A stretch of DNA of 64,000 nt, taken from NCBI GenBank assembly GCA_902801885.1, contig CADCJX010000004.1, positions 59,410 through 123,409 on the forward strand. Direction: 5' to 3'. A program made the translations under genes and the position numbers. Positions 1-64,000 of the stretch are shown here, in pieces. Source of the stretch: an uncultured Bacteroidia bacterium (lineage in GTDB: Bacteria > Bacteroidota > Bacteroidia > Bacteroidales > UBA932). The notes under the pieces were generated by a model. It was not told the origin of the DNA and did no database searches. It saw nothing but the letters and a program-made list of their open reading frames with translations. How positions within the stretch are numbered: the first letter of the stretch is position 1; every line of letters starts with the position of its first letter.

Positions 1-523
1 AGACGTCCTTGCCAGTTACGACGTACATCCTGGTGACGTGTTCTTCCTTCCTGCCGGAAGGATCCATGCCATCGGTGCAGGAACCTTCGTCGCAGAAATC
101 CAGCAGACTTCCGACATAACCTACAGGATCTATGACTATGGTCGCCTGGGTCTGGACGGAAGGCCTCGCGAACTCCACATAGAACAGGCCAAGGAGGCTA
201 TCGACTACACGGTTTTCCCTGACTATAGAACCGAATATTCCCCAGTCAAGAATGCAGAGACCCCCCTTGTCAGCTGCAAGTATTTCACCACCACATTGTT
301 CGACCTTGACAAACCGGCATCCAAAAACCTTTCGGCCCTGGATTCATTCGTCGTTGTAATGTGCGTCGGTGGGAAGGGAGAACTCGTCGACAACGAAGGG
401 GATGGCTCCGTCCACAGGATCAGCCTCCATCGAGGCGAAACGGTCCTTGTACCAGCCACCTCCTCTACCATCGAGTTCCACCCAGACGGTCCCATGACCT
501 GCCTCACGAGTTTCATCGAGTAG
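1..523 (+). CDS. manA: Mannose-6-phosphate isomerase, class I, C-terminal part (5' end outside window)
   Basis: The reading frame is open from base 2 and ends at 523, so the gene starts upstream of the window. The visible part includes PAGRIHAIGAG, matching the type I phosphomannose isomerase cupin motif (P-A-G-x-x-H-A), whose His is a zinc ligand in the family, and the following YRIYDYGR segment is also typical. The enzyme interconverts mannose-6-phosphate and fructose-6-phosphate in the cytosol, which fits a genome carrying GH92 alpha-mannosidases at 38-43 kb. About 174 codons are visible, roughly the second half of the protein. The first in-frame GTG at 38 is internal and not a real start. 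Confidence 0.92.
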   Translation, partial: DVLASYDVHPGDVFFLPAGRIHAIGAGTFVAEIQQTSDITYRIYDYGRLGLDGRPRELHIEQAKEAIDYTVFPDYRTEYSPVKNAETPLVSCKYFTTTLFDLDKPASKNLSALDSFVVVMCVGGKGELVDNEGDGSVHRISLHRGETVLVPATSSTIEFHPDGPMTCLTSFIE

Positions 524-538
524 ATTTGTTATCATTTT

Positions 539-585
539 TTTGGTTTGTTGTCATTTTGTTATATTTTTGTAAAAATGACAACAAA
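539..585 (+). promoter_or_regulatory. Toxin-antitoxin promoter within a perfect 14-bp inverted repeat (putative autoregulatory operator)
   Basis: A Bacteroidetes-type promoter is visible: TTTG at 539-542, 19-base spacer, TATTTTTG (TAnnTTTG) at 562-569. A perfect inverted repeat, TTTGTTGTCATTTT at 544-557 and its complement at 572-585, brackets the -7 box. The right arm ends on the A of the antitoxin ATG. A dimeric ribbon-helix-helix antitoxin bound there would block transcription, the usual logic of toxin-antitoxin operons. The repeat could also form an RNA hairpin, but it lacks a T-tract and is AT-rich, so an operator is the better reading. Binding is inferred. Confidence 0.7.
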
Positions 586-851
586 TGAGAAGTGCCGTTT
601 CAAAAATACAGACAGGGATCAGGCTGGAGCCTGAACTATGCGACAGATTGAAGACCCAAGCCAGGATGGAAGGCCGGTCCTTCAATAACTATGTGGAATG
701 GATTCTTTCAAAGGCCGTTTCCACCAACTATCCCAAACTGTCGGAGCTTAAGGTTTCAGAAGAGATCCTATCATTGGGAGAGACCCTTCCCCATTACACT
801 GCCGAGGAAATCGAGGCAGATGAACGTCTTGCTTATCTGCTTTCAAAATGA
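585..851 (+). CDS. Ribbon-helix-helix antitoxin of a PIN-domain toxin-antitoxin pair
   Basis: This is an 88-residue protein. Residues 8-42 (QTGIRLEPELCDRLK through the following helices with SFNNYVEWIL) have the beta-strand/helix/helix pattern of Arc/MetJ-type DNA-binding antitoxins, including the typical R-S-x-N-x-Y-V-E turn. The acidic C-terminal half (EEIEADERLAYLLSK) is the likely toxin-wrapping tail. The stop codon overlaps the start of the PIN gene by 4 bases (ATGA at 848-851), implying translational coupling. The start at 585 is chosen because the inverted-repeat operator ends exactly on it and the RHH fold begins a few residues later. Expected role: neutralise the toxin and autorepress the operon. 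Confidence 0.82.
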   Translation: MRSAVSKIQTGIRLEPELCDRLKTQARMEGRSFNNYVEWILSKAVSTNYPKLSELKVSEEILSLGETLPHYTAEEIEADERLAYLLSK

Positions 852-1258
852 GAGTCTTTCTTGACACCAATGTCCTGGTTGACTTGCTTGACAGTTCCAG
901 GGAGAATTTCATGCAGGCTGCAATCATTTTCGAAGCCGCAAAAGAAGGCTGCCTGGAAGTCTGTATCTCATCCCAGTCGATAACCGACTGTGCCTACATG
1001 GCGAGGAAGAAACCTTCGGATGTATTCAGAGCCGCTCTCAAAAGAATCCTTCCTTTCGTCGAAATCCTTCCGGTGACAAAGGATCATCTTTCAAAAGCTC
1101 TTTCAAGTCCATGCCAGGATTTGGAAGACGCCGCACTGATTGCATGCGCCGAGGACAACCTCTGTGAGGCCATCATAACTTCGAATGTCCAGCATTTCAA
1201 GCCGCACACTAATCTGATTGTCCACACTCCCGGTGAATTTGTCAGGATGTGCGACTGA
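848..1258 (+). CDS. PIN-domain toxin (VapC-like ribonuclease)
   Basis: This 136-residue protein starts RVFLDTNVLVDLL, the PIN-domain first strand with the metal-binding Asp at residue 6. DLEDAALIACA supplies further acidic residues (Asp91, Asp94), and the IITSN strand occupies the usual fourth position with Asn where many PIN domains have Asp. Length and layout match VapC-family toxins, which cleave RNA (often tRNA) when released from the antitoxin. It overlaps the upstream antitoxin gene by 4 bases. Whether it is an active RNase is not shown: the second acidic position (near QSITDCAYMA) carries Thr-Asp rather than the common Glu. It is convergent with the GH20 gene, with a 12-base gap. Confidence 0.85.
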   Translation: MRVFLDTNVLVDLLDSSRENFMQAAIIFEAAKEGCLEVCISSQSITDCAYMARKKPSDVFRAALKRILPFVEILPVTKDHLSKALSSPCQDLEDAALIACAEDNLCEAIITSNVQHFKPHTNLIVHTPGEFVRMCD

Positions 1259-1270
1259 ATCAGTGAATAA

Positions 1271-2719
1271 TTATGGAGCCTGGACCTCAGGGAAGCGCTC
1301 GGGGTCGCGGTTGTCGAAGAAATGGATTCCCTTGTCTTCCAGGTGCTTATACGCAGCGTCCATCCTGGCCTCGAATGAGACGAAATCCTTGTTCTCAGGT
1401 ATTGTCCAGCCACTCTCTGCAATAGCGCAGAGACGTGGCCAGCTCATGTGGTCGGCCCGTTCCTCAGTCTTGACTGTCTCGGTCCAAAGATTACCCTGGA
1501 TGCCAAGGACATTTGCCAGACGTTCGGGTGTGAATTCTACTTCTGCCACATTCACTTCCGGGAAATCATGGATGTCCTTCAAGGTGGAGCAGACATATTC
1601 ACCACGATAGCTTGAACGGCCTTGGGTGTGGCCGGGATACTGGACGAAATCCAGGTACAGGGGCCTGCGAGGGGTAAGGATGGCCTTCTGGCCATTGTCC
1701 AGGGCTTGAGTAATATGGTCCGGACGCTCATGGCGCCACCACATGATGGCGGCATCCCTGACTTCGGCTCCTCCGTCAAGGACATCGTCCCAGGCGATCA
1801 GCTTATGGCCTTTTTCCGCGATGACTCCCGCCATCTTCTTCAAGAACCAACCTTCGACTTGCTTCAGGTCCTCTATTCCTTCGCGTTTCATCAAGGCCTG
1901 GATGTCAGGGTTGTCGTTCCAGCAGGCGCTGCCGAAGTTGACTTCGTCTCCTCCGATGTGAATATATTCACTGGGGAAGAGGGAGAAAATCTCGTCAAGC
2001 ACATCAGAAATGAACTCGTAGACCCTGTCGCTGCCCACATTGAAGGTGAACTGGGCATTGGGGTCCGCCGGATCCATTCCTCCCATCAGCCAGGGGTAGG
2101 CCCGGCATGCGGCTGACGCATGGCCTGGCATGTCGAATTCAGGGATGACCTCGATATGGCGCTCGGCAGCGTAAGCTACTATCTTCCTGATCTGGTCCTG
2201 AGTGTAGAAACGAGGCGATGCCTGGGGATCAGTGTAGCATCCGGTCGCCCCGACAGTCGTAAGTTCGGGATATTTCTTTATCTCGATCCTCCAGCCGGGG
2301 GCGTCGGTAAGATGCCAGTGGAACTTGTTGAGTTTGTAGTAGGCCATCAGGTCCAGAGTCTTCATTACGAATTCCTCGCCGAAGAAATGCCTGGACTCGT
2401 CAAGCATGTAACCTCTCCATCCAAAGCGTGGGGAATCCTTGATGGTTCCTCTCAGAAGCACTCCCTGGTTGTCTCTCTCCTGGGCTAGGGTCTGGCGGGC
2501 ATAGAACTCGCCGGCAGGGCCTCCGGCTTTGATCCTTACAGACTTACGCCTTACCTTCAGGATGTACTCTTCCGGCTTCAGTTTCTTGGTGAACCTGACA
2601 CGGCAGCGGTCCATAGCGGTGACCGGTGTTTCCTTTCCGTTCAGCCTGGTTTCCTGTGGGGCAGGAATGACATTAAGCGCAGCGCTTAGCAAAACCGTGG
2701 AGATAATTGCTGATAACAT
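1271..2719 (-). CDS. GH20 beta-N-acetylhexosaminidase, secreted
   Basis: This is a 482-residue protein with an N-terminal hydrophobic segment (residues 1-16) ending near NVIPAPQ, a likely signal peptide for export to the periplasm or surface. An N-terminal alpha/beta domain (GH20b-like, to about residue 85) precedes the GH20 TIM barrel, which begins at DSPRFGWRGYMLDESRHF. HIGGDEV around residues 256-262 contains the GH20 catalytic Asp-Glu pair (about Asp258/Glu259). The family removes terminal beta-GlcNAc or beta-GalNAc from glycans by substrate-assisted catalysis. At 482 residues it is shorter than many Bacteroides GH20 enzymes and has no extra C-terminal domain. It lies alone between the toxin-antitoxin pair and the divergent sigma-factor locus. 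Confidence 0.92.
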   Translation of the reverse strand: MLSAIISTVLLSAALNVIPAPQETRLNGKETPVTAMDRCRVRFTKKLKPEEYILKVRRKSVRIKAGGPAGEFYARQTLAQERDNQGVLLRGTIKDSPRFGWRGYMLDESRHFFGEEFVMKTLDLMAYYKLNKFHWHLTDAPGWRIEIKKYPELTTVGATGCYTDPQASPRFYTQDQIRKIVAYAAERHIEVIPEFDMPGHASAACRAYPWLMGGMDPADPNAQFTFNVGSDRVYEFISDVLDEIFSLFPSEYIHIGGDEVNFGSACWNDNPDIQALMKREGIEDLKQVEGWFLKKMAGVIAEKGHKLIAWDDVLDGGAEVRDAAIMWWRHERPDHITQALDNGQKAILTPRRPLYLDFVQYPGHTQGRSSYRGEYVCSTLKDIHDFPEVNVAEVEFTPERLANVLGIQGNLWTETVKTEERADHMSWPRLCAIAESGWTIPENKDFVSFEARMDAAYKHLEDKGIHFFDNRDPERFPEVQAP

Positions 2720-2793
2720 GATGAAGGTTATTATAAGCCTGACATAAATTCTACAGCAAGTTATCGAATTATGGATTAATCCGCAAGAAATAC

Positions 2794-2824
2794 CTTGGAA
2801 TTCTTATTTTAAGACGTACTTTTG
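2794..2824 (+). promoter_or_regulatory. Putative promoter of the ECF sigma / FecR / SusCD locus
   Basis: CTTG at 2794-2797 (one mismatch to TTTG), a 19-base spacer and TACTTTTG (perfect TAnnTTTG) at 2817-2824 match the Bacteroidetes housekeeping promoter. The ECF sigma gene starts 53 bases further on. The 158-base gap separates divergent genes; I see no equally good promoter for the GH20 gene on the other strand. Confidence 0.5.
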
Positions 2825-2877
2825 TACTCCATATTTCTATATTTACAAGCGGGAATATGAATTGAAAAGGAGGGGAA

Positions 2878-3417
2878 ATGACGGGGAATATTTCAGATCC
2901 AGATCTGGTCAGATCACTCAAGAGAGGCAGCACGGCAGCTCTCGAGCGATTGTTCTTCCGCTACTATTCAATTGTCCTTCAATTCATCAAAGGCATCGTC
3001 AAGAGAAATGACATTGCCGAAGACCTGGCCATGGAAGTCTTCATGAAGGTATGGCTGTTCAGGGACAGGCTTGACGAAAAGAAATCCATCAGGAATTACC
3101 TGTTCGTACTTTCAAAGAATGTATCCCTGAATTATCTGGATTCAGTAGTAGTCAAACGGACGAAGACAGTTCCTGATGTGCCTGAAGACACCAAAGTTTC
3201 ACAATCGGCTGACAACAGTTTAATCTTCAATGAGACAAACCGGCAGTTGTTCAGCATTGTCTCCCGCATGCCTGAACAGCGCCAGCTGGTCTTCAGGATG
3301 AGCCGCTATGAGAACCTTTCAAATCAAGAGATTTCTGAACGCCTCGGACTCTCTGTCCGGACAGTGGAAAAGCACCTCCAACTGGCGTTGAGAGACATCC
3401 GCTCCTCCATGAACTGA
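2878..3417 (+). CDS. ECF-type RNA polymerase sigma factor of a polysaccharide utilization locus
   Basis: This is a 179-residue protein. Sigma region 2 spans roughly residues 10-80 (AALERLFFRYYSIVLQFI, then DIAEDLAMEVFMKVW, the helix that contacts core polymerase and the -10 element). Region 4 spans residues 120-175, with the helix-turn-helix LSNQEISERLGLSVRTVEKH. This is the sigma-70 ECF type found next to FecR anti-sigma genes in Bacteroidetes glycan loci. It lies 67 bases upstream of fecR and then an STN-containing SusC gene, so the expected circuit is: glycan bound by SusCD, signal through STN to FecR, release of the sigma factor, and transcription of the locus. Confidence 0.95.
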   Translation: MTGNISDPDLVRSLKRGSTAALERLFFRYYSIVLQFIKGIVKRNDIAEDLAMEVFMKVWLFRDRLDEKKSIRNYLFVLSKNVSLNYLDSVVVKRTKTVPDVPEDTKVSQSADNSLIFNETNRQLFSIVSRMPEQRQLVFRMSRYENLSNQEISERLGLSVRTVEKHLQLALRDIRSSMN

Positions 3418-3451
3418 ATTTTTCATTTTTGATTACGTGGTCAGGGCATTT

Positions 3452-3477
3452 TTCCTGTTCTATTTTAAGAATAGGAA
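3452..3477 (+). other. Hairpin just upstream of the fecR start codon
   Basis: TTCCTGTTCT (3452-3461) and AGAATAGGAA (3468-3477) pair over 10 bases with one G-U wobble and a 6-base loop. The hairpin ends 7 bases before the fecR ATG at 3485. It is AT-rich and has no T-tract, so it is unlikely to be a terminator. It could tune anti-sigma translation relative to the sigma factor, but that is inference. Confidence 0.4.
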
Positions 3478-3484
3478 ATAAAGG

Positions 3485-4480
3485 ATGAAGAGGATCGCCG
3501 ACTTTCTTGAAAAGGAGCAGTTGAACGAAGAAGTGCTTGAGAACCAGCGCTTCCTTGTTGAACATAAAGGTGACCCTGAATTGGAAAAAGAGCTTGAATC
3601 TTTCTTCAACAGCCTCGAACCGGAAAAGATGCCTGACTCTAGAAGTCTCGGCACCCGCTACTGCCAACTGACGGAAAAACTTGGTATAAGAGGCAGATGG
3701 CTCAGAAGCAAGGCGGCCTCCTCGATTCTCACATGGGGGACAAGAATAGCTGCCGTCATAGCCATACCTCTAATGGTCGCAGTCGGATTGCTTCTCTCTT
3801 CGCAGAAGCAACCTGCAGAATGGAATGAAATGTATGTTCCATTCGGCCAGACCAGGACTGTAGCACTCGCTGACGGATCCACAATGACTCTTAATTCAGG
3901 CAGCCGCCTGATTTATCCTTCTGAATTCCTAGGCAAGGAAAGAAAAGTATTCCTCAACGGAGAAGTGTCTGCCGTCATCAGCAAAGACCCTGAAAAACCA
4001 TTCATCATCCAATCAGGAGAGCAGAGCGTCCTTGTTCATGGAACAAGTTTCGACTTTAAGAACTATGAGTCTTCCGAATGCACAGAACTTTTCCTTAAGG
4101 ATGGGTCGGTCAGCTTCGGATATTCCTGTGAAGATGCAGAACGATTGGTCCGGCTTTCCCCGGGAGAAATGCTCCAGCTTGACAAAGAGAATGGGAAACT
4201 TGAGATCGACCGATTCTCGGCAGAAAACTTCAAGTCTTTCAACGAGGATAGGTCCATCCGCTTCAACAACCTTAAAGTCAGCGACATAGCCAAGGACCTG
4301 GAAAGGATCTTCGATGTCAAGATAATTGTCAATGATGAAAAACTGGCCAACACTAGATACCTAGCTTATTTTACGAACCACGAGTCTCTGGAGCAGATTC
4401 TGAAAGCCATCTCAGACAACAACCGGAAAATGAAAGTTGAGCGGAAGGATGGTGTGATCTATCTGTCACTCCGGAGATAG
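3485..4480 (+). CDS. FecR-family anti-sigma factor
   Basis: This is a 331-residue inner-membrane protein. A cytoplasmic N-terminal region (residues 1-85) is followed by one transmembrane helix (about 88-108, IAAVIAIPLMVAVGLLL). The periplasmic FecR domain follows (about 115-210; FGQTRTVALADGSTMTLNSGS is the family signature region). A C-terminal DUF4974-like domain starts around residue 255 (SIRFNNLKVSDIAKDLERIF) and resembles the STN fold that docks on the receptor. It binds and restrains the upstream ECF sigma factor and relays the signal from the STN-bearing SusC encoded 46 bases downstream. Gene order sigma-FecR-SusC-SusD is the classic arrangement. Confidence 0.94.
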   Translation: MKRIADFLEKEQLNEEVLENQRFLVEHKGDPELEKELESFFNSLEPEKMPDSRSLGTRYCQLTEKLGIRGRWLRSKAASSILTWGTRIAAVIAIPLMVAVGLLLSSQKQPAEWNEMYVPFGQTRTVALADGSTMTLNSGSRLIYPSEFLGKERKVFLNGEVSAVISKDPEKPFIIQSGEQSVLVHGTSFDFKNYESSECTELFLKDGSVSFGYSCEDAERLVRLSPGEMLQLDKENGKLEIDRFSAENFKSFNEDRSIRFNNLKVSDIAKDLERIFDVKIIVNDEKLANTRYLAYFTNHESLEQILKAISDNNRKMKVERKDGVIYLSLRR

Positions 4481-4526
4481 TACTCTGACTATCAACTTAT
4501 TCATTAATAACTAAACTCAAAACCAC

Positions 4527-7500
4527 ATGAACAAATCATTATGTGGGGTGCACGGCAGGATGCCGCGCTTAGCGATAGCCATACTCTTTCTGATTTTGAG
4601 CAATGTCTGCCTGAGAGGCCAGAACATTGATTTCAAAATCAACGGGACAGTGCGGCAAGCTATAGAAGCCCTAAACCAAAAGGAGAATCTCTCCATCATC
4701 GTCAACACGGACGAGGTCGACTTGAACAGAAGAGTTTCGATCGATGTCCGTAATTCAAGTGTAACAGACGTCCTCAACCGGATATTCTCAGGTCAGGACG
4801 TCGACTATGTGATCAGTGGCAACAGGATCACAATCAACAAGAAATCTGTTGAAGCCAGACAAAGCCAGCAACTTGTCCTGAAAGGGAAAATAGTAGATGC
4901 AGATGGAGAACCTTTGATAGGTGCATCCGCTGCAGTAAGGGTAGGAGCAAAGCTTTATGGAGACATCGCCGACAGGAACGGTAACTTCCAAGTCACCTTA
5001 CCATCAAATATCAAAGGAACAGAGCATCTGGTTGTCAGTTTCATGGGTTTCATCGATGAAGACATCGTGATCGGCAACAGGACGTGGTTTGAAATCACGA
5101 TGAAAGATGACACCGAAATGCTGGAAGAGGCCGTTGCAGTAGGTTATGGAACCCAAAAGAAAATCAACCTTACCGGAGCTGTTTCAGCAGTATCTTCAGA
5201 AGACCTTAAAGAGAGGCACGCTACAGCACTCGGAAAAGCCCTGCAAGGCATGATCCCTAACCTTAACATCACAGTAAGAGGAGACATCAGCCCTTTCAAA
5301 GATGGTTTCGTCAACTATAACATCCGAGGGAATGGATCCCCTAACGGCGGAAGTCCTCTTATCCTGGTGGACGGAGTGGAGACCAATCTTTCAAGGATAA
5401 ACATGAATGACGTTGAGTCTATCTCTGTACTGAAGGACGCAGCTTCTGCAGCCATCTATGGCGCCCGTGCTTCTTTCGGAGTCATCCTCGTCACAACTAA
5501 GAGCGGAAAGAACGACACTGCGCCTAAGCTCACGTTCGATGCTTCTTATTCCACGTCAAAAAGCACGGTCAAGACAGACTTCATTACAAATGGATATGAG
5601 TCTGCTTTGATCGCAGACACATTCAGGAAAGGACAGAACGGCAGGCCTTTCACTAACTTCACGGAAGCCGACTACCAGATGCTCTATGAAAGAAGGAATG
5701 ACGTTACGGAAAATCCTGAACGTCCCTGGGTAATTACGGACACTCGTAATGGGCGGCTTGAATATGTCTACCTCGGCAACTTCGACTGGTACAATTGGTA
5801 CTTCGACGAGAGACGTCCGACCCAGGAGTACAACCTCAACGTCAGCGGCGGTGGAAAAACCGTTAATTACAACATAAGCGGAAGGTACATCAATGAGAAA
5901 GGAATCTTCCGCCAGACTCCCGATGTTTTCGACGGTTATTATGCCAATGCAAAGATAGGCGTCAACATCAGGCCTTGGCTCAAACTTACAAGTAACACCC
6001 GCTTCTACCGCGGTTCTTACTTGGTGGGAACTGAAAACACAGATGCTATCTGGACTAACACTCATGCTTTCCTTGTCCCGGTCCATCCTGATGGAACTAC
6101 GGTCTCACACACTTCTGCGACCAATTCCACCAGCCAATACATAATGTCAGGTTGGAACTCGATTATCCAGAAAAACAAAAGGAAGGATCTCAAGACAATG
6201 CATGAGATTTCGCAGCAGTATGTCTTGAAGGCGACCATCACTGACCACCTCTCTGCAAATGCTGATTTCTCATACAAGTTCAATCATCAACTGCAGACTA
6301 CACGTACTACGGAAGCCCCGTATTACAAGTATCCCGGTGTGATTGCCTGGGAACCGACGACTGTCACGCGAGACAAATACGATGAAATCCGCAATGAGAG
6401 AATCAATCTGGCGACGAATGGTTACTTGTTCTACGAGAATTCCTGGAACAATGCCCACAACTTTACAGCGACTGCGGGCGTCAACTATGAATCCTTGCGA
6501 TACAAGGCTCTGAATGTCCGAAAGAAGGAGTTGCTTTCCGAAGATTTGTCCGATTTCAATCTGGCAACTGGTTCAGTAGAGACCTTGAAGGGTGGACTTA
6601 ACGAGGCGGCCATCGCAGGTTATTTCTACAGGTTGACCTATAATTACAAGTCCCGTTATCTTTTCGAAGTAGACGGCCGTTACGATGGATCCTCACGATT
6701 CCTCCGTGGCAAGCGTTGGGGCTTCTTCCCTTCCGCTTCAGTAGCTTACCGAATCAGCGAGGAGCCTTTCTGGAAGTCACTCTCCAACACGATCAACAAT
6801 GCCAAGATCCGTGCATCGTATGGTTCATTGGGAAATCAGGACATCTCCTATTATGAATATTTCCAGACCATCAGCGCAAGCGGTACGATACAGTACTCGT
6901 TCGATGGCGAAGAAAGGCTCCCCCATGCCTATGTATCTGATCCTGTGTCTACAGGAACATGGGAGAAAGTTTACACCAAAGATATCGGACTTGACCTTGC
7001 GTTCCTGGATAACCGCTTGACCTTTACCGGGGACATGTACATCCGCGATGTCAAGGGAATCCTCTCAGAAGGCAAACAGCTTCCTTCAATCTATGGTGCA
7101 GACGAGCCTACGGTCAATTCCAATGACTTGAGAACCAAGGGCTGGGAAATCGAGTTCGGATGGAAAGATTCCTTCATGCTTGGAGGGAAACGTTTCGGTT
7201 ATAACATAACGGGAAGCTTGGCGGACTACACGGCAAAATACACCCGTTGCGACAATCCTTCCGGTCTGTATGGAGAGCCTTATGTAGGCAAGCAACTCGG
7301 AGAAATCTGGGGATTCCAGACCGATGGAAAATTCAAGACCGACGCTGAGGCTGCAGAATGGATGGAGAAGTACGACATGAGACAGATGTGTGCCGACTAT
7401 TATCTTGCAAGCAGCAGCTACGGCTATGGAGCAAAAGCCGGTGACCTGAAATATATCGACCTCAACGGAGACGGCAAGATCACCAACGGAGCAAGAACAA

Positions 7501-8042
7501 TAGATGACCCTGGTGACCGCAAAGTGATAGGTAACAGCCAGCCAAGATATAGTTTCGGTCTTCGCCTGGCCGCAGATTACGGCGGATTCGATTTCTCTAT
7601 CTTCTTCCAAGGAATTGGCAAGCAGCAGAAGTATCCTGGAAGTGGAGACTACCGCTTCTGGGGACCTTATAACAGCCCGAGAGTCTCTTTCATCCCTAAG
7701 AATTTCCTGGATGACGTCTGGTCTGAGGACAATCCCAACGGATATTTCCCCCGTGCCCGTGGAAGTATCGCTGTCGAAGGATCTCTGTACGGCAATAACA
7801 CTGATTACCTCCAGAACGCAGCATACATCCGCCTGAAGAGCCTCACCCTGGGTTACACTCTGCCAAAGAGGATTATCAACAAGGTCGGCATAGCAAATCT
7901 GCGCATCTACCTTTCAGGAGAAAATCTTTGGTACGCCAGTCCGCTCCACACAAAGTATATCGATCCTGAACTTTTCATGCTCGGTAATTCCGGATATTTC
8001 TTCCCCAAGACGCTCACATTTGGCGCAACGATAGACTTATAA
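4527..8042 (+). CDS. SusC-like TonB-dependent outer-membrane glycan transporter with STN signalling domain
   Basis: This is a 1171-residue protein with a signal peptide (LAIAILFLILSNVCLRG, residues 12-28). The STN domain (about 32-100, VRQAIEALNQKENLSIIVN) contacts FecR in such systems. A carboxypeptidase-regulatory-like beta-sandwich (about 115-195, KGKIVDADGEPLIGASAAV) follows, then a plug with the VAVGYGTQKK segment and LILVDGVE, and a long 22-strand-type barrel ending in an aromatic-containing strand (LTFGATIDL). The transporter imports oligosaccharides with energy from TonB. The STN domain explains the adjacent ECF/FecR pair. Its SusD partner begins 12 bases downstream. Confidence 0.97.
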   Translation: MNKSLCGVHGRMPRLAIAILFLILSNVCLRGQNIDFKINGTVRQAIEALNQKENLSIIVNTDEVDLNRRVSIDVRNSSVTDVLNRIFSGQDVDYVISGNRITINKKSVEARQSQQLVLKGKIVDADGEPLIGASAAVRVGAKLYGDIADRNGNFQVTLPSNIKGTEHLVVSFMGFIDEDIVIGNRTWFEITMKDDTEMLEEAVAVGYGTQKKINLTGAVSAVSSEDLKERHATALGKALQGMIPNLNITVRGDISPFKDGFVNYNIRGNGSPNGGSPLILVDGVETNLSRINMNDVESISVLKDAASAAIYGARASFGVILVTTKSGKNDTAPKLTFDASYSTSKSTVKTDFITNGYESALIADTFRKGQNGRPFTNFTEADYQMLYERRNDVTENPERPWVITDTRNGRLEYVYLGNFDWYNWYFDERRPTQEYNLNVSGGGKTVNYNISGRYINEKGIFRQTPDVFDGYYANAKIGVNIRPWLKLTSNTRFYRGSYLVGTENTDAIWTNTHAFLVPVHPDGTTVSHTSATNSTSQYIMSGWNSIIQKNKRKDLKTMHEISQQYVLKATITDHLSANADFSYKFNHQLQTTRTTEAPYYKYPGVIAWEPTTVTRDKYDEIRNERINLATNGYLFYENSWNNAHNFTATAGVNYESLRYKALNVRKKELLSEDLSDFNLATGSVETLKGGLNEAAIAGYFYRLTYNYKSRYLFEVDGRYDGSSRFLRGKRWGFFPSASVAYRISEEPFWKSLSNTINNAKIRASYGSLGNQDISYYEYFQTISASGTIQYSFDGEERLPHAYVSDPVSTGTWEKVYTKDIGLDLAFLDNRLTFTGDMYIRDVKGILSEGKQLPSIYGADEPTVNSNDLRTKGWEIEFGWKDSFMLGGKRFGYNITGSLADYTAKYTRCDNPSGLYGEPYVGKQLGEIWGFQTDGKFKTDAEAAEWMEKYDMRQMCADYYLASSSYGYGAKAGDLKYIDLNGDGKITNGARTIDDPGDRKVIGNSQPRYSFGLRLAADYGGFDFSIFFQGIGKQQKYPGSGDYRFWGPYNSPRVSFIPKNFLDDVWSEDNPNGYFPRARGSIAVEGSLYGNNTDYLQNAAYIRLKSLTLGYTLPKRIINKVGIANLRIYLSGENLWYASPLHTKYIDPELFMLGNSGYFFPKTLTFGATIDL

Positions 8043-8054
8043 TCGATTACGGAT

Positions 8055-9812
8055 ATGAAAAAGATATTTATTCTGATATTGACAACCGTATCTGCCTTGA
8101 TTTTGGCTGGATGCGACGACATGTTGGACAGGGTTCCTAAAGACAAGCTGAGCCCTGAGACATACTTCAAGACCGCTAAGGAATGCGAATTGTTTACAAA
8201 CGAGTTTTATCTCATATTCCCAGGGGCATCAAGCATCTTTTACGAAGAAGCTGATGTCATCGTACCAAGCGTCTTATCAGATGCCGTTCAAAACACCAGG
8301 ACAGTACCTGCAACAGATGGCAACTGGGACTGGGAAGATCTTAGGAACATCAACTTCTTCCTTGAACATGCCGACCAATGCGAAGATGCCAAGGCAAGGG
8401 CAAGATATGTCGGGTTAGCGAAGTTTTTCAGAACTTATTTCTACTGGCTCAAAATCCGCCGCTTCGGTGATGTTCCATGGGTAGACAGGGCCATGGATGC
8501 AGATGACGAAGAGCTTTACAAACCAAGAGATGACAGAAAACTCGTTGTAGCGCACATGCTGGAAGACATCAATTATGCAATTGACAATCTTCCTTCGGAG
8601 AAAAGCGTTTTCAAAGTAACCAAATGGACTGCACTTGCCCTTAAATCAAGAGTTTTCCTTTTTGAAGGGACCTACAGGAAGTACCATGGGCTCGGTGATT
8701 GGGAAGAATGTCTGAAAGAGAGTGAATCCGCAAGTTCAATTCTCATAAACACCGGTGGCTACACACTTTATAACAAGGGAGACATGCCTTACCGCGACCT
8801 GTTCGTCGCTCAGGATGCCAGCGTCCTTTCAAGTGAAGTTATCTTGGCTAAGAGTTGTGCAAAAGCAACCACAATGCTGAACAACAGTACAGGATGCTAC
8901 ACGTCTACCGGCGGAGACATGCCCGGCATGCTCAAGGATATTGTTGACAGCTACCTTATGAAAGATGGTACCCGTTTCACGGATAAGCCTGATTTTGACA
9001 AGATGCTTTTCTCCGAAGAAGTTTCCGATCGTGATCCACGCCTGGCACAGACAATTCGCACCCCTGGTTACACCAGGCTTGGAGAGACTGCCCTTTGTCC
9101 GCCGAATCTGGATGCCACAATGACCGGTTATCAAATCTGCAAGTGGGTGTGTGAACCATCATACGACACCTACATGAATTCCACTAATGACATAATTCAT
9201 TTCCGACTGGCAGAAGTCATGTTGAATTATGCGGAGGCGAAGGCTGAGCTCGGAACCTTGACGCAGGCAGACCTTGACATCTCTATCAACAAGCTTCGTG
9301 ACAGGGTAAATATGCCTCACCTCTCCATGGCAGAAGCCAATGCCAATCCGGATCCATACCTTATGAGTGAAACCACCGGTTATCCGAATGTTTCCGGCAA
9401 TAACAAGGGTGTAATCCTGGAGATTCGCCGCGAGAGGACTGTTGAACTCATGTGCGAAGGACATCGTTACTGGGACATCATGCGCTGGAAAGCCGGGAAG
9501 AGGTTCGACAGGACATTCTATGGAATGTATGTAAATGGAGTCGGAGAATACGATCTCGACGCAGACGGCGTTACCGACTTCGTTATATATGACGGCACTG
9601 CTCCTGTAGCTGAGACTGGTGTATCTTACATGAACATCCAGGATATGACCCTTACTGACAAGACTAAAGGCAAGATTGTCTTGCACAGCAATATCCCCAG
9701 GAATTGGGATGAGGGCAAAGATTATCTGTTCCCTATCCCCACTGAAGACAGGGCGATCACTGGCGGTATCATAACCCAAAATCCTGGCTGGAATGATGGT
9801 TTGGATATTTAA
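8055..9812 (+). CDS. SusD-like surface glycan-binding lipoprotein
   Basis: This is a 585-residue protein. The lipobox ILAGC places the lipidated Cys at about residue 20, followed by DDMLDRVPKDKLSPETYF, the standard SusD opening. TPR-like helices follow, and the C-terminal half has the RagB/SusD signature with EIRRERTVELMCEGHRYWD around residues 455-475 and the terminal FPIPTEDRAI...NPGW segment. It forms the lid of the SusC barrel at the cell surface and binds the target glycan. It directly follows SusC and precedes a BACON lipoprotein. The specific glycan cannot be read from the sequence. Confidence 0.97.
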   Translation: MKKIFILILTTVSALILAGCDDMLDRVPKDKLSPETYFKTAKECELFTNEFYLIFPGASSIFYEEADVIVPSVLSDAVQNTRTVPATDGNWDWEDLRNINFFLEHADQCEDAKARARYVGLAKFFRTYFYWLKIRRFGDVPWVDRAMDADDEELYKPRDDRKLVVAHMLEDINYAIDNLPSEKSVFKVTKWTALALKSRVFLFEGTYRKYHGLGDWEECLKESESASSILINTGGYTLYNKGDMPYRDLFVAQDASVLSSEVILAKSCAKATTMLNNSTGCYTSTGGDMPGMLKDIVDSYLMKDGTRFTDKPDFDKMLFSEEVSDRDPRLAQTIRTPGYTRLGETALCPPNLDATMTGYQICKWVCEPSYDTYMNSTNDIIHFRLAEVMLNYAEAKAELGTLTQADLDISINKLRDRVNMPHLSMAEANANPDPYLMSETTGYPNVSGNNKGVILEIRRERTVELMCEGHRYWDIMRWKAGKRFDRTFYGMYVNGVGEYDLDADGVTDFVIYDGTAPVAETGVSYMNIQDMTLTDKTKGKIVLHSNIPRNWDEGKDYLFPIPTEDRAITGGIITQNPGWNDGLDI

Positions 9813-9826
9813 AACAATCTATAGTC

Positions 9827-10183
9827 ATGAAACATCTAATAAATATTATATTTGTCGCATTCCTGTGCCTTATGCTGGCAGGATGCAGCAAAGAATGCCC
9901 TGAAGTCAACAGGGTTCAATATTTGAAAATTGATAATTCATCGATAAATGCTAACAGTGCAGGTGGAGAATACACGATCAACGTAACCACCAACACTGCA
10001 TGCAAGGTCATGACCGGTGACATAGACTGGATCCAATTAAAGGATATGGAGTTTGTCGGGAATCGTGAAATGGTGATAACTGTTCAGGAGAATAAAGGAT
10101 CTTCACGGAGCGGAACCCTTACTATATCCACACAAGATGAATCCATCACCTGCGAATTGACAGTTACACAAAGTGGTAAATGA
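9827..10183 (+). CDS. Small BACON-domain surface lipoprotein
   Basis: This is a 118-residue protein with signal peptide and lipobox (LMLAGCSKE; Cys at residue 20). The rest is one BACON-like beta-sandwich: SAGGEYTINVTTN, then DIDWIQL and the closing GTLTISTQDES...TVTQSGK are the usual landmarks. BACON domains are common in Bacteroidetes surface proteins as carbohydrate- or mucin-binding, or simply spacer, modules. Position directly after SusD matches that of an accessory surface glycan-binding protein (SusE/F position), though it is much smaller than typical ones. The stop overlaps the next start by 4 bases (10180-10183). Confidence 0.75.
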   Translation: MKHLINIIFVAFLCLMLAGCSKECPEVNRVQYLKIDNSSINANSAGGEYTINVTTNTACKVMTGDIDWIQLKDMEFVGNREMVITVQENKGSSRSGTLTISTQDESITCELTVTQSGK

Positions 10184-11082
10184 TTTTTGGTTCATTACGT
10201 AAAATTTGTTTGATGGTGCTGCCTTTGTGCAGTTTGGCGGTTACTTCCTGCGGCGGGATTGTCCCCGCCGCGGAGAACCCGCCAAGAGCCTTATTCATCG
10301 GCAACTCTTTTGTCTATTACGGAGGCTGTGTCAGATTCGGAGATCAGGGATCAAGGGACGATGGTATATTCGATGCCATCTGCAAGGCCAATGGCCTGAA
10401 CCTTGAAACTTACGATTGTACCTATGGAGGACACGATCTCTGTGATTTCACTTCCGAGGGTTGCAAGAACGAAGGAAGACACAAAAACGGGGCATACGGA
10501 GGATGTTTTGGGAAAGGAAGAGACCTTCTTGAAGGACTTGACCTTTCCTCTTTTGACTATGTGTTCATCTCGGAAGCCGGAAAGGATAACGACAGGTTCC
10601 TCGAAGACTTCCACGCTGTAAAAAAGCGTTTTACGAATCCTAAAACCAGATTCTTCTATCTCTCACATTCCTACACCCACATGAAAGATCACAGGAAGGT
10701 GATAGACAGATTCCCCGAGTTAAGGAAGGAGGGCGTCAAGGTCATCGAATGGGGAAGGCTCGTAGATGACCTTTCCAAAGGGAAGGTCACCATACCAGGG
10801 AGTACACTCAGATACGACAAGAACACCTTCATCAAAAACAAGAATGACAATTACCATGAGAACCCTCTTAGCGGCTACATTACCGCCCAGATGGCTTTCT
10901 GCGCCATGACCGGTAATTCTGCCGTAGGCCAGGATTACTCATTCTGTGACAAAATCATTAATTTTAGTAACTTTATAGTTGAACACTACAAGGAAGCTTC
11001 CGACACCGATTTTGATGCAGTCTTTGCTTCAAGTCATGACATGGAAGAGATCCAGAAACTGATAGACCAATATTTAAAATGA
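10180..11082 (+). CDS. SGNH/GDSL-like hydrolase lipoprotein (putative glycan esterase)
   Basis: This is a 300-residue protein whose signal peptide ends in VTSCGG (lipidated Cys at about 24). Block I of an SGNH hydrolase is visible as LFIGNSFVYYGG, with the candidate nucleophile Ser43. Block V is DNYHENPLSGY, a D-x-x-H arrangement (Asp223, His226) at the usual distance. The fold is therefore probably a secreted esterase removing acetyl or similar groups from the glycan handled by this locus. It is start-stop coupled on both sides (4-base overlaps at 10180 and 11079). I cannot place it in a specific carbohydrate esterase family. A GC-rich hairpin lies right after the lipobox codons (10250-10271). 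Confidence 0.62.
   Translation: MIFGSLRKICLMVLPLCSLAVTSCGGIVPAAENPPRALFIGNSFVYYGGCVRFGDQGSRDDGIFDAICKANGLNLETYDCTYGGHDLCDFTSEGCKNEGRHKNGAYGGCFGKGRDLLEGLDLSSFDYVFISEAGKDNDRFLEDFHAVKKRFTNPKTRFFYLSHSYTHMKDHRKVIDRFPELRKEGVKVIEWGRLVDDLSKGKVTIPGSTLRYDKNTFIKNKNDNYHENPLSGYITAQMAFCAMTGNSAVGQDYSFCDKIINFSNFIVEHYKEASDTDFDAVFASSHDMEEIQKLIDQYLK
10250..10271. repeat. GC-rich perfect hairpin immediately after the lipobox codons
   Basis: GCGGCGGG (10250-10257) and CCCGCCGC (10264-10271) form a perfect 8-bp stem around a 6-base loop, encoding the CGGIVPAA linker after the lipoprotein Cys. It stands out from the AT-richer neighbourhood and sits at a structurally tolerant site, as do the larger in-frame palindromes at 40.7, 54.0 and 57.9 kb. 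Confidence 0.5.
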
Positions 11083-12683
11083 AAAGGTTGCTGCTGCTCG
11101 CCTCCTGCATGGCATTGCTTGTTATTTCATCATGCCAGGAAAAGGATGAATTCGAAGTCCTGAACGCTCAAGCTGCCAAGGAATACCTCCAGCCGCTAAG
11201 GCCAGGGTACGAAGGCAAGAATCCATATTGGAATGTATTCGCTAAAAGATTCCTCTATGCTCCGGCCTTCGACTTCAAGGAGGTTGAAGGAGCAAAGGAA
11301 TACAGGTTCGACCTGAAGGCTCCCGAAAGCGGAGAGGCCTGGTCGTTCACAGCAGACAAACCTTGGGCACCGCTCAGTCCCGTGTGGAATGAGGTCAGTG
11401 TCGGAGACATTGAACTCGCAGTCTTGGCCATGGGGGACAAGGGACAGGTGCTGGACACCGCCGGCAAGAGGCAATTCTTCAGGGATTTCCCTTTCCACGG
11501 TCCGTACAACAATGCTGTTGTCCCGTACCGGGAAGCTGCCCTTAAGGCAGCCCTTTACATCCACACCCTCCCGTTTGTCAAGCGCTTTGCTACCGAGATG
11601 GAGCCGGACCTTGAGACTTATCCGCACTTTTCATGCGCTTGCAAGGTGATTGGAGCCCTGATCAGCAATGAATGCCTGATAGCACGGGAGATCCCGGCCA
11701 GAAGAGAGGAAGCCTTGGCTATTGCACTGGGGGCTGCCAATTTCCTTGTCTCGCAGAGCAGGCCGGAAGATGCTCCTCTGGCATTCTTCCCTCCGACATA
11801 CTACAAGGGAGACCTCCAGAAAAGTGATGAGAATAACGGGAAAACGATGGCCATGGAGGCAGCCAAAGGACCTGGCCCGGCCTTCCTGGATTTGTATGAC
11901 CTGACAGGTGACAAGGCCTGGTTCGACAGGGCGGTCGCCATAGCGCGTACCTACAAGAAGATCCAAAGACCGGACGGTTCCTTCCCCATCAAGATGGATT
12001 TCATGACTGGAGAGGCCGTGAACGAAACCGGAGCAATGCTCCATCCACTTCTCAATTTCCTGAGAAGGCTCCAGAAACAGTACGGAATCGAAGAATTCAA
12101 ACAGATGCAGGAAGCCGGAGAAAAATGGATGATGGCGGTTCCCCTGAAGACCTTCGACATGACGGGACAGTTCGAAGATGTCTCAGTCATGAAACTGAAG
12201 CCCTATGAGAACCTGACCAACTGTACCGCTTCTCCCTATGCCGATTATCTCCTGAACAAGGATAATCCCACCCAAGAAGATATCGCTTGTGCAGAAGACC
12301 TGATGCGTCTTAGTGAAGACCAGTTCATTCATTGGGACTACCAGTACGGACCGGACGGCATCCGTCCAAGATGTGCACCGGCCGTTCATGAACAGTACAA
12401 GTACGAGACACCGATCGACAACAGCTCCTGCAACGTAGCCCACCCCTTGCTCTCCTACTTTGAACTTACCGGAGACCGCCTGGCATTCGAAAAAGCCAAA
12501 GCCCTCGTCGACAATCTTACCATCGTTCAGAACCAGACAAGTGGGGTTATTCCAACCGCACTGGTGTTTCGCAGTGCCGACAGGGACATGAAACGCCAGA
12601 TCACTATCAACTGTTGCTTCGCAGATGTGAAGATGCTCATGAGAATGCACGAACTGACTCAAAGGATGAAAGAAAATGAATAA
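11079..12683 (+). CDS. Unassigned secreted lipoprotein, probable alpha-toroid carbohydrate-active enzyme (copy 1 of tandem pair)
   Basis: This is a 534-residue protein with lipobox VISSCQE (Cys at about 19). Residues 40-140 look like a beta-sandwich (NPYWNVFAKRFLYAPAFDFKE, then W-x-x-x-S-V-G-D). The remainder is helical with repeated segments such as RAVAIARTYKKIQRPDGSFP, ENLTNCTASPYADYLL and DNSSCNVAHPLLSYFELTGDRLAF, the rhythm of an (alpha/alpha)6 six-hairpin glycosidase or lyase-like toroid. I do not recognise a named family and assign no reaction. It overlaps the upstream esterase gene by 4 bases and the downstream paralogue by 8. Conserved acidic and aromatic residues shared by both copies (DGSFP/DGSLP, GEAVNE, QFEDVSV) are the best active-site candidates. 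Confidence 0.6.
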   Translation: MKRLLLLASCMALLVISSCQEKDEFEVLNAQAAKEYLQPLRPGYEGKNPYWNVFAKRFLYAPAFDFKEVEGAKEYRFDLKAPESGEAWSFTADKPWAPLSPVWNEVSVGDIELAVLAMGDKGQVLDTAGKRQFFRDFPFHGPYNNAVVPYREAALKAALYIHTLPFVKRFATEMEPDLETYPHFSCACKVIGALISNECLIAREIPARREEALAIALGAANFLVSQSRPEDAPLAFFPPTYYKGDLQKSDENNGKTMAMEAAKGPGPAFLDLYDLTGDKAWFDRAVAIARTYKKIQRPDGSFPIKMDFMTGEAVNETGAMLHPLLNFLRRLQKQYGIEEFKQMQEAGEKWMMAVPLKTFDMTGQFEDVSVMKLKPYENLTNCTASPYADYLLNKDNPTQEDIACAEDLMRLSEDQFIHWDYQYGPDGIRPRCAPAVHEQYKYETPIDNSSCNVAHPLLSYFELTGDRLAFEKAKALVDNLTIVQNQTSGVIPTALVFRSADRDMKRQITINCCFADVKMLMRMHELTQRMKENE

Positions 12684-14274
12684 GAATCACATGATCGCAG
12701 CCGCGGTCATCATCATGGCCGCACTTGCCGGGTGCAAGACAGAAACCCCGGAAAAAGCCTGGAGCAAATTGAACTCCAAGGCCGCTGATGAATATCTTGA
12801 ACCTATCCGTCCTGGCTACGAAGGACGGAATCCGTACTGGAACATCTATGCCAAGAAATTCACCTATGCTCCGGCTTTCGATTTCAAGGAGGTTGAAGGT
12901 GCTGTCAGTTACCGGTTTATCATAACGGATGCCAACGGCAAAGACCTCTCCTTCGAAGCCAAGACGTCCCATGATCCTCTCTCCCCTGTCTGGAACGATA
13001 TCCCTGTAGGAGACACCAGGCTGAGCGTCCTTGCCATGAACAAAGACGGACAGGTCCTCGACACGGCTGGCACCAGGAAGTTCTTTAGGGATTTTCCTTT
13101 CCAGGGACCATACCATGAAGCGACTCTCCCCTACCGCGAGTCAGCCATCAAGGCCGCCTACTTCATCCACAAGATGCCTTCCGTGCAGTACTGGCTGGAC
13201 CACACGGAACCTGACATGAGCTACAACCTCAACACTTACGCAACGAAGATCATCGGGGCCACTGTCATAAACGAGTGCATCGTAGCAAAGGAAATCCCCG
13301 CTCTGAGGGAAGAAGCTCTGACCATGGCCTGCAATGCCGCCGAATTCCTCATTGCTCAGAGTCGTCCCGAAGGAGATCCCCTTGCATTCATCCCTCCGAC
13401 GTACTACCAGGAACTCGTCTCTTCCGGAAGGGAGGAAAACAAGGACAAGACAATGACCATGGAAGCCTGCAGGGCCGTGGATGTGTTCCTGACTATTTAC
13501 GACGAGACAAAGGATAAGAGGTATTTCAATCAGGCGATTGGAATAATGAATAGCCTGCAGAAGCTCCAGCGCCCGGACGGTTCACTTCCGATAAAGGTGG
13601 ATTTCATAACAGGTGAGGCTGTCAATGAAGTCGGTGCAATGCTTGGACCTCTCGTTTCGGTGATCCAGAGGCTTGAAAAGGACTATGGGGTCAATGACTA
13701 TGACAAGATGAGGACCTCGGCTGAGGATTGGATGAGGAAAGTCGCCATCTCTACATTCAACCTGACAGGACAGTTCGAGGATGTCTCGGTCCTCGGACTC
13801 CACATGTATGAGAATCTGACTAACTGCACAGCCGCCCCTTATGCACGATACCTTCTTGGCAAGGACGTTGTCTCGCCAGAAGACCTTGCCGATGCCATCG
13901 ACCTGATCAGGCTCAGCGAGGACCAGTTCGTCTACTGGGATTTCCTGCCGAACAAAAACGGCATCAAGCCTTTCTGCGCCCCATGTGTGTTCGAGCAGTA
14001 CAAGTACGAAATGGCTGTCGACAACAGTTCCTGCAATGTCGCAAATGCTTATCTTTCCCTTTATGAAGAAACCGGTGACCGCCTGGCCTACGCAAAAGGA
14101 AAGGCCTTGATCGACAATCTGACCATCGTACAGGACCAGATAACCGGAAGGATTCCCACCCTGCTTGCATTCCGCGGAAAGATGAAGGAATACAACACTT
14201 TCTTCTGGATCAACTGCTGTGTGGCATCGATCCAGACCTTGCTCAGAATGGACAAAATAGCCGAAAATGAATAA
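12676..14274 (+). CDS. Unassigned secreted lipoprotein, probable alpha-toroid carbohydrate-active enzyme (copy 2 of tandem pair)
   Basis: This 532-residue paralogue of the preceding gene has the same domain order: lipobox LAGCKTE (Cys at about 20), a beta-sandwich with NPYWNIYAKKFTYAPAFDFKE, then helical hairpins with RPDGSLPIKVDFITGEAVNE and TGQFEDVSVLGL. The start overlaps the previous gene by 8 bases, and its own end overlaps the phosphatase gene by 8 bases, so the block is translated as a coupled unit. The two copies are clearly homologous along the whole length but well diverged, which suggests an old duplication with divided specificity. Each carries several Cys in the C-terminal third (NSSCN, INCC). 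No function is assigned. Confidence 0.6.
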   Translation: MNKNHMIAAAVIIMAALAGCKTETPEKAWSKLNSKAADEYLEPIRPGYEGRNPYWNIYAKKFTYAPAFDFKEVEGAVSYRFIITDANGKDLSFEAKTSHDPLSPVWNDIPVGDTRLSVLAMNKDGQVLDTAGTRKFFRDFPFQGPYHEATLPYRESAIKAAYFIHKMPSVQYWLDHTEPDMSYNLNTYATKIIGATVINECIVAKEIPALREEALTMACNAAEFLIAQSRPEGDPLAFIPPTYYQELVSSGREENKDKTMTMEACRAVDVFLTIYDETKDKRYFNQAIGIMNSLQKLQRPDGSLPIKVDFITGEAVNEVGAMLGPLVSVIQRLEKDYGVNDYDKMRTSAEDWMRKVAISTFNLTGQFEDVSVLGLHMYENLTNCTAAPYARYLLGKDVVSPEDLADAIDLIRLSEDQFVYWDFLPNKNGIKPFCAPCVFEQYKYEMAVDNSSCNVANAYLSLYEETGDRLAYAKGKALIDNLTIVQDQITGRIPTLLAFRGKMKEYNTFFWINCCVASIQTLLRMDKIAENE

Positions 14275-15565
14275 AAGAACTGTCTTAGCCTGCCTCTCGG
14301 TACTGTTTGCTTGTACGTCCACTTTCGCACAGGTTACCAAAAAGGAACTGTGGGCCGACATTGACAAACTCGGATCGAATTACTATTCCTACCCAGGGGC
14401 AAAGTATTCCCAGACCCCTCCGCCAGAAGGGTACGAGGCGTTCTACATCAGCCATTTCGGTAGGCATGGCTCCCGCTACTTGACCAGCAATAGTTTCTAC
14501 CACCGGGCAATAGGCCTGCTCGAAAAAGCAGATTCGGCCGATGCCCTGACCCACAAGGGCAAGGTTCTGCTCAGGGACCTCAGGACCGCTTATGCCGATG
14601 CAGAGAATAAAGCCGGCGAACTGTCGGCATTGGGAGGACGTGAGCATGAAGGAATTGCAGGGAGGGCTTTCGAACGCTATCCTAAAGTGTTTGACAACAA
14701 GGCAAAAGTCATCACGCGTTCCACCTCCTCTCATCGCTGCATCGAGAGCATGGAACATTTTGTCGGCGAATTGAAACGCAGGAATCCCTCCCTAGACGTT
14801 GAAGGAGGTTACCACCCGGAAGACAAATGGTATATGAGCAATCTTTCTGATAGCGTTTCAGTAGTACCAGGATCAGATGCTATCAGGGACCGTGCACGAT
14901 ATGTCAGGGATTCCTTGAGACTAACCATTGACATAAGTGGGAAATTCATAAAGGACAGGTCACTGATCCTAGATTACAACGGAGGTAATCCTGCCAAATT
15001 CTCCGAGGACCTGTACGACATTGCAGAAGACATGCAATGTATCCCTGAACTGAAGATGAAGCGCACTTTCAGGAAATACTTTACGAAAAATCAGCTTTAC
15101 ACCATATTTCTTTCGAACTCAATTTCCTGGCTGATTACTCCTGGCTACTACTCCGGAATGACTCCAGGCTACAAAAGAGGATATCTAACGATCAAACACA
15201 TGCTTGACAAAGCACAAGAAGCCATTGATTCAGAAGAGAACGGAGCGTTCCTCAGATTCAGCCATGACGGATATGTGATTCAGATAGCCCGAGCCTTCGA
15301 ATTCGACGGATGCCGCGAAGTTCCCGCTGACTTTCTTAATGTCTGCAACTATTTCTCCCTCTTCCAGGTTATTCCGATGGCCTCAAACATCCAGATGGTC
15401 TTCTTCAGGAAGCCTGGAAACGACGACATCCTTGTCAAGTTCCTCCTGCAGGAAGAAGAAAAGCACATCCCGGTAGAAACGGACATCTGGCCGTTCTACC
15501 ATTTAAAAGACGTCAAGGACTATTACAATCCTAGAATAGAATCCTTTTTAAAAACAAGAAACTAA
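14267..15565 (+). CDS. Secreted histidine-type phosphatase (histidine acid phosphatase / phytase-like)
   Basis: This is a 432-residue protein with a cleavable signal peptide (ACLSVLFACTSTFAQ, to about residue 21). FGRHGSRY at residues 64-71 is the RHG motif of histidine phosphatases, with nucleophile His67. A C-terminal SHDGYV has the His-Asp pair (about His333/Asp334) expected of the catalytic proton donor. This branch includes phytases and multiple-inositol-polyphosphate-phosphatase-like enzymes. Its location in a SusCD operon, coupled to the toroid pair and followed by GH27, suggests it removes phosphate from a phosphorylated glycan or a co-ingested phosphate ester. The substrate is inferred, not read. 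Confidence 0.8.
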   Translation: MNKRTVLACLSVLFACTSTFAQVTKKELWADIDKLGSNYYSYPGAKYSQTPPPEGYEAFYISHFGRHGSRYLTSNSFYHRAIGLLEKADSADALTHKGKVLLRDLRTAYADAENKAGELSALGGREHEGIAGRAFERYPKVFDNKAKVITRSTSSHRCIESMEHFVGELKRRNPSLDVEGGYHPEDKWYMSNLSDSVSVVPGSDAIRDRARYVRDSLRLTIDISGKFIKDRSLILDYNGGNPAKFSEDLYDIAEDMQCIPELKMKRTFRKYFTKNQLYTIFLSNSISWLITPGYYSGMTPGYKRGYLTIKHMLDKAQEAIDSEENGAFLRFSHDGYVIQIARAFEFDGCREVPADFLNVCNYFSLFQVIPMASNIQMVFFRKPGNDDILVKFLLQEEEKHIPVETDIWPFYHLKDVKDYYNPRIESFLKTRN

Positions 15566-15576
15566 TAACCAGCAAT

Positions 15577-17190
15577 ATGCTTAAAAAACACTTGATGGCC
15601 ATCACAACTCTGTTGCTAATAATGATGGCAGCCCCTGTCATAGCTCAGGAAAAGCCGATTGACAATTCTGAATATATTCTTACCCCAAAGGCTCCTGACA
15701 CTCCAAGGATAAACGGAGCCAGAATCTATGGAGCCAGGCCTGGAGCTGACTTCCTGTTCAGGATTCCTGCCACCGGAATCAGACCCATGGTTTTCTCGGC
15801 ACAAGGTCTTCCAAAAGGCCTTAAACTGGATAGGAGCACCGGCATCATTTCAGGAAAAGCCAAAAAGAAGGGGACCTATCATGTCAAGCTTAAAGCCGAG
15901 AACTCCCTTGGTGCTTACGAAAGAGAACTACGGATCGTCATCGGCGACAAAATTGCCCTAACTCCTCCGATGGGATGGAATTCCTGGAACTGTTGGGGGC
16001 CAAAAGTAAGCCAGGAAAAAGTTATGAGTTCCGCAAGGGCGATGATTGAAAAAGGTCTTGCAGACTATGGTTGGTCATACATTAACACAGATGATGGCTG
16101 GCAGGCACAGCGCGGAGGAAAATACAATGCCATACAACCGAACCGGAAATTTCCGGACATGAAGGGAATGGTTGATGAACTGCATGCAATGGGTTTGAAG
16201 GCTGGAATTTATTCTGGCCCTTGGTACGGAACTTTCGCCGGTTTTATAGGCAGTGCATGCGATAATCCTGAAGGGAAATACAAGTGGCAGGAAGACGGTT
16301 TTCATGACGACGATTTCCGTTTTTCAGATCCAGAAGGCAAGCTTAAGGGAAGCAGCCGCTATTTTCATGCAGAATACTCATTCGCAGACAAAGATGCCAG
16401 GCAATGGGCGGACTGGGGATTCGACTACCTGAAATATGATTGGAACCCTATAGATTACTGGCACATCAGGGATATACACAATGCCATCGAAGCAACAGGA
16501 AGGGACATCGTTCTCAGTCTTTCGAATTCAGCAAAAGTCTCAATGGGGCCGGGCATCATGCAATATGCTCAGTGCTGGAGAACTACGGCAGATATCGTAG
16601 ACACATGGAAAAGCATAAGTACTATCGGTTTCCAAGGTCAAGACATGTGGTCAGGATTCAAGCGTCCTGGAAACTGGCCAGATGCCGACATGCTGGTTGT
16701 TGGGAAAGTTGGATGGGGACATCCTAAGCCTTCCAGACTTACTCCCGACGAGCAATACACTCATATCTCTCTTTGGGCACTTCTGTCTTCCCCTATGCTT
16801 ATAGGTTGCGACATGGCGGACATGGACGACTTCACTATCAGCCTTCTGTGCAACAATGAAGTAATAGACGTGAATCAAGACCCGCTTGGTTTTCAGGCTG
16901 CGTGTGTAGAAGGTGATGAGAATTATAGAATCTATGTCAAACCTCTTGAAGATGGTACAATAGCAGTAGGTCTGTTCAATCTCACAGAGGCCCCCCGCAA
17001 AATAGGTTTCGTATGTAAGATGCTCGGCATCCTAGGTGAACAAACAGTAAGAGACCTTTGGCGTCAGAAAGACATCGCAAAGGTCCCTTATAAAGAACGT
17101 TGGGAAACCGAAGTCGCTCCCCATGGCGTTGTCCTGCTAAAAGTTTCTCCAGGAGCAACTTACGAGCGTCCTATGGGTAATAACCGCTAG
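15577..17190 (+). CDS. GH27 alpha-galactosidase-type enzyme with N-terminal Ig-like domain
   Basis: This is a 537-residue protein with a signal peptide ending at VIAQ (about residue 24). Residues 30-122 form a putative Ig-like domain (GLPKGLKLDRSTGIISGKAKKKGTY, written here only as landmarks GLPKGLKLD and GIISG). The GH27 barrel starts with PPMGWNSWNCWG (about 130). YLKYDW holds the nucleophile Asp at about 288, and WRTTADIVDTW holds the acid/base Asp region near 348. A C-terminal beta domain ends the protein. Family members are retaining alpha-galactosidases, alpha-N-acetylgalactosaminidases or beta-L-arabinopyranosidases; the choice is not readable here. It closes the plus-strand locus, convergent with a GH43 gene 4 bases away. 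Confidence 0.92.
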   Translation: MLKKHLMAITTLLLIMMAAPVIAQEKPIDNSEYILTPKAPDTPRINGARIYGARPGADFLFRIPATGIRPMVFSAQGLPKGLKLDRSTGIISGKAKKKGTYHVKLKAENSLGAYERELRIVIGDKIALTPPMGWNSWNCWGPKVSQEKVMSSARAMIEKGLADYGWSYINTDDGWQAQRGGKYNAIQPNRKFPDMKGMVDELHAMGLKAGIYSGPWYGTFAGFIGSACDNPEGKYKWQEDGFHDDDFRFSDPEGKLKGSSRYFHAEYSFADKDARQWADWGFDYLKYDWNPIDYWHIRDIHNAIEATGRDIVLSLSNSAKVSMGPGIMQYAQCWRTTADIVDTWKSISTIGFQGQDMWSGFKRPGNWPDADMLVVGKVGWGHPKPSRLTPDEQYTHISLWALLSSPMLIGCDMADMDDFTISLLCNNEVIDVNQDPLGFQAACVEGDENYRIYVKPLEDGTIAVGLFNLTEAPRKIGFVCKMLGILGEQTVRDLWRQKDIAKVPYKERWETEVAPHGVVLLKVSPGATYERPMGNNR

Positions 17191-17194
17191 CTAT

Positions 17195-18169
17195 CTATTT
17201 CACTATCACCGGGTGGATGACGCTGCCGGGCATGCTGAGAGTGCCGTCCTTGGCTATCTTCAGGTCCGTGTTGATGTACATGGTACGGGGATACATCGTG
17301 GAGTCATTCTGATGGGCATGGAAGACATACATTGATTTACCGTCCTCGCCCTTGAAAGGAGCTCCATGGCCGATTCCGACCAACCCTCCGGCATTCTGGG
17401 AATCCCTCCTGAACACAGGATTGCCCGTATACTTCGTCCATGGTCCGCAAGGAGATGGGGCAGTGGCATAACCCACTGCATAATCCTGGCTGCGGGTGTG
17501 GTTCGCTGAGTAGACCATGTAGTACGTCCCATTATGCTTGAACACTGAAGGTCCTTCGGTGACCCTGGCGTCGACAAGTTCCCAGGGTTCTTGGGCACTT
17601 ATGCATTCCTTGAGCGTTTCATCCTTTATTCCTAGAAGGTCCTCCGTCATCTCTGCGACCCAGATCACATTACCCCCCGTGAAACGCACGAAATAAAGGT
17701 AAGGTGTCCCGTCGTCATCGATATAAAGTGAAGTGTCAATCCCCTTCTCCTCCCTTATGGGCTTAATGACATCCTGGGTGAAGGGTCCTTCCGGACTGTC
17801 GGACGTGGCCACACAGATGTGTTCTTCCGAAGAATAGAAAAGGAAGAATTTATCCTTGGACTTGATATAGTAGACCTCAGGGGCCCAGAACTGCTTGGTA
17901 CCCCAACACTTGTCGATGTCGAGGGCAATACCCTTCTTCTGCCAGTGTTCCAGGTCGGTTGATGTGTAGATCCTGAAACCGGGCTCGCCGGTACCGTAAG
18001 CGTAGTAAGTGCCCTCATGCAGCAGGATATAAGGATCTGCAAGAGGGACCTTTTCTTCTTCAATCTCCCATGAAACTTCAGTCTGACGCTTGGGAGAATT
18101 GGAGCAGTCCATAAAGGCCAGCGCTGCCATGACCGACAGCGCTGACAAGATTAGACGGTGCTTAAGCAT
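17195..18169 (-). CDS. GH43 family glycosidase, secreted
   Basis: This is a 324-residue five-bladed beta-propeller enzyme. Its signal peptide includes ALAFMDCSNSP, with Cys at about residue 22 (possible lipoprotein). The GH43 catalytic triad is visible: LADPYI (base Asp45), GIDTSLY (pKa-modulating Asp, about 144) and VTEGPSV (acid Glu205). No C-terminal domain is present. Family activities include alpha-L-arabinofuranosidase, beta-xylosidase and endo-arabinanase. It is the last gene of a long minus-strand run, one base from the beta-barrel gene, yet has no obvious link to the proteases and nucleases upstream. It may instead work with the convergent GH27 locus. Confidence 0.88.
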   Translation of the reverse strand: MLKHRLILSALSVMAALAFMDCSNSPKRQTEVSWEIEEEKVPLADPYILLHEGTYYAYGTGEPGFRIYTSTDLEHWQKKGIALDIDKCWGTKQFWAPEVYYIKSKDKFFLFYSSEEHICVATSDSPEGPFTQDVIKPIREEKGIDTSLYIDDDGTPYLYFVRFTGGNVIWVAEMTEDLLGIKDETLKECISAQEPWELVDARVTEGPSVFKHNGTYYMVYSANHTRSQDYAVGYATAPSPCGPWTKYTGNPVFRRDSQNAGGLVGIGHGAPFKGEDGKSMYVFHAHQNDSTMYPRTMYINTDLKIAKDGTLSMPGSVIHPVIVK

Positions 18170-18170
18170 G

Positions 18171-18815
18171 CTAGAAGATAAAGCTTAATCCAATGGAGAA
18201 AACGTCCCTATGAGCCTGGACATCATCGTAGCCGAGATCCTTGTTGTCCCTGATGCCCCTAAGCAATCCTGTGTCATAACCGGCGCGGATGATTGCTGCA
18301 TCCTGGATTGTGATAGCAAGTCCGACTCCCCACTGGGCCTCGATTGGCCTCAGGCTAGGATAAGTCTTACCTGTACTGAACATGTTGCCTCCGATCCCCA
18401 GATTGAAACGAGGACCCGTGTAGACTGCCAGACCGAAATCTGAACCATTTGTGAAAGAATACTTCAGGTTGATCGGAACGCTGAGATAGTTGGCGTGGTA
18501 GGATTTCGCCTTCCTGTCATCGCTGATGCCGAAAACGAAGCTCTTTCCATAATGGTAGATGTAGGCACCGGGTTCAACTGTCAGGCCCTGTATGGTGGAA
18601 AAGGCATAGTCCAGGCTGGCTCCGAAGTAGAAACCGGGCACCAGGCTGGGGAAACCCAGCTTTTCAACCTGATCTGCTCCTGTTCCGGCAAGGCTGAAGG
18701 CAGAGAAGCCTCCTCCTGCACTCCACTTTCCTTCGATATCTGAAATCTGGGCATATGCGCCTGTCCCGGCCAGGGCCAGGACGACGGCTGCAATCGTAGT
18801 TAAAAATCTTTTCAT
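18171..18815 (-). CDS. Small outer-membrane beta-barrel protein (porin-family / OMP_b-brl type)
   Basis: This is a 214-residue protein with a signal peptide (residues 1-22, ending in AYAQ). Alternating amphipathic strands such as GFYFGASLDYAF, GLTVEPGAYIYHY, YLSVPINLKYSF and FGLAVYTGPRFNLGIGG follow, ending in SIGLSFIF, the C-terminal aromatic signal for outer-membrane insertion. It resembles the 8-stranded PorT/OMP_b-brl group widespread in Bacteroidetes. No substrate can be assigned. It lies 17 bases downstream of the tricorn-like gene in the same transcription direction. Confidence 0.85.
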   Translation of the reverse strand: MKRFLTTIAAVVLALAGTGAYAQISDIEGKWSAGGGFSAFSLAGTGADQVEKLGFPSLVPGFYFGASLDYAFSTIQGLTVEPGAYIYHYGKSFVFGISDDRKAKSYHANYLSVPINLKYSFTNGSDFGLAVYTGPRFNLGIGGNMFSTGKTYPSLRPIEAQWGVGLAITIQDAAIIRAGYDTGLLRGIRDNKDLGYDDVQAHRDVFSIGLSFIF

Positions 18816-18832
18816 ATATTCCTCTTTAATGA

Positions 18833-21800
18833 TTACTTGATCTCGGGAAGGCCAAGATCCTTGAAAGTACGGGGCTGTGGCTTGCCTGGCAGATCCTTAT
18901 GGGACCTCTGGGTCTTGATCTGCTCGAGGGCGACCTCGACAGCCTTGAGAAGCTGCTCGTCTGTGCCGGCGTACTCCTTGATGGGATCGTTGTCGAGAAC
19001 AATGTCAGGATCGACACCGTAGTTCTCGATGATCCACTCTCCGGTGTAGGGATCGAAGCTGGTAGAACCAGGAACCCTGACGTCAGTACCGTCCATGTAA
19101 GGAAGCGAGCCACCGATGCCGACGATGCCTCCCCATGTCCTGGTACCGATCACGGTTCCAAGCTTGTTGGCCTTGAAGCCCCAAGGGAAGAGGTCTCCGT
19201 CAGAAGCGGAGTACTTGTTGATCAGCAGGACCTTGGGTCCGACATGTGCACCGTCGGGAATGGTGCTGACACGGTTGGATCCGCGACCGGCGTTCATCCT
19301 GTAAACCACCCTCTGGAGACGCTCTATGATCATCGGGGAAACATTTCCGCCACCGTTCTCACGGTCATCGATGATAAGGGCTTCCTTATCGAGCTGAGGA
19401 TACCAGTAACGTGCGAACTCGTTGAGTCCTTCGGCACCCATGTCTGGGATGTAGATGTAACCAACCTTGCCCCCGGATTTCTCCTCGACGGTCTTGATGT
19501 TCTTCTGAACCCACTCGTAATGTTCGAGAGGATACTCATTGTCGATAGGCTTGACCACGACCTTGCGTCCACCCTCGGCTGCCTTCTTGTTGACTGTCAG
19601 TTCAACGAGCTTGTCAGCCTTGCCGATGAGACACTTGTAGATGTTGTCCACGTCCTTGAGGGACTGGCCGTTGATAGCAGTGATATAGTCACCTTCAACG
19701 ATTTCCATTCCGGGCTCAGTGAGCGGGCTGCGGAGCTCAGGCCTGTAGGTGGCGCCGGCATAGATGTGGTCGATCCTGAAATAGCCCTTGTCCTTGCTGA
19801 CCTTGGCTCCGAGGAGACCCATAGGGATGCGGTCGGGCTTCGGGTAGGGTCCGGGATTGACATAAGCATGACCGCTGGCCAGCTCGGAGATCATTGCACC
19901 AAGCAGGTAGTTGAGGTCAAGACGGGTCTTTACATAAGGAAGGAGAGGCTCATACTTTGCCTTGACTCCCTTCCAGTCACGTCCGTGCATATTCTCGACA
20001 TAGTAGCCGTCACGGAAAGCACGCCAGACTTCATTGTAGACCTGGGGCCACTCCTGTGAGTAATCTACCATTGCGTACATGTTGTCAGCATCGATCTCCT
20101 CGCCGCCGGCTACCCTTGGAGAAGGGAAGTTGACCACAGTGCTCTTGCCGCGGCTGCTCAGCACAGCTTTCTTGTCTCCAAGCCTGTAGCTGATCATGCC
20201 GTCGGTGCAGTCCTCGGTCTTTCCGGAAGCGAAGTCATAAGTCTTCACACCGGATCCTCCACCGAAGCCGCCACGGCCGCCGCCCATGGGGCCGCCTGCG
20301 CCACCAGTGAACCAAAGTTTCTTACCATCGCAGAAGAAAACCCTGCCGCTGACAGGAAGCTTGACGACGCGGTCGATAAGGCCTTCGGGGTCGATCTTGG
20401 TCTCGGCGACTTTCTTCTCAGCAGGCTTCTCACCAGGTTTTGCACCTGGACCTGCAGGAGCGCCGGGGCGCTCGGGAGCAGCCTTGTCTTCCTCTTTGGC
20501 AGGAGCCGATTCACTGTCGGAAGGAAGCAGAGGTGAAGGAGTGTCCTTTGCGAGCATGGCCATGTACGTGGCAGACATGCCTGAATAGGCATAGTTCCAT
20601 TCGATGCTGCTGTAGATCGGATTAAGATCACGGCTAGCTGTGAAGATAAGGTACTTTCCGTCAGAGGAGAACATCGGCGAGCCTGAGCTGTACCATTTCT
20701 CGGTGACGGGATATTCCTTACCGGTAGCGAGATTCTGGACATATACGATGCTCATGTCGTTGGAAGCACGCTTGGTGTAGGCAATCCATTTGCTGTCGGG
20801 AGAGAAGGAAACTCCATAGAGTCCGCCTTCGGGGCTCGAGAAGACGACCTTCTTTGCCTTTGTGGCAGGATCCACCTCCACGAGGCGGTTCTTGCGGTCA
20901 GTGTAATAGATGTGCTTGCTGTCCGGTGCCCACATCAAGTTGCTGATGTAGGTGTCATTACCCTTGGTGGCCTGGATGGTGGTCTCGGTAGCGGCCTCAT
21001 AGAGATAGACTTCGTTCTCACCGGTCTTGTCGCTGATGTAGGCGATGTACTTGCCGTCGGGGCTCCAAGTTGCAGCCCTCTCGTTGGCTCCTGGAGTCTG
21101 GGTGATGTTCCTTGTGATTCCCTTGCCCACAGGAACGTCGAAGACCTCACCACGGGCGGTGACAGCGGCTCTCTTGCCATCAGCCGAGACGCTGAATCCC
21201 CTTCCGGAGACCTTCTTCAATTCGGGACGGGAATAGACAAGGTCGGAGGCGAGGGTGATGTGGATCTGCTCAGCCTTCTTGGTGGACGGATCGAGTTTAT
21301 AGAGGAAGCCACCCTTCTCGAAGACCACCAGCTTACCGTTGGTGCTGGGGAACTTGACATCGAAGTCATTGAAGTCCGTCACCTTCGTCGTTGCCTTGGT
21401 CTTGGTGTTGTACACGAAAATATTCATGTTCATGTCACGGTCGGAAGCGAAATAGATCTCATCGCCGACCCACATGGGGAAGATGTCCTGGGCTGGATTG
21501 TCGGTGATTTTCTCAACGCTCTTGCCATCGTAGACCCAGACCTCGTCAGCCATGCCTCCACGATAGTACTTCCATGTCCTGAACTCCCTCATCACGCGGT
21601 TGTAAGCCAACTTCTTCCCATCGGGAGAATAGCTGCAGAAGCCACCTTCCGGAAGAGGAAGTTCCTCAGGCATACCGCCGTTGACAGACACTTTCCAAAG
21701 CTTGCCAGGGAAACCGTCACCGGTCCTGTTGCGGAAAATGATGTACTTGCCGTCAGTAGTCCATGCCATGACGATATTGTTGGGACCCATGCGGTCTCCA

Positions 21801-22138
21801 AGATCATCACGCGAATTGGTAGAAGTGTAGGTAAGACGCACGGGCTCACCACCACCTGCTGGCATGATATAGACCTCGCGGTTGCCGTCATATTCACCGG
21901 TGAAGGCAATAGTCTTTCCGTCCGGGGAATACTTTGCGAACATCTCATAGCCGATGTGGGAAGTAAGGCGCTTGGCCTCGCCGCCGGCAAGAGGTGCCGT
22001 GAAAAGGTCTCCCGCATAGGAGAACACGATGTCGGTCCCGTTGGTAGCCGGGAACCTGAGCAAGCGGGCCTCTTCCGCCCTTGCCGTTGAAGCAAGTGCA
22101 AGGCCGCATGCCAAAGCCATCAATAAGATTCGTTTCAT
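18833..22138 (-). CDS. Tricorn-like S41 protease with beta-propellers and PDZ domain, exported
   Basis: This is a 1101-residue protein with a signal peptide ending in ARAEEARLL. Two propeller regions with repeated S-P-D-G-K motifs (TolB/PD40-like, about residues 40-320 and 320-550) are followed by a low-complexity Pro/Ala/Glu stretch (about 539-580) and a Gly-rich stretch (about 606-630). The tricorn core, PDZ (ITAINGQSLKDV) and S41 domain follow. YSASDGDLFPWG contains the likely nucleophile Ser979. Tricorn-type enzymes trim peptides to short oligopeptides after gating by the propellers. The lipoprotein/TonB-receptor/nuclease run lies just upstream, so peptides from nucleoprotein could be a substrate (inference). 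Confidence 0.92.
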   Translation of the reverse strand: MKRILLMALACGLALASTARAEEARLLRFPATNGTDIVFSYAGDLFTAPLAGGEAKRLTSHIGYEMFAKYSPDGKTIAFTGEYDGNREVYIMPAGGGEPVRLTYTSTNSRDDLGDRMGPNNIVMAWTTDGKYIIFRNRTGDGFPGKLWKVSVNGGMPEELPLPEGGFCSYSPDGKKLAYNRVMREFRTWKYYRGGMADEVWVYDGKSVEKITDNPAQDIFPMWVGDEIYFASDRDMNMNIFVYNTKTKATTKVTDFNDFDVKFPSTNGKLVVFEKGGFLYKLDPSTKKAEQIHITLASDLVYSRPELKKVSGRGFSVSADGKRAAVTARGEVFDVPVGKGITRNITQTPGANERAATWSPDGKYIAYISDKTGENEVYLYEAATETTIQATKGNDTYISNLMWAPDSKHIYYTDRKNRLVEVDPATKAKKVVFSSPEGGLYGVSFSPDSKWIAYTKRASNDMSIVYVQNLATGKEYPVTEKWYSSGSPMFSSDGKYLIFTASRDLNPIYSSIEWNYAYSGMSATYMAMLAKDTPSPLLPSDSESAPAKEEDKAAPERPGAPAGPGAKPGEKPAEKKVAETKIDPEGLIDRVVKLPVSGRVFFCDGKKLWFTGGAGGPMGGGRGGFGGGSGVKTYDFASGKTEDCTDGMISYRLGDKKAVLSSRGKSTVVNFPSPRVAGGEEIDADNMYAMVDYSQEWPQVYNEVWRAFRDGYYVENMHGRDWKGVKAKYEPLLPYVKTRLDLNYLLGAMISELASGHAYVNPGPYPKPDRIPMGLLGAKVSKDKGYFRIDHIYAGATYRPELRSPLTEPGMEIVEGDYITAINGQSLKDVDNIYKCLIGKADKLVELTVNKKAAEGGRKVVVKPIDNEYPLEHYEWVQKNIKTVEEKSGGKVGYIYIPDMGAEGLNEFARYWYPQLDKEALIIDDRENGGGNVSPMIIERLQRVVYRMNAGRGSNRVSTIPDGAHVGPKVLLINKYSASDGDLFPWGFKANKLGTVIGTRTWGGIVGIGGSLPYMDGTDVRVPGSTSFDPYTGEWIIENYGVDPDIVLDNDPIKEYAGTDEQLLKAVEVALEQIKTQRSHKDLPGKPQPRTFKDLGLPEIK

Positions 22139-22161
22139 ACTATAAAGATTATTGGTTTTGA

Positions 22162-24201
22162 TTATTCAAGTCCTCTCGCCCTCAAAAGCGCGCCCGGATC
22201 AGGCTCCGATCCCTTGAATCTCATGTACAGGACCATGGGTTCCTCGCTGCCTCCCCTTTCGAGGAATGTACGGCGGAACTTGTCCGCTACATGAGGGTCG
22301 TAAAGTCCCTGCTGCTGGAAATATTCAAAGGCATCCTTATCCAGCACCTCTGCCCAGAGATAGCTGTAGTATCCAGCACAGTAACCGCTGTTGAAGATAT
22401 GGTTGAAATACGTCGTGCGGTAGCGAGGGATGATCTCGTCAATGAGACCCATCTCCTTGCAGACCTTCTCCTCGAAGGCTGCAACGTTGGCCGCCTGGTC
22501 ACCTTCGCTCATCTTCTCCAGTTCTTCAAGAGTGAGTTCATGCCATTTCATGTCCAGGATGGAAGCAGCGCAGAGTTCAGAGGTCATGAAACCTTGGTTG
22601 AACTTTCTGGCGTTGTTTATCTTGGCGACAAGCGAATCGGGAATCACCTCACCGGTCTTGTAGTTGGTTGCATATTCAGCAAGGATCTCAGGCTGGAAGG
22701 CCCAGTTCTCATTGAACTGCGAGAATGTCTCAACGAAGTCGCGCTTGACGCTGGTGCCGCTCACGGAAGGATAGGCGCACTTGGTCAGGAGGCCGTGAAG
22801 TGCATGGCCGAATTCGTGGAAGACCGTCTCAACATTGTCGATCGAGAAGAGAGCGGGTTCCGTCTCGGTTGGAGAGGCCATGTTGCCTACGTTCACGACT
22901 ATAGGACGAACCTCATTGCCATCCTTGTCGACATACTGGTCGCGGAAGACGTTCATCCAGGCCCCTCCCCTCTTGGAAGAACGAGGATAATAGTCAGTCA
23001 TGAATATTCCAAGAAGGCTGCCGTCGGCATCCGTAACCTTGAAAGTCTCCACTGCCGGATTGTAGACGGGCACTCCGTCGAGCGGTTCCACGTTAATCCC
23101 GTAAAGCTTGTGGGCTGCCGTGAAAATACCCTTGCGGACATTCTCCATCTTGAAATATGGTTTCGTCTGCTCCTCGTCAAGGGCATACTTGCGCTGGCGG
23201 ACCTTTTCAGCATAATAGAACCAGTCCCAAGGCTGGATCCTGGATCCCTTTGCAAGCTTGCCGGCAGCGATGTCCTCGTCCATGATCTTCTGCATGTCGT
23301 AGACTTCCTCCTTGGCCTTGGCATTCGAAGCCTTCTGTATTTGATCCAGGAAGGCATCGACAGTAGCGGGATCATGGGCCATCTGTTCGTCAAGCTCATA
23401 GGCTGCGAAGGTGTCGAAACCGAGCATACGAGCCTTCTCGGCACGCAGTTTCAGGATCTCAAGACAGAGGGCCTTGTTGTCATATTCATTGCCGTTGTTT
23501 CCCCTGGAGGAATAAGCCTTGAACATCTCCTCGCGGCGTGACCTGTCTTCGCAGGAAGTCATTTCAGATGTGTAGGAAGAAACCGGAATCCCGAATTTCT
23601 CCTTGAAAGCGTTGTTCTCGGCAAGCAGGTTCGTGCCGAACTTCTGCTGCATCGAAGCGATCTTTACGTTGATCTCCTTGAGCCTTGCCTGGGAAGCATC
23701 ATCCAGATCCACTCCGTTGCGGGTGAAGCTCTTGTAGAGATTCTTGAGGACCATTTGCTGCTCCCTCGTGAGACCGCTCTGGTCAGCGTCGTAGACAGCC
23801 TTGACCCTCTCGAAGAACTTCCGGTTCATCGAAATCTCGTTCTCATGCGTCGTCAGGAGCTCGGTGGCTTCTTCGGCCACTTTCTCCATCTCATCACTTC
23901 CTTCAGTCTCCTGGAGGTTGAAAAGGACTCCATTAACCTTCGAGAGAATTTCTCCTGAAAGCTCGTAAGCCTCGACGGTGTTCTTGAATGTAGGAGTTTC
24001 CTTGTTGTCCAGGATAGCCTGGAGTTCCTTCTCCTGCTGCTCTATGCCGGCCTTTACCGCCGGGATGTAATCTGCAAGTGTAATCTTGTCAAACGGCGGA
24101 ATGCCGTAAGGTGTGTCCCATTCCTGCAGGAAGGGATTCTTTGTCTGAGTACATGCACTCATCATCACGATTGCTCCCAATGCTAAAACAGTTTTTTTCA
24201 T
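22162..24201 (-). CDS. M3-family zinc metallopeptidase (dipeptidyl carboxypeptidase / oligopeptidase type), lipoprotein
   Basis: This is a 679-residue protein with lipobox MMSACTQ (Cys at about 17). HEFGHALHG contains the HExxH-type zinc site (His462, Glu463, His466). The neighbouring FVETFSQFNENW segment carries the downstream zinc-ligand Glu region. Overall length and the C-terminal YAGYYSYLWAEVLDKDAF landmark (read as CAGYYSYLW) match Dcp/OpdA-like M3 peptidases, which cleave short peptides. It lies between the tricorn-like gene (23 bases) and the DUF5689-like lipoprotein gene (10 bases), consistent with a shared transcript and a peptide-processing step. Confidence 0.94.
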   Translation of the reverse strand: MKKTVLALGAIVMMSACTQTKNPFLQEWDTPYGIPPFDKITLADYIPAVKAGIEQQEKELQAILDNKETPTFKNTVEAYELSGEILSKVNGVLFNLQETEGSDEMEKVAEEATELLTTHENEISMNRKFFERVKAVYDADQSGLTREQQMVLKNLYKSFTRNGVDLDDASQARLKEINVKIASMQQKFGTNLLAENNAFKEKFGIPVSSYTSEMTSCEDRSRREEMFKAYSSRGNNGNEYDNKALCLEILKLRAEKARMLGFDTFAAYELDEQMAHDPATVDAFLDQIQKASNAKAKEEVYDMQKIMDEDIAAGKLAKGSRIQPWDWFYYAEKVRQRKYALDEEQTKPYFKMENVRKGIFTAAHKLYGINVEPLDGVPVYNPAVETFKVTDADGSLLGIFMTDYYPRSSKRGGAWMNVFRDQYVDKDGNEVRPIVVNVGNMASPTETEPALFSIDNVETVFHEFGHALHGLLTKCAYPSVSGTSVKRDFVETFSQFNENWAFQPEILAEYATNYKTGEVIPDSLVAKINNARKFNQGFMTSELCAASILDMKWHELTLEELEKMSEGDQAANVAAFEEKVCKEMGLIDEIIPRYRTTYFNHIFNSGYCAGYYSYLWAEVLDKDAFEYFQQQGLYDPHVADKFRRTFLERGGSEEPMVLYMRFKGSEPDPGALLRARGLE

Positions 24202-24211
24202 GACGGTATGT

Positions 24212-25246
24212 TTAGTTGGTTATCTTCACACCGTCCAGATCTATAAGGGTGAACTGAGCGGCTCCATTGTAGTTGGTAAGGATGCCAGTCAGGTTGATTC
24301 TCGAATCTCCGGACAGTATCCTGGAATCAATCTTCTGGTCGGAGAACTTGGCATAGCCGCTGGAACGCACCTGTACTTCCGTGCCTCCTGGCATCTTGAA
24401 ATACTGGCTGACAGCGTAGGCTGCCGCATTTTCGTACAGCACCTTGAAAGCATCCTCCACGGTACCGTAGTTATAGTCGCCGGAATTACCGATCTTGGCA
24501 GAATTCCATACTCCGGACAACAGATATTCCTTCATCTTGTTGGCGCTGAAAGCCCAGGTGTCGACTCCCCACTGCTGGTCAGAAAGGAAGAGACGGTTGG
24601 AAGAAGCCTTCTTGTCCAGGTTGCTGTTGAGATAGATAAGGACAAATATTTCTTTGGCGTAGGTCAGGTTGTTCAAGGTCACCAACTTGCCGAAATATGG
24701 ACTCTTATAGCCCAGTTTTATGGCCGATTTGAGCTCATCCTCGGAGACCACCTGAGGAGTGACAGGAGAACCGGCCTCACCCTTGAATATGTGCGAACTG
24801 ATAAGGCTCTTCACATCTATGTAAGCCGTCTCGTACTCTCCTGTGGGATCGTCAGTTCCAATCTGAAGCATGCCCCCGTAGTTGCCGAGCACTAGTCCCT
24901 GGCACTTCACGTAGAGCATCTGCCCGGGCTTGTAGTCATTGTAGAGACCGGAATTGCCGATCTTCACTTCGATTGCCCCGGTCTCATCCTGGATGTAAAG
25001 CGAACGGTAGATGTTGCCGGAAGCATCGGAAGAAATGATCTTCCCACCGATGACAAGGTCGTTGTCAATGTGCAAGGGTTTCCCATCGTACAAGGCCTTG
25101 AGCTGCGCAATGGTAGTGTTGACCTGCTGGGTCTGGGGAGTACTTACATCAGGTTCACCCTGATTGCCGAACACAGGTTCCCACTCCTCGCAGGAGACCG
25201 CTACCAATGAAAGGATAACCGCTATCGAATAAAATATCTTTTTCAT
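24212..25246 (-). CDS. DUF5689-like OB-fold surface lipoprotein
   Basis: This is a 344-residue protein with lipobox LVAVSCEEW (Cys at about 19). Residues 45-130 look like an OB-fold-type domain: VIGGKIISSDASGNIYRSLY is followed by IQDETGAIEVKIGNSGLY and PGQMLYVKCQGLVLG. A second related segment (SGDSRINLTGILTNYNGAAQFTLIDLDG) closes the protein. This is the organisation I associate with DUF5689-type lipoproteins of Bacteroidetes encoded beside TonB receptors and secreted nucleases. It probably acts as the receptor's surface substrate-binding partner in place of SusD. It is 17 bases downstream of the receptor gene. Binding to nucleic acid is inferred from the fold type and neighbours. Confidence 0.75.
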   Translation of the reverse strand: MKKIFYSIAVILSLVAVSCEEWEPVFGNQGEPDVSTPQTQQVNTTIAQLKALYDGKPLHIDNDLVIGGKIISSDASGNIYRSLYIQDETGAIEVKIGNSGLYNDYKPGQMLYVKCQGLVLGNYGGMLQIGTDDPTGEYETAYIDVKSLISSHIFKGEAGSPVTPQVVSEDELKSAIKLGYKSPYFGKLVTLNNLTYAKEIFVLIYLNSNLDKKASSNRLFLSDQQWGVDTWAFSANKMKEYLLSGVWNSAKIGNSGDYNYGTVEDAFKVLYENAAAYAVSQYFKMPGGTEVQVRSSGYAKFSDQKIDSRILSGDSRINLTGILTNYNGAAQFTLIDLDGVKITN

Positions 25247-25263
25247 AATCGTTCCTCCGGGCG

Positions 25264-28149
25264 TTAGAATCTGAAATAAAGGTTCAGCATGTAGTTGAAT
25301 CCTTGCATGTAGAAATACTTCGGATCGAAGTTGTAGTAGCGGCTCTTGCTGACGGTGTTGTCCACCATCCTGGTCTGCTCAAAACCACCGGTCTTGACAT
25401 CCGTCTTGTTGAGGATGTTCTTTGCATTGAGGGAGAAGCCGTACTGGTACTTCCTCTTGTAGTACCAAGACTTGCCGACACTGAAGTTCACCAGCCACGC
25501 GGGATCGAACTTCTCCTGTCTCGTCATTGCCTCGACTTCTTCAGGTGTGATGACTCCGTCGGGGCCTGCTGTCGCATAGTCAGTCCTGCTCAGGGGACTC
25601 ATGTCAAGATAGGAATTGGCGAAGTAATCCACGTCGGCATCGATGAACCAGTAGTTGTAGAAATAGGAAAGACCGAGACTTGCAGCAAGCTGTGGAGTAC
25701 TGGGCACATAATGCTTCTGGGTGGTACCGTCGGTCATCGGAGTCCCCTTCCAATAAGAAACGGGGATCTCGTCATAGATAGGTTCGGCGCTGTTGTCCAC
25801 AGTCGCAGTAAGGAGAGGAGTCGAGGTGTAGACATATTCACCAGTAGTGAACACTCCCACTACTGACAGACCACTCAGGGGGGTAGGAACCTCGAAACCG
25901 AGCTCCATTCCGACATGCCGCTCGTCGATGCCGCTTAGGGCGAAATTACCGAAGGAGTTGTTAAGGTCGTAGTAGACGCTCATCACGTCGGTCTGATCGG
26001 CGATGTTGGTGTAGAAGCCCGTAAGACGCAGGCTGTAACCGTTTGAAGCATACATGTAGTTGACATCGGCAGACAGTGACTTGACATCATCAAGTTTGTG
26101 GATATAGGTGTTCCTTGTCCTAGGAGCCACGAAAGACTTGTCGAAGTACGGAGAATCGCTGAAATAACCGGCATTCGCAAAGAACCTGTGGCCTCCGGCC
26201 AATGAATATGCAACATTGACCTTTCCGGCATAGGTCGTGAAGAATTTCCTTTCGGAAGGGCCCTTCGAAGTAATAGGATTGCCGTCCTGGTCATAGGTAG
26301 TGTAGATGTCATCACCGATCATGATCGGCTGGCCGTTGTCATCCAGTCCAGGGAAAAGACCCTTTCTCACCATACCTTCCCTCCAGAAGGTACTGGTACC
26401 CAGGCGTCCTCCGACAGTCACGTCAAGACCACCGAATGCGAACTTTCCGGTGGCCCAGAGTTCTCCCTTCACCAAGTTGGCAAAGTAGTCATAACCGTAC
26501 TTGTCGCCTACCTTGACCTTGCGTGCCTCTCCATGGCCCAGGTAATAGTCCAGGTCGTTCTGGACCCTGATGGCAGAAGAAGAATAGTCCCTCTCAGCAA
26601 ACTGGTCCACATCCAGGAAATACTCTCCTCCAAGGAGGTCATTGATGGACTTGTAGTATTCTGTCTTGTTGTACTTGGCATTGAAACCGGCAGTCAGTAT
26701 CGTGTTGGGGTTGGGACGCCATTTCAAGCTGGTTGCCAGGTTGAGGTCATTTTGGTCCACATGCCTCTCCTCAAGGGCGTACTTCGAACGACCTCCCTCG
26801 GAATTCCTGTTGACATAGTAGAACCTGTCCCAGTCCACGTGGGCCGTGGAAGCCTGATGTGTCTGCCAGGCTTCACGTGCCCAGGCAGCCTTCTGGGGAT
26901 TCAGGCGGTTGTAGTCCTCGTTGGGCATGTAGTAATAGCTGGGCAGATTGCGGTAGTAGTCAGGCCTGGGATCCGGAGCGTCATACCAGTCAAGTGCCGT
27001 GTAACCGTTCTTTCCGGTCCTGAAGAGCAAGGTAGCGGAAGCCTCCAGCTCCTTTGAAGGAGTGAAATCGTATTTCAGGAAAGTGATGGGCTCGAAAGTT
27101 ATCCTGTTCCTGGCGTTACGCATCTTTCCGTTCTGGTAGCCCCAGTTGGAGTTGTACATGTTGTCACCCATGAGGTCGTAGACTTCCTGAGTGGAAGCAT
27201 TCTGCGCACCACGCTGTCCGGGAGCTCCGAAGGTGACGAGGGCGAGACGATGGACGTCTCCCCAGTTCTTCTCCACTCCGAGATAATAGGCAAACGAGCG
27301 ATAATAAACGCCTTGCACCCAATCGTTTCCTCCGAGACGGGCGGAAGCGCTGACAGCATAGGACCAGCCATTGTCATTCTCAGGGGCCGCATAGGTCCCC
27401 ATGAGACGGAGGCGATAGAGAGCACTGTTCGTCAGGACACTGAACCTCTTTCCGGGACGGACCTGGCCAGGGGTTCCGTAAATGTTGGTCAGTCCGTTGT
27501 AACCTCCGATACCGTAAGGCGAAATCTCGGAACCTATCACGGAAGCCTTGGAACGGGTAGCCTCATTGAGACCGCTCCAAAGTGAGTACGGTGAATATCC
27601 AGTCAGGGCATCGTTCATCTTGACTCCTGCGACATAGACATCCTGCGACTCGCTGGCATAACCACGGACCTTGAAACGCACAGCGCTGAAATTGTAGCTT
27701 GCCGCATTGTTGAACACGTCGTTCTGGTCATATAGAATCGTAGGGGTGTCTTCGTAGCCGTTTCCGTCAAGGTCGAACTCTCCGAAAGAAGAATCATCAA
27801 CCTCATTGCTGATGATTGAAGGAGAGAGACTCAGGTTGTACATATTCTTGACATAGCCATCGTTCACCGTCACGTTCACCGTTGTGGGGAGGTAACCGGG
27901 AGCCTCGATGATGAGATCGTACATGCCATCGGCAAGCGACTCGAGAAGGAAATTGCCCTGGGCGTCGGTCTTGATAGTCCCAATCTCGACAGCACCGGCC
28001 TTGAGAACCAGATTGGCACCCTCGACGGGTGTCCTGGAAGCCCTGTTGATGACAGTTCCCTTGACTCCGCCGGTAGGAACCTGCGCGGAAAGGACTGCAC
28101 CGATCAAGACTGCCGCCAATACTGCAGCTGATTTCTTGATAATATTCAT
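25264..28149 (-). CDS. TonB-dependent outer-membrane receptor without SusD partner
   Basis: This is a 961-residue protein with a signal peptide (residues 1-22, ending VLSAQ). A carboxypeptidase-regulatory-like domain (about 25-115, GVKGTVINRASRTPVEGANL) precedes a plug (about 120-240) and a large beta-barrel ending FNYMLNLYFRF, the C-terminal aromatic outer-membrane signal. It lacks an STN domain and the typical SusC plug motif, and no SusD gene follows. Instead a DUF5689-like lipoprotein gene follows by 17 bases, and an endonuclease/exonuclease/phosphatase-family gene precedes it by 1 base. The cargo is therefore probably nuclease products, peptides or nucleotides rather than a simple glycan (inference). 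Confidence 0.92.
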   Translation of the reverse strand: MNIIKKSAAVLAAVLIGAVLSAQVPTGGVKGTVINRASRTPVEGANLVLKAGAVEIGTIKTDAQGNFLLESLADGMYDLIIEAPGYLPTTVNVTVNDGYVKNMYNLSLSPSIISNEVDDSSFGEFDLDGNGYEDTPTILYDQNDVFNNAASYNFSAVRFKVRGYASESQDVYVAGVKMNDALTGYSPYSLWSGLNEATRSKASVIGSEISPYGIGGYNGLTNIYGTPGQVRPGKRFSVLTNSALYRLRLMGTYAAPENDNGWSYAVSASARLGGNDWVQGVYYRSFAYYLGVEKNWGDVHRLALVTFGAPGQRGAQNASTQEVYDLMGDNMYNSNWGYQNGKMRNARNRITFEPITFLKYDFTPSKELEASATLLFRTGKNGYTALDWYDAPDPRPDYYRNLPSYYYMPNEDYNRLNPQKAAWAREAWQTHQASTAHVDWDRFYYVNRNSEGGRSKYALEERHVDQNDLNLATSLKWRPNPNTILTAGFNAKYNKTEYYKSINDLLGGEYFLDVDQFAERDYSSSAIRVQNDLDYYLGHGEARKVKVGDKYGYDYFANLVKGELWATGKFAFGGLDVTVGGRLGTSTFWREGMVRKGLFPGLDDNGQPIMIGDDIYTTYDQDGNPITSKGPSERKFFTTYAGKVNVAYSLAGGHRFFANAGYFSDSPYFDKSFVAPRTRNTYIHKLDDVKSLSADVNYMYASNGYSLRLTGFYTNIADQTDVMSVYYDLNNSFGNFALSGIDERHVGMELGFEVPTPLSGLSVVGVFTTGEYVYTSTPLLTATVDNSAEPIYDEIPVSYWKGTPMTDGTTQKHYVPSTPQLAASLGLSYFYNYWFIDADVDYFANSYLDMSPLSRTDYATAGPDGVITPEEVEAMTRQEKFDPAWLVNFSVGKSWYYKRKYQYGFSLNAKNILNKTDVKTGGFEQTRMVDNTVSKSRYYNFDPKYFYMQGFNYMLNLYFRF

Positions 28150-28150
28150 T

Positions 28151-29224
28151 TTACTTGGTTGATATTACGATGTAAGTGGGATAGTGGTCACTGTAGCCGT
28201 TGATGAAGGCACCGTTGGACATCGTCCTCTTCGGCGTACCCTTGTACTGGCCTTCCTGCTGGGTCATGAAGGGCTGCTGGAACACCCTGCCATAGAACTT
28301 CTTGTTCACGATAGGCTTGATCCTGAAGGTACCCTTTTCGGGATTGACGAGGTTGCTGTTGACCATGATTATGTCGAAGATGCTCCAGACTCCCTGATAG
28401 GCGAGGGAACCGAAGCCAGCCTTTACCATCGAAAGGAAAGGATTGAAGAAATCCTCCGGACCGACCTGGTCTGTATTCTCCTTCCCATGAAGGTAGGTGA
28501 CCATGCTCTCGTTGAACGGATCGTCGTTCATGTCACCCATCACGACAATCTTGATTCCGGGATATTCATTCATGAGCTTCATTGCGTTCTCGTAGATGAT
28601 CTCCGCCCCACGGCTCCTCAGGTCGCCGCTCTTGCCGCCGATCCTGGAAGGAAGGTGAGTGACGTAGAATGCGAACATCTCGTCGTCGATGGTACCGCGG
28701 ACTTCAAGGATGTCCCTCGTCCGGAAATCAGCCTGCTCCTCCGGTGTCATGGAGAACTTGATCGACTGGGAATCGAAAGTGAACGGAATCGACCTGCTTC
28801 CCAGGAGGGTGAACTGGTCCGGACGGTAAAGCAGGGCACAGTCGACACCGCGCCTGTCCGGGCCGTCATAGTGGACTATCTGGAAATTGGCATCCGCAAT
28901 CTCGGGTTGGATCACCAGCTCTTCGAGAACGTTGCGGTTTTCGATCTCGCTGACGCCCAGGATGGTGTGGTAAACCTTGTTCTCCTCCTTCATGGCGCGG
29001 ATGACCTCGGCCATGTTGTGGAGCTTCTTGCGGTACTTGACCTCGGTCCACTGGTTGGCTCCGTCGGGAAGATACTCGTAGTCGTTCTTGCCTTCGTCGT
29101 GATAGGTGTCAAACAGGTTCTCAAGGTTGTAGAAACCGATCACGTGGCTCTTCTGGACCTTTTGGGCTCCCGCAAACGGGACCAGGACGAGAAGGGATAG
29201 AAGTATGCTGAAAAATCTCTTCAT
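28151..29224 (-). CDS. Exported endonuclease/exonuclease/phosphatase-family protein
   Basis: This is a 357-residue protein with a signal peptide (to about residue 21, FAGAQK). All hallmark motifs of the EEP fold are present: FYNLENLFD, GVSEIENR (metal-binding Glu), RRGVDCALLYR, VTHLPSR, VMGDMNDDP (Asp/Asn) and the terminal GYSDHYP (catalytic Asp-His). The family includes DNases, nucleic-acid exonucleases, sphingomyelinases and sugar-phosphate phosphatases. Export, and placement between a secreted DNA/RNA non-specific endonuclease and a TonB receptor, favour a nuclease acting outside the cytoplasm. It ends 1 base from the receptor start. Confidence 0.9.
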   Translation of the reverse strand: MKRFFSILLSLLVLVPFAGAQKVQKSHVIGFYNLENLFDTYHDEGKNDYEYLPDGANQWTEVKYRKKLHNMAEVIRAMKEENKVYHTILGVSEIENRNVLEELVIQPEIADANFQIVHYDGPDRRGVDCALLYRPDQFTLLGSRSIPFTFDSQSIKFSMTPEEQADFRTRDILEVRGTIDDEMFAFYVTHLPSRIGGKSGDLRSRGAEIIYENAMKLMNEYPGIKIVVMGDMNDDPFNESMVTYLHGKENTDQVGPEDFFNPFLSMVKAGFGSLAYQGVWSIFDIIMVNSNLVNPEKGTFRIKPIVNKKFYGRVFQQPFMTQQEGQYKGTPKRTMSNGAFINGYSDHYPTYIVISTK

Positions 29225-29240
29225 AATCTGTGGTTTATGC

Positions 29241-30476
29241 TTAGTTCCACCACCATGCGACAGTGGATGGATCTTCGTCTTTTATCTTTTTGTAAGTTTC
29301 GCTTCCGACTTTCTGCTCCAGGTTGACGAACAACTTGTAGCCGAGTTTCTTTTCAAGGTCTGAAATCGACAAGGACATGTCTTTGGTAATCTTGGAATCA
29401 TTACCATATTTATTCGAGTTCTCGAACCAGAAGGCACAGGCCATGAAGCCTTTGTGGCCGACATTGTTGTTGTTCTTGTAGCGTAGAAGTGCCTTGAAAT
29501 AGTACTGTGGAACTGACACAGCTTTGCCTTTATTGTCAAATGCCTTATGGGTGGAAGAACCAACTACGCAACCGGTCAGTACATACAAAGTATCGGTACC
29601 TGCAGTCGCTCCTGTCTTCCTTGCCCAGTCACGGACCTTTCCTTCGAGGTTTACCCATATTCCCCCATTAAAAACATGATTCTGCGGAGTCATATTGACC
29701 CCGTAGAATGTCTGTACATTTGCCGCCCTGTTGGAAACTGGTCTGTCCGCAGATGGAATCTGATGCCCCCTATCTAATACTCCTAATGACGATGAATAAT
29801 TGGAATATGCGTTAAATAACACGGGTTGCTTTGATTCAGGAAGAAGCGGGTCCAGTCCCCACTCATCGGAACGGCCGCTACCGCTGCCTATGTTCCATGT
29901 ACAAAGTGGATATGCCACCCATGAAGCCACAAGGTTAGCATAGTCCCAGTAGAAGGAATAGTTCCTGGTCTTTACGGTACCTATCGTCATATCGTGCGTG
30001 AAGAACTCCAATCCGTCGCTTTCAGAAGTTTCCGGAAGCTCAAGCCAGGTCGCATTGGCTGTCTTGAAGCCATAGCCATTCTCCTTGTCAGGTGTCGGAG
30101 GTTCGGGTACGATTAGTTTGTTCTGGGTCAGGCTGGCAGATGTGTAACCACCAGCCCCGGTAACCGTTACGCTCGCTGTCCTGACAGCATCAGTGTTCTC
30201 TGAGTAGCTCAGGACGACCATGTTGTTGTTCCCTGAGCCGCTGGAAGGATTGACGGTAAGCCAAGAAGCCGAAGTGGAAATGGTCCAGTCCCCAGTCGCA
30301 CTGATAGTAATGAACTGACTCCCGGCCTCTCCCTCGACAGTCTGCGTCTTTACCGTCAGCACCGGAGGCACCGCCGGCTCGATCTTCACAGGCTCCTTGC
30401 AGGAAAAAACCGCCACTGACAGCGCTAAAAGCACTGCCAGCGGACGGAATAAACGAATATGCCGGGAAAGCGACAT
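29241..30476 (-). CDS. BACON-domain lipoprotein with DNA/RNA non-specific endonuclease domain
   Basis: This is a 411-residue protein with lipobox VAVFSCKEP (Cys at about 26). A BACON-like domain spans about residues 38-118 (DWTISTSASWLTVNPSSG is its landmark). The C-terminal 260 residues are a beta-beta-alpha-metal nuclease: DRGHQIPSADR contains the D-R-G-H motif with the general-base His, and NMTPQNHVFNGGIW...LE carries the metal-binding Asn and downstream Glu. Such enzymes cut single- and double-stranded DNA and RNA without strict sequence specificity. A lipidated, surface-type nuclease beside an OB-fold repeat lipoprotein (2-base gap) is the strongest argument that this cluster handles extracellular nucleic acid. 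Confidence 0.9.
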   Translation of the reverse strand: MSLSRHIRLFRPLAVLLALSVAVFSCKEPVKIEPAVPPVLTVKTQTVEGEAGSQFITISATGDWTISTSASWLTVNPSSGSGNNNMVVLSYSENTDAVRTASVTVTGAGGYTSASLTQNKLIVPEPPTPDKENGYGFKTANATWLELPETSESDGLEFFTHDMTIGTVKTRNYSFYWDYANLVASWVAYPLCTWNIGSGSGRSDEWGLDPLLPESKQPVLFNAYSNYSSSLGVLDRGHQIPSADRPVSNRAANVQTFYGVNMTPQNHVFNGGIWVNLEGKVRDWARKTGATAGTDTLYVLTGCVVGSSTHKAFDNKGKAVSVPQYYFKALLRYKNNNNVGHKGFMACAFWFENSNKYGNDSKITKDMSLSISDLEKKLGYKLFVNLEQKVGSETYKKIKDEDPSTVAWWWN

Positions 30477-30478
30477 TC

Positions 30479-33115
30479 CTATTCAGCGAATGTGACTGCT
30501 ATAGTCTTGATTCTCCTGTGGCCTGAAGTACCGCCAACTGTAAACTTGACGGAAGTCGCTGAACCTGTCCAGGTCCCGTCAGAATATGAGCCCTTATCAG
30601 CGGAAATCTCATTCGAGCCTTCACCGTTACTGAATGTGAACTTGATCGCCGTAATGGTCTTGCTGGATGAAACAGTGAAATTGTTGTCTCCATAGACCCT
30701 GACGGCAGTACCGGTGTTATAGTATTTAGGACCGTTCTTATTGGTACCCTTGTCAAATGTGATTGTCACATTGTTTCCCTTGAAGGAAGAAATGTCCTGA
30801 GCGTTTTCATATCCCTGAGCCGAGAAATCAATGGTCTCGGTGTTGCCGACAACTTCAGATCCGCCTCCGCCCTGGGAACCACCGCCTTCACCGGTGATGG
30901 CTGTGCCGTTGATGTCGGTTGCAATGACGTAGAGATATTTCTTTCCATCCTTGCTGGAAGTGTGATAGAGATAGTATCCCTTGATCGTAACATCCTTGCC
31001 ATCAAGGGCGGCGATATCTTCAACTGGCTTAACTATACTTCCGGTGACTGTGGTCGCACCAGTAATCTCAACATTGAAGTACCTGTCAGAAACACTGAGT
31101 TTACCCTTGACAGAAATGAACTCCCTTGTTGTTGATTTGTAAGAATCAGCAGTGGAGGTAATATCCTTTGCATCAGGATAAGTCACCTTAGTGCCCTTAG
31201 AATTGACAACCACGGCAGGGTTGGTAAGCTGGGGAGCTTCACCATATTCAGCCTTGGTACCGGTCACAGTGACATTGTCGCCGACGACGGCACTTCCGCC
31301 ATAGACATAGATCCTAGCTCCATCCTGCTCCATAAGGAATCCTGCGGAAGCGGAGGCTACTACCAAAGCCGGTCCGACCTTCAGGACGGCATTCTTTTCG
31401 GCAGCAATGGCCTCTGCAACGGTAGCGGACTTGGCATCCGGAGCCTCCCCTGGAGTGAAGGACAGAATCTCAGCCTCAATGACTTCATGCTGCTCCTTGG
31501 TGGCATAATAGTCGTACTTTCCAGCAAGGGTCACTGTGCCGCCATTGGCAATCTTGCTGCTCCAGGCGTCTTTGTTGGCAACGCTGTAGACATAGATCTT
31601 GCCGGTTGCATCAGTAAGGTCGAAGCTGCAGTACTGGGAATTGAATCCGCTGACAGTACCGGTAAGCTTGTAGAAGTTATCCTTGTCGGCCGCCTTGATG
31701 AACTCATCAACTGTCTTGGCGACTGCATCGCTGTGGTCACCGCCACCTGAACCTGCCTCGAAGGAGATGATCTCAGCATCCACAACTTCATGCTGGTCCT
31801 TGGATTCATAGTAGAGGTATTTACCTGCCAGGGTCACTGTGCCTCCATTGGAGATCTTGCTGCTCCAATCTGCTTTATTGGCCACGCTGTAGACATAGAT
31901 CTTGCCGGTTTCGTCCGTAAGGTTGAAGCTGCAGTACTGGGAATTGAATCCACTGACGGTACCGGTAAGCTTGAAATAAGTGTTGTTGTCAGCAGTCGAG
32001 ATGAAGTCCTTGACTGTCTTGGCAACCGCATCGCTGTGGTCACCGCTGCCTGAACCGGGCTCGAAGGAGAGGATCTGGGCGCTGACGACCTCGTGCTGTT
32101 CATTCTTCTCGTAATAGGTGTAAAGTCCGGCGAGTTCCACAGTACCTCCATTGGAGATCTTTTCGCTCCAGTCATCTTTGTTGTTCACGCTGTAGACGTA
32201 GATGGTACCGGTCTCATCGGTCAGGTCAAAGCTGCAGTATTGTTTGTTGAACTTGCTTACGGTTCCCTTGAGCCTGAAGAACTGACCGTTATCAGCCTTG
32301 TCGATGAAGGACTTGACAGTGATGAGCTCGAACTTGGTGAAATCAATCGCAGGAGCCTCGGTGCTACCGTTGATCGAGATTATCTTGCTGCCGGTGGTGT
32401 ACTCGGGAGTGTTGCCCTTGAAATTCACGATGGTTCCGTACACTACCACTTCGTCACCGACCTTAAGCTGGTCCTTCATGAGGAAGTTGGCACCATCGAT
32501 GTACTTGCCCCTGTAGACCTCGAGCTGAGTCTCGGTCGTTCCATCAGCGGAAATGTAGTAAGTGGCATTGCCGTAGCTGGGATCGATCTCCACGCTGACA
32601 ACCTTGCCTTTGGTGTAGACATTAGCTGAATTTTCGGAATTGGCCTCATCTCCGGAATTGAAAGCTACCAGGGATTTTGCCTTCTGGATCGCAGCGAAGA
32701 CATTGTAAGGATCATTCGCAGTACCAGATCCTGTGGCTGTCTGGTTAGGATCCTCACCCTTTGAACCCTTCTGGGAGACACTGACGGTCTTGTAGTCGAA
32801 ATCGGTCTTCACCCTGAATGACGATGTCCTGTCAGTAGATGAATTGGCAAGTGCCGTGACAGTCACATTGACCGGAGCATCAGCAGCTGAGCCGCTGGAT
32901 GGATTGAATGCGATCCAATCGGCATCTGAAGTTATTGTCCAGGGCCTGTTGGAAGTCACGGTAAGAGTGGCAGTACCGCCACCCTGCTCGAAGGTGAGTT
33001 CAGTCTGCCCGACATTGAGGACAGGAAGAGCAGGCTGAGGATCTTCTTTAGGACCGCAGCCGACCATCATGACGGCAGCGGCGAAAAGCGTCAAAAATAG
33101 ATTCTGAAGTTTCAT
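30479..33115 (-). CDS. 878-residue surface lipoprotein with BACON domain and three OB-fold-like repeats
   Basis: Lipobox MMVGCGPKE places the lipidated Cys at about residue 20. The domain order is: BACON (about 30-118); a DUF6359-like module beginning GSGTANDPYNVFAAI (about 128-240); three 101-residue repeats (about 241-543), each with F-x-L-x-G-T-V-S, QYCSF-x-LTD-x-TG-x-IYVYSV and GGTV-x-LAG; two further OB-like segments; and a C-terminal beta-sandwich starting TETIDFSAQGY (about 760-878). I see no catalytic motif. OB folds commonly bind nucleic acid or oligosaccharide, and the neighbouring secreted nuclease suggests the former. The 82-base gap upstream (33116-33197) may hold a promoter, but I find no good consensus there. 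Confidence 0.78.
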   Translation of the reverse strand: MKLQNLFLTLFAAAVMMVGCGPKEDPQPALPVLNVGQTELTFEQGGGTATLTVTSNRPWTITSDADWIAFNPSSGSAADAPVNVTVTALANSSTDRTSSFRVKTDFDYKTVSVSQKGSKGEDPNQTATGSGTANDPYNVFAAIQKAKSLVAFNSGDEANSENSANVYTKGKVVSVEIDPSYGNATYYISADGTTETQLEVYRGKYIDGANFLMKDQLKVGDEVVVYGTIVNFKGNTPEYTTGSKIISINGSTEAPAIDFTKFELITVKSFIDKADNGQFFRLKGTVSKFNKQYCSFDLTDETGTIYVYSVNNKDDWSEKISNGGTVELAGLYTYYEKNEQHEVVSAQILSFEPGSGSGDHSDAVAKTVKDFISTADNNTYFKLTGTVSGFNSQYCSFNLTDETGKIYVYSVANKADWSSKISNGGTVTLAGKYLYYESKDQHEVVDAEIISFEAGSGGGDHSDAVAKTVDEFIKAADKDNFYKLTGTVSGFNSQYCSFDLTDATGKIYVYSVANKDAWSSKIANGGTVTLAGKYDYYATKEQHEVIEAEILSFTPGEAPDAKSATVAEAIAAEKNAVLKVGPALVVASASAGFLMEQDGARIYVYGGSAVVGDNVTVTGTKAEYGEAPQLTNPAVVVNSKGTKVTYPDAKDITSTADSYKSTTREFISVKGKLSVSDRYFNVEITGATTVTGSIVKPVEDIAALDGKDVTIKGYYLYHTSSKDGKKYLYVIATDINGTAITGEGGGSQGGGGSEVVGNTETIDFSAQGYENAQDISSFKGNNVTITFDKGTNKNGPKYYNTGTAVRVYGDNNFTVSSSKTITAIKFTFSNGEGSNEISADKGSYSDGTWTGSATSVKFTVGGTSGHRRIKTIAVTFAE
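31486..32394 (-). repeat. Three tandem 303-bp coding repeats inside the OB-fold lipoprotein gene
   Basis: Three units with an exact 303-base period (101 codons) encode the successive OB-like domains. The phase is visible from the repeated block around 31486, 31789 and 32092. The second and third protein repeats (nearest the C-terminus) are nearly identical over long stretches even at DNA level, for example where the segment encoding SGFNSQYCSF recurs; the first is more diverged. This points to recent unit duplication or homogenisation, so repeat number may vary between strains. Confidence 0.85.
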
Positions 33116-33197
33116 TATCGTGTTATTTTATGTTTACAAATCGCCCCGTTTCAAATCATTCTACGCAGTTTGCTAATATACGACAAATATTCAAATA

Positions 33198-33953
33198 TTA
33201 AAAGTTAAGTTCCAGCTCCACAGGGCAATGGTCGGAGCCGAAAACCTCGTTGTGGATTTCTGTTGAAACAATCCTGTCCCTGAGGTCTTCTGAGACAAGG
33301 AAATAGTCTATGCGCCACCCCGCATTGTTCTCGCGTGCCTTGAAACGGTACGACCACCAGGAGTATTTCACCTCGTCAGGATGCTGGGCACGCCACGTGT
33401 CCACGAAACCAGACCCCAGCAGGTCGGAGAATTTAGACCTCTCTTCATCAGTGAAGCCTGCATTGCGGCGGTTGGACTTAGGGTTCTTGATGTCGATCTC
33501 CTCATGGGCGACATTCATGTCTCCGCAAATGACGACTCCCTTCCGAGCCTTGAGCGAAAGGACATATTCCCGGAAAGCATCATCCCAGGTCATCCGGTAA
33601 TCGAGTCTCCTCAGTCCATCCTGGGAGTTGGGAGTGTAGACGCAGACAAGGAAGAACTCCGGCATCTCGAGGGTGATGACCCTCCCCTCATTGTCATGCT
33701 CCTCGACTCCAATGCCGTAAGTGACATCCAGGGGCTGGTGCTTTGAATATATGGCCGTGCCCGAATAGCCTTTCTTTTCGGCGGAATTCCAGTACGAGCT
33801 GTAACCCAGATACTCAAGATCGAGCTGCCCTGGCTGCATCTTTGTCTCCTGAAGGCAGAAAAAATCGGCATCAAGGGCCGTGAATGCCTTGTCGAAATCG
33901 CCCTTCCCGGCGCAGGCCCTCAGGCCATTGACATTCCAGCTGATGAATTTCAT
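33198..33953 (-). CDS. xth: Exodeoxyribonuclease III
   Basis: This is a 251-residue cytosolic protein without signal peptide. ExoIII-type AP endonuclease motifs are complete: ISWNVNGLRA, CLQETKM (metal Glu), VYTPNSQDGLRRLDYR, CGDMNVAHEEIDIKNPKSN (catalytic Asp/Asn), WRIDYFLVS and the final GSDHCPV (catalytic Asp-His). It acts in base-excision repair as AP endonuclease and 3'-5' exonuclease. It lies between the metallophosphoesterase gene (15 bases upstream) and the OB-fold repeat gene. Being cytosolic, it is probably a housekeeping gene, although its presence beside secreted nucleases is notable. Confidence 0.95.
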   Translation of the reverse strand: MKFISWNVNGLRACAGKGDFDKAFTALDADFFCLQETKMQPGQLDLEYLGYSSYWNSAEKKGYSGTAIYSKHQPLDVTYGIGVEEHDNEGRVITLEMPEFFLVCVYTPNSQDGLRRLDYRMTWDDAFREYVLSLKARKGVVICGDMNVAHEEIDIKNPKSNRRNAGFTDEERSKFSDLLGSGFVDTWRAQHPDEVKYSWWSYRFKARENNAGWRIDYFLVSEDLRDRIVSTEIHNEVFGSDHCPVELELNF

Positions 33954-33968
33954 GATATGGCTCTATTT

Positions 33969-35414
33969 CTAAAATACTATTTCCTTTACAAGAGGCTCAC
34001 TTTCTGCATCCCATGAATCGTAAGCCTTGAGAGTGACGGTATATTTTCCAGTTTCGAGAGTTTCTTCTGCAGATTCCGGACCGAAATCTACAGTCCAGGA
34101 CCGCTTCATTCCAGATGGAAGGGGACTCTTGTAAAAATCAGAAAGTATCTTCTTGGTAGCCAAGACTTTCCCGTCACGTGAAAGAGTCAGCTCGTAGTGA
34201 TGGACGAATTCATCATCTGTCCCGGAAGCAAAACTCACGGATATGCCTGCAGCCTCAGTCCCAGACTTGACACCTTCGGAAACCGGAGCCAGCATCAAAG
34301 AGAGATCCATTGAAGAGAGGGACGGTGGTGTGTTCAGGGCCCTGCGCCTAGAGAATGAATATTCTTGGAGATGTTTCCCGCCCTTGGAAGGCCTGGCCAT
34401 GACCAAGGGCTCCCCTATCACTGCCTCATTGTAGAAGTCCATCCTGAGGATCCTCATGTTGCCCCGCCTGTCGAACTGAAGCAAGTTTCCCTGCGAAAAT
34501 TCGTCCTTATCCTTCATCACAGTTTGTCCGGCCATATATTCATACCCCCCGGCCTCAAGGGCCATGTAGCGGACCGATGCGCAGCCGAGTGCAGTGAAAC
34601 CGCCCTGCCAAATGCTTCTGGGGTCGTTCAAGGGGAAATGCAGGTGACCTCCGAACGCCACCACCTGGGGGTAACGGGACAAGATTTCGGGTAACTCCCT
34701 TGTCGCCCAATATCCGGGAAGTGACGACTTCCAGATCCCGTCGGCCTCACCAAGGAGACTGCCGTAGACAGTATCGTATAGCATCGGGTGGGTGATCACT
34801 ATCACATAGCGTAAAGGGTCCTTGGAAGTGATCTCGGACAGGGTTGAATCCAGCCATTCAAGGGCCTTTGGATTATAGATTACCGGACTTGTCCCGTCCG
34901 GAGAGATAGCTATCACATCATAACCGTCTATCTGACAGTGCCTGCACTCCAGGCCTTCTCCGGAAACCTTATCGACATCCGTACGGAAATAATCATCCCC
35001 AAGAAGCCTGCGGATGTACGACGCATCTGAAACCATGGTGGAATCCCATCTGAATTTCGGGACATCATGGTTACCAACCGTATAAACGAGCGGCACTTTG
35101 ACCGGATCAAGGACTGATTCATAAACCCTCTTGAATTCTCCGAGGAACTTCTCGTTGGGATTATCAATCAAGTCTCCGGCGACGAGAACCCCGTCTAGAC
35201 CGTCAGGATCATTTTCAGAAGCTTTTGCGACTAACTGCTCAAGGGCTGCAGTCCATTTTTCAGAAGTCTTCGGAACTCCTGTGTTGATGTGGACGTCGCT
35301 GACAACTCCGAGGGAAAGGACTATCCTTTTATCGTCAAAGAATCCGTCTTTGGGGGTACCACAGGAAACGGCCGACAAAACCAGGATCAAAACAGCTGCG
35401 ATTTTATTCTTCAT
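33969..35414 (-). CDS. Calcineurin-like metallophosphoesterase lipoprotein
   Basis: This is a 481-residue protein with lipobox LSAVSCGTP (Cys at about 19). The metallophosphoesterase motifs appear in order: SDVHINTG (D-x-H), VAGDLIDN (G-D), VGNHDVP (GNHD), VITHPML (H) and FGGHLHFPL (G-H-x-H). After about residue 330 there is a beta-rich C-terminal domain (SWTVDFG and TGKYTVTLKAYDSWDAES are landmarks), plausibly a fibronectin-like module. Substrates in this superfamily range from nucleotides to phosphodiesters. A surface or periplasmic nucleotidase would fit the downstream nucleases but is not proven. It lies 19 bases after the GH101-like gene. Confidence 0.88.
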   Translation of the reverse strand: MKNKIAAVLILVLSAVSCGTPKDGFFDDKRIVLSLGVVSDVHINTGVPKTSEKWTAALEQLVAKASENDPDGLDGVLVAGDLIDNPNEKFLGEFKRVYESVLDPVKVPLVYTVGNHDVPKFRWDSTMVSDASYIRRLLGDDYFRTDVDKVSGEGLECRHCQIDGYDVIAISPDGTSPVIYNPKALEWLDSTLSEITSKDPLRYVIVITHPMLYDTVYGSLLGEADGIWKSSLPGYWATRELPEILSRYPQVVAFGGHLHFPLNDPRSIWQGGFTALGCASVRYMALEAGGYEYMAGQTVMKDKDEFSQGNLLQFDRRGNMRILRMDFYNEAVIGEPLVMARPSKGGKHLQEYSFSRRRALNTPPSLSSMDLSLMLAPVSEGVKSGTEAAGISVSFASGTDDEFVHHYELTLSRDGKVLATKKILSDFYKSPLPSGMKRSWTVDFGPESAEETLETGKYTVTLKAYDSWDAESEPLVKEIVF

Positions 35415-35433
35415 AACCGGGGCCCTCCTTCCA

Positions 35434-36954
35434 TCAATCCGTAATCAGTACCATCTCACCAGGAGAAAGAGAGAGAGTCACTTTGTCTCCTTTCACTTTG
35501 AAGTCCTTGAACTCTCTGCGTCCCGAGGCTTCGAGAGTCCAACCTTTCGCCCTCCTTGAAATCTTCACACCCGAAGGGACTGTCCATGTCATTTCGGAAT
35601 AACCTTTCTCTGAAAAAGCTATGACCGAGCTGTTTCCAATCCACAAGGCTGGCATGAAGATATTCCCGTTTTCTGCGAGCATATTCCCGTCCTTGGCCAC
35701 ATCCACCTCTCCATCTTCAAGATATGTCCTCAAACCGTTCTCAAACACTCCGATCGCTTTTCCTCCCTCGCCCCTTATGAGCGCCTTACGGGAGAAATTA
35801 TTGAGATAGAGGGTGATAAGAGTGGTTTTGCAAAAGCCTTCCTTGAACCTTTCAAAAGCCTCTGAAAGATCAGGGGCCCTCCTGAACACTTCCTCTCCGT
35901 TGACATTGTTGCAGAATGCCCTCAATTGGCCGCCTGTGTCTCCTCCACATGCCTGGGAGGCGGACAGCGAAAGCGCATGCTCGCGGGAACTGAAATGCCA
36001 GTACATAGGAAACCAACCATCTGAAAGATCTCCGATGTACATGTCAGCACCCTCTGTCGTAACATCTATACCTTTGGAATCCAGGTATCCCACGATCTTT
36101 GCCTTGGCTTCCTTATCCTGTTCGGCAGTATGGCCGTGCCAAGGACTTATCGGAGATTCCATCCTTATGACCGGCCTGCCGTCAACCATACGGGGACGCG
36201 GGACTGCATTATGGAAAGCATCGATGTGGATGGTGCCCGCCTTCTGGACAGGAAGCAGCGCACAAAGACTGTCCAGCCTTTCCTGCACGAGTCCCTTCTC
36301 CCATTCAGCTGCATAGCTTACCTTGTAAGCCCAATCTCCGAGGATATATTTCCCGTCCTTGTCCCTGGCCAGGACATCTTCCTTGACATATTTTTCAAAA
36401 AGAGGGCTGTCGTCAAAGGCATCAAAAAGATTGATGTGAAGGCTTACTGCCGTGTTGTAATTCCTGGCCTCTTCCATCAGCCATCTCACGCTGTCCAGGG
36501 GATCCTCATCGTCTTCCCTCTTTATCCCCATATTCCCTTCAAAGAAAGCAGGATATTTCGAGTCGTGACCATTGTACTGCCATCCGACCAGATAGACTAT
36601 CTTCTGAAGACCGGGAGTGAGAGCATCCATCCCTTTGATGGCTTCCAGAGCCTGTTCGCAAGTCATGTAGACAGTCTGGCTGCCATTGTCCCTCATCTTG
36701 TAGGCGCCAAGGTATTCCTTATCGTACTCGGACTGGCAGAGGAACAGTTTGGTAACATACACTTTTGAATAATCGTACCGCGGAGTTACCCTCCATTGGA
36801 AAGGAGCCTGCTTGAACAAGAGGGTGTCAGTCGTACCTTCCAACTTGAAAACATCTGCATCCTTGACATCCTTATTCACTGAGCAGCAACATGCTGCAAT
36901 TGTCAACGACAAAGATAAAAAGGAGAATCCGATAAATCTGACAATACTAACCAT
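35434..36954 (-). CDS. GH101-like (endo-alpha-N-acetylgalactosaminidase-type) lipoprotein
   Basis: This is a 506-residue protein from the ATG at 36954, preferred over an in-frame ATG at 36990 because the signal peptide (FIGFSFLSLSLTIAACCCS) starts there and a good -7 promoter box (36960-36967) lies between the two. The barrel has GWQYNGHDSKYPAF, SLHINLFDAF, IHIDAFH (candidate nucleophile Asp245) and VTTEGADMY (candidate acid/base Glu301), a pattern I associate with the GH101 catalytic domain. Known GH101 enzymes release Gal-GalNAc from mucin O-glycans and are much larger, so this may be a barrel-only relative of different specificity. It heads a minus-strand run with the phosphoesterase and nuclease genes. 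Confidence 0.62.
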   Translation of the reverse strand: MVSIVRFIGFSFLSLSLTIAACCCSVNKDVKDADVFKLEGTTDTLLFKQAPFQWRVTPRYDYSKVYVTKLFLCQSEYDKEYLGAYKMRDNGSQTVYMTCEQALEAIKGMDALTPGLQKIVYLVGWQYNGHDSKYPAFFEGNMGIKREDDEDPLDSVRWLMEEARNYNTAVSLHINLFDAFDDSPLFEKYVKEDVLARDKDGKYILGDWAYKVSYAAEWEKGLVQERLDSLCALLPVQKAGTIHIDAFHNAVPRPRMVDGRPVIRMESPISPWHGHTAEQDKEAKAKIVGYLDSKGIDVTTEGADMYIGDLSDGWFPMYWHFSSREHALSLSASQACGGDTGGQLRAFCNNVNGEEVFRRAPDLSEAFERFKEGFCKTTLITLYLNNFSRKALIRGEGGKAIGVFENGLRTYLEDGEVDVAKDGNMLAENGNIFMPALWIGNSSVIAFSEKGYSEMTWTVPSGVKISRRAKGWTLEASGRREFKDFKVKGDKVTLSLSPGEMVLITD

Positions 36955-36959
36955 GATTG

Positions 36960-36991
36960 CAAAGTTAACGGTCAATGCATAGTTTTCCAAA
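36960..36991 (-). promoter_or_regulatory. Strong-consensus promoter for the minus-strand run, apparently leaderless
   Basis: On the minus strand, TTTG at 36991-36988, a 20-base spacer and TAACTTTG at 36967-36960 match the Bacteroidetes consensus fully. The box ends 6 bases from the ATG at 36954, so transcription would begin at or next to the start codon, giving a leaderless or nearly leaderless message. This also argues against the upstream ATG at 36990 as start. Confidence 0.65.
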
Positions 36992-36999
36992 GAAAATTA

Positions 37000-37007
37000 T
37001 ACATTTG
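37000..37007 (+). promoter_or_regulatory. -7 promoter box for the SGNH esterase / GH92 genes
   Basis: TACATTTG fits TAnnTTTG and ends 23 bases before the ATG at 37031. No TTTG is found at the usual -33 distance, so this may need an activator. It lies back to back with the minus-strand promoter in a 76-base divergent gap. Confidence 0.45.
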
Positions 37008-37030
37008 TATTTTAGATAAAAATCACGATT

Positions 37031-38128
37031 ATGAATAAGTATTTTCGTCTTTTCTTGATTCTTTTAATCTCGGGTTCCCCTATTTTGGCACAAGCACAAG
37101 ATATCGTCTTCACCGAAGCGTCGTCCCTCACCCTCACCGGCAAGCTGATGAACACTCCCAACCCTTATCACAGGGTTGACACTGTGCAGTTCAAAGGCTT
37201 TACCAAGACTGAGAATTCGCAAGTACGCATGTCTTCTGGAATTGGTGTCGCCTTCAGGACTAATTCTCCTTCAATCTCTGTCGTCACCAAGTTCGGCGAG
37301 GTTGGTTTTCCGAGCAACACGGGAGGATTCTCCGCAAGGGGCTACGACCTCTACATCAAGAAGGACGGAAAATGGCTCTGGGCCGGATCAAAAGCCCCAT
37401 CTGGAAAGACAGCTGACGATCCTGCACTAAACAACCCGATCACCATCGTCGACAACATGGACGGAACGATGAAGGAATGCCTTATGTACTTTCCTCTGTT
37501 CAGTGAAGAATATTCCATTAAGATCGGTGTCAAGGAAGGCTCAACCCTTGAAGCACTTCCCAATCCTTTCCGCTACAGGATCGGTATCTTCGGTTCCAGC
37601 TTCACCCATGGCACATCGACCAGCAGGGCCGGCATGACCTATCCTGCCAACTTCACCAGGGACACCGGACTCCAGCTCCTCAGCCTCGGATGCAGCGGTA
37701 ACAGCAAGCTTCAGGATTACTTCGCGAACGTGCTTGCCGCAGCAGATGTCGACGCCTTCATCTTCGATTCATTCTCCAATCCTTCCCTCGAGCAGATCAG
37801 CGAAAGGCTGTTCCCCTTCATCGAGAAGGTCCAGGCAGCCCATCCCGGCAAACCGTTGATCTTCCAGAGGACCATCTACAGGGAGAACCGTAATTTCAAC
37901 AACGGCAGCAATGACTTCGAATCCAGCAGGATAGCCCTTGCCGACAGCCTGATGAAGATCGCCTGCAAGAAGTACAAGGACGTCTACTACATTCATCCCA
38001 GCGCCACCGCTAAGGATCACGAGACCACCCAGGACGGCATCCATCCTTCAGACCAGGGCTACCAGCTCTGGGCCGAGTCCATCGAGAAGCCCGTCATGAA
38101 GATTCTCCGCAAATACGGAATTAAATAA
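37031..38128 (+). CDS. Two-domain SGNH-hydrolase esterase (GxDLY-type N-terminal domain), secreted
   Basis: This is a 365-residue protein with a signal peptide ending in LAQAQ (about residue 23). The N-terminal beta-sandwich (about 25-175) contains GYDLYIKKDGKW, the GxDLY signature of the domain that precedes many SGNH esterases. The catalytic domain begins IGIFGSSFTHG (candidate nucleophile Ser190) and ends with DGIHPSDQGY (Asp335, His338). Such enzymes deacetylate polysaccharides or oligosaccharides. The gene is 9 bases upstream of a GH92 alpha-mannosidase, so an esterified mannose-containing glycan is a reasonable but unproven target. Confidence 0.85.
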   Translation: MNKYFRLFLILLISGSPILAQAQDIVFTEASSLTLTGKLMNTPNPYHRVDTVQFKGFTKTENSQVRMSSGIGVAFRTNSPSISVVTKFGEVGFPSNTGGFSARGYDLYIKKDGKWLWAGSKAPSGKTADDPALNNPITIVDNMDGTMKECLMYFPLFSEEYSIKIGVKEGSTLEALPNPFRYRIGIFGSSFTHGTSTSRAGMTYPANFTRDTGLQLLSLGCSGNSKLQDYFANVLAAADVDAFIFDSFSNPSLEQISERLFPFIEKVQAAHPGKPLIFQRTIYRENRNFNNGSNDFESSRIALADSLMKIACKKYKDVYYIHPSATAKDHETTQDGIHPSDQGYQLWAESIEKPVMKILRKYGIK

Positions 38129-38137
38129 CCGACACTC

Positions 38138-40477
38138 ATGAAACTCAATTCATTACTGGCAGGAGCACTCCTGCTGGCATGCACTGCAGCTTTCGGTCAG
38201 ACCAAGACCGGCTACGTCGACCCTTTCATCGGAACTGACGGAATGGGACACACTTTCCCCGGGGCCTGCGTTCCCTTCGGAGGCGTCCAGCTGAGTCCTG
38301 ACACTGACACCATTCCGCACAACATAAACGGAAAATACCAGCCGAAGGTCTACGAGACCTGCGCAGGCTACCGCTACAATGATCCGACAATCGTCGGTTT
38401 CAGCCACACCCATTTCAGCGGCACCGGCCATTCCGACTTGGGAGACATCCTCATAATGCCTACCACTGGTCCCCTGAAGCTTAATCCCGGAACTGCCGAC
38501 AATCCTGACGGAGGCTTCCGCAGCCGCTTCAGCCACGACACAGAGAACGCAAGACCCGGCTTCTACCAAGTCACCCTTGACGACTATGACATAAAGGCCC
38601 GCCTCACCGCCACCACCCGTGTCGGTGTCCATGAATATACCTTCTGCAATCCTGAGCGCAGCGATGGATCCGGACAGGTCATCCTGGACCTCATCCATGG
38701 CATCTACGACTACGATGGCAAGACCCTCTGGGCAGAAGTCCAGGTCCTGGACGACAGGACCGTCACCGGCTACCGCATCACCGACGGCTGGGCCCGTACC
38801 AACTACACCTATTTCGCAATCGAGTTCTCCCAGCCCATCTCTGAATATGGTTACGTGGATCGCCAGAGAGTCGACTACAAGGGTGGCTGGAGCAAGTTCG
38901 ACACCAGCAGGAACTTCCCTGCAATGGCCGGACGAAAGCTCGTAGCCTGGTTCAAGTTCAACATAGCCAAGGATCCGAAACTTACTGTAAAGGTCGCTCT
39001 TTCATCGACCGGAACCACCGGAGCGCTGAAGAATCTCCTTGCTGAAGCGGAAGGAAAGTCTTTCGACCAGATAGCTTCTGCAGCTGAAAAGGCCTGGGAA
39101 AAGGAACTGTCCCAGATTGACATCGAAGGCACAGATGACGAGAAGAAGATGTTCTACACCTCTCTCTACCACACGATGATCAACCCCTCTGTCTACATGG
39201 ACGTGGACGGAGCCTATCGCGGGCTCGACCATGAGATCCACCAGGCTGAAGGATTCACGAACTACACTGTTTTCTCCCTTTGGGACACCTACAGGGCAGA
39301 GCATCCTTTCCTCGCACTGTTCAAGCCGGACCGTGACCGTGACATGGTCGAGTCCATGCTGGCCCATTACGACCAGAACGTCCTGCACATGCTGCCTGTC
39401 TGGAGCCACATGGCCAACGAAAACTGGTGCATGAGCGGCTACCATGCAGTGCCCGTCCTGGCCGACGCCATTGCCAAGGGGCTGGACATTGACAGGAAGA
39501 GGGCTCTGGAAGCCATGGTCACGACCTCTAAACAAGAGTGGTACTATGGCCTGGGGGACTACATGAAACTCGGTTACGTCCCTTATGACCACATCGCCAC
39601 AGCCGCCAGCAATACGCTTGAATATTCCTACGACGACTGGACGATCTGGAACACCGCCCGCCTGGCAGGTGATACCAAGACCGCCGAAGAATATGCCCCC
39701 CGTGCACGCTACTACGCCAATGTCTTCGACACCGAACTCGGATTCTGCCGCCCTAAGTACGCCGACGGCACTTTCAAGAAGGATTTCGACATCATGCAGA
39801 CCGTAGGCGAAGGCTTCATCGAAGGCAACTCGCTGAATTTCACCTTCCATGCTCCGCAGGACGTCTACGGAGTCATGTCCCTGATGGGCGGCGAGAAGAG
39901 ATTCATCTCTGCCCTGGACGAACTCTTCTACAACGATCTCCCTGAATATGCCTATGCGAACAACGAGGACATCACCAAGGACTGCCTGATCGGAGGATAT
40001 GTCCACGGCAACGAGCCGAGCCATCATATTCCTTATCTCTATGCCTGGACATCGCAGCCCTGGAAGACCCAGTACTGGATGAGGGAAATCATCAACCGCA
40101 TGTACCGTCCGGAGATCCGCGGCCTCGGCGGCAATGACGACTGTGGCCAGATGAGCGCCTGGTACATATTCGGAACCCTGGGATTTTACCCAGTCTGTCC
40201 CGGAAGCGACCAGTACGTGATCGGTGCGCCGTTCTTCAAGGAGGCCTCAGTGAAGCTGCCCAACGGAAAGACATTGACTGTCAAGGCTCCTAAGGTAAGC
40301 GACACCAATCGCTACATCAAGAAGGTCCTCTTCAACGGCAAGGAATACACAAAGCTGTACCTGACACATGCCGATATCCTCCAGGGCGGAACGCTCGAGT
40401 TCGAAATGGCTGCCAGGCCCAACAAGGCCCGTGGCCAGAAACCCGCTGACAAGCCCTACTCCATGACTACCAAGTAG
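38138..40477 (+). CDS. GH92 alpha-mannosidase (exo-acting, calcium-dependent), secreted
   Basis: This is a 779-residue protein with a signal peptide ending AAFGQ (about residue 21). The N-terminal beta-sandwich opens VDPFIGTDGMGHTFPGA, and the (alpha/alpha)6 barrel follows from about residue 290. HGNEPSHH (general-acid Glu626 by family analogy) and GGNDDCGQMSAW (Asp667/Asp668, base region) are both intact. GH92 enzymes are inverting alpha-mannosidases that use calcium to distort mannose; most trim N-glycans or yeast mannan. It follows the SGNH esterase gene by 9 bases. Unlike the second GH92 it shows no foreign segment between signal peptide and first domain. Confidence 0.96.
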   Translation: MKLNSLLAGALLLACTAAFGQTKTGYVDPFIGTDGMGHTFPGACVPFGGVQLSPDTDTIPHNINGKYQPKVYETCAGYRYNDPTIVGFSHTHFSGTGHSDLGDILIMPTTGPLKLNPGTADNPDGGFRSRFSHDTENARPGFYQVTLDDYDIKARLTATTRVGVHEYTFCNPERSDGSGQVILDLIHGIYDYDGKTLWAEVQVLDDRTVTGYRITDGWARTNYTYFAIEFSQPISEYGYVDRQRVDYKGGWSKFDTSRNFPAMAGRKLVAWFKFNIAKDPKLTVKVALSSTGTTGALKNLLAEAEGKSFDQIASAAEKAWEKELSQIDIEGTDDEKKMFYTSLYHTMINPSVYMDVDGAYRGLDHEIHQAEGFTNYTVFSLWDTYRAEHPFLALFKPDRDRDMVESMLAHYDQNVLHMLPVWSHMANENWCMSGYHAVPVLADAIAKGLDIDRKRALEAMVTTSKQEWYYGLGDYMKLGYVPYDHIATAASNTLEYSYDDWTIWNTARLAGDTKTAEEYAPRARYYANVFDTELGFCRPKYADGTFKKDFDIMQTVGEGFIEGNSLNFTFHAPQDVYGVMSLMGGEKRFISALDELFYNDLPEYAYANNEDITKDCLIGGYVHGNEPSHHIPYLYAWTSQPWKTQYWMREIINRMYRPEIRGLGGNDDCGQMSAWYIFGTLGFYPVCPGSDQYVIGAPFFKEASVKLPNGKTLTVKAPKVSDTNRYIKKVLFNGKEYTKLYLTHADILQGGTLEFEMAARPNKARGQKPADKPYSMTTK

Positions 40478-40522
40478 GCCCTGCATCTCAAGATTTGTTT
40501 GTAATTCTCCTGCTGCCAAACT

Positions 40523-40579
40523 GGCGCACAGGAATATGCCTTGTAGCTGGTCCTGTGTGGTTTCGATGTGCGCCTTTTT
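40523..40579 (+). terminator. Terminator-like structure with two competing hairpins after the first GH92 gene
   Basis: GGCGCACA (40523-40530) can pair with TGTGCGCC (40567-40574), followed by TTTTT (40575-40579), a rho-independent terminator layout with a long loop. Within it CACAGGA (40527-40533) can instead pair with TCCTGTG (40551-40557). The two stems share bases and exclude each other. This could be an ordinary terminator or an attenuator controlling the second GH92; the sequence alone does not decide. Confidence 0.45.
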
Positions 40580-40591
40580 GGCGGGATTCAT

Positions 40592-40599
40592 TATATTTG
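40592..40599 (+). promoter_or_regulatory. -7 promoter box for the second GH92 gene
   Basis: TATATTTG matches TAnnTTTG and ends 30 bases before the ATG at 40630. No convincing TTTG is at the -33 distance. Its location right after the terminator-like structure suggests independent transcription of the second GH92. Confidence 0.5.
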
Positions 40600-40629
40600 T
40601 GATATCTTCAGCAATAAACACTAACAGTC

Positions 40630-42978
40630 ATGAGTATCCTCAAAGGTCTGGCCCTTGCGGCCCTCACATCAATAACCCTTTCCGTCTCACCAGCTTCTGG
40701 CAGTATTGCCCTCCCAGAAACCGTGGCCGCCCGTGGCCACGTGAACGGGAGGACCGCCGGCAGAGCCGGTGGTGGGACGAGGGCCTTCAGGCCCGAAGGT
40801 TTTAGGGAGGGCAATACTGCCGGAGTGAAGCGGAGATTGATCGACGATGTGAACGTGTTCGTGGGGACGGACGGGTTCGGGAATGTGTATCCTGGACCAC
40901 AGCTTCCTTATGGAGGCATCCAGATCAGCCCTGACTGCGACGACAAGGATTATGACTGTGCTGCCGGGTACAAATATTCAAAGCCCTATGTCCAGGGCTT
41001 CAGCCTGACGCACCTGAGCGGCACCGGAATCCCCGACCTTGGAGACTTCCTCTTCCTCCCCGGCATGGGCGACAGGATCGAACCTTCCAAACTGGATCAC
41101 AGCAAGGAAAGCGCCCACCCAGGATATTACGGGATTACTCTTGACAGCGGTGTGAAGGCTGAGATGACGGCTGCCATGCACTCCGGGATATTCAAGTTCA
41201 CCTATCCCGAGAAGGAAGGAGCCTATGTCATGATCGACCTCGACCATACACTATATTGGAATTGCGAGTGGTCCACCGTAAAACTGCTTGATGAACATAC
41301 CATCATCGGCAGCAAGGTCGTTGCCGGGTGGAATCCCAGCCGATATGTCTATTTTGCTGCAAAGTTTTCCGAACCCATAAAGGACTTCACCATCCTGCAG
41401 GACGGAGAGCCTGTGATCTACAACACCAAACGCTTCCGCAGCTCCCTGGAGGCCTGGGGCAAGAAACTCAAGGTCATCGTCCGCTACCAGGATGTCAAAG
41501 ACCTTCAGGTCAAGGTCGCGGTGTCGGGAGTCGGAACCGACGGAGCCCTTCTGAATCTTAAGGAACTTGACAGCAAAGACTTCGACACCGTCCTGGCAGA
41601 GGCCGAACAGACCTGGGAAAAGGCTCTGGGAACATATTCATTGGAAAGTGAGGACAAAGTCCTCCGCGAGACCTTCTACACCAGCGTCTACCGCACCATG
41701 CTCCATCCCTTCGTTTTCCAGGACACCGACGGCCGTTTCCGCGAGCACGACGGCACTATCGGCAAGGCCGAAGGCTTCACCAACGTCACGACTTTCTCCT
41801 TCTGGGACACGTTCAGGGCCTTCGAACCCTTGATGAACCTTGTCAACCGTCCCCTGCAGGCCGACATCGCCAACTCGATGCTCGCCCACTTCGACAAGAG
41901 CGCAGAACACATGCTCCCCTACTGGTCCTTCTACGGAGGTGAGACCTGGTGCATGATAGGCTACCATTCCTGCTCCGTCCTCGCCGACATGATCCTCAAG
42001 GACGTGCCCGGCTTTGACTACGAGAGGGCTTTCCAGGCGATGAAGACCACCGCCACCAACGCCCACTACGACTGCATCCCTGAATATACCTCCCTCGGCT
42101 ACGTCCCCTTCGACCTCGAGAAGGAAAGCGTCTCCAAGACCCTTGAATATGCCTACGACGACTGGTGCATCGCCCAAGTCGCCAAGAAACTGGGCCACGA
42201 GGAGGACTATAAGTTCTTCTTGAACAGGTCGATGAACTACAAGAACCTCATCGACCCCGAAACTGGCTACATGCGGGGCAAGGACTCCAAAGGCGCTTGG
42301 CGTACGCCATTCGCCCCGATCGCCTACCAAGGTCCCGGATCCGTCAACGGCTGGGGAGACATCACCGAAGGATTCACCATGCAGTACACCTGGAGCGTGT
42401 TCCATGATTTCGACGGATATGTCAAGATCGCTGGAAGGGACAGGCTCAAGAAATATCTCGACGAGCTTTTCACCATCGAGCTTCCCGAGGACATCCCTGG
42501 CGCCCACGACATCTGGGGACGCATCGGAGGCTACTGGCACGGAAATGAGCCCTGCCACCACGTGGCCTACCTTTATGATTATTTCGGAGAGCCTTGGAAC
42601 TGCCAGAAATGGGTCAGATACGTCGCCAAGAACTTCTACGGCAATGAGCCAGGATCCCTCAGCGGCAACGATGACTGCGGTCAGATGAGTGCCTGGTACC
42701 TGTTTAACTGCCTGGGATTCTATCCCTTCTGCCCGGGTGCTGACTGGTATTATGTCGGCTCGCCATGCGCCCCCGGAATGAGCATGACCCTATCGAACGG
42801 TAAGAAGATCGAGATGACAACCAAGGGATGGAGCGAGGATGCCGTTTACATCAAGGCCGCTTACCTAGACGGCAAAAAACTTGGCTCCCCCATTATCCGG
42901 TACGACCAGATTAAGGATGGAGCCAAGCTGCATTTCGATATGTCACGCAAACCCGTGAAGGGTGCGTTCAGGAAATGA
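40630..42978 (+). CDS. GH92 alpha-mannosidase carrying an in-frame palindromic insertion
   Basis: This is a 782-residue protein. The signal peptide covers about residues 1-23 (ALTSITLSVSPASG). Residues 24-64 are encoded by a GC-rich inverted-repeat element (40699-40821) and have no counterpart in the neighbouring GH92. The usual N-domain then starts DVNVFVGTDGFGNVYPGPQ. The catalytic landmarks are intact: GNEPCHH (Glu640; Cys replaces the more usual Ser) and GNDDCGQMSAW (Asp681/Asp682). It is expected to be a secreted exo-alpha-mannosidase with a linkage preference different from the first copy. Likely independently transcribed from 40592. Confidence 0.94.
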   Translation: MSILKGLALAALTSITLSVSPASGSIALPETVAARGHVNGRTAGRAGGGTRAFRPEGFREGNTAGVKRRLIDDVNVFVGTDGFGNVYPGPQLPYGGIQISPDCDDKDYDCAAGYKYSKPYVQGFSLTHLSGTGIPDLGDFLFLPGMGDRIEPSKLDHSKESAHPGYYGITLDSGVKAEMTAAMHSGIFKFTYPEKEGAYVMIDLDHTLYWNCEWSTVKLLDEHTIIGSKVVAGWNPSRYVYFAAKFSEPIKDFTILQDGEPVIYNTKRFRSSLEAWGKKLKVIVRYQDVKDLQVKVAVSGVGTDGALLNLKELDSKDFDTVLAEAEQTWEKALGTYSLESEDKVLRETFYTSVYRTMLHPFVFQDTDGRFREHDGTIGKAEGFTNVTTFSFWDTFRAFEPLMNLVNRPLQADIANSMLAHFDKSAEHMLPYWSFYGGETWCMIGYHSCSVLADMILKDVPGFDYERAFQAMKTTATNAHYDCIPEYTSLGYVPFDLEKESVSKTLEYAYDDWCIAQVAKKLGHEEDYKFFLNRSMNYKNLIDPETGYMRGKDSKGAWRTPFAPIAYQGPGSVNGWGDITEGFTMQYTWSVFHDFDGYVKIAGRDRLKKYLDELFTIELPEDIPGAHDIWGRIGGYWHGNEPCHHVAYLYDYFGEPWNCQKWVRYVAKNFYGNEPGSLSGNDDCGQMSAWYLFNCLGFYPFCPGADWYYVGSPCAPGMSMTLSNGKKIEMTTKGWSEDAVYIKAAYLDGKKLGSPIIRYDQIKDGAKLHFDMSRKPVKGAFRK
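40699..40821. repeat. In-frame palindromic element A within the second GH92 gene (123 bp, 41 codons)
   Basis: The ends are a perfect 17-bp inverted repeat: GGCAGTATTGCCCTCCC at 40699-40715 and its complement at 40805-40821, extended inward by imperfect AGAAACC/GGTTTTA. Inside are three smaller hairpins: GTGGCC (40723-40728) with GGCCAC (40735-40740), an 8-bp stem at 40754-40772 with an AGA loop, and GGGCC-TTCA-GGCCC at 40781-40794. Total length is an exact multiple of three with no stop in the coding frame. It encodes an Arg/Gly/Ala-rich peptide just after the signal peptide. Confidence 0.82.
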
Positions 42979-42981
42979 AGA

Positions 42982-43311
42982 TCAGCGGACGGTGACATCC
43001 GTTCCGGGAGAGTTTCTCAGGACGTTCACTAACTTCCGTTTCCCGACGGTGACTTTGCCGGTCGTGAAAGCTGGAAGATTATAAGACTTCATCAACTTCT
43101 TGTAGTATTCCTTGGGATTCTTCTGCGGAAGCAGGAAAGGTTTCGTGGCGTTTCCATCGGGATCCACGTGTGTGAAATACGGCTTGGTGTAAAGCCCGTC
43201 ATCCCTTCTGCTGCTGAAAACCAGACACTTCCCGTCGGCACTCCAAGTGTGGAAACTATCCACATCTTCTGAATTGACCCCCGCCATAGGGCCTTGGAGC
43301 CCCCTTAACAA
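42982..43311 (-). pseudogene. 5'-truncated relic of a PD40/TolB-like lipoprotein gene
   Basis: About 100 codons match the C-terminal end of the intact protein at 49846-51294: SFHTWSADGKCLVFSSRRDDGLY aligns to SYHSWSGNSRWIIWASRRLDGLY (landmarks S-x-H-x-W-S and ASRR/SSRR-x-DGLY), and KPFLLPQKN and LMKSYNLPAF align to KPFLMPQKS and LMKSYNVPEF. The propeller, CxxCH motif and signal peptide are missing; the frame opens only at a TTG. It lies 3 bases from the GH92 stop, convergent, and is followed by the promoter of the second SusC gene. Most likely a remnant left when that locus was inserted or rearranged. Confidence 0.75.
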
Positions 43312-43327
43312 GCGATTCTTGATGTGT

Positions 43328-43362
43328 TTTGTTGGATAATTATTCGAGTTTTTATAACTTTG
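43328..43362 (+). promoter_or_regulatory. Promoter of the second SusCD locus with a long leader
   Basis: TTTG (43328-43331), a 23-base spacer and TAACTTTG (43355-43362) fit the Bacteroidetes promoter. Transcription would start near 43369, giving a leader of about 170 bases before the SusC ATG at 43539. The leader is AT-rich, contains a 24-bp tandem duplication and shows no clear ribosome-binding site. Long leaders of this kind are candidate sites for post-transcriptional control. No ECF/FecR pair or other regulator gene sits beside this locus within the window. Confidence 0.6.
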
Positions 43363-43443
43363 TTTTATTATACCTCCCCTATCGCAAAAGGGAGAATGAC
43401 GATTTTGACAGTTTTTAAGGTTTTATGTGTTAAGGAATTAATA

Positions 43444-43491
43444 AGTGATATACCAATTAAGGTAATTAGTGATATACCAATTAAGGTAATT
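43444..43491. repeat. Perfect 24-bp tandem duplication in the SusC leader
   Basis: The unit AGTGATATACCAATTAAGGT plus AATT occurs twice back to back (43444-43467 and 43468-43491), with a partial related AATTAAC following. It lies in the transcribed leader of the second SusC gene. It may be simple slippage, or two copies of a binding site. Confidence 0.9.
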
Positions 43492-43538
43492 AACAATATT
43501 GAACCAATAGCAGCTAAATCCTTTTAACAATTACATTT

Positions 43539-46500
43539 ATGGGTAAACGAATCATTACGTTTTTGCTTGCGCTTCTATTTGTAGGTGCGCAGGTATTCGC
43601 TCAGAATTCGGTTACTGGTAAAGTGACCGATTCAAATGGCGAAGCCATTCCGGGCGCCAGTATTATGGTCAAAGGAACCAATACAGGCGTTATCACAGAC
43701 CTCGACGGTAACTTCCGCATCAATGTGAAAGCCAACGCAGAACTGGTCTTTAGCTCGATCGGTTACAAGACTACCACCGTGGCAGTCGGTAACCGTGGTG
43801 TAATCAATGTTATCCTGGAAGATGACACTCTCCTTCTGGATGATGTCGTCGTGGTCGGTTACGGTACCGCACGTCGTAAGGATCTCACAGGATCGCTTTC
43901 AGCTATCCAGTCAGAGACCATCGCGGCCCAGAACACATCCACTGTTTCCCGTATGCTCGAGGGTGCCGCTCCTGGTCTGCGTGTCGCCGCTACTGACGGT
44001 CAGCCCGGTTTCGATATGGGTATCCGTATCCGTGGTATCTCTTCCACTAAATCCGACGCTGCTTCAGCCCTCATCGTTATCGATGGTGTCGCAGCTCAAC
44101 CAGCCGCCGCTAACCAGAACGCGTTGGAGAACCCTCTGTCCCGCCTAAACCCTGAGGACATCGCTTCTGTGACCATTCTTAAGGATGCTGCCTCCACGGC
44201 GCTCTACGGATCCCGCGGTGCTAACGGTGTCGTCCTCATCACCACAAAGGCCGGTCAGGCCGGAAAGGCCCAGATCTCTTTCGAGAGCAGGGTCGGTTAC
44301 AACTTCGTCGGTCCCTACAATTCCGCTGAGATCGACAAAGCTTCTGACTACTACGAGTTCGCTTGGAGAAGTATCTACAACTCATATCGTTATGGTGTTG
44401 GCGGTACGGGTCTCCCCGGTGTCGGTGCCGACGATGTTCCTTACACCAATTTCAATAATCCGAACCACTCCGACGCTGAAGCAAGGCAGTTCGCCAGCGC
44501 ACACCTTTTCGACTACGTCGGAAGCGAGACTTCTTTCGAGGAGAACGGACTCGGTAACTGGATGGCTTACTCCGTGCCAGGAGCTGTCTACACTACCACC
44601 GGCGAGGGCAGCAAGGCCTCCTCTACCATGAGCGGCGCTTTTCTTGTGGGCACTGACGGCAAGATCAATCCCAACGCTAAACTCCTCTACAGCGAGAGCT
44701 ATCGCAACATCCTCATGAAGAAGGCTTTCCGCCAGGACTACAATATCTCCGCCCGCGGAGGTAACGACAAGATGCATTACTATCTCTCTCTTGGTTACCT
44801 CGACGAGCCTTCCTTCCTTGTAGCCTCAAGCTTCAAGCGTTACAGCGGCCGCGCCAATGTCGACGCCATGATCACCAACTGGCTGAAGGTCGGTGCTAAC
44901 GTTTCTTACGCCAACACCAACACCCGCACCATGGCTACCCGTTGGCAGAACCGTGGCGCCGGTGGTGCTTCCGGTAACACTATGTACTATGTCAAGATGT
45001 ATCCTCCGATCATCTCCGTTTATGAATATGACGCCAATGGCAACGTGAAACTGGACGAGAATGGCAACAAGGTTGTCGCCAAAGGCCCGACCTATTCACC
45101 CCTTGGTGACGGAAAGACTGTAGGAACGAACTTCAACCGCGACCTCCTGTGGGAGACCGAGACCAACCAGTCCACCTTCAACAACCAGACTTGGACACCT
45201 AAGGTCTTTGCAGAGGTCACCCTTCCTTACGGATTCAAATTCACGGGCAACTTCACAATGGAGGAATACACCACCCGTAACCTCCGTTACATGAACCATG
45301 AGGCCGGCCGTGGAGCTTCCAGAGGTGGTATGATGCTGCGCAAGATGAGCAGGACCGTCATGAACACCCAGCAGCTCCTGACCTGGAACCGCGAGTATGG
45401 CAAGCACCATTTCGACGCATTGGTCGGTCACGAGTATGAGGATCTCCACAGTGAGATTGTCCAGTATGCCTCAGCAGACGAGCTCCTTTCCGGATATGTC
45501 ATGCCTGGTAACTTCACGTCCCGTTTCAACAATATCAGCGGTTACGAGAACGACAAATGGCAGCTGGACGACTTCCGTCTCGAGTCCTATCTTGGACGTC
45601 TCAATTACATCTACGACGAGAAGTACTATCTCTCCGGTTCCTTCCGCCGTGACGGATCTTCCAAGTTCATCAAGGAGAACCGCTGGGGCAACTTCTGGTC
45701 TGTGGGTGCCGGTTGGAGAATCTCTTCCGAGCCCTGGATGGAGGGCACCAAGACCTGGCTGGACAATGCCAAGATCCGCGCCAGTTACGGTGTCACCGGT
45801 AACCAGAATGGCGTTAGCGAATATTATATCAATCCTACATGGTCATATGGCGTTTCCCGTTGGAAAGCAGTTTCAAACGGAACAGGCCAGGCCGAGGTCT
45901 TCAGCCTCACTTCTCCCGGACTTGTCGACACCGACATCACCTGGGAGCATGTCCACCAGTTCGACACCGGTCTCGATTTCACCCTCTTCAACAGCAGGAT
46001 TTCCGGTGCCATTGACTACTACAACAACCTCACCACGAACTCCTTGTACAGCCAGGCCGTCTCGCCGCTCGCAAACATGGCGAACACGACCCACACCCGT
46101 AACTGCGCCAAGCTCCGCAATACCGGTATAGAGTTCGAGCTCAGCAGCGACATCATCCGCAACAAGGACTTCAACTGGAACTTGAGCCTCAACCTCACCC
46201 ACTTCAGGACCACCCTCGTGGACGTTCCTGACAGTCAGCTTCCTTTCTGGGATCCCAAGACATCAGAGCTTCCTGAGGGGACTTGGACTGCGGCTTCCGA
46301 GACATGGGCAGCTACCGGTGGACAGAATGCCGGTCAGGGCAAGCTTTATCTCCGTGGAGAGGGCCGTGACATCTACAACCTCTATCTTTACAAATATGCT
46401 GGTGTAGATGAGAAATCCGGTCTTCCTATGTACTGGCACCATGTCACTTACGCTGATGTCAACGCTGACTCGAAGGGCAACTACGCTCACGGTGGCCGCT

Positions 46501-47126
46501 ATACAAGTTATAAGGAAGGCGATGACGTGAAGACTCTGGTCTCCGCCGACGCTTCCCAGTACGAGTATGGCTCCGCAACTCCTGACATCATGGGTGGTCT
46601 CACCTCCAGCTTCCGCTGGAAGAATTGGGATCTCAGCACTGTCTGGGCCTTCCAGCTCGGCGGTAAGTTCTTCTCCCGTGAGTTCGGTGAGATGATGTAC
46701 CGCACCAGCTCCCTCGCCGCTGATTGGAACAAGGGTGACAGCTGGGTCGCCAAAGAGACGGTCGGCGCCACATTCAACGAGTCTAATACGGGTGCCTACT
46801 TCCCGATGCAGTGGTGGGCCAACGGTCGTACCTGCCGTTACGACGGTGACACGATCGGTAGCTGGCAGTTCACGAACATGGCTCTCTTCAACGCTTCCTA
46901 CCTGCGTCTGAAGAACGTCACTCTCGGATATACCCTTCCCAAGAAGCTTACTGAGAAAGTTCATATCGGTGGTCTCCGCGCTTATGTGTCGGCTGACAAC
47001 CTCGTATTCTTCTCCGCCCACAAGGGCATCGATCCTTCTCTGTCAGCGGTCGGTGGTTACGATGTCGCCCAGTGCGTTTATCCGCAGATGGCGAATGTGA
47101 TCTTCGGAATCAAGCTTGATTTTTAA
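43539..47126 (+). CDS. SusC-like TonB-dependent outer-membrane glycan transporter (no STN domain)
   Basis: This is a 1195-residue protein with a signal peptide ending QVFAQN (about residue 22). A carboxypeptidase-regulatory-like domain (about 24-105, VTGKVTDSNGEAIPGASIMV) is followed by the DDVVVVGYGTARRKDLTGS segment, the plug (LIVIDGVA, then ILKDAASTALYGSRGANGV) and the barrel, ending VIFGIKLDF. It imports oligosaccharides with its SusD partner 18 bases downstream. Absence of STN means it does not signal through FecR, in contrast to the first SusC. Codon use (frequent GGT, GCT, CGT) differs from the surrounding enzymes and is typical of highly expressed genes. Confidence 0.97.
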   Translation: MGKRIITFLLALLFVGAQVFAQNSVTGKVTDSNGEAIPGASIMVKGTNTGVITDLDGNFRINVKANAELVFSSIGYKTTTVAVGNRGVINVILEDDTLLLDDVVVVGYGTARRKDLTGSLSAIQSETIAAQNTSTVSRMLEGAAPGLRVAATDGQPGFDMGIRIRGISSTKSDAASALIVIDGVAAQPAAANQNALENPLSRLNPEDIASVTILKDAASTALYGSRGANGVVLITTKAGQAGKAQISFESRVGYNFVGPYNSAEIDKASDYYEFAWRSIYNSYRYGVGGTGLPGVGADDVPYTNFNNPNHSDAEARQFASAHLFDYVGSETSFEENGLGNWMAYSVPGAVYTTTGEGSKASSTMSGAFLVGTDGKINPNAKLLYSESYRNILMKKAFRQDYNISARGGNDKMHYYLSLGYLDEPSFLVASSFKRYSGRANVDAMITNWLKVGANVSYANTNTRTMATRWQNRGAGGASGNTMYYVKMYPPIISVYEYDANGNVKLDENGNKVVAKGPTYSPLGDGKTVGTNFNRDLLWETETNQSTFNNQTWTPKVFAEVTLPYGFKFTGNFTMEEYTTRNLRYMNHEAGRGASRGGMMLRKMSRTVMNTQQLLTWNREYGKHHFDALVGHEYEDLHSEIVQYASADELLSGYVMPGNFTSRFNNISGYENDKWQLDDFRLESYLGRLNYIYDEKYYLSGSFRRDGSSKFIKENRWGNFWSVGAGWRISSEPWMEGTKTWLDNAKIRASYGVTGNQNGVSEYYINPTWSYGVSRWKAVSNGTGQAEVFSLTSPGLVDTDITWEHVHQFDTGLDFTLFNSRISGAIDYYNNLTTNSLYSQAVSPLANMANTTHTRNCAKLRNTGIEFELSSDIIRNKDFNWNLSLNLTHFRTTLVDVPDSQLPFWDPKTSELPEGTWTAASETWAATGGQNAGQGKLYLRGEGRDIYNLYLYKYAGVDEKSGLPMYWHHVTYADVNADSKGNYAHGGRYTSYKEGDDVKTLVSADASQYEYGSATPDIMGGLTSSFRWKNWDLSTVWAFQLGGKFFSREFGEMMYRTSSLAADWNKGDSWVAKETVGATFNESNTGAYFPMQWWANGRTCRYDGDTIGSWQFTNMALFNASYLRLKNVTLGYTLPKKLTEKVHIGGLRAYVSADNLVFFSAHKGIDPSLSAVGGYDVAQCVYPQMANVIFGIKLDF

Positions 47127-47144
47127 TTAATAAGACACAGAGAT

Positions 47145-48833
47145 ATGAAAACACATAAAATAATTTCTATTGCTGTTGCTCTTGGTCTTCTGGTTTCCTG
47201 CGGTGACCGCCTGAACGTCACCAACCCGAACAAGTTCACTGTCGAGGATATCAATGAGAATATCTTCCTGAGCGGTGACGAGTCGAAGATCAAACTCGCT
47301 CTTGAGGGTATGGCCAACACCATGCCTACTCAGATGATGGTGTACGACACCAAGCTGACAAAGGGCTACGGAAACCGTTGGTCAGCTGACATTACCCATA
47401 AGCTCGCCCATGACATGCTTATCGGTGATATCGTCTCCGGTCCTGACGCCGGTCACGCCGGTGTTTTCTCGAACTGGTATTCCGTGGCTAACGATTTCCC
47501 TTACTATCGTTACAACGCTGACGTTGTCGCCAATTACGCCAACTACATCTCAGCCTGTATCAAGATTTCCAACGCTATCAAGGTTATGCAGAACATCTCC
47601 ATTGAGACGATCGAGAAGGCCTCCGGCGCTACCCAGGCCATGCTGAAGGACTACAGGGCCCGCTGCCTCGTGGTTTACGCTCTCGGTTACATGGAACTCA
47701 TGGAGATCTACACCGACCTTACCGATCCTGAGTCAACGACAGCCAAGGGATGGCCGATCTACGAGAACTACGCCTACAACACTCCTGTCGCCCCGCTTAG
47801 CGTCAAAGAGACTTGGGACAGGATCATCTCCGATCTCCAGACAGCTGTCAAATACTTCAGCGAGTCAATAGGTTACACGCAGGGTAACACAGAGTCCGAG
47901 CTCTATGACATCGATCTTGGTGTCGCGCAGTTCCTCCTCGCCCGCGCCGCACTTGACTGCCACAGATGGGACATCGCCGCCACCGCGGCCAACGACATCG
48001 TCTCCAAGTATCCCAACTTCATTTCCGAAGATAATTGGGGTATGTCGAACGAGACTCTCACCAAGGTCGCCCAGCTAACTTCCAATAACGGCTTTGTTGA
48101 AGGCTTCAACTCAGACAAGAACGCGTTCTTCAACTTCAAAGTCAACCCCGAAGCCCTCTTCGGATGGGAGGCTTCCGAGTCTGTGGGTGCCAACGTGACG
48201 CGTAAGAGCGCTATTCCTTTCGTGATGGAGAACCCGCTGCTTAACGGGAATATGGAGTCCGCATGGCAGATCGACGCTGATCTTTACAACAAGATTCCCG
48301 ACGCCGACTTCCGTAAGGATCGCATCGCCAGCGCTGATGTCGCCTATCCTTTCTACACAGTCAACACTGTCGGTTCCGATACCACCTTCCACGCCGGAAT
48401 CGTGGTTCCGAAATACACCAACCTGAAGTTCGCCGCCACGGAGTCCAGGGACGGAAAGACCATCCATGACAACTCCACATGGCTCACCGATCTCCCTTAC
48501 TACCGTTCCTCCGCAGCTTACCTGATGCTCGCCGAGGCTTACGCCCAGCAGGGTAACACATCCAATGCCAAGGCCGCTCTGGACAAACTGCTCGCCGCCC
48601 GCACAAAGGCCGGTCAGCCCGCGATGACCAGCACAGGTAGCCTCGACGAAGTGAAACTCCAGTGGAGAATCGAGTTCTGGGGCGAAGGTGACTGGAACTT
48701 CCTGAACGCTAAGCGTTGGGGAGACATCTCCAACTACCGCAAGGGATCCAACCACTGGACCAAGAGTGCCAACCCCACTCTCATCTGGGAAGTCCCTGAG
48801 GAAGAGACTATCGGAAATCCTAACTGGAACTAG
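47145..48833 (+). CDS. SusD-like surface glycan-binding lipoprotein
   Basis: This is a 562-residue protein with lipobox LLVSCGDRL (Cys at about 19) followed by NVTNPNKFTVEDIN. TPR-like helices and SusD-type landmarks follow (AYLMLAEAYAQQGNT and the C-terminal QWRIEFWGEGDWNFLNAKRWGD, corresponding to the E-R-x-x-E/W-D-x-x-R-W region). It belongs to the more diverged SusD/RagB-2 type rather than the classical type of the first locus. It pairs with the SusC 18 bases upstream and is followed by a clear intrinsic terminator. Confidence 0.95.
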   Translation: MKTHKIISIAVALGLLVSCGDRLNVTNPNKFTVEDINENIFLSGDESKIKLALEGMANTMPTQMMVYDTKLTKGYGNRWSADITHKLAHDMLIGDIVSGPDAGHAGVFSNWYSVANDFPYYRYNADVVANYANYISACIKISNAIKVMQNISIETIEKASGATQAMLKDYRARCLVVYALGYMELMEIYTDLTDPESTTAKGWPIYENYAYNTPVAPLSVKETWDRIISDLQTAVKYFSESIGYTQGNTESELYDIDLGVAQFLLARAALDCHRWDIAATAANDIVSKYPNFISEDNWGMSNETLTKVAQLTSNNGFVEGFNSDKNAFFNFKVNPEALFGWEASESVGANVTRKSAIPFVMENPLLNGNMESAWQIDADLYNKIPDADFRKDRIASADVAYPFYTVNTVGSDTTFHAGIVVPKYTNLKFAATESRDGKTIHDNSTWLTDLPYYRSSAAYLMLAEAYAQQGNTSNAKAALDKLLAARTKAGQPAMTSTGSLDEVKLQWRIEFWGEGDWNFLNAKRWGDISNYRKGSNHWTKSANPTLIWEVPEEETIGNPNWN

Positions 48834-48856
48834 TATTACTATTCCATAAAGAAATG

Positions 48857-48890
48857 GGGGACGGGTTCACCAGAATCCGTCCCCTTTTTT
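48857..48890 (+). terminator. Intrinsic terminator after the second SusCD pair
   Basis: GGGGACGGGTT (48857-48867) pairs with AATCCGTCCCC (48874-48884) over 11 bp including one G-U pair, with a 6-base loop, followed directly by TTTTTT (48885-48890). It separates SusCD transcription from the genes beyond, typical of glycan loci in which SusCD needs higher expression than the enzymes. Confidence 0.85.
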
Positions 48891-48891
48891 C

Positions 48892-48899
48892 TATATTTG
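48892..48899 (+). promoter_or_regulatory. -7 promoter box after the SusCD terminator
   Basis: TATATTTG (TAnnTTTG) lies one base after the terminator T-tract and 26 bases before the ATG at 48926. The -33 position falls inside the terminator stem and does not match. It may restart transcription for the lipoprotein/PD40/GH28 genes. Confidence 0.45.
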
Positions 48900-48925
48900 C
48901 CCAAGAATAGGTTCGCCGGAACGTT

Positions 48926-49849
48926 ATGGTGAAATATCATATTACTATACTCCTTCTGCTGTCCCTAGGCCTGATGACCGCATGCCAAGGCGATCCTCCT
49001 TCGCCTTTTTCTCCCGAAGAAGTCATCACTTCCTATTCCGACAACGAAACTACGGTCGATCTCATGAGGCTCTCACGGCTAAACCTCGCCCTGGCTGAGA
49101 CCGGTCAGCTTGCCGATAAGGTATTTCATTACACGCAAGCAGGTTCTGACGGCATCCTCGTCCCCTGGGACATGACCGCGGAGGCGGGAGAGCGTCTGAG
49201 TGACGCATATTGGTCGATGGGACATGTAGCGTATTCCCAGAGGATGGCCTTTGAGGCAAATGTGATGGACGAGCGGGACGTGAACCCGCGGATGGTAAAG
49301 CGGTTAATAGAAACCAATCTCGTATTCGGAGCCTATCCTGTCGCCCGGAAATATATCGACATTCTCGGAAAAGAAAAAGGGTGGAAGAAAGTCGCCGAAG
49401 GATACCGTCGCTTACTCGATGATGACGCAGCCGTAGAGGCCGATCCGGTACTTGGAGCAAAGCGGAAATGCGTCCCCGAGAAGGATTTCATCTCGTTGGT
49501 GCGGGGCATTGATGAGGATTTGAAGGATATCATCCGCTTCAATCCGGGTTATCACAAGGCTATAGAGTATCTTGGGGTTATTTACTTGCTTGACTGTGAG
49601 ATGGATAAGTTCAAGGAGATGCTCGACGAGTTTTACGGGACGGAGGCTTTGCCGGAGCTCCCGGCCTCTTTCGCCGAGGCAGCTTGCATGCTCTCGGAAA
49701 TTGACCGTGGATATTGGAAGAGAATGGGGGTCTCTTCGGAAATGTACAAAAAATATAATGATTTCAAGTCAAGGCTGGAAAATGGTCTGACGCCTGATAA
49801 GTATAAAGACACATTCTGGTATTACATCATGAGAGTCAACAGCCTATGA
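48926..49849 (+). CDS. Uncharacterised alpha-helical lipoprotein upstream of the PD40 protein
   Basis: This is a 307-residue protein with lipobox LMTACQGDP (Cys at about 20). The rest is helical and TPR-like (DLMRLSRLNLALAETGQLADK; NPRMVKRLIETNLVFGAYPVARKYID; GYHKAIEYLGVIYLLDCEMDKF are the landmark stretches, abbreviated). It resembles the soluble C-terminal half of DUF6057-type proteins I remember beside PD40 proteins, but here there is no membrane portion. Its stop overlaps the PD40 gene start by 4 bases (49846-49849), so the two products probably work together. Function unknown. Confidence 0.6.
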   Translation: MVKYHITILLLLSLGLMTACQGDPPSPFSPEEVITSYSDNETTVDLMRLSRLNLALAETGQLADKVFHYTQAGSDGILVPWDMTAEAGERLSDAYWSMGHVAYSQRMAFEANVMDERDVNPRMVKRLIETNLVFGAYPVARKYIDILGKEKGWKKVAEGYRRLLDDDAAVEADPVLGAKRKCVPEKDFISLVRGIDEDLKDIIRFNPGYHKAIEYLGVIYLLDCEMDKFKEMLDEFYGTEALPELPASFAEAACMLSEIDRGYWKRMGVSSEMYKKYNDFKSRLENGLTPDKYKDTFWYYIMRVNSL

Positions 49850-51294
49850 GAAAGATACTTCCACTGATCATCCCCGTCTTTGCCGCTGTCTCCTGCGCCA
49901 TAAAGATGGAAGAACCCGCACCAGACACGGCTGAAGCCGCGATATTCCCTGACTACAAGAATGTCACGGTACCTCCGAATATCGCCCCACTTAACTTCTC
50001 GCTTGAAGAAGGGACGGAAGGTGTCGCCATCCTCGAAAACTCCGGAAAGAAACTGATCCTGAAAACCAAAAAAGGCGAGTTCGACATACCGGAGGACAGT
50101 TGGAGGGAATTCGCTATAGCCGGTTCGGAAATAACAGTGACTGTGGGTGTTAAAGAGGACGGCAAGTATGTGCCCAGAAAGCCGTTCCCGATCTTCGTCT
50201 CAGAAGACAAGATTGAACCTTACGTCGCCTACCGTCTGATAGACCCAGGTTACGAGACTTGGAATAAGCTGGGGCTGTACCAGCGCTGTCTTGAGAGTTT
50301 CAAGGAGACCCCGATCATGACTAACGACAAGACTGACCGGAATTGCATGAACTGCCACTCGTTCAAAAGCCGGGATCCTGGAACTATGATGTTCCACATG
50401 AGGGCGCGGAACGGCGGCACTTTTGTCTGGAAAGACGGTTCCATTGAAAAGCTTAACACGAAGACTCCCCAGACAATCTCGGCCCTTGTATATCCTTACT
50501 GGCATCCATCCGGGAAATACATCGCTTTCTCGGTCAACGATATAGCACAGTTTTTCCATTCCACGAACCCGAATCGGGTTGAGGTGTATGACTACAAGTC
50601 GGACGTGGTGGTTTACGACGTTGACAACCATCAGGTGTCTTCTTCGCCCATGCTAATGGACACGACCCGGATGGAGACCTTCCCCTCATTCTCACCCGAC
50701 GGAAAAACCCTTTACTATTGTTCCACGAGGCAACCACAGATGCCTCAAGGCTATAAGGACGTCCGGTACAGCATCTGCTCGATCCCGTTCGATCAAGAGA
50801 AGTTTTCTTTCGGGGATAAGGTGGATACGGTATATAATGCCGACAAAACCGGTTTGGACGCCACATTCCCAAGGATATCCCCAGACGGCAGGTTCCTTCT
50901 TTTCGCCGAGACAGCTTACGGATGCTTCGCCATCTGGCATAAGGATTCTGAATTGAGGATGATAGACCTCAAGGATGGCACGTTCCACACTCTTGACGGG
51001 ATCAACGGTCCGGATGCGGACAGCTACCATTCCTGGAGCGGCAACAGCCGATGGATCATCTGGGCGAGCCGCAGGCTGGACGGCCTGTATTCGCGCTTGT
51101 TCATCGCCCATATTGACGAGAATGGAAAAACATCCAAACCTTTCTTGATGCCCCAAAAGAGCGTCAGACATGATAAGGAATTGATGAAATCCTATAATGT
51201 TCCCGAATTTATATCCGGGCCTGTTCTTTTCGACCGGGACGAGATGGCTGATATTGCCAAGAACGATCCTGGCGTAGATGTGAATTTCAAATGA
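49846..51294 (+). CDS. PD40/TolB-like beta-propeller lipoprotein with a CxxCH haem-type motif
   Basis: This is a 482-residue protein with lipobox AAVSCAIKM (Cys at about 17). RNCMNCHSF at about residues 165-173 (Cys167, Cys170, His171) is a CxxCH motif as used for covalent haem attachment in c-type cytochromes. PD40-type repeats follow: YWHPSGKYIAFSVND, FPSFSPDGKTLYYCS, FPRISPDGRFLLFAE and HSWSGNSRWIIWASRR. It is translationally coupled to the helical lipoprotein upstream. A degenerate relative remains at 42982-43311. A redox or electron-transfer role is possible if haem is attached; otherwise the CxxCH may bind metal or form a disulfide. Confidence 0.72.
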   Translation: MRKILPLIIPVFAAVSCAIKMEEPAPDTAEAAIFPDYKNVTVPPNIAPLNFSLEEGTEGVAILENSGKKLILKTKKGEFDIPEDSWREFAIAGSEITVTVGVKEDGKYVPRKPFPIFVSEDKIEPYVAYRLIDPGYETWNKLGLYQRCLESFKETPIMTNDKTDRNCMNCHSFKSRDPGTMMFHMRARNGGTFVWKDGSIEKLNTKTPQTISALVYPYWHPSGKYIAFSVNDIAQFFHSTNPNRVEVYDYKSDVVVYDVDNHQVSSSPMLMDTTRMETFPSFSPDGKTLYYCSTRQPQMPQGYKDVRYSICSIPFDQEKFSFGDKVDTVYNADKTGLDATFPRISPDGRFLLFAETAYGCFAIWHKDSELRMIDLKDGTFHTLDGINGPDADSYHSWSGNSRWIIWASRRLDGLYSRLFIAHIDENGKTSKPFLMPQKSVRHDKELMKSYNVPEFISGPVLFDRDEMADIAKNDPGVDVNFK

Positions 51295-51313
51295 CAACAA
51301 ATAATAACCAATC

Positions 51314-52774
51314 ATGAAACGAATCCTGATCCTCCTCACAGCCGCTCTGATCGCTATTTCCGCCAGCGCCCAAGAAAAGATCCATCAGGCATCCTCTTTC
51401 GGAATAAAATCCGACGGAGTCACCCTCAACACCCGCTCGATCCAGGCCGCGATCGATTTTATCAGCAGCCATGGTGGCGGTGTCTTGGAAATATCTGTAG
51501 GACGCTATCTTACGGGTAGCATATTCATGAAATCAAATGTAGAGCTACGGCTTCTTGAAGGCGCTGTCCTGGTCGGCTCTACCAATCCTTACGACTACGA
51601 CATGGTCGAGGGTTATTATGGACTTCTTCTGGCTAAAGGACAGAAAAACATCTCCGTAAAAGGAAAGGGAGTGATCGATGGCCGTGGTTTCGACTGCGCC
51701 CTGAATTTCCTGAACCAAGTACATTTGGGATTCCTTGAAGACACTACTAAAAACGACAGGGTCACCAAAAGGCCTAAACTGATATATTTCAGGGAATGCG
51801 AGAATGTCGCGATTGAAGGCGTGAACCTGCGGAATGCGGCCGAGTGGACCCTGGTCACGGATCAGTGCGAGAACCTCACCATCAGCGGGATCCTGATGGA
51901 CAGCAAGAACTACTGGAACAACGATGGACTGGACATCGTGGACTGCCGTCATGTCCTTATAAAAGATTCATTCATAGATGCTTCCGATGATGCGATTTGC
52001 TTTAAGTCCCACTCCTCAGAGCATCTTTGCGAGGACATCGAGGTCCGGAACTGCGTCGCTCGCTCCAGCGCTAGCGCCTTCAAGTTCGGAACCGTATCAA
52101 GAGGAGGATTCAAGAATATCCGGATAATAAACAACAAGGTGTTTGACACCCACCGCTCAGCCATTACCATCCAGTCTGTGGACGGGGGCGAGATCGAGAA
52201 TATCCTTGTGGACGGCCTTGAGGCGGTCAACACCAGCAACGCGATCTACCTCCGCACCGGCATCCGCTGGAACAACGGGAAGAAGGGATACCTTAGGAAT
52301 ATCACCCTCTCCAACATCAAGGTGGAGGTTCCGGCGACGAAGGCTGACGCAGGCTACAGCTACGAGGGTCCGATAGAGGACTTACCGAGGAATATTTCCC
52401 CGTCCGGAATCGTCGGCATCCCCGAACTGCCGATAGAGAATGTCATATTGAAGACTGTTGAGATTATCTACCCTGGTGGCGGGAATAAGCTCTACGCCTT
52501 CCGCGGAACCTCGGACGAGGAACTGGACAGCATCCCGGAGATGAAGGATGTCTATCCGGAATTCTCTCAGTTCAAGGAACTTCCCTCATGGGGACTGTTT
52601 ATTCGTCACGCCAAGGGGATAACCCTTGACAACGTAAGGCTCGTGGCCGGAGCAAAGGACTACCGCCCGGCGATTGTGGCTGACGATGTCCAGGGACTCG
52701 AGATAAAGAACCTCAAGACCGAAGAGCCTTCCAGCAAAGGAAAGAAACAGGTTGTTAAGAGAAACGTCCGGTAA
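51314..52774 (+). CDS. GH28-like right-handed beta-helix protein, secreted
   Basis: This is a 486-residue protein with a signal peptide ending SASAQ (about residue 20). The start ASSFGIKSDGVTLNTRSIQAAID is the pectate-lyase-fold opening of GH28 enzymes (landmark FGIKSDG). WNNDGLDI (about 201-207) stands in for the polygalacturonase N-T-D motif, and SDDAICFKS carries the Asp-Asp pair (Asp225/Asp226). The canonical G-H-G is replaced by FKFGTVSRGG, and no RIK motif is obvious. It is therefore a divergent GH28-type protein: exo-acting pectin or rhamnogalacturonan hydrolysis is possible, but activity cannot be taken for granted. It lies 19 bases after the PD40 gene. Confidence 0.75.
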   Translation: MKRILILLTAALIAISASAQEKIHQASSFGIKSDGVTLNTRSIQAAIDFISSHGGGVLEISVGRYLTGSIFMKSNVELRLLEGAVLVGSTNPYDYDMVEGYYGLLLAKGQKNISVKGKGVIDGRGFDCALNFLNQVHLGFLEDTTKNDRVTKRPKLIYFRECENVAIEGVNLRNAAEWTLVTDQCENLTISGILMDSKNYWNNDGLDIVDCRHVLIKDSFIDASDDAICFKSHSSEHLCEDIEVRNCVARSSASAFKFGTVSRGGFKNIRIINNKVFDTHRSAITIQSVDGGEIENILVDGLEAVNTSNAIYLRTGIRWNNGKKGYLRNITLSNIKVEVPATKADAGYSYEGPIEDLPRNISPSGIVGIPELPIENVILKTVEIIYPGGGNKLYAFRGTSDEELDSIPEMKDVYPEFSQFKELPSWGLFIRHAKGITLDNVRLVAGAKDYRPAIVADDVQGLEIKNLKTEEPSSKGKKQVVKRNVR

Positions 52775-52777
52775 ATG

Positions 52778-52845
52778 TTTGTATTAATTGGTTTTTTACG
52801 TATTTTTGCGTAACGTAAAACAACGTAACGTAAAATAGCGTAAAA
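52778..52845 (+). promoter_or_regulatory. Promoter plus 15-bp-period direct-repeat operator of the AAA ATPase gene
   Basis: A full-consensus promoter, TTTG (52778-52781), 19-base spacer, TATTTTTG (52801-52808), is followed immediately by CGTAACGTAAAA at 52809-52820 and again at 52824-52835, and by CGTAAAA at 52839-52845, a 15-base period. ACGTAAAA (52813-52820) is also an inverted match to TTTTACGT (52794-52801). The repeats span the expected transcription start and run into the ATG at 52845. This is the layout of a repressor operator, unlike anything else in the locus. Confidence 0.7.
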
Positions 52846-53975
52846 TGAAAACCCTAATCCGGAACCCTTTCGTGCTAACGCCCTATGTCCCTGAAGAGTA
52901 CTTCTGCGACAGGGAAAAGGAGACCGCACAACTCTGCAAGCATATTCTGAACGGCAGGAACGTGGCTCTTTTCGCCAACCGCCGCTTAGGGAAAACAGGC
53001 CTTATCAGGCATTGCTTCCAAAAGAAAGAGATTAAAGAGAGTTTCCATACATTCCTTGTTGATATCTATTCGGCGGGGAGCCTTAAAGAAATGGCAAGCT
53101 TGTTTGCGAAGGCGGTGTTCTCCTCATCCGGCGTATCCGGACTCAGGGACAAGTTGCTCAAAGGACTCAAATCTATAACTCCTGTGATCGGTTACAATGA
53201 GCTGACATCCTCGTTCTCCGTATCCGCAGGGATAAGAGACATTCCTGAACCAGAGCGAACCATTGAGGAAATTCTTTCCGTATTGGACTCCATGAAGAGA
53301 CCTGTCGTGTTAGCCTTGGACGAGTTCCAGAGAATCAGGGACTTCAAGGAGAATAATACTGAAGCATATCTCCGGACTGTCTTCCAGAAATGCGAAAACA
53401 TACAGTTCATCTATACAGGAAGCATCGGGCACTCGATGAACAATATCTTCAAGTCCCCAAGCAAACCATTCTACAACAGCGCGGTGATGATGACCCTTGA
53501 CGTGATAGACCGAGATGTTTATAAAGACTTCGCCTTGAGGATGTTCCGGCAATATGGGAAAGACATTGAGGAGAATCTTATCTATAAGTGTTATGACTAT
53601 TTCTCAGGAGTAACTTGGTATAACCAACTCCTCATGAATGAGGCATTCTCCCAGACAGAAAAGGGAGATAAAATTAAGGAAAAAGATTTCGAGTCAATCT
53701 ATGACGCCATAATCGCCCAACAAGCGTTTTCATATCAAGAGCTGTTCTCCAGGTTCTCCGAGAAGCAGAAGGCCTTACTGTTGGCGATCGCCCATGAGGG
53801 GAAAGAAGGGTCGGAGATAACTTCAAAAGAATTCATGAATAAATATGGTATAGGGCCAGCCAGCTCGATCCAGACGGCATGCTCGGCTTTAAAGAAAAAC
53901 GGCTTCATTTCCAACAACGGAAACCGCAAGGTGATAACGGATTTGATATTCAGGGATTGGATCAGAAACAATTAG
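52845..53975 (+). CDS. AAA/STAND-like ATPase of the archaeal-ATPase (ATPase_2) type
   Basis: This is a 376-residue cytosolic protein without signal peptide. NRRLGKTG (about residues 45-52, Lys50) is a Walker A loop of the short N-R-R-x-G-K-T type, and VLALDEFQRI (near 155-163) is Walker B. FIYTGSIGHSMNNIF resembles sensor 1. After about residue 270 there is a winged-helix-like tail (FSEKQKALLLAIA, SSIQTACSALKKNGFI). Such ATPases are scattered, often multi-copy, in Bacteroidetes, with unknown roles. It has its own promoter and repeat operator, lower GC and no secretion signal, so it looks like an insert between GH28 and GH31 rather than part of glycan breakdown. Confidence 0.8.
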   Translation: MKTLIRNPFVLTPYVPEEYFCDREKETAQLCKHILNGRNVALFANRRLGKTGLIRHCFQKKEIKESFHTFLVDIYSAGSLKEMASLFAKAVFSSSGVSGLRDKLLKGLKSITPVIGYNELTSSFSVSAGIRDIPEPERTIEEILSVLDSMKRPVVLALDEFQRIRDFKENNTEAYLRTVFQKCENIQFIYTGSIGHSMNNIFKSPSKPFYNSAVMMTLDVIDRDVYKDFALRMFRQYGKDIEENLIYKCYDYFSGVTWYNQLLMNEAFSQTEKGDKIKEKDFESIYDAIIAQQAFSYQELFSRFSEKQKALLLAIAHEGKEGSEITSKEFMNKYGIGPASSIQTACSALKKNGFISNNGNRKVITDLIFRDWIRNN

Positions 53976-53986
53976 AATTCAGCGAT

Positions 53987-56518
53987 ATGAGACGATTATT
54001 GACCGCATTGGCCTTCCTGGCCACATCTTTTGTCAGTTACGCAGGACAGCCGCTCGAGCCGGCGTTTTCAGCCGGAGCGGCTGCCGAGCTTAGGCCGTAC
54101 TCAGCCGCAGCGGAGCGAGGATGGACTCGGCCGGGCTCGGACAGCCGTCCGGCAACAACGACTGCATCGGAAAGCAGATCCTTCACTACGTTCAGGATGA
54201 CATCTGCCAGGATGACATTAGCTGACGGACACAACGTTCTGGTGGACGTGTGTGACGAGGGAATATTCAGGGTACGCATCAGCCCCAGGAAGGAATTCGA
54301 AGAATCCCTGATGGAACGCTACGGCTGCATCAAGACCGACTGGGCCCCCGTCAAGGCTACTGAAAGCAATAAGGGCAGCGAATGGACCGTGACCACGACA
54401 GGATATTCATTGACTGTCAACAAGAAGACGGGAGTGATTTCCCTCAAGGACTCCAAGGGTGGCTCCGTCATCCGTGAGATCAAGCTCCTCGACAACAATA
54501 ACAAACTCTGCGACAACCTCCGCGAGACCATCAACAAGAAATGGGAAGCCCTCAACGTCGTGAGCAACGGCGGAGGCATCATCGGCGACGACAAGGAATT
54601 CGCCAAGATGGACAAAAGGGAGATCACTGGAGCGATGAAGATCTGCACTATCTCGATCCGAATGGAGGATGGCGAGAGGTTCTACGGCGGAGGCAGCACC
54701 AGCCGCGACCACATCCAGCACAGGGGCGAGCTCCTAAGGATGTGGACGACCTACCAGCACACTGAGATCCCGATGCCCTTCATGATGAGCTCCAGGGGAT
54801 GGGGAATATATGACAACACGACCCGCAAGAGTTTCTTTGACGTGGGCAGCATCCAGAAGGACCTGTTCAACATCGTCAATTCTTACGACGAAGCTGACTT
54901 CTTCCTGATGGCCGGAAAGGATATGCCCGCTGTCCTCAACGCCTACACCACAGTGACCGGCCGCACCTATGTGCTTCCCAAATGGGCCTACGGACTCTGC
55001 TTCGGCCCCAACATGCGCGAGGAGCAGTTCGACATCCTCCACGATGCCGCCATGTTCCGACAGATTGATGTTCCCTGCGACGTTTTCTGGCTCGAGCCTC
55101 AGTGGATGGGCAAGCGTTACGACTTCTCGACCAAGAAGACTTGGAACTACGATCGATTCTCCCCTGAACCCTACTGGGTCCAAGACCAGTACCCCAAGCA
55201 GCTCCATCACAGGCTCTTCATCGGAAAGCTCCGCTCGATGGGCTTCCACCTTGGCCTCTGGCTCTGCGAGGAATACGACCTCAGCCTAGTGGAAGAGGAC
55301 CTGATAGCCCTTCGTGAGGGCCGCGACACTTCCGGTCAGGAGCACTGGATGGACCACCTGAAGAACTTCATGGACCAGGGTGTCGAAGGCTTCAAGCTCG
55401 ATCCTGCCCGTACCATCGACAACCATCCCGACTGGCCTTACTACAATGGCAGCACCGACGCAGTGATGCACAACCTCAACCAGGTCCTGCTGCCCAAGCA
55501 AATGGCTCAGCTCGGGAGGAACTACAACAACAAGCGCACCTGGCATCACTACTGCGGCGGCTGGTCGGGCACACAGCATTGGACGGCCTCTACATCCGGC
55601 GACAACGGCGGTGGAAAGACAGCCCTCTACGACCAGCTGAACCTCGGCATGAGCGGCTTCCTCAACACCTCCTGCGACGTGATGAGCGTTCCGCGCGACC
55701 TTGAGATGCCCTCGCTCCACTTCGGTCTTTTCCTCCCATGGGTCCAGATCAACAGCTGGTTCTCGATGATGCAGCCGTTCTACTATGACAAGCCCGAGCA
55801 GGATATCTACCGCTTCTACGTCAAACTGCGCTATTCCCTGGCCCCGTACATCTATTCAATGGCCCTCGGCGCAACCCAGGACGGCATGCCTATAGTCCGC
55901 TCGATGCCACTTACCTTCCCCGAAGACCGCAAGTGCGACGACATGACCTACCAGTACATGTTCGGTCCATGGTATTGCGTGGGAATATTCACTAACGAAA
56001 TCTACCTTCCTGCCGGCACATGGACCGATGCCTGGACCGGAGAAAGGATTGTCAGCAAGGGCGAGACCTTCACCCGTGAATATCCTGCCGACCGCGCCGG
56101 ACTGCTGTTCATCCGCGACGGAGCCATTATCCCCACCCAGGGAGACGTTTCCTACATCGGCACCCGCCCGTTCGAGAAGATTACCCTGAATGTTTATCCT
56201 CACGGAGACTCCCAGTTCACCCTCATGGACGACGACGGTGAAACTTACGGTTACGAGAAGGGCGCCATAGCCAAGACCCTCGTGGAATGCCATGAGAAGG
56301 GCGGCGCTTCCAAGATCATCGTTAATCCGGTTGCCGGAAGCTACGAAGGCATGCCCGGCACGAGGGAATATTCATTCGCCGTCCAGAACGACGGCAAGGC
56401 ATCCTCGGTGCTTGTCGGCGGTAAGGAATTGAAGGACTGGACCTATGAGGGTGGCATGATCCGTTTTTCCCTTGACCCTGTCTCCGTCTCCGAAAAAATC
56501 ACCATCGATATACTGTAA
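53987..56518 (+). CDS. GH31 family glycosidase (alpha-xylosidase/alpha-glucosidase type) with in-frame repeat insertion
   Basis: Read from the ATG at 53987 (843 residues), because RRLLTALAFLATSFVSYA is a signal peptide; an in-frame ATG at 53879 lies inside the ATPase gene. Residues 20-78 come from a palindrome-rich element (54044-54219). The N-terminal beta-sandwich and GH31 barrel follow: FWLEPQWMGKRYDF, GFKLDPAR (nucleophile Asp472) and SGDNGGGKT (acid/base Asp539). C-terminal beta domains complete the enzyme. The family includes alpha-xylosidases that trim xyloglucan, which would suit the adjacent GH3, GH95 and GH43; specificity is not read directly. It starts 11 bases after the ATPase stop. 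Confidence 0.92.
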   Translation: MRRLLTALAFLATSFVSYAGQPLEPAFSAGAAAELRPYSAAAERGWTRPGSDSRPATTTASESRSFTTFRMTSARMTLADGHNVLVDVCDEGIFRVRISPRKEFEESLMERYGCIKTDWAPVKATESNKGSEWTVTTTGYSLTVNKKTGVISLKDSKGGSVIREIKLLDNNNKLCDNLRETINKKWEALNVVSNGGGIIGDDKEFAKMDKREITGAMKICTISIRMEDGERFYGGGSTSRDHIQHRGELLRMWTTYQHTEIPMPFMMSSRGWGIYDNTTRKSFFDVGSIQKDLFNIVNSYDEADFFLMAGKDMPAVLNAYTTVTGRTYVLPKWAYGLCFGPNMREEQFDILHDAAMFRQIDVPCDVFWLEPQWMGKRYDFSTKKTWNYDRFSPEPYWVQDQYPKQLHHRLFIGKLRSMGFHLGLWLCEEYDLSLVEEDLIALREGRDTSGQEHWMDHLKNFMDQGVEGFKLDPARTIDNHPDWPYYNGSTDAVMHNLNQVLLPKQMAQLGRNYNNKRTWHHYCGGWSGTQHWTASTSGDNGGGKTALYDQLNLGMSGFLNTSCDVMSVPRDLEMPSLHFGLFLPWVQINSWFSMMQPFYYDKPEQDIYRFYVKLRYSLAPYIYSMALGATQDGMPIVRSMPLTFPEDRKCDDMTYQYMFGPWYCVGIFTNEIYLPAGTWTDAWTGERIVSKGETFTREYPADRAGLLFIRDGAIIPTQGDVSYIGTRPFEKITLNVYPHGDSQFTLMDDDGETYGYEKGAIAKTLVECHEKGGASKIIVNPVAGSYEGMPGTREYSFAVQNDGKASSVLVGGKELKDWTYEGGMIRFSLDPVSVSEKITIDIL
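54044..54219. repeat. In-frame palindrome-rich element B within the GH31 gene
   Basis: CAGCCGCTC (54047-54055) and GAGCGGCTG (54075-54083) form a perfect 9-bp stem enclosing CCGGC/GCCGG. CCGAGC (54084-54089) pairs with GCTCGG (54135-54140). GGACAGCCG occurs directly repeated at 54044-54052 and 54139-54147. The 3' part has ATCCT (54178-54182) and AGGAT (54194-54198) around TCACTACGTTC, and AGGATGACAT twice (54195-54204, 54210-54219). The frame stays open and codes for an Ala/Arg/Ser/Thr-rich peptide directly after the signal peptide. Exact borders are uncertain; it may be two abutting elements. Confidence 0.7.
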
Positions 56519-56658
56519 TAACACTCACCACTAAAAACTTGCTGGTACAGAAATAATTGTCAATCAATCGAATATCCTATCGGACGGTATAAAAAAAGCG
56601 ACCGTTAAATCATGGAACATATTGAATATTATTTACATACATACCAGCACATATTGGA

Positions 56659-59064
56659 ATGAAGAAACTAGCGATCTGCTTATTAACGGTTATTTCAATA
56701 GCATCCTGCGAAAAGGGCGACTGGCGGGATGCGTCGCTGCCGGCTGCCAGCAGGGCTGAACTTCTGCTTAAGGAAATGACGCTGGAGGAGAAGGTCGGGC
56801 AGATGTGCCAGTACGTCGCCCCCTGCTACGTTCCTCCTGGCCAGGGTTCCCCCTACAAAAACATAGACGCCACCGACGAAAATCTCGGCAACAAGGACCT
56901 TGCGGACAAGATCCGCCGCGGAGAAGTCGGATCCTTCCTGCACTGCATGACCACCAAGGAAGCCATTGCCCTGCAGGAATTGGTAAAGGAGAGCAGGCTG
57001 GGCATTCCGCTGCTTATAGGAATAGACGCCATCCACGGCAATGCCCTTATAGAGGGTTGCACGATTTATCCCACAAACATCAACATGGCATCGACCTTTG
57101 ATCCTGAACTTATGGAAAAGATTGGGGCCGAAACAGCTTTGGAAATGCGTCAGAAGGGTCTCTACTGGACCTTTGCACCCAACCTTGACGTGGCGCGCGA
57201 CGCCCGCTGGGGCCGCATGGGTGAGACTTACGGCGAGGATCCTTTCCTTGTGACCGAGATGGGAAAGCACTCCATCTTGGGTCTTCAGGGCCCTGACAGG
57301 AACTTCGACGAAGGCCATGTGATCGCCTGCGCCAAGCATCTGATTGCGGGAGGAGAACCTTTCGGTGGCCTGAATGCTGCCCCAATGGATGTGTCGGAAA
57401 GACAGTTAAGGGAGATCTATCTGCCTCCTTTCGTCGCTGCAGTTGAAGACGCCCATGTCGGAACGGTCATGGCCGCCCACAACGAAGTTAACGGAATCCC
57501 CTGCCACGGCAACTCATGGCTGCTGAAAGACCTGCTTAGGGACGAACTCGGTTTCGACGGGTTCGTGGTGAGCGACTGGATGGACATCGAGAGGCTCCAT
57601 GCCATGCATCATTGGGCACCGGATTCGACAGAGGCTTTCGTGCGTTCGGTAGAGGCCGGAATCGACATGCACATGCAGGGTGACAATTATTTCGAAGCAG
57701 TGATCGAGGCCGTGAAGTCGGGAAGGATTCCGATGAAGAGGATCGACGAGGCTGCCGGGAAGATCCTGGAGATGAAATTCGCTGTCGGCCTGTTCGAGGC
57801 CCCCCTGCCTTCCCTTGAACCCCTTGAGAATGCCGCCGAGCACCGTCAGACTGCCCTTCAGGCCGCCCGCGAGGGAATTGTTCTCCTGAAGAATAACGGA
57901 GTGCTGCCTTTGTCTCCTTATGGCGGTATTACCAACTCCGGCGGCTCGACCGCCTCGCTACGCGAGGCCCCACCGCTCGCTTCGCAAAGCGAAGCTCCGG
58001 TCCCCCCTCTTAACGTGCCGAGGGTGGCAGTGGTCTCGCCATCCGGACTGGCAAATCCCGCCATTCCTGGCGAAAGAACTGCCGTCAGGCGGATCTTTCT
58101 GACGGGGCCGAATGCTGACAGTCAGACGATACTGGGAGACTGGGCGGCGCCTCAGCCGGACAGCCTGGTGATGACGGTCCTGGACGGCTTGAAAGCTGAG
58201 TTCCCTGGAGCTACGATCGACACGATGTGCTTCGGAGGAATGATCTCCAACGTGGATGCCAAAGGCATCGCCGTGGCCCGTCACAAGGCATCGGCGGCCG
58301 ATGTGTGCATAGTCGTTGCAGGTGAGAACTCGCAAAGATATTCAGCCTTCGGCAGGACCTGCGGCGAGAACTGTGACCGCGACGATCTCGACCTCCCAGG
58401 GATGCAGGAAGAACTCCTCGAGGCCATCGCCTCTACAGGAAAACCTACGATACTCGTGCTCATGACCGGAAGGGCCAATTCTATCGTTTGGGCCAAGGAC
58501 AATGTGGATGCCATTCTCAATGTCTGGGAGCCTGGTCAGATGGGCGGTCAGGCCATAGCAGAGGTCATATCCGGCAAGGTCAATCCGTCCGGCAAACTGC
58601 CTGTGACGATGCCCCGCAGCGTAGGCCAGGTCCCTACCGTCTACAACCATAAGCACTCACAGTACTCCCGCCAGTTCGCAACCAACGAGACCGGTCCCCT
58701 CTGGCCCTTCGGCTTCGGACTGAGTTACAGCAACTTCAAGTATTCAGCACCGGAGTTGAACGATTATTCTGTTTCAATTACTGTCACCAACGAAGGGCCG
58801 TACGATGGTGCCGAAGTGGTGCAGCTGTACATCAGGGATGAATATGCCTCCGTGACCCGCCCCGTCAAGGAACTGAAAGCCTTCAAACGCATATTCCTGA
58901 AAAACGGCGAAAGCCAGGAGGTTTCTTTTGAAATTACCCCCGACATGCTCAAATGCTTCGGTGCCGACAACCGCTGGTCCGTAGAACCCGGCGACTTCAC
59001 CATCATGGTCGGCTCCTCATCCGCAGACGAAAACCTTCAATGCATCACACTAACTGTTGATTAG
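56659..59064 (+). CDS. GH3 family beta-glycosidase lipoprotein with in-frame repeat insertion in the interdomain linker
   Basis: This is an 801-residue protein with lipobox SIASCEKGD (Cys at about 17). The GH3 N-terminal barrel has IDAIHGNA, ACAKHLIAGGEP and VVSDWMDIE (nucleophile Asp306). The linker reaches KNNGVLPL (about 411-418), where residues 419-476 are a foreign-looking stretch (57913-58086). The (alpha/beta)6 domain resumes at RRIFLTGPNADS, and a fibronectin-like C-terminal domain ends the protein. Activity is probably beta-glucosidase or beta-xylosidase. The 140-base gap upstream (56519-56658) has TGCTGGTA (56540-56547) and its complement (56643-56650) but no clear promoter. Confidence 0.93.
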   Translation: MKKLAICLLTVISIASCEKGDWRDASLPAASRAELLLKEMTLEEKVGQMCQYVAPCYVPPGQGSPYKNIDATDENLGNKDLADKIRRGEVGSFLHCMTTKEAIALQELVKESRLGIPLLIGIDAIHGNALIEGCTIYPTNINMASTFDPELMEKIGAETALEMRQKGLYWTFAPNLDVARDARWGRMGETYGEDPFLVTEMGKHSILGLQGPDRNFDEGHVIACAKHLIAGGEPFGGLNAAPMDVSERQLREIYLPPFVAAVEDAHVGTVMAAHNEVNGIPCHGNSWLLKDLLRDELGFDGFVVSDWMDIERLHAMHHWAPDSTEAFVRSVEAGIDMHMQGDNYFEAVIEAVKSGRIPMKRIDEAAGKILEMKFAVGLFEAPLPSLEPLENAAEHRQTALQAAREGIVLLKNNGVLPLSPYGGITNSGGSTASLREAPPLASQSEAPVPPLNVPRVAVVSPSGLANPAIPGERTAVRRIFLTGPNADSQTILGDWAAPQPDSLVMTVLDGLKAEFPGATIDTMCFGGMISNVDAKGIAVARHKASAADVCIVVAGENSQRYSAFGRTCGENCDRDDLDLPGMQEELLEAIASTGKPTILVLMTGRANSIVWAKDNVDAILNVWEPGQMGGQAIAEVISGKVNPSGKLPVTMPRSVGQVPTVYNHKHSQYSRQFATNETGPLWPFGFGLSYSNFKYSAPELNDYSVSITVTNEGPYDGAEVVQLYIRDEYASVTRPVKELKAFKRIFLKNGESQEVSFEITPDMLKCFGADNRWSVEPGDFTIMVGSSSADENLQCITLTVD
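57913..58086. repeat. In-frame palindrome-rich element C within the GH3 gene
   Basis: Three hairpins follow one another: GGCGG-ctcga-CCGCC (57940-57954), CCTCGC-TAC-GCGAGG (57953-57967) and GCTTCGC-AAA-GCGAAGC (57979-57995). Together with flanking sequence they encode about 58 residues rich in Pro, Ala, Ser and Gly (ASLREAPPLASQSEAPVPP is the core). GH3 relatives join LPL directly to the next strand within a few residues. The frame is preserved. Borders are estimated from where recognisable GH3 sequence stops and restarts. Confidence 0.78.
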
Positions 59065-59082
59065 AATAATACGATGATAGAA

Positions 59083-61560
59083 ATGAGAAAGGCAATACTG
59101 ATTGCAGCCGGACTGCTGGCCGGATTGTACGCCTCCGGACAGAGGCTTGTACTTAATTATGACCGCCCTGCCTCGAAATTCGAAGAAGCACTCCCTATCG
59201 GCAACGGCCACTTGGGAGCAATGGTCTACGGCGGAGTTGCAGACGACCTTATCTGGCTGAACGAAGGGACCCTTTGGGGCGGAAGCGCCAATCCTGACAA
59301 CAATCCTGTTCCGACCGGCGGTCCCGAGCTGCTGGCAAAGGTAAGAGCCACCCTGGAAAAGGAAGACTGGTCCGGTGCAGAAGAACTTGTGAAAGGTCTG
59401 CAAGGTAAGTATGTCAATTCCTTCCTACCGATGGGAAGCCTGCATCTCAGACAGACATTCGGTACGGACAAAGGACAGGCAACCAATTACAGCGGAACTA
59501 TAGCACCCGCCCAAAAGCTATCTCAGGAACCGGGTATCGAGGAATACTGCCGTACCCTCGACTTGGACAGCGCCATCACAAGGACAAGTTTCAAGTACGA
59601 CGGTGTGGACTATTCAAGGGAAATGTTCATCTCGCACCCGGACAGGGTAATGATCATCCATCTTACGGCCTCCGAACCAAAGCTGGAGTTCGACCTTGAC
59701 GGTTCGACCATGTGGGATGGCAGCAGCGTACAGAGCCTTTCTGCAAACGAGTATCTTGTCAAGGGCCAGGTAGGTTACTACCAGAGCACGAAATGGGAAG
59801 AGCCGTTCTCCCAGTGGCAGGTGGGTCCCAACGGAGAAAAGGGCATGCGTTACCAGTTCAGGGTCAAGGTAGTACGTTGTGACGGCCAGGTTTACACAAC
59901 TCCTTGCATACATGTAGCGAAAGCTTCTGACGTGCTTATCCTTGTCAGTGCAGCCACCAGTTTCAACGGTTTCGACAAGAGGCCTGACACCGAGGGTCGC
60001 GACGAGAACGCCCTTGCGGCTTCATACATTTCCAAGGCGGAGGGGAAAAGCCTTAAGACACTCCGTGACGCTCATGTCGCTGACTACCAGTCCCTCTTCA
60101 ATAAAGTGTCCCTTAATCTTTCAGGAGCCGGAGTATCGTCCATGACAACTGACAAGCGTCTGGAAGCTTATGCAGCGGGAGGGGAGGATCCATACCTTGA
60201 GACCCTTTATTTCCAGTTCGGCCGCTACCTACTTATCTCATGCTCCCGCGAAGACAGCGAAGTACCCTGCAACCTTCAGGGAATATGGTGCAAGGACCGT
60301 CATCCCGCATGGGGAAGCGACCTGCACACAAACATCAACGTCCAGATGAATTACTGGCCGGCCGAACCACTCGGTCTGAGCTCATGTGCCATACCCCTCA
60401 TGACGTTCATAAAGAACTGCTCAGTGGCAGGAGCGGAAGTCGTCCGCAACATGTACGGAATGAATGGCTGGACAGTCCATCACAACAGTGACATCTGGTG
60501 TGCTGCCAACCCGGTCGGAGAAAAGACAGGAAGCCCGTCCTGGGCCAACTACGTGATGGCGGGACCCTGGCTCTGCACCCATCTCTATGAGCATTACCTG
60601 TTCACCGGCGACAAGGAATTCCTCTCCGGGACTGCGTATCCTCTTCTCAAAGGATCTGCTGATTTCCTGATGGACTGGCTTGTCGAGAAAGACGGGAAAT
60701 ATGTTACTTCTCCTTCCACCTCACCTGAAAACGGATTCATCGATGAAAATGGGAAACGAGGTCAAGTCACGATCGGCTCTGCCATGGACCTTGAAATCTG
60801 CTGGGAGTTGTTTACCGACGTTATCGAGGCCAGCGAGAAACTCGGACTCGATCCGGACCTCAGGGCAAAGTGGAAGCATTACCGGGACAATCTCCATCCT
60901 CTACAGGTCGGAGCAGCCGGCAACCTTGTAGAATGGTACAAGGACTGGCAGGACACTGATCCCCAGCACAGGCATGTTTCCCATCTGTTCGGACTTCACC
61001 CGGGTCACGAGATATCCCCTTTGAAGACTCCTCAGCTGGCAAAGGCTGCAGTCAAGACCCTGGAAGTCAGGGGTGACGGAGGAACAGGCTGGAGCAAGGC
61101 CTGGAAGATCTGCTTCTGGTCAAGGCTCCTGGACGGCGACCACGCCTACAAGATGTACCGCGAACTTCTCAGCAAGTCTACCCTGCCGAACCTCTTCGAC
61201 ACCCATCCGCCGTTCCAGATCGACGGTAATTTCGGCTCGATCGCAGGAATAGCCGAGATGTTCCTCCAGAGCCAGAACTCAGAGATCCACCTCCTCCCCG
61301 CCATTCCTTCCGCCTGGAAAGAAGGTTCAGTCAAAGGCCTGAGGGCGCGCGGAGCTGTCTGCGTGGACATGGATTGGGAAGCCGGCAAACTGAAGACCGC
61401 GGTTCTTCATAACGAGCAAGAGGGGCAAAGAATAAAAGTCCGTACCGATGTACCGGTAAAAGTCAAGGGAGCCTCTTCCAGTACACGGCGTGACGGAACT
61501 TATTACCTTACGACAATCACCATGAAACCCGGACGCGACTGTGTCCTTACAGCCAAATAG
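59083..61560 (+). CDS. GH95 alpha-L-fucosidase / alpha-L-galactosidase family enzyme, secreted
   Basis: Read from the ATG at 59083 (825 residues) because RKAILIAAGLLAGLYASGQ is the signal peptide; an in-frame ATG at 59074 adds only three residues. The N-terminal beta domain has LPIGNGHLGAMVYGG. The (alpha/alpha)6 barrel has the GH95 catalytic set: NINVQMNYW (Asn417/Asn419 activating water), SPENGF (Glu549, acid) and QIDGNFG (Asp714). The family is inverting and removes alpha-1,2-L-fucose, or L-galactose in some members, from xyloglucan, mucin or milk glycans. It lies 18 bases after GH3 and 9 bases before GH43. Confidence 0.95.
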   Translation: MRKAILIAAGLLAGLYASGQRLVLNYDRPASKFEEALPIGNGHLGAMVYGGVADDLIWLNEGTLWGGSANPDNNPVPTGGPELLAKVRATLEKEDWSGAEELVKGLQGKYVNSFLPMGSLHLRQTFGTDKGQATNYSGTIAPAQKLSQEPGIEEYCRTLDLDSAITRTSFKYDGVDYSREMFISHPDRVMIIHLTASEPKLEFDLDGSTMWDGSSVQSLSANEYLVKGQVGYYQSTKWEEPFSQWQVGPNGEKGMRYQFRVKVVRCDGQVYTTPCIHVAKASDVLILVSAATSFNGFDKRPDTEGRDENALAASYISKAEGKSLKTLRDAHVADYQSLFNKVSLNLSGAGVSSMTTDKRLEAYAAGGEDPYLETLYFQFGRYLLISCSREDSEVPCNLQGIWCKDRHPAWGSDLHTNINVQMNYWPAEPLGLSSCAIPLMTFIKNCSVAGAEVVRNMYGMNGWTVHHNSDIWCAANPVGEKTGSPSWANYVMAGPWLCTHLYEHYLFTGDKEFLSGTAYPLLKGSADFLMDWLVEKDGKYVTSPSTSPENGFIDENGKRGQVTIGSAMDLEICWELFTDVIEASEKLGLDPDLRAKWKHYRDNLHPLQVGAAGNLVEWYKDWQDTDPQHRHVSHLFGLHPGHEISPLKTPQLAKAAVKTLEVRGDGGTGWSKAWKICFWSRLLDGDHAYKMYRELLSKSTLPNLFDTHPPFQIDGNFGSIAGIAEMFLQSQNSEIHLLPAIPSAWKEGSVKGLRARGAVCVDMDWEAGKLKTAVLHNEQEGQRIKVRTDVPVKVKGASSSTRRDGTYYLTTITMKPGRDCVLTAK

Positions 61561-61569
61561 ATTCACGCC

Positions 61570-63111
61570 ATGAAAAGAATTATATTCCTTGGCCTTCTGG
61601 TGGCCATGGCCGGTATAACCGGATGCAACAACAGCACTCCGGCCGTCAAGCCGACTGAGACCCTCGTTATCCACAATCCGGTGATTCCGGGATATTACCC
61701 GGATCCGTCGATTTGCCGTGTCGGGGATGACTACTACATAGTCAATTCTTCATTCCAATACTTCCCTGGTGTTCCGATCCATCACTCCAAGGACCTCGTC
61801 AACTGGGAGCTTATCGGGAATGTCCTTGACAGGGAAAGCCAGATCCCCCTGGAGAAAGCCAACTCGGCAAGAGGGATTTACGCTACGACGATCCGCTACA
61901 ATGAGGGTACGTACTACATGATAACCACAAATGTCGGCAATGGAGGCAATTTCTTCGTGACCGCAAAGGATCCATCCGGTCCCTGGTCCGAACCGATATA
62001 TCTGAAACAGGAAGGAATAGACCCGTCATTCCTCTTTGAAGACGGGAAATGCTACATGGTTTCAAATCCTAACGGAATAAGGCTCTGCGAGATAGATCCG
62101 GTGACCGGAGAGCAGCTTACAGAGAGCAAACTGCTCTGGAAGGGCACGGGAGGACGCTATCCTGAAGGCCCGCATATCTACAAGAAAGACGGCTGGTACT
62201 ATCTCCTGATCTCAGAAGGAGGTACGGAGATGGGACACAACCTTACCATCGCGCGGAGCCGTGACATCTGGGGGCCTTACGAATCAAATCCTGCTAATCC
62301 CATTTTGTCACATTTCCGCAGCGTAGCCGAGAATAACCAGATCCAGGCTACCGGTCACGGAGACTTCGTGGAGGCTCCGGACGGTTCCTGGTGGGTAGTT
62401 TTCCTGGCCTTCCGCCGCTACGGAGGAGATTATCACCATCTTGGAAGGGAAACCTTCCTCGCCCCCGTCACATGGGAAAACGGCTGGCCCGTCATCAATG
62501 GGGGCAATCCGGTGGAAGCAGAGATGGAAGTACCTGCGAGCTGGACTGCCCAAGCTCCTGTCGTCAAGCCCTGGAGGGAGGAATTCGACAGCCCTCTCGG
62601 ACATAAATGGATATATCTCCAGAATCCTGATTCTTCAAGATACTCAATCTCTGGGGGTGAACTCACTCTGAAAGGCTACAAGCCCCTTCAGGAGAATGAC
62701 CATCCGACCTACGTAGGAGTACGTCAGGAGGATCCGACCATCGCCGTCGAGACCAAAGTCCGGATCAAAGATCCTTCAGCGGAAGCCGGCCTTGTCCTGT
62801 ACCAGAGTCCTGACGGATTCGCCTCGGTGGGAGTGGAAAGAGGCAAGGCCAGACTTCACCTCAAGCTGAAGTCCGTTGACACAGTGATAGGAGAAGCTGC
62901 AGTTAAGAACAATGAGGCCGTGGTCAGGATTTGCTCCAAGGATGGCCTGATGTACGAATTCTTTGTGGATGGAACCCCCCTGGGCAACCTCAACACATCA
63001 CTGCTCAGCAGCGAAGTAGTCGGTGGCTTCACCGGAGTGACCCTGGGCATGTACGCTGTCGGTGGTGAAGCCCGATTCGACTATTTCGACTATAAAGCAG
63101 TTTCAGAATAA
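61570..63111 (+). CDS. Two-domain GH43 glycosidase (xylosidase/arabinofuranosidase type), lipoprotein
   Basis: This is a 513-residue protein with lipobox GITGCNNS (Cys at about 19). The five-bladed propeller (about 35-325) has the GH43 triad: YYPDPSI (base Asp45), EGIDPSF (Asp151) and YPEGPHI (acid Glu199). A C-terminal beta-sandwich (about 340-513; starts WREEFDSPLGHKW) is the GH43 C2/DUF1349-type domain that completes the active site in many beta-xylosidases and arabinofuranosidases. It is in tandem with GH95, and its stop overlaps the next gene's ATG by one base. Confidence 0.93.
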   Translation: MKRIIFLGLLVAMAGITGCNNSTPAVKPTETLVIHNPVIPGYYPDPSICRVGDDYYIVNSSFQYFPGVPIHHSKDLVNWELIGNVLDRESQIPLEKANSARGIYATTIRYNEGTYYMITTNVGNGGNFFVTAKDPSGPWSEPIYLKQEGIDPSFLFEDGKCYMVSNPNGIRLCEIDPVTGEQLTESKLLWKGTGGRYPEGPHIYKKDGWYYLLISEGGTEMGHNLTIARSRDIWGPYESNPANPILSHFRSVAENNQIQATGHGDFVEAPDGSWWVVFLAFRRYGGDYHHLGRETFLAPVTWENGWPVINGGNPVEAEMEVPASWTAQAPVVKPWREEFDSPLGHKWIYLQNPDSSRYSISGGELTLKGYKPLQENDHPTYVGVRQEDPTIAVETKVRIKDPSAEAGLVLYQSPDGFASVGVERGKARLHLKLKSVDTVIGEAAVKNNEAVVRICSKDGLMYEFFVDGTPLGNLNTSLLSSEVVGGFTGVTLGMYAVGGEARFDYFDYKAVSE

Positions 63112-63911
63112 TGAATAAAGGACTGTCATTTCTCATTTCATTCCTCTTGGTCGCCGGAGTCTGCAATGCGCAGGGTTACCGGATCATCCGGTCTTTCAGC
63201 GCCCCGGGCGCGAACCAGGGAGTAGCCGTGGACGACAACTGTTTTTACGGAATAGGCTCCCAGCAGATTACTAAATATTCAAAAAACGGAGATTCCCTGG
63301 TTACCTGGAAGGAAGCCGACTCCCGGCTGATCAGGCATTTTGACGGAGGAATTGTAGTTGACGGACTGCTCTACTGTTCCCATTCCAATTTCCCGGAGGT
63401 CCCGATGGCAAGTTCCATCGAAGTGTTCGACACGGAGAATTTGGAACACGTCCGGACCATCAGCCTTGGGATTGAATATGGTTCCTGCACCTGGGTTGTC
63501 CCTGGAGAGGACTGCTGGTATGTCTGTTTCGCCCATTACGACAATAACGGAGAGAGCGTGGACGGGAAGGTTATCCGTGACGCGTCATGGACCCAGATCG
63601 TCCAATATGACAAGGATTGGCGGAAGCTTCAGGGATGGATCCTCCCTCCTGAACTCATCGAAGAAATCCGTCCGATGAGCTTGTCGGGCGGATTATTCAT
63701 CGACGGGAAATTCTATTGCACCGGCCACGACGCCAAAAAGCTGTTCGTGCTTGAATTCCCTCCCTATGGGATGAGACTTCGCTGGACAGACACAATAGAC
63801 ATTCCCTTCAACGGACAGGGTATAGCCCTGGACGAAGAAGGGAATCTATGGGGAATAGACAGAAAGAAAAAACTCGTTCTACAGTCTGACCTTGTGGGTG
63901 CCCGGAACTAG
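63111..63911 (+). CDS. Uncharacterised secreted beta-propeller-like protein
   Basis: This is a 266-residue protein with a signal peptide ending VCNAQG (about residue 20). Repeated beta segments (GVAVDDNCFYGIGSQQITKY, GGIVVDGLLYCSHSNFPE, GGLFIDGKFYCTGHDAKKL, GQGIALDEEGNLWGIDRKKK; landmarks only) suggest an NHL/SMP-30-like propeller. No catalytic motif is recognised. The ATG overlaps the GH43 stop by one base, so it is probably co-translated and may bind or process a sugar in the same pathway. Function unknown. Confidence 0.6.
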   Translation: MNKGLSFLISFLLVAGVCNAQGYRIIRSFSAPGANQGVAVDDNCFYGIGSQQITKYSKNGDSLVTWKEADSRLIRHFDGGIVVDGLLYCSHSNFPEVPMASSIEVFDTENLEHVRTISLGIEYGSCTWVVPGEDCWYVCFAHYDNNGESVDGKVIRDASWTQIVQYDKDWRKLQGWILPPELIEEIRPMSLSGGLFIDGKFYCTGHDAKKLFVLEFPPYGMRLRWTDTIDIPFNGQGIALDEEGNLWGIDRKKKLVLQSDLVGARN

Positions 63912-64000
63912 AATCCCGCCTCCTGCCTTGCAGGTTGTACCTTCAGGAACAGTTACAGTGGCGTCGATCCTGCGGCCTTTCTTCTCAAGTGATACCTCGA
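63879..64000 (-). CDS. C-terminal end of a minus-strand gene, possibly an alpha-L-rhamnosidase (GH78)
   Basis: On the minus strand an open frame enters from the window edge and ends with TAG at 63881-63879, encoding about 39 residues. The segment IDATVTVPEGTTCKAGGG, then a short LVPGTHKVRL tail, resembles the C-terminal beta domain of Bac_rhamnosid proteins (I-x-V-P-x-G-T-T-A-x-V...V-x-x-G-x-Y/H-x-x). It overlaps the convergent propeller gene by 33 bases. With so little sequence the family call is tentative. Confidence 0.5.
   Translation of the reverse strand, partial: EVSLEKKGRRIDATVTVPEGTTCKAGGGILVPGTHKVRL

Follow-up and report, generated by a model that had tools for sequence, protein, structure and literature searches.

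Protein-coding palindromes are known mainly from Rickettsia. As outlined in PMC10969869, RPEs are palindromes of about 150 bp, encoding a conserved peptide, that a wide variety of unrelated genes carry in frame, metabolic ones often among them. Intragenic REPs (GTAG/CGTC) are presented in part of PMC3733652 as palindromic repeats located in repair and RNA-metabolism genes, in one case at nearly the same position in species related to each other. For the Bacteroidetes, an extract of PMC6006769 reports subclasses of TnpAREP, one of them with atypical structures. Template switching between imperfect inverted repeats homogenises the arms and inverts the spacer, according to the relevant part of PMC8604942. 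Long inverted repeats translated within functional proteins are described for Nematomorpha mitochondria in an excerpt of PMC6649704.

Set against these descriptions, the palindromes that we call family A also sit in frame in unrelated genes, as RPEs do, and have a conserved reading frame, 72 of the 79 phased copies using two element frames. They differ from RPEs in belonging to another phylum, in having arms that are specific to each locus with the core alone common to loci, and in being read in both orientations, in six pairs between the same arms. Family A resembles the REP-RAYT system in being palindromic and intragenic and in that a Y1/HUH transposase gene is present in the genome, but its copies are about three to six times longer with a multi-hairpin core, and, whereas classic REP pairs flank the transposase gene, family A gave no match at 34 Y1 loci. 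The arm homogenisation and spacer inversion attributed to template switching at coding inverted repeats are mirrored in family A, although that partial account concerns short yeast repeats and the present case is a dispersed repeat family. Like the Nematomorpha palindromes, family A would be translated within functional proteins; in the Nematomorpha excerpt, however, both arms encode conserved protein regions, whereas the arms of family A are extra sequence. Unlike MITEs, family A has terminal repeats that are not common to its copies, with an outer-arm identity of 0.56, which is background. As in invertons, both orientations occur at one locus, a finding from comparisons between species in which 39 of 96 pairs differ in orientation and 6 of these keep the same arms. 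The arms of family A are not common to loci. No report of family A in this phylum was found in the open-licence literature. RPEs and intragenic REPs are the kinds of element that come nearest, and family A is distinguished by its combination of locus-specific arms, a common core and open frames in both orientations.

Three palindromic elements in glycosidase genes

The window, that is, the whole stretch of 64,000 nucleotides that was analysed (G000:C4:59410-123409), belongs to a genome of 2.46 Mb in 31 contigs (G000). The original prediction was that three glycosidase genes lying within 19 kb each carry a different translated palindrome. Inspection of the open reading frames and inverted repeats confirmed three palindromes, all in phase and stop-free, in genes of the GH92, GH31 and GH3 families. 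The GH92 gene (40630..42978, + strand; PF07971 with E 8e-155, and PF17678) hosts E1 at 40696..40824 (+ strand, core forward), placed in frame directly behind the signal-peptide-like start. The arms of E1 detected by the inverted repeat search (40696-40722 and 40798-40824) are 27 nt each and 89% complementary. The GH31 gene (53987..56518, + strand; PF01055, PF17137 and others) has a probable start at 53987, read from the sequence, within an ORF that opens at 53879. It hosts E2 in frame at 54071..54153 (+ strand), in which a conserved core of ~40 bp is flanked by variable arms and of which BLAST detected copies elsewhere in the genome. On its 3' side E2 is adjoined, inside the open frame, by a short repeat (54175..54201, + strand) that also has copies elsewhere, seen as six partial BLAST matches (L015, L016, L018-L021), and a further inverted repeat lies beside E2 at 54038-54092. 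With these two neighbours, the N-terminal insert of GH31 is a repeat cluster.

The GH3 gene (56659..59064, + strand; PF00933, PF01915 and PF14310) hosts E3 in frame at 57920..58064 (- strand, core reversed relative to the gene), supported by its covariance-model match and its fold. This insert is located not behind a signal peptide but between the two main GH3 domains, at about residues 421-476; the alignment with the best solved GH3 relative covers residues 22-425 and 507-793.

BLAST searches of the own genome gave 3, 18 and 23 matches for E1, E2 and E3, respectively, the query being counted; two of the 3 matches of E1 are partial and six of the 18 of E2 cover the short neighbouring repeat only. 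Chance palindromes were ruled out by these copies, by pairing statistics and by covariance-model matches. The covariance model R1, built from 28 copies of family A, matched E1 at G000:C4:100108-100232 (40699-40823 of the window; 61 bits, E 1.5e-15) and E3 at G000:C4:117335-117464 (57926-58055 of the window; 125 bits, E 3.7e-36). E1 and E3 are thus members of one family of predicted structure, family A, and E2 represents a second one, family B, so that the anticipated difference between the three elements holds for E2 but not between E1 and E3. Eleven copies of family B were recovered with a pattern of the E2 core at the loci of the E2 BLAST matches. Their arms are variable too, and 9 of the 11 copies lie in two frames, +0 and -1.

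Core and arms of family A

The repeats of family A are ~125-160 bp long and GC-rich (0.55-0.76), with a conserved core of about 75-80 bp predicted to form three hairpins. In E1 and E3 the core has a hairpin of five pairs, whose loop resembles GGCACGTTAA, followed by two others. The five-pair stem co-varies among copies (CCCTC/GAGGG, CCCGT/ACGGG, CCCGC/GCGGG). The predicted peptide of a family A insert includes the stretch GGTGAERSEASGGAERSEA. In the own genome, R1 gave 31 matches at E<=0.01, of which 28 were above 40 bits; the weakest ones, in DsbD (27.7 bits), at L093 (30.3) and at C14:46991 (24.1), may be partial or spurious. No match to Rfam was obtained over the window at the gathering score, and among 15 loci searched at E<=1 there was one weak CRISPR-repeat match, outside the element (L005:882-937). 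A known RNA family over the elements was thereby ruled out for the window and these 15 loci.

The long arms pair with each other yet differ between loci. In the alignment of 28 copies, the arm helix has 20 pairs, 19 of which show two-sided changes, and over the whole structure 79.3% of cells are paired versus 38.8-51.4% with slid partners. Across seven genomes, the pairing of a copy's own arms beats the 95th percentile of foreign arms in 122 of 124 copies. Among 242 pairs of copies with a core identity of at least 0.93 and unrelated flanks, the outer arms have a median identity of 0.56, which is the background level, and only 2 pairs have outer arms more than 0.7 identical on both sides. Copies at orthologous sites often have arms in common, with concerted changes. 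In 26 pairs hand-picked from 96, one of which (L076/L208) has a shifted arm, we counted 41 two-sided arm changes against 9.6 expected for independent arms, 33 of the 41 leading from pair to pair; without the shifted-arm pair the numbers are 37 and 8.2.

Taxonomic distribution

Family A was matched in 85 of 101 genomes of the genus. In an order-wide sample it was matched in 4 of 198 genomes. Besides the own genome these are a member of another genus in the family, with 4 copies, and members of two further families, with 14 copies and 1 copy; the one additional genome of the own genus listed in that sample had no family A match. The 14 matches in another family of the order (L449, from G278) are lower-scoring and may reflect horizontal spread. 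A search of genome contigs with the core pattern retrieved at least 112 stretches. Among the matches listed (80 records), all are titled Bacteroidales or Bacteroidia and many name a ruminant stomach compartment; the host bacterium is probably from a ruminant gut.

Position of the copies and their host genes

We assembled 124 copies, made of 30 own-genome loci (from the 31 matches) and 94 copies from six relatives of the genus. The latter are among the matches listed for these six genomes, not all their copies, and exclude those at the GH3 site. A copy was called intragenic when the reading frame stayed open for at least 45 codons on both sides of it. By this definition 83 copies fall inside genes and 36 between them; the other 5 are ambiguous, E1 being one of these because it is close to the start codon of its gene. 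Codon usage, learned from the window, agrees for most copies and is weak or contrary for some of those called intragenic from open frames. As about 95% of the window is coding, 83 intragenic copies out of 124 represent no excess of family A in genes, which goes against the expected enrichment in coding over intergenic DNA.

Besides the GH3 and GH92 genes, the own-genome hosts encode cardiolipin synthase, a MATE transporter, ArgC, IspH, RecQ, an ArgD-like aminotransferase, an RsmF-like methyltransferase, MiaA, dihydrolipoyl acyltransferase, a periplasmic binding protein, FtsK, a mannose-6-phosphate isomerase-like protein, a GltD-like protein (Fer4_20/Pyr_redox), DnaX, a MiaB-like radical-SAM protein and DsbD (a weak match), the names GltD, MiaB and ArgD being assigned from domains or from matches below the curated cut-off. 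The copies are not peculiar to glycosidases, as IspH, ArgC, MiaA, DnaX and FtsK illustrate. Nor are they restricted to secreted enzymes: only three of the 18 own-genome hosts (the 17 intragenic by open frame, plus GH92) belong to plainly extracytoplasmic families, namely GH3, GH92 and the periplasmic binding protein, DsbD being part periplasmic. All remaining hosts are cytoplasmic or membrane housekeeping proteins.

An inner arm of the AACCACTGCC-like type, a coarse pattern label, occurs in 28 of 36 intergenic versus 15 of 83 intragenic copies. According to codon usage, 5 of the 11 intergenic copies of the own genome (L076, L078, L080, L085 and L086) lie between convergent genes, some with A/T tracts at their feet, resembling bidirectional terminators.

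Reading frame

Among the phased intragenic copies (n=79), 35 are in element frame +0 and 37 in frame -1, in the opposite orientation. These two frames, one per orientation, account for the 72 copies mentioned above and the other 7 use different ones, in agreement with the frame bias that had been predicted. Each insert would add about 40-60 residues to its host protein. Lengths modulo 3 (classes 1/0/2) are distributed as 57/20/6 inside genes versus 10/16/10 outside.

That the 83 intragenic copies are free of stops is circular, since an open frame was used to define them; the orthologous stretches described below offer an independent test, and there the frame is kept, with no stop between the flanks, in 54 of the 54 stretches for which both flanks were found.

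Both +0 and -1 can be read through without a stop in 68 of the 79 intragenic copies, versus 14 of 34 intergenic ones (p=4e-6), as expected from the suggestion that the frames are built to be translatable. Among reverse-oriented copies, 37 of 42 have no stop in +0, the frame they do not use, versus 17 of 34 intergenic copies; among forward copies, 31 of 37 have none in their unused frame, -1, which is similar to the 28 of 34 counted between genes. Selection on the unused frame is therefore indicated from one side, as only the reverse copies exceed the intergenic level, and stops are rare in the elements anyway owing to their high GC content.

Orthologous sites in related species

Ten host genes, chosen from the 17 of the own genome, were traced in six relatives, with G083 added for one gene. 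Of 55 orthologous stretches collected, family A was matched in 19, in one case partially; all site comparisons are between species of the genus. For every one of the ten host genes there is at least one relative in which family A gave no match, and for RecQ this holds for all five relatives. Sites without family A show apparent remnants, other palindromes or short linkers. The element turnover foreseen by the original prediction is thus observed between species, with sites empty, filled or filled otherwise.

At L414 (IspH, G042) and L407 (ArgD, G049) we noted an apparent single arm of family A ending at the core boundary; these arm remnants are possible in-frame deletion scars. At L411, L422, L425-L427, L433, L440 and L443, the same sites in relatives hold long inserts that do not belong to family A, in genes for ArgD-like, MiaA, dihydrolipoyl acyltransferase, GltD-like and MATE proteins. 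The GH3 site has extra residues, differing in sequence, in 9 of 19 same-genus homologs, family A being matched in six of these, and none in the remaining homologs. Toward the C-terminal part of GH3, family A is matched at a second site in three relatives, and a further match lies just upstream of the GH3 gene in G042; the matches concerned are L048:3565-3685, L049:3601-3730, L050:1361-1484 and L050:3587-3701.

The core has opposite orientations in 39 of 96 orthologous-site pairs; as species and sites recur among the pairs, these are not independent observations. In 6 of these 39, for instance MiaA L074/L207 and GH3 L048/L050, both outer arms are at least 0.7 identical, and at the sequence level these six pairs are direct evidence of flipping in place. 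The arms of the other 33 have diverged, so that these pairs could also stem from separate insertions in opposite directions. In 73 and 81 of the 96 pairs, the core resembles that of the best copy in the same genome more closely than that of the ortholog.

Sites without a family A match were also examined for hairpins. In MiaA of G090 there is just an 8-bp hairpin, which corresponds to the outer arms seen in the filled allele. Over the 36 sites without a match, 5 ranked in the top 5% for stems versus 1.8 expected, two of the five (L411 and L426) holding other long inserts, and the median stem rank was 0.42; a hairpin at the empty site is unsupported as a general rule.

Candidate transposases

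Y1_Tnp and family A occur together in 75 of the 101 genomes, with elements only in 10, Y1 only in 3 and neither in 13 (Fisher 5.6e-8, genomes being counted without phylogenetic correction). Among the 48 good genomes the same classes number 39, 4, 0 and 5. The own genome has two PF01797 matches over the cut-off, one of them within an ORF of 287 aa in which NHVH and YVFNNP can be read. Searching the 34 collected Y1 gene loci with R1 at E up to 0.1 returned 0 family A matches. The Y1 gene of G072 has a small hairpin on either side (L336:796-833 and 1962-1998), the two having a sequence in common, with no family A match. IS110 was rejected as the mover, as it was found in 18 of 85 genomes with elements and 4 of 16 without (p=0.75), which is no association. 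A resident single-strand transposase of the Y1 (TnpAREP/RAYT) type is only suggested as the agent that spreads family A.

Origin and maintenance of the elements

Family A probably consists of protein-coding palindromes similar to those of Rickettsia and held in frame by selection, in which template switching matches the arms and flips the core. Insertion would be roughly blind to genes and out-of-frame copies would be purged. During replication, template switching between the arms would copy one arm onto the other, letting arms drift and stay complementary, and the same process would invert the core. Arms could then be locus-specific and complementary without selection on RNA, and, if flipping recurs as we propose, the copies surviving in genes would be those open in both orientations. 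Both signatures of template switching, arm homogenisation and core inversion, are present in family A. Cores would be replaced within the genome, either by conversion or by fresh insertion, and the Y1 transposase may, with weaker grounds, be responsible for the spread. No benefit to the host would be necessary.

A benefit was at the centre of the original prediction, in which a mobile system diversifies the linkers or loops of secreted enzymes. Three glycosidase copies within 19 kb and a GH3 site whose extra residues vary in sequence in 9 of 19 homologs, six with a family A match, speak for it; with hosts that are mostly cytoplasmic or membrane housekeeping proteins, 36 of 124 copies intergenic and no excess in genes, diversification is unsupported and we hold it very improbable that the elements are kept for this purpose. 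Selection on structured mRNA, the arms and core regulating stability or translation within operons, would account for the strong covariation and for the terminator-like intergenic copies (5 of 11 in the own genome between convergent genes). The model-fitted alignments also showed an excess of G-U over A-C on the element strand (78 versus 44), but in an alignment that was not model-fitted this excess was not significant, with 49 versus 36 on the element strand (p 0.19) and, for arm mismatches on the mRNA strand, 38 versus 47. The two core orientations are moreover nearly equal in the two main frames (35 versus 37), and Rfam gave no match over the elements in the window and the 15 loci. We rejected mRNA structure as the selected trait; such a role, also raised in the original prediction, is unsupported and appears quite improbable.

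The compact multi-hairpin core, its conserved loop and the housekeeping hosts would suit inserts that are self-spliced out or bypassed by the ribosome, in the manner of introns or bypass elements. Neither process needs an open frame, but all 54 orthologous stretches with both flanks found preserve it, and the length classes differ inside and outside genes (57/20/6 versus 10/16/10). As no intron family of Rfam was matched over the window and the 15 loci either, we give splicing or bypass hardly any credence. That the arms represent an old small-hairpin target and only the core is mobile is an unlikely reading, albeit compatible with parts of the one we prefer: the 8-bp hairpin in MiaA of G090 and the 5 of 36 sites with strong stems (two holding other inserts) point towards it, but with a median stem rank of 0.42 most sites have no unusual hairpin. 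It is also conceivable, if rather doubtful, that a mobile core, recognised by its fold and not by its sequence, moves between locus-specific palindromic docking sites in coding genes and has been selected to be translatable both ways, which would provide the essential proteins of one genus with switchable linkers.

On the preferred reading of selected, template-switching palindromes, protein-coding palindromes would be frequent in a large Bacteroidales genus, in housekeeping genes. As many related species can be compared, the origin, loss and orientation change of the inserts, and the selection on their frame, become directly measurable. The family would offer an example from nature of proteins that template switching may have a part in shaping. 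There is a warning for annotation too, since a linker of variable, low-complexity sequence in these genomes may consist of repeat DNA.
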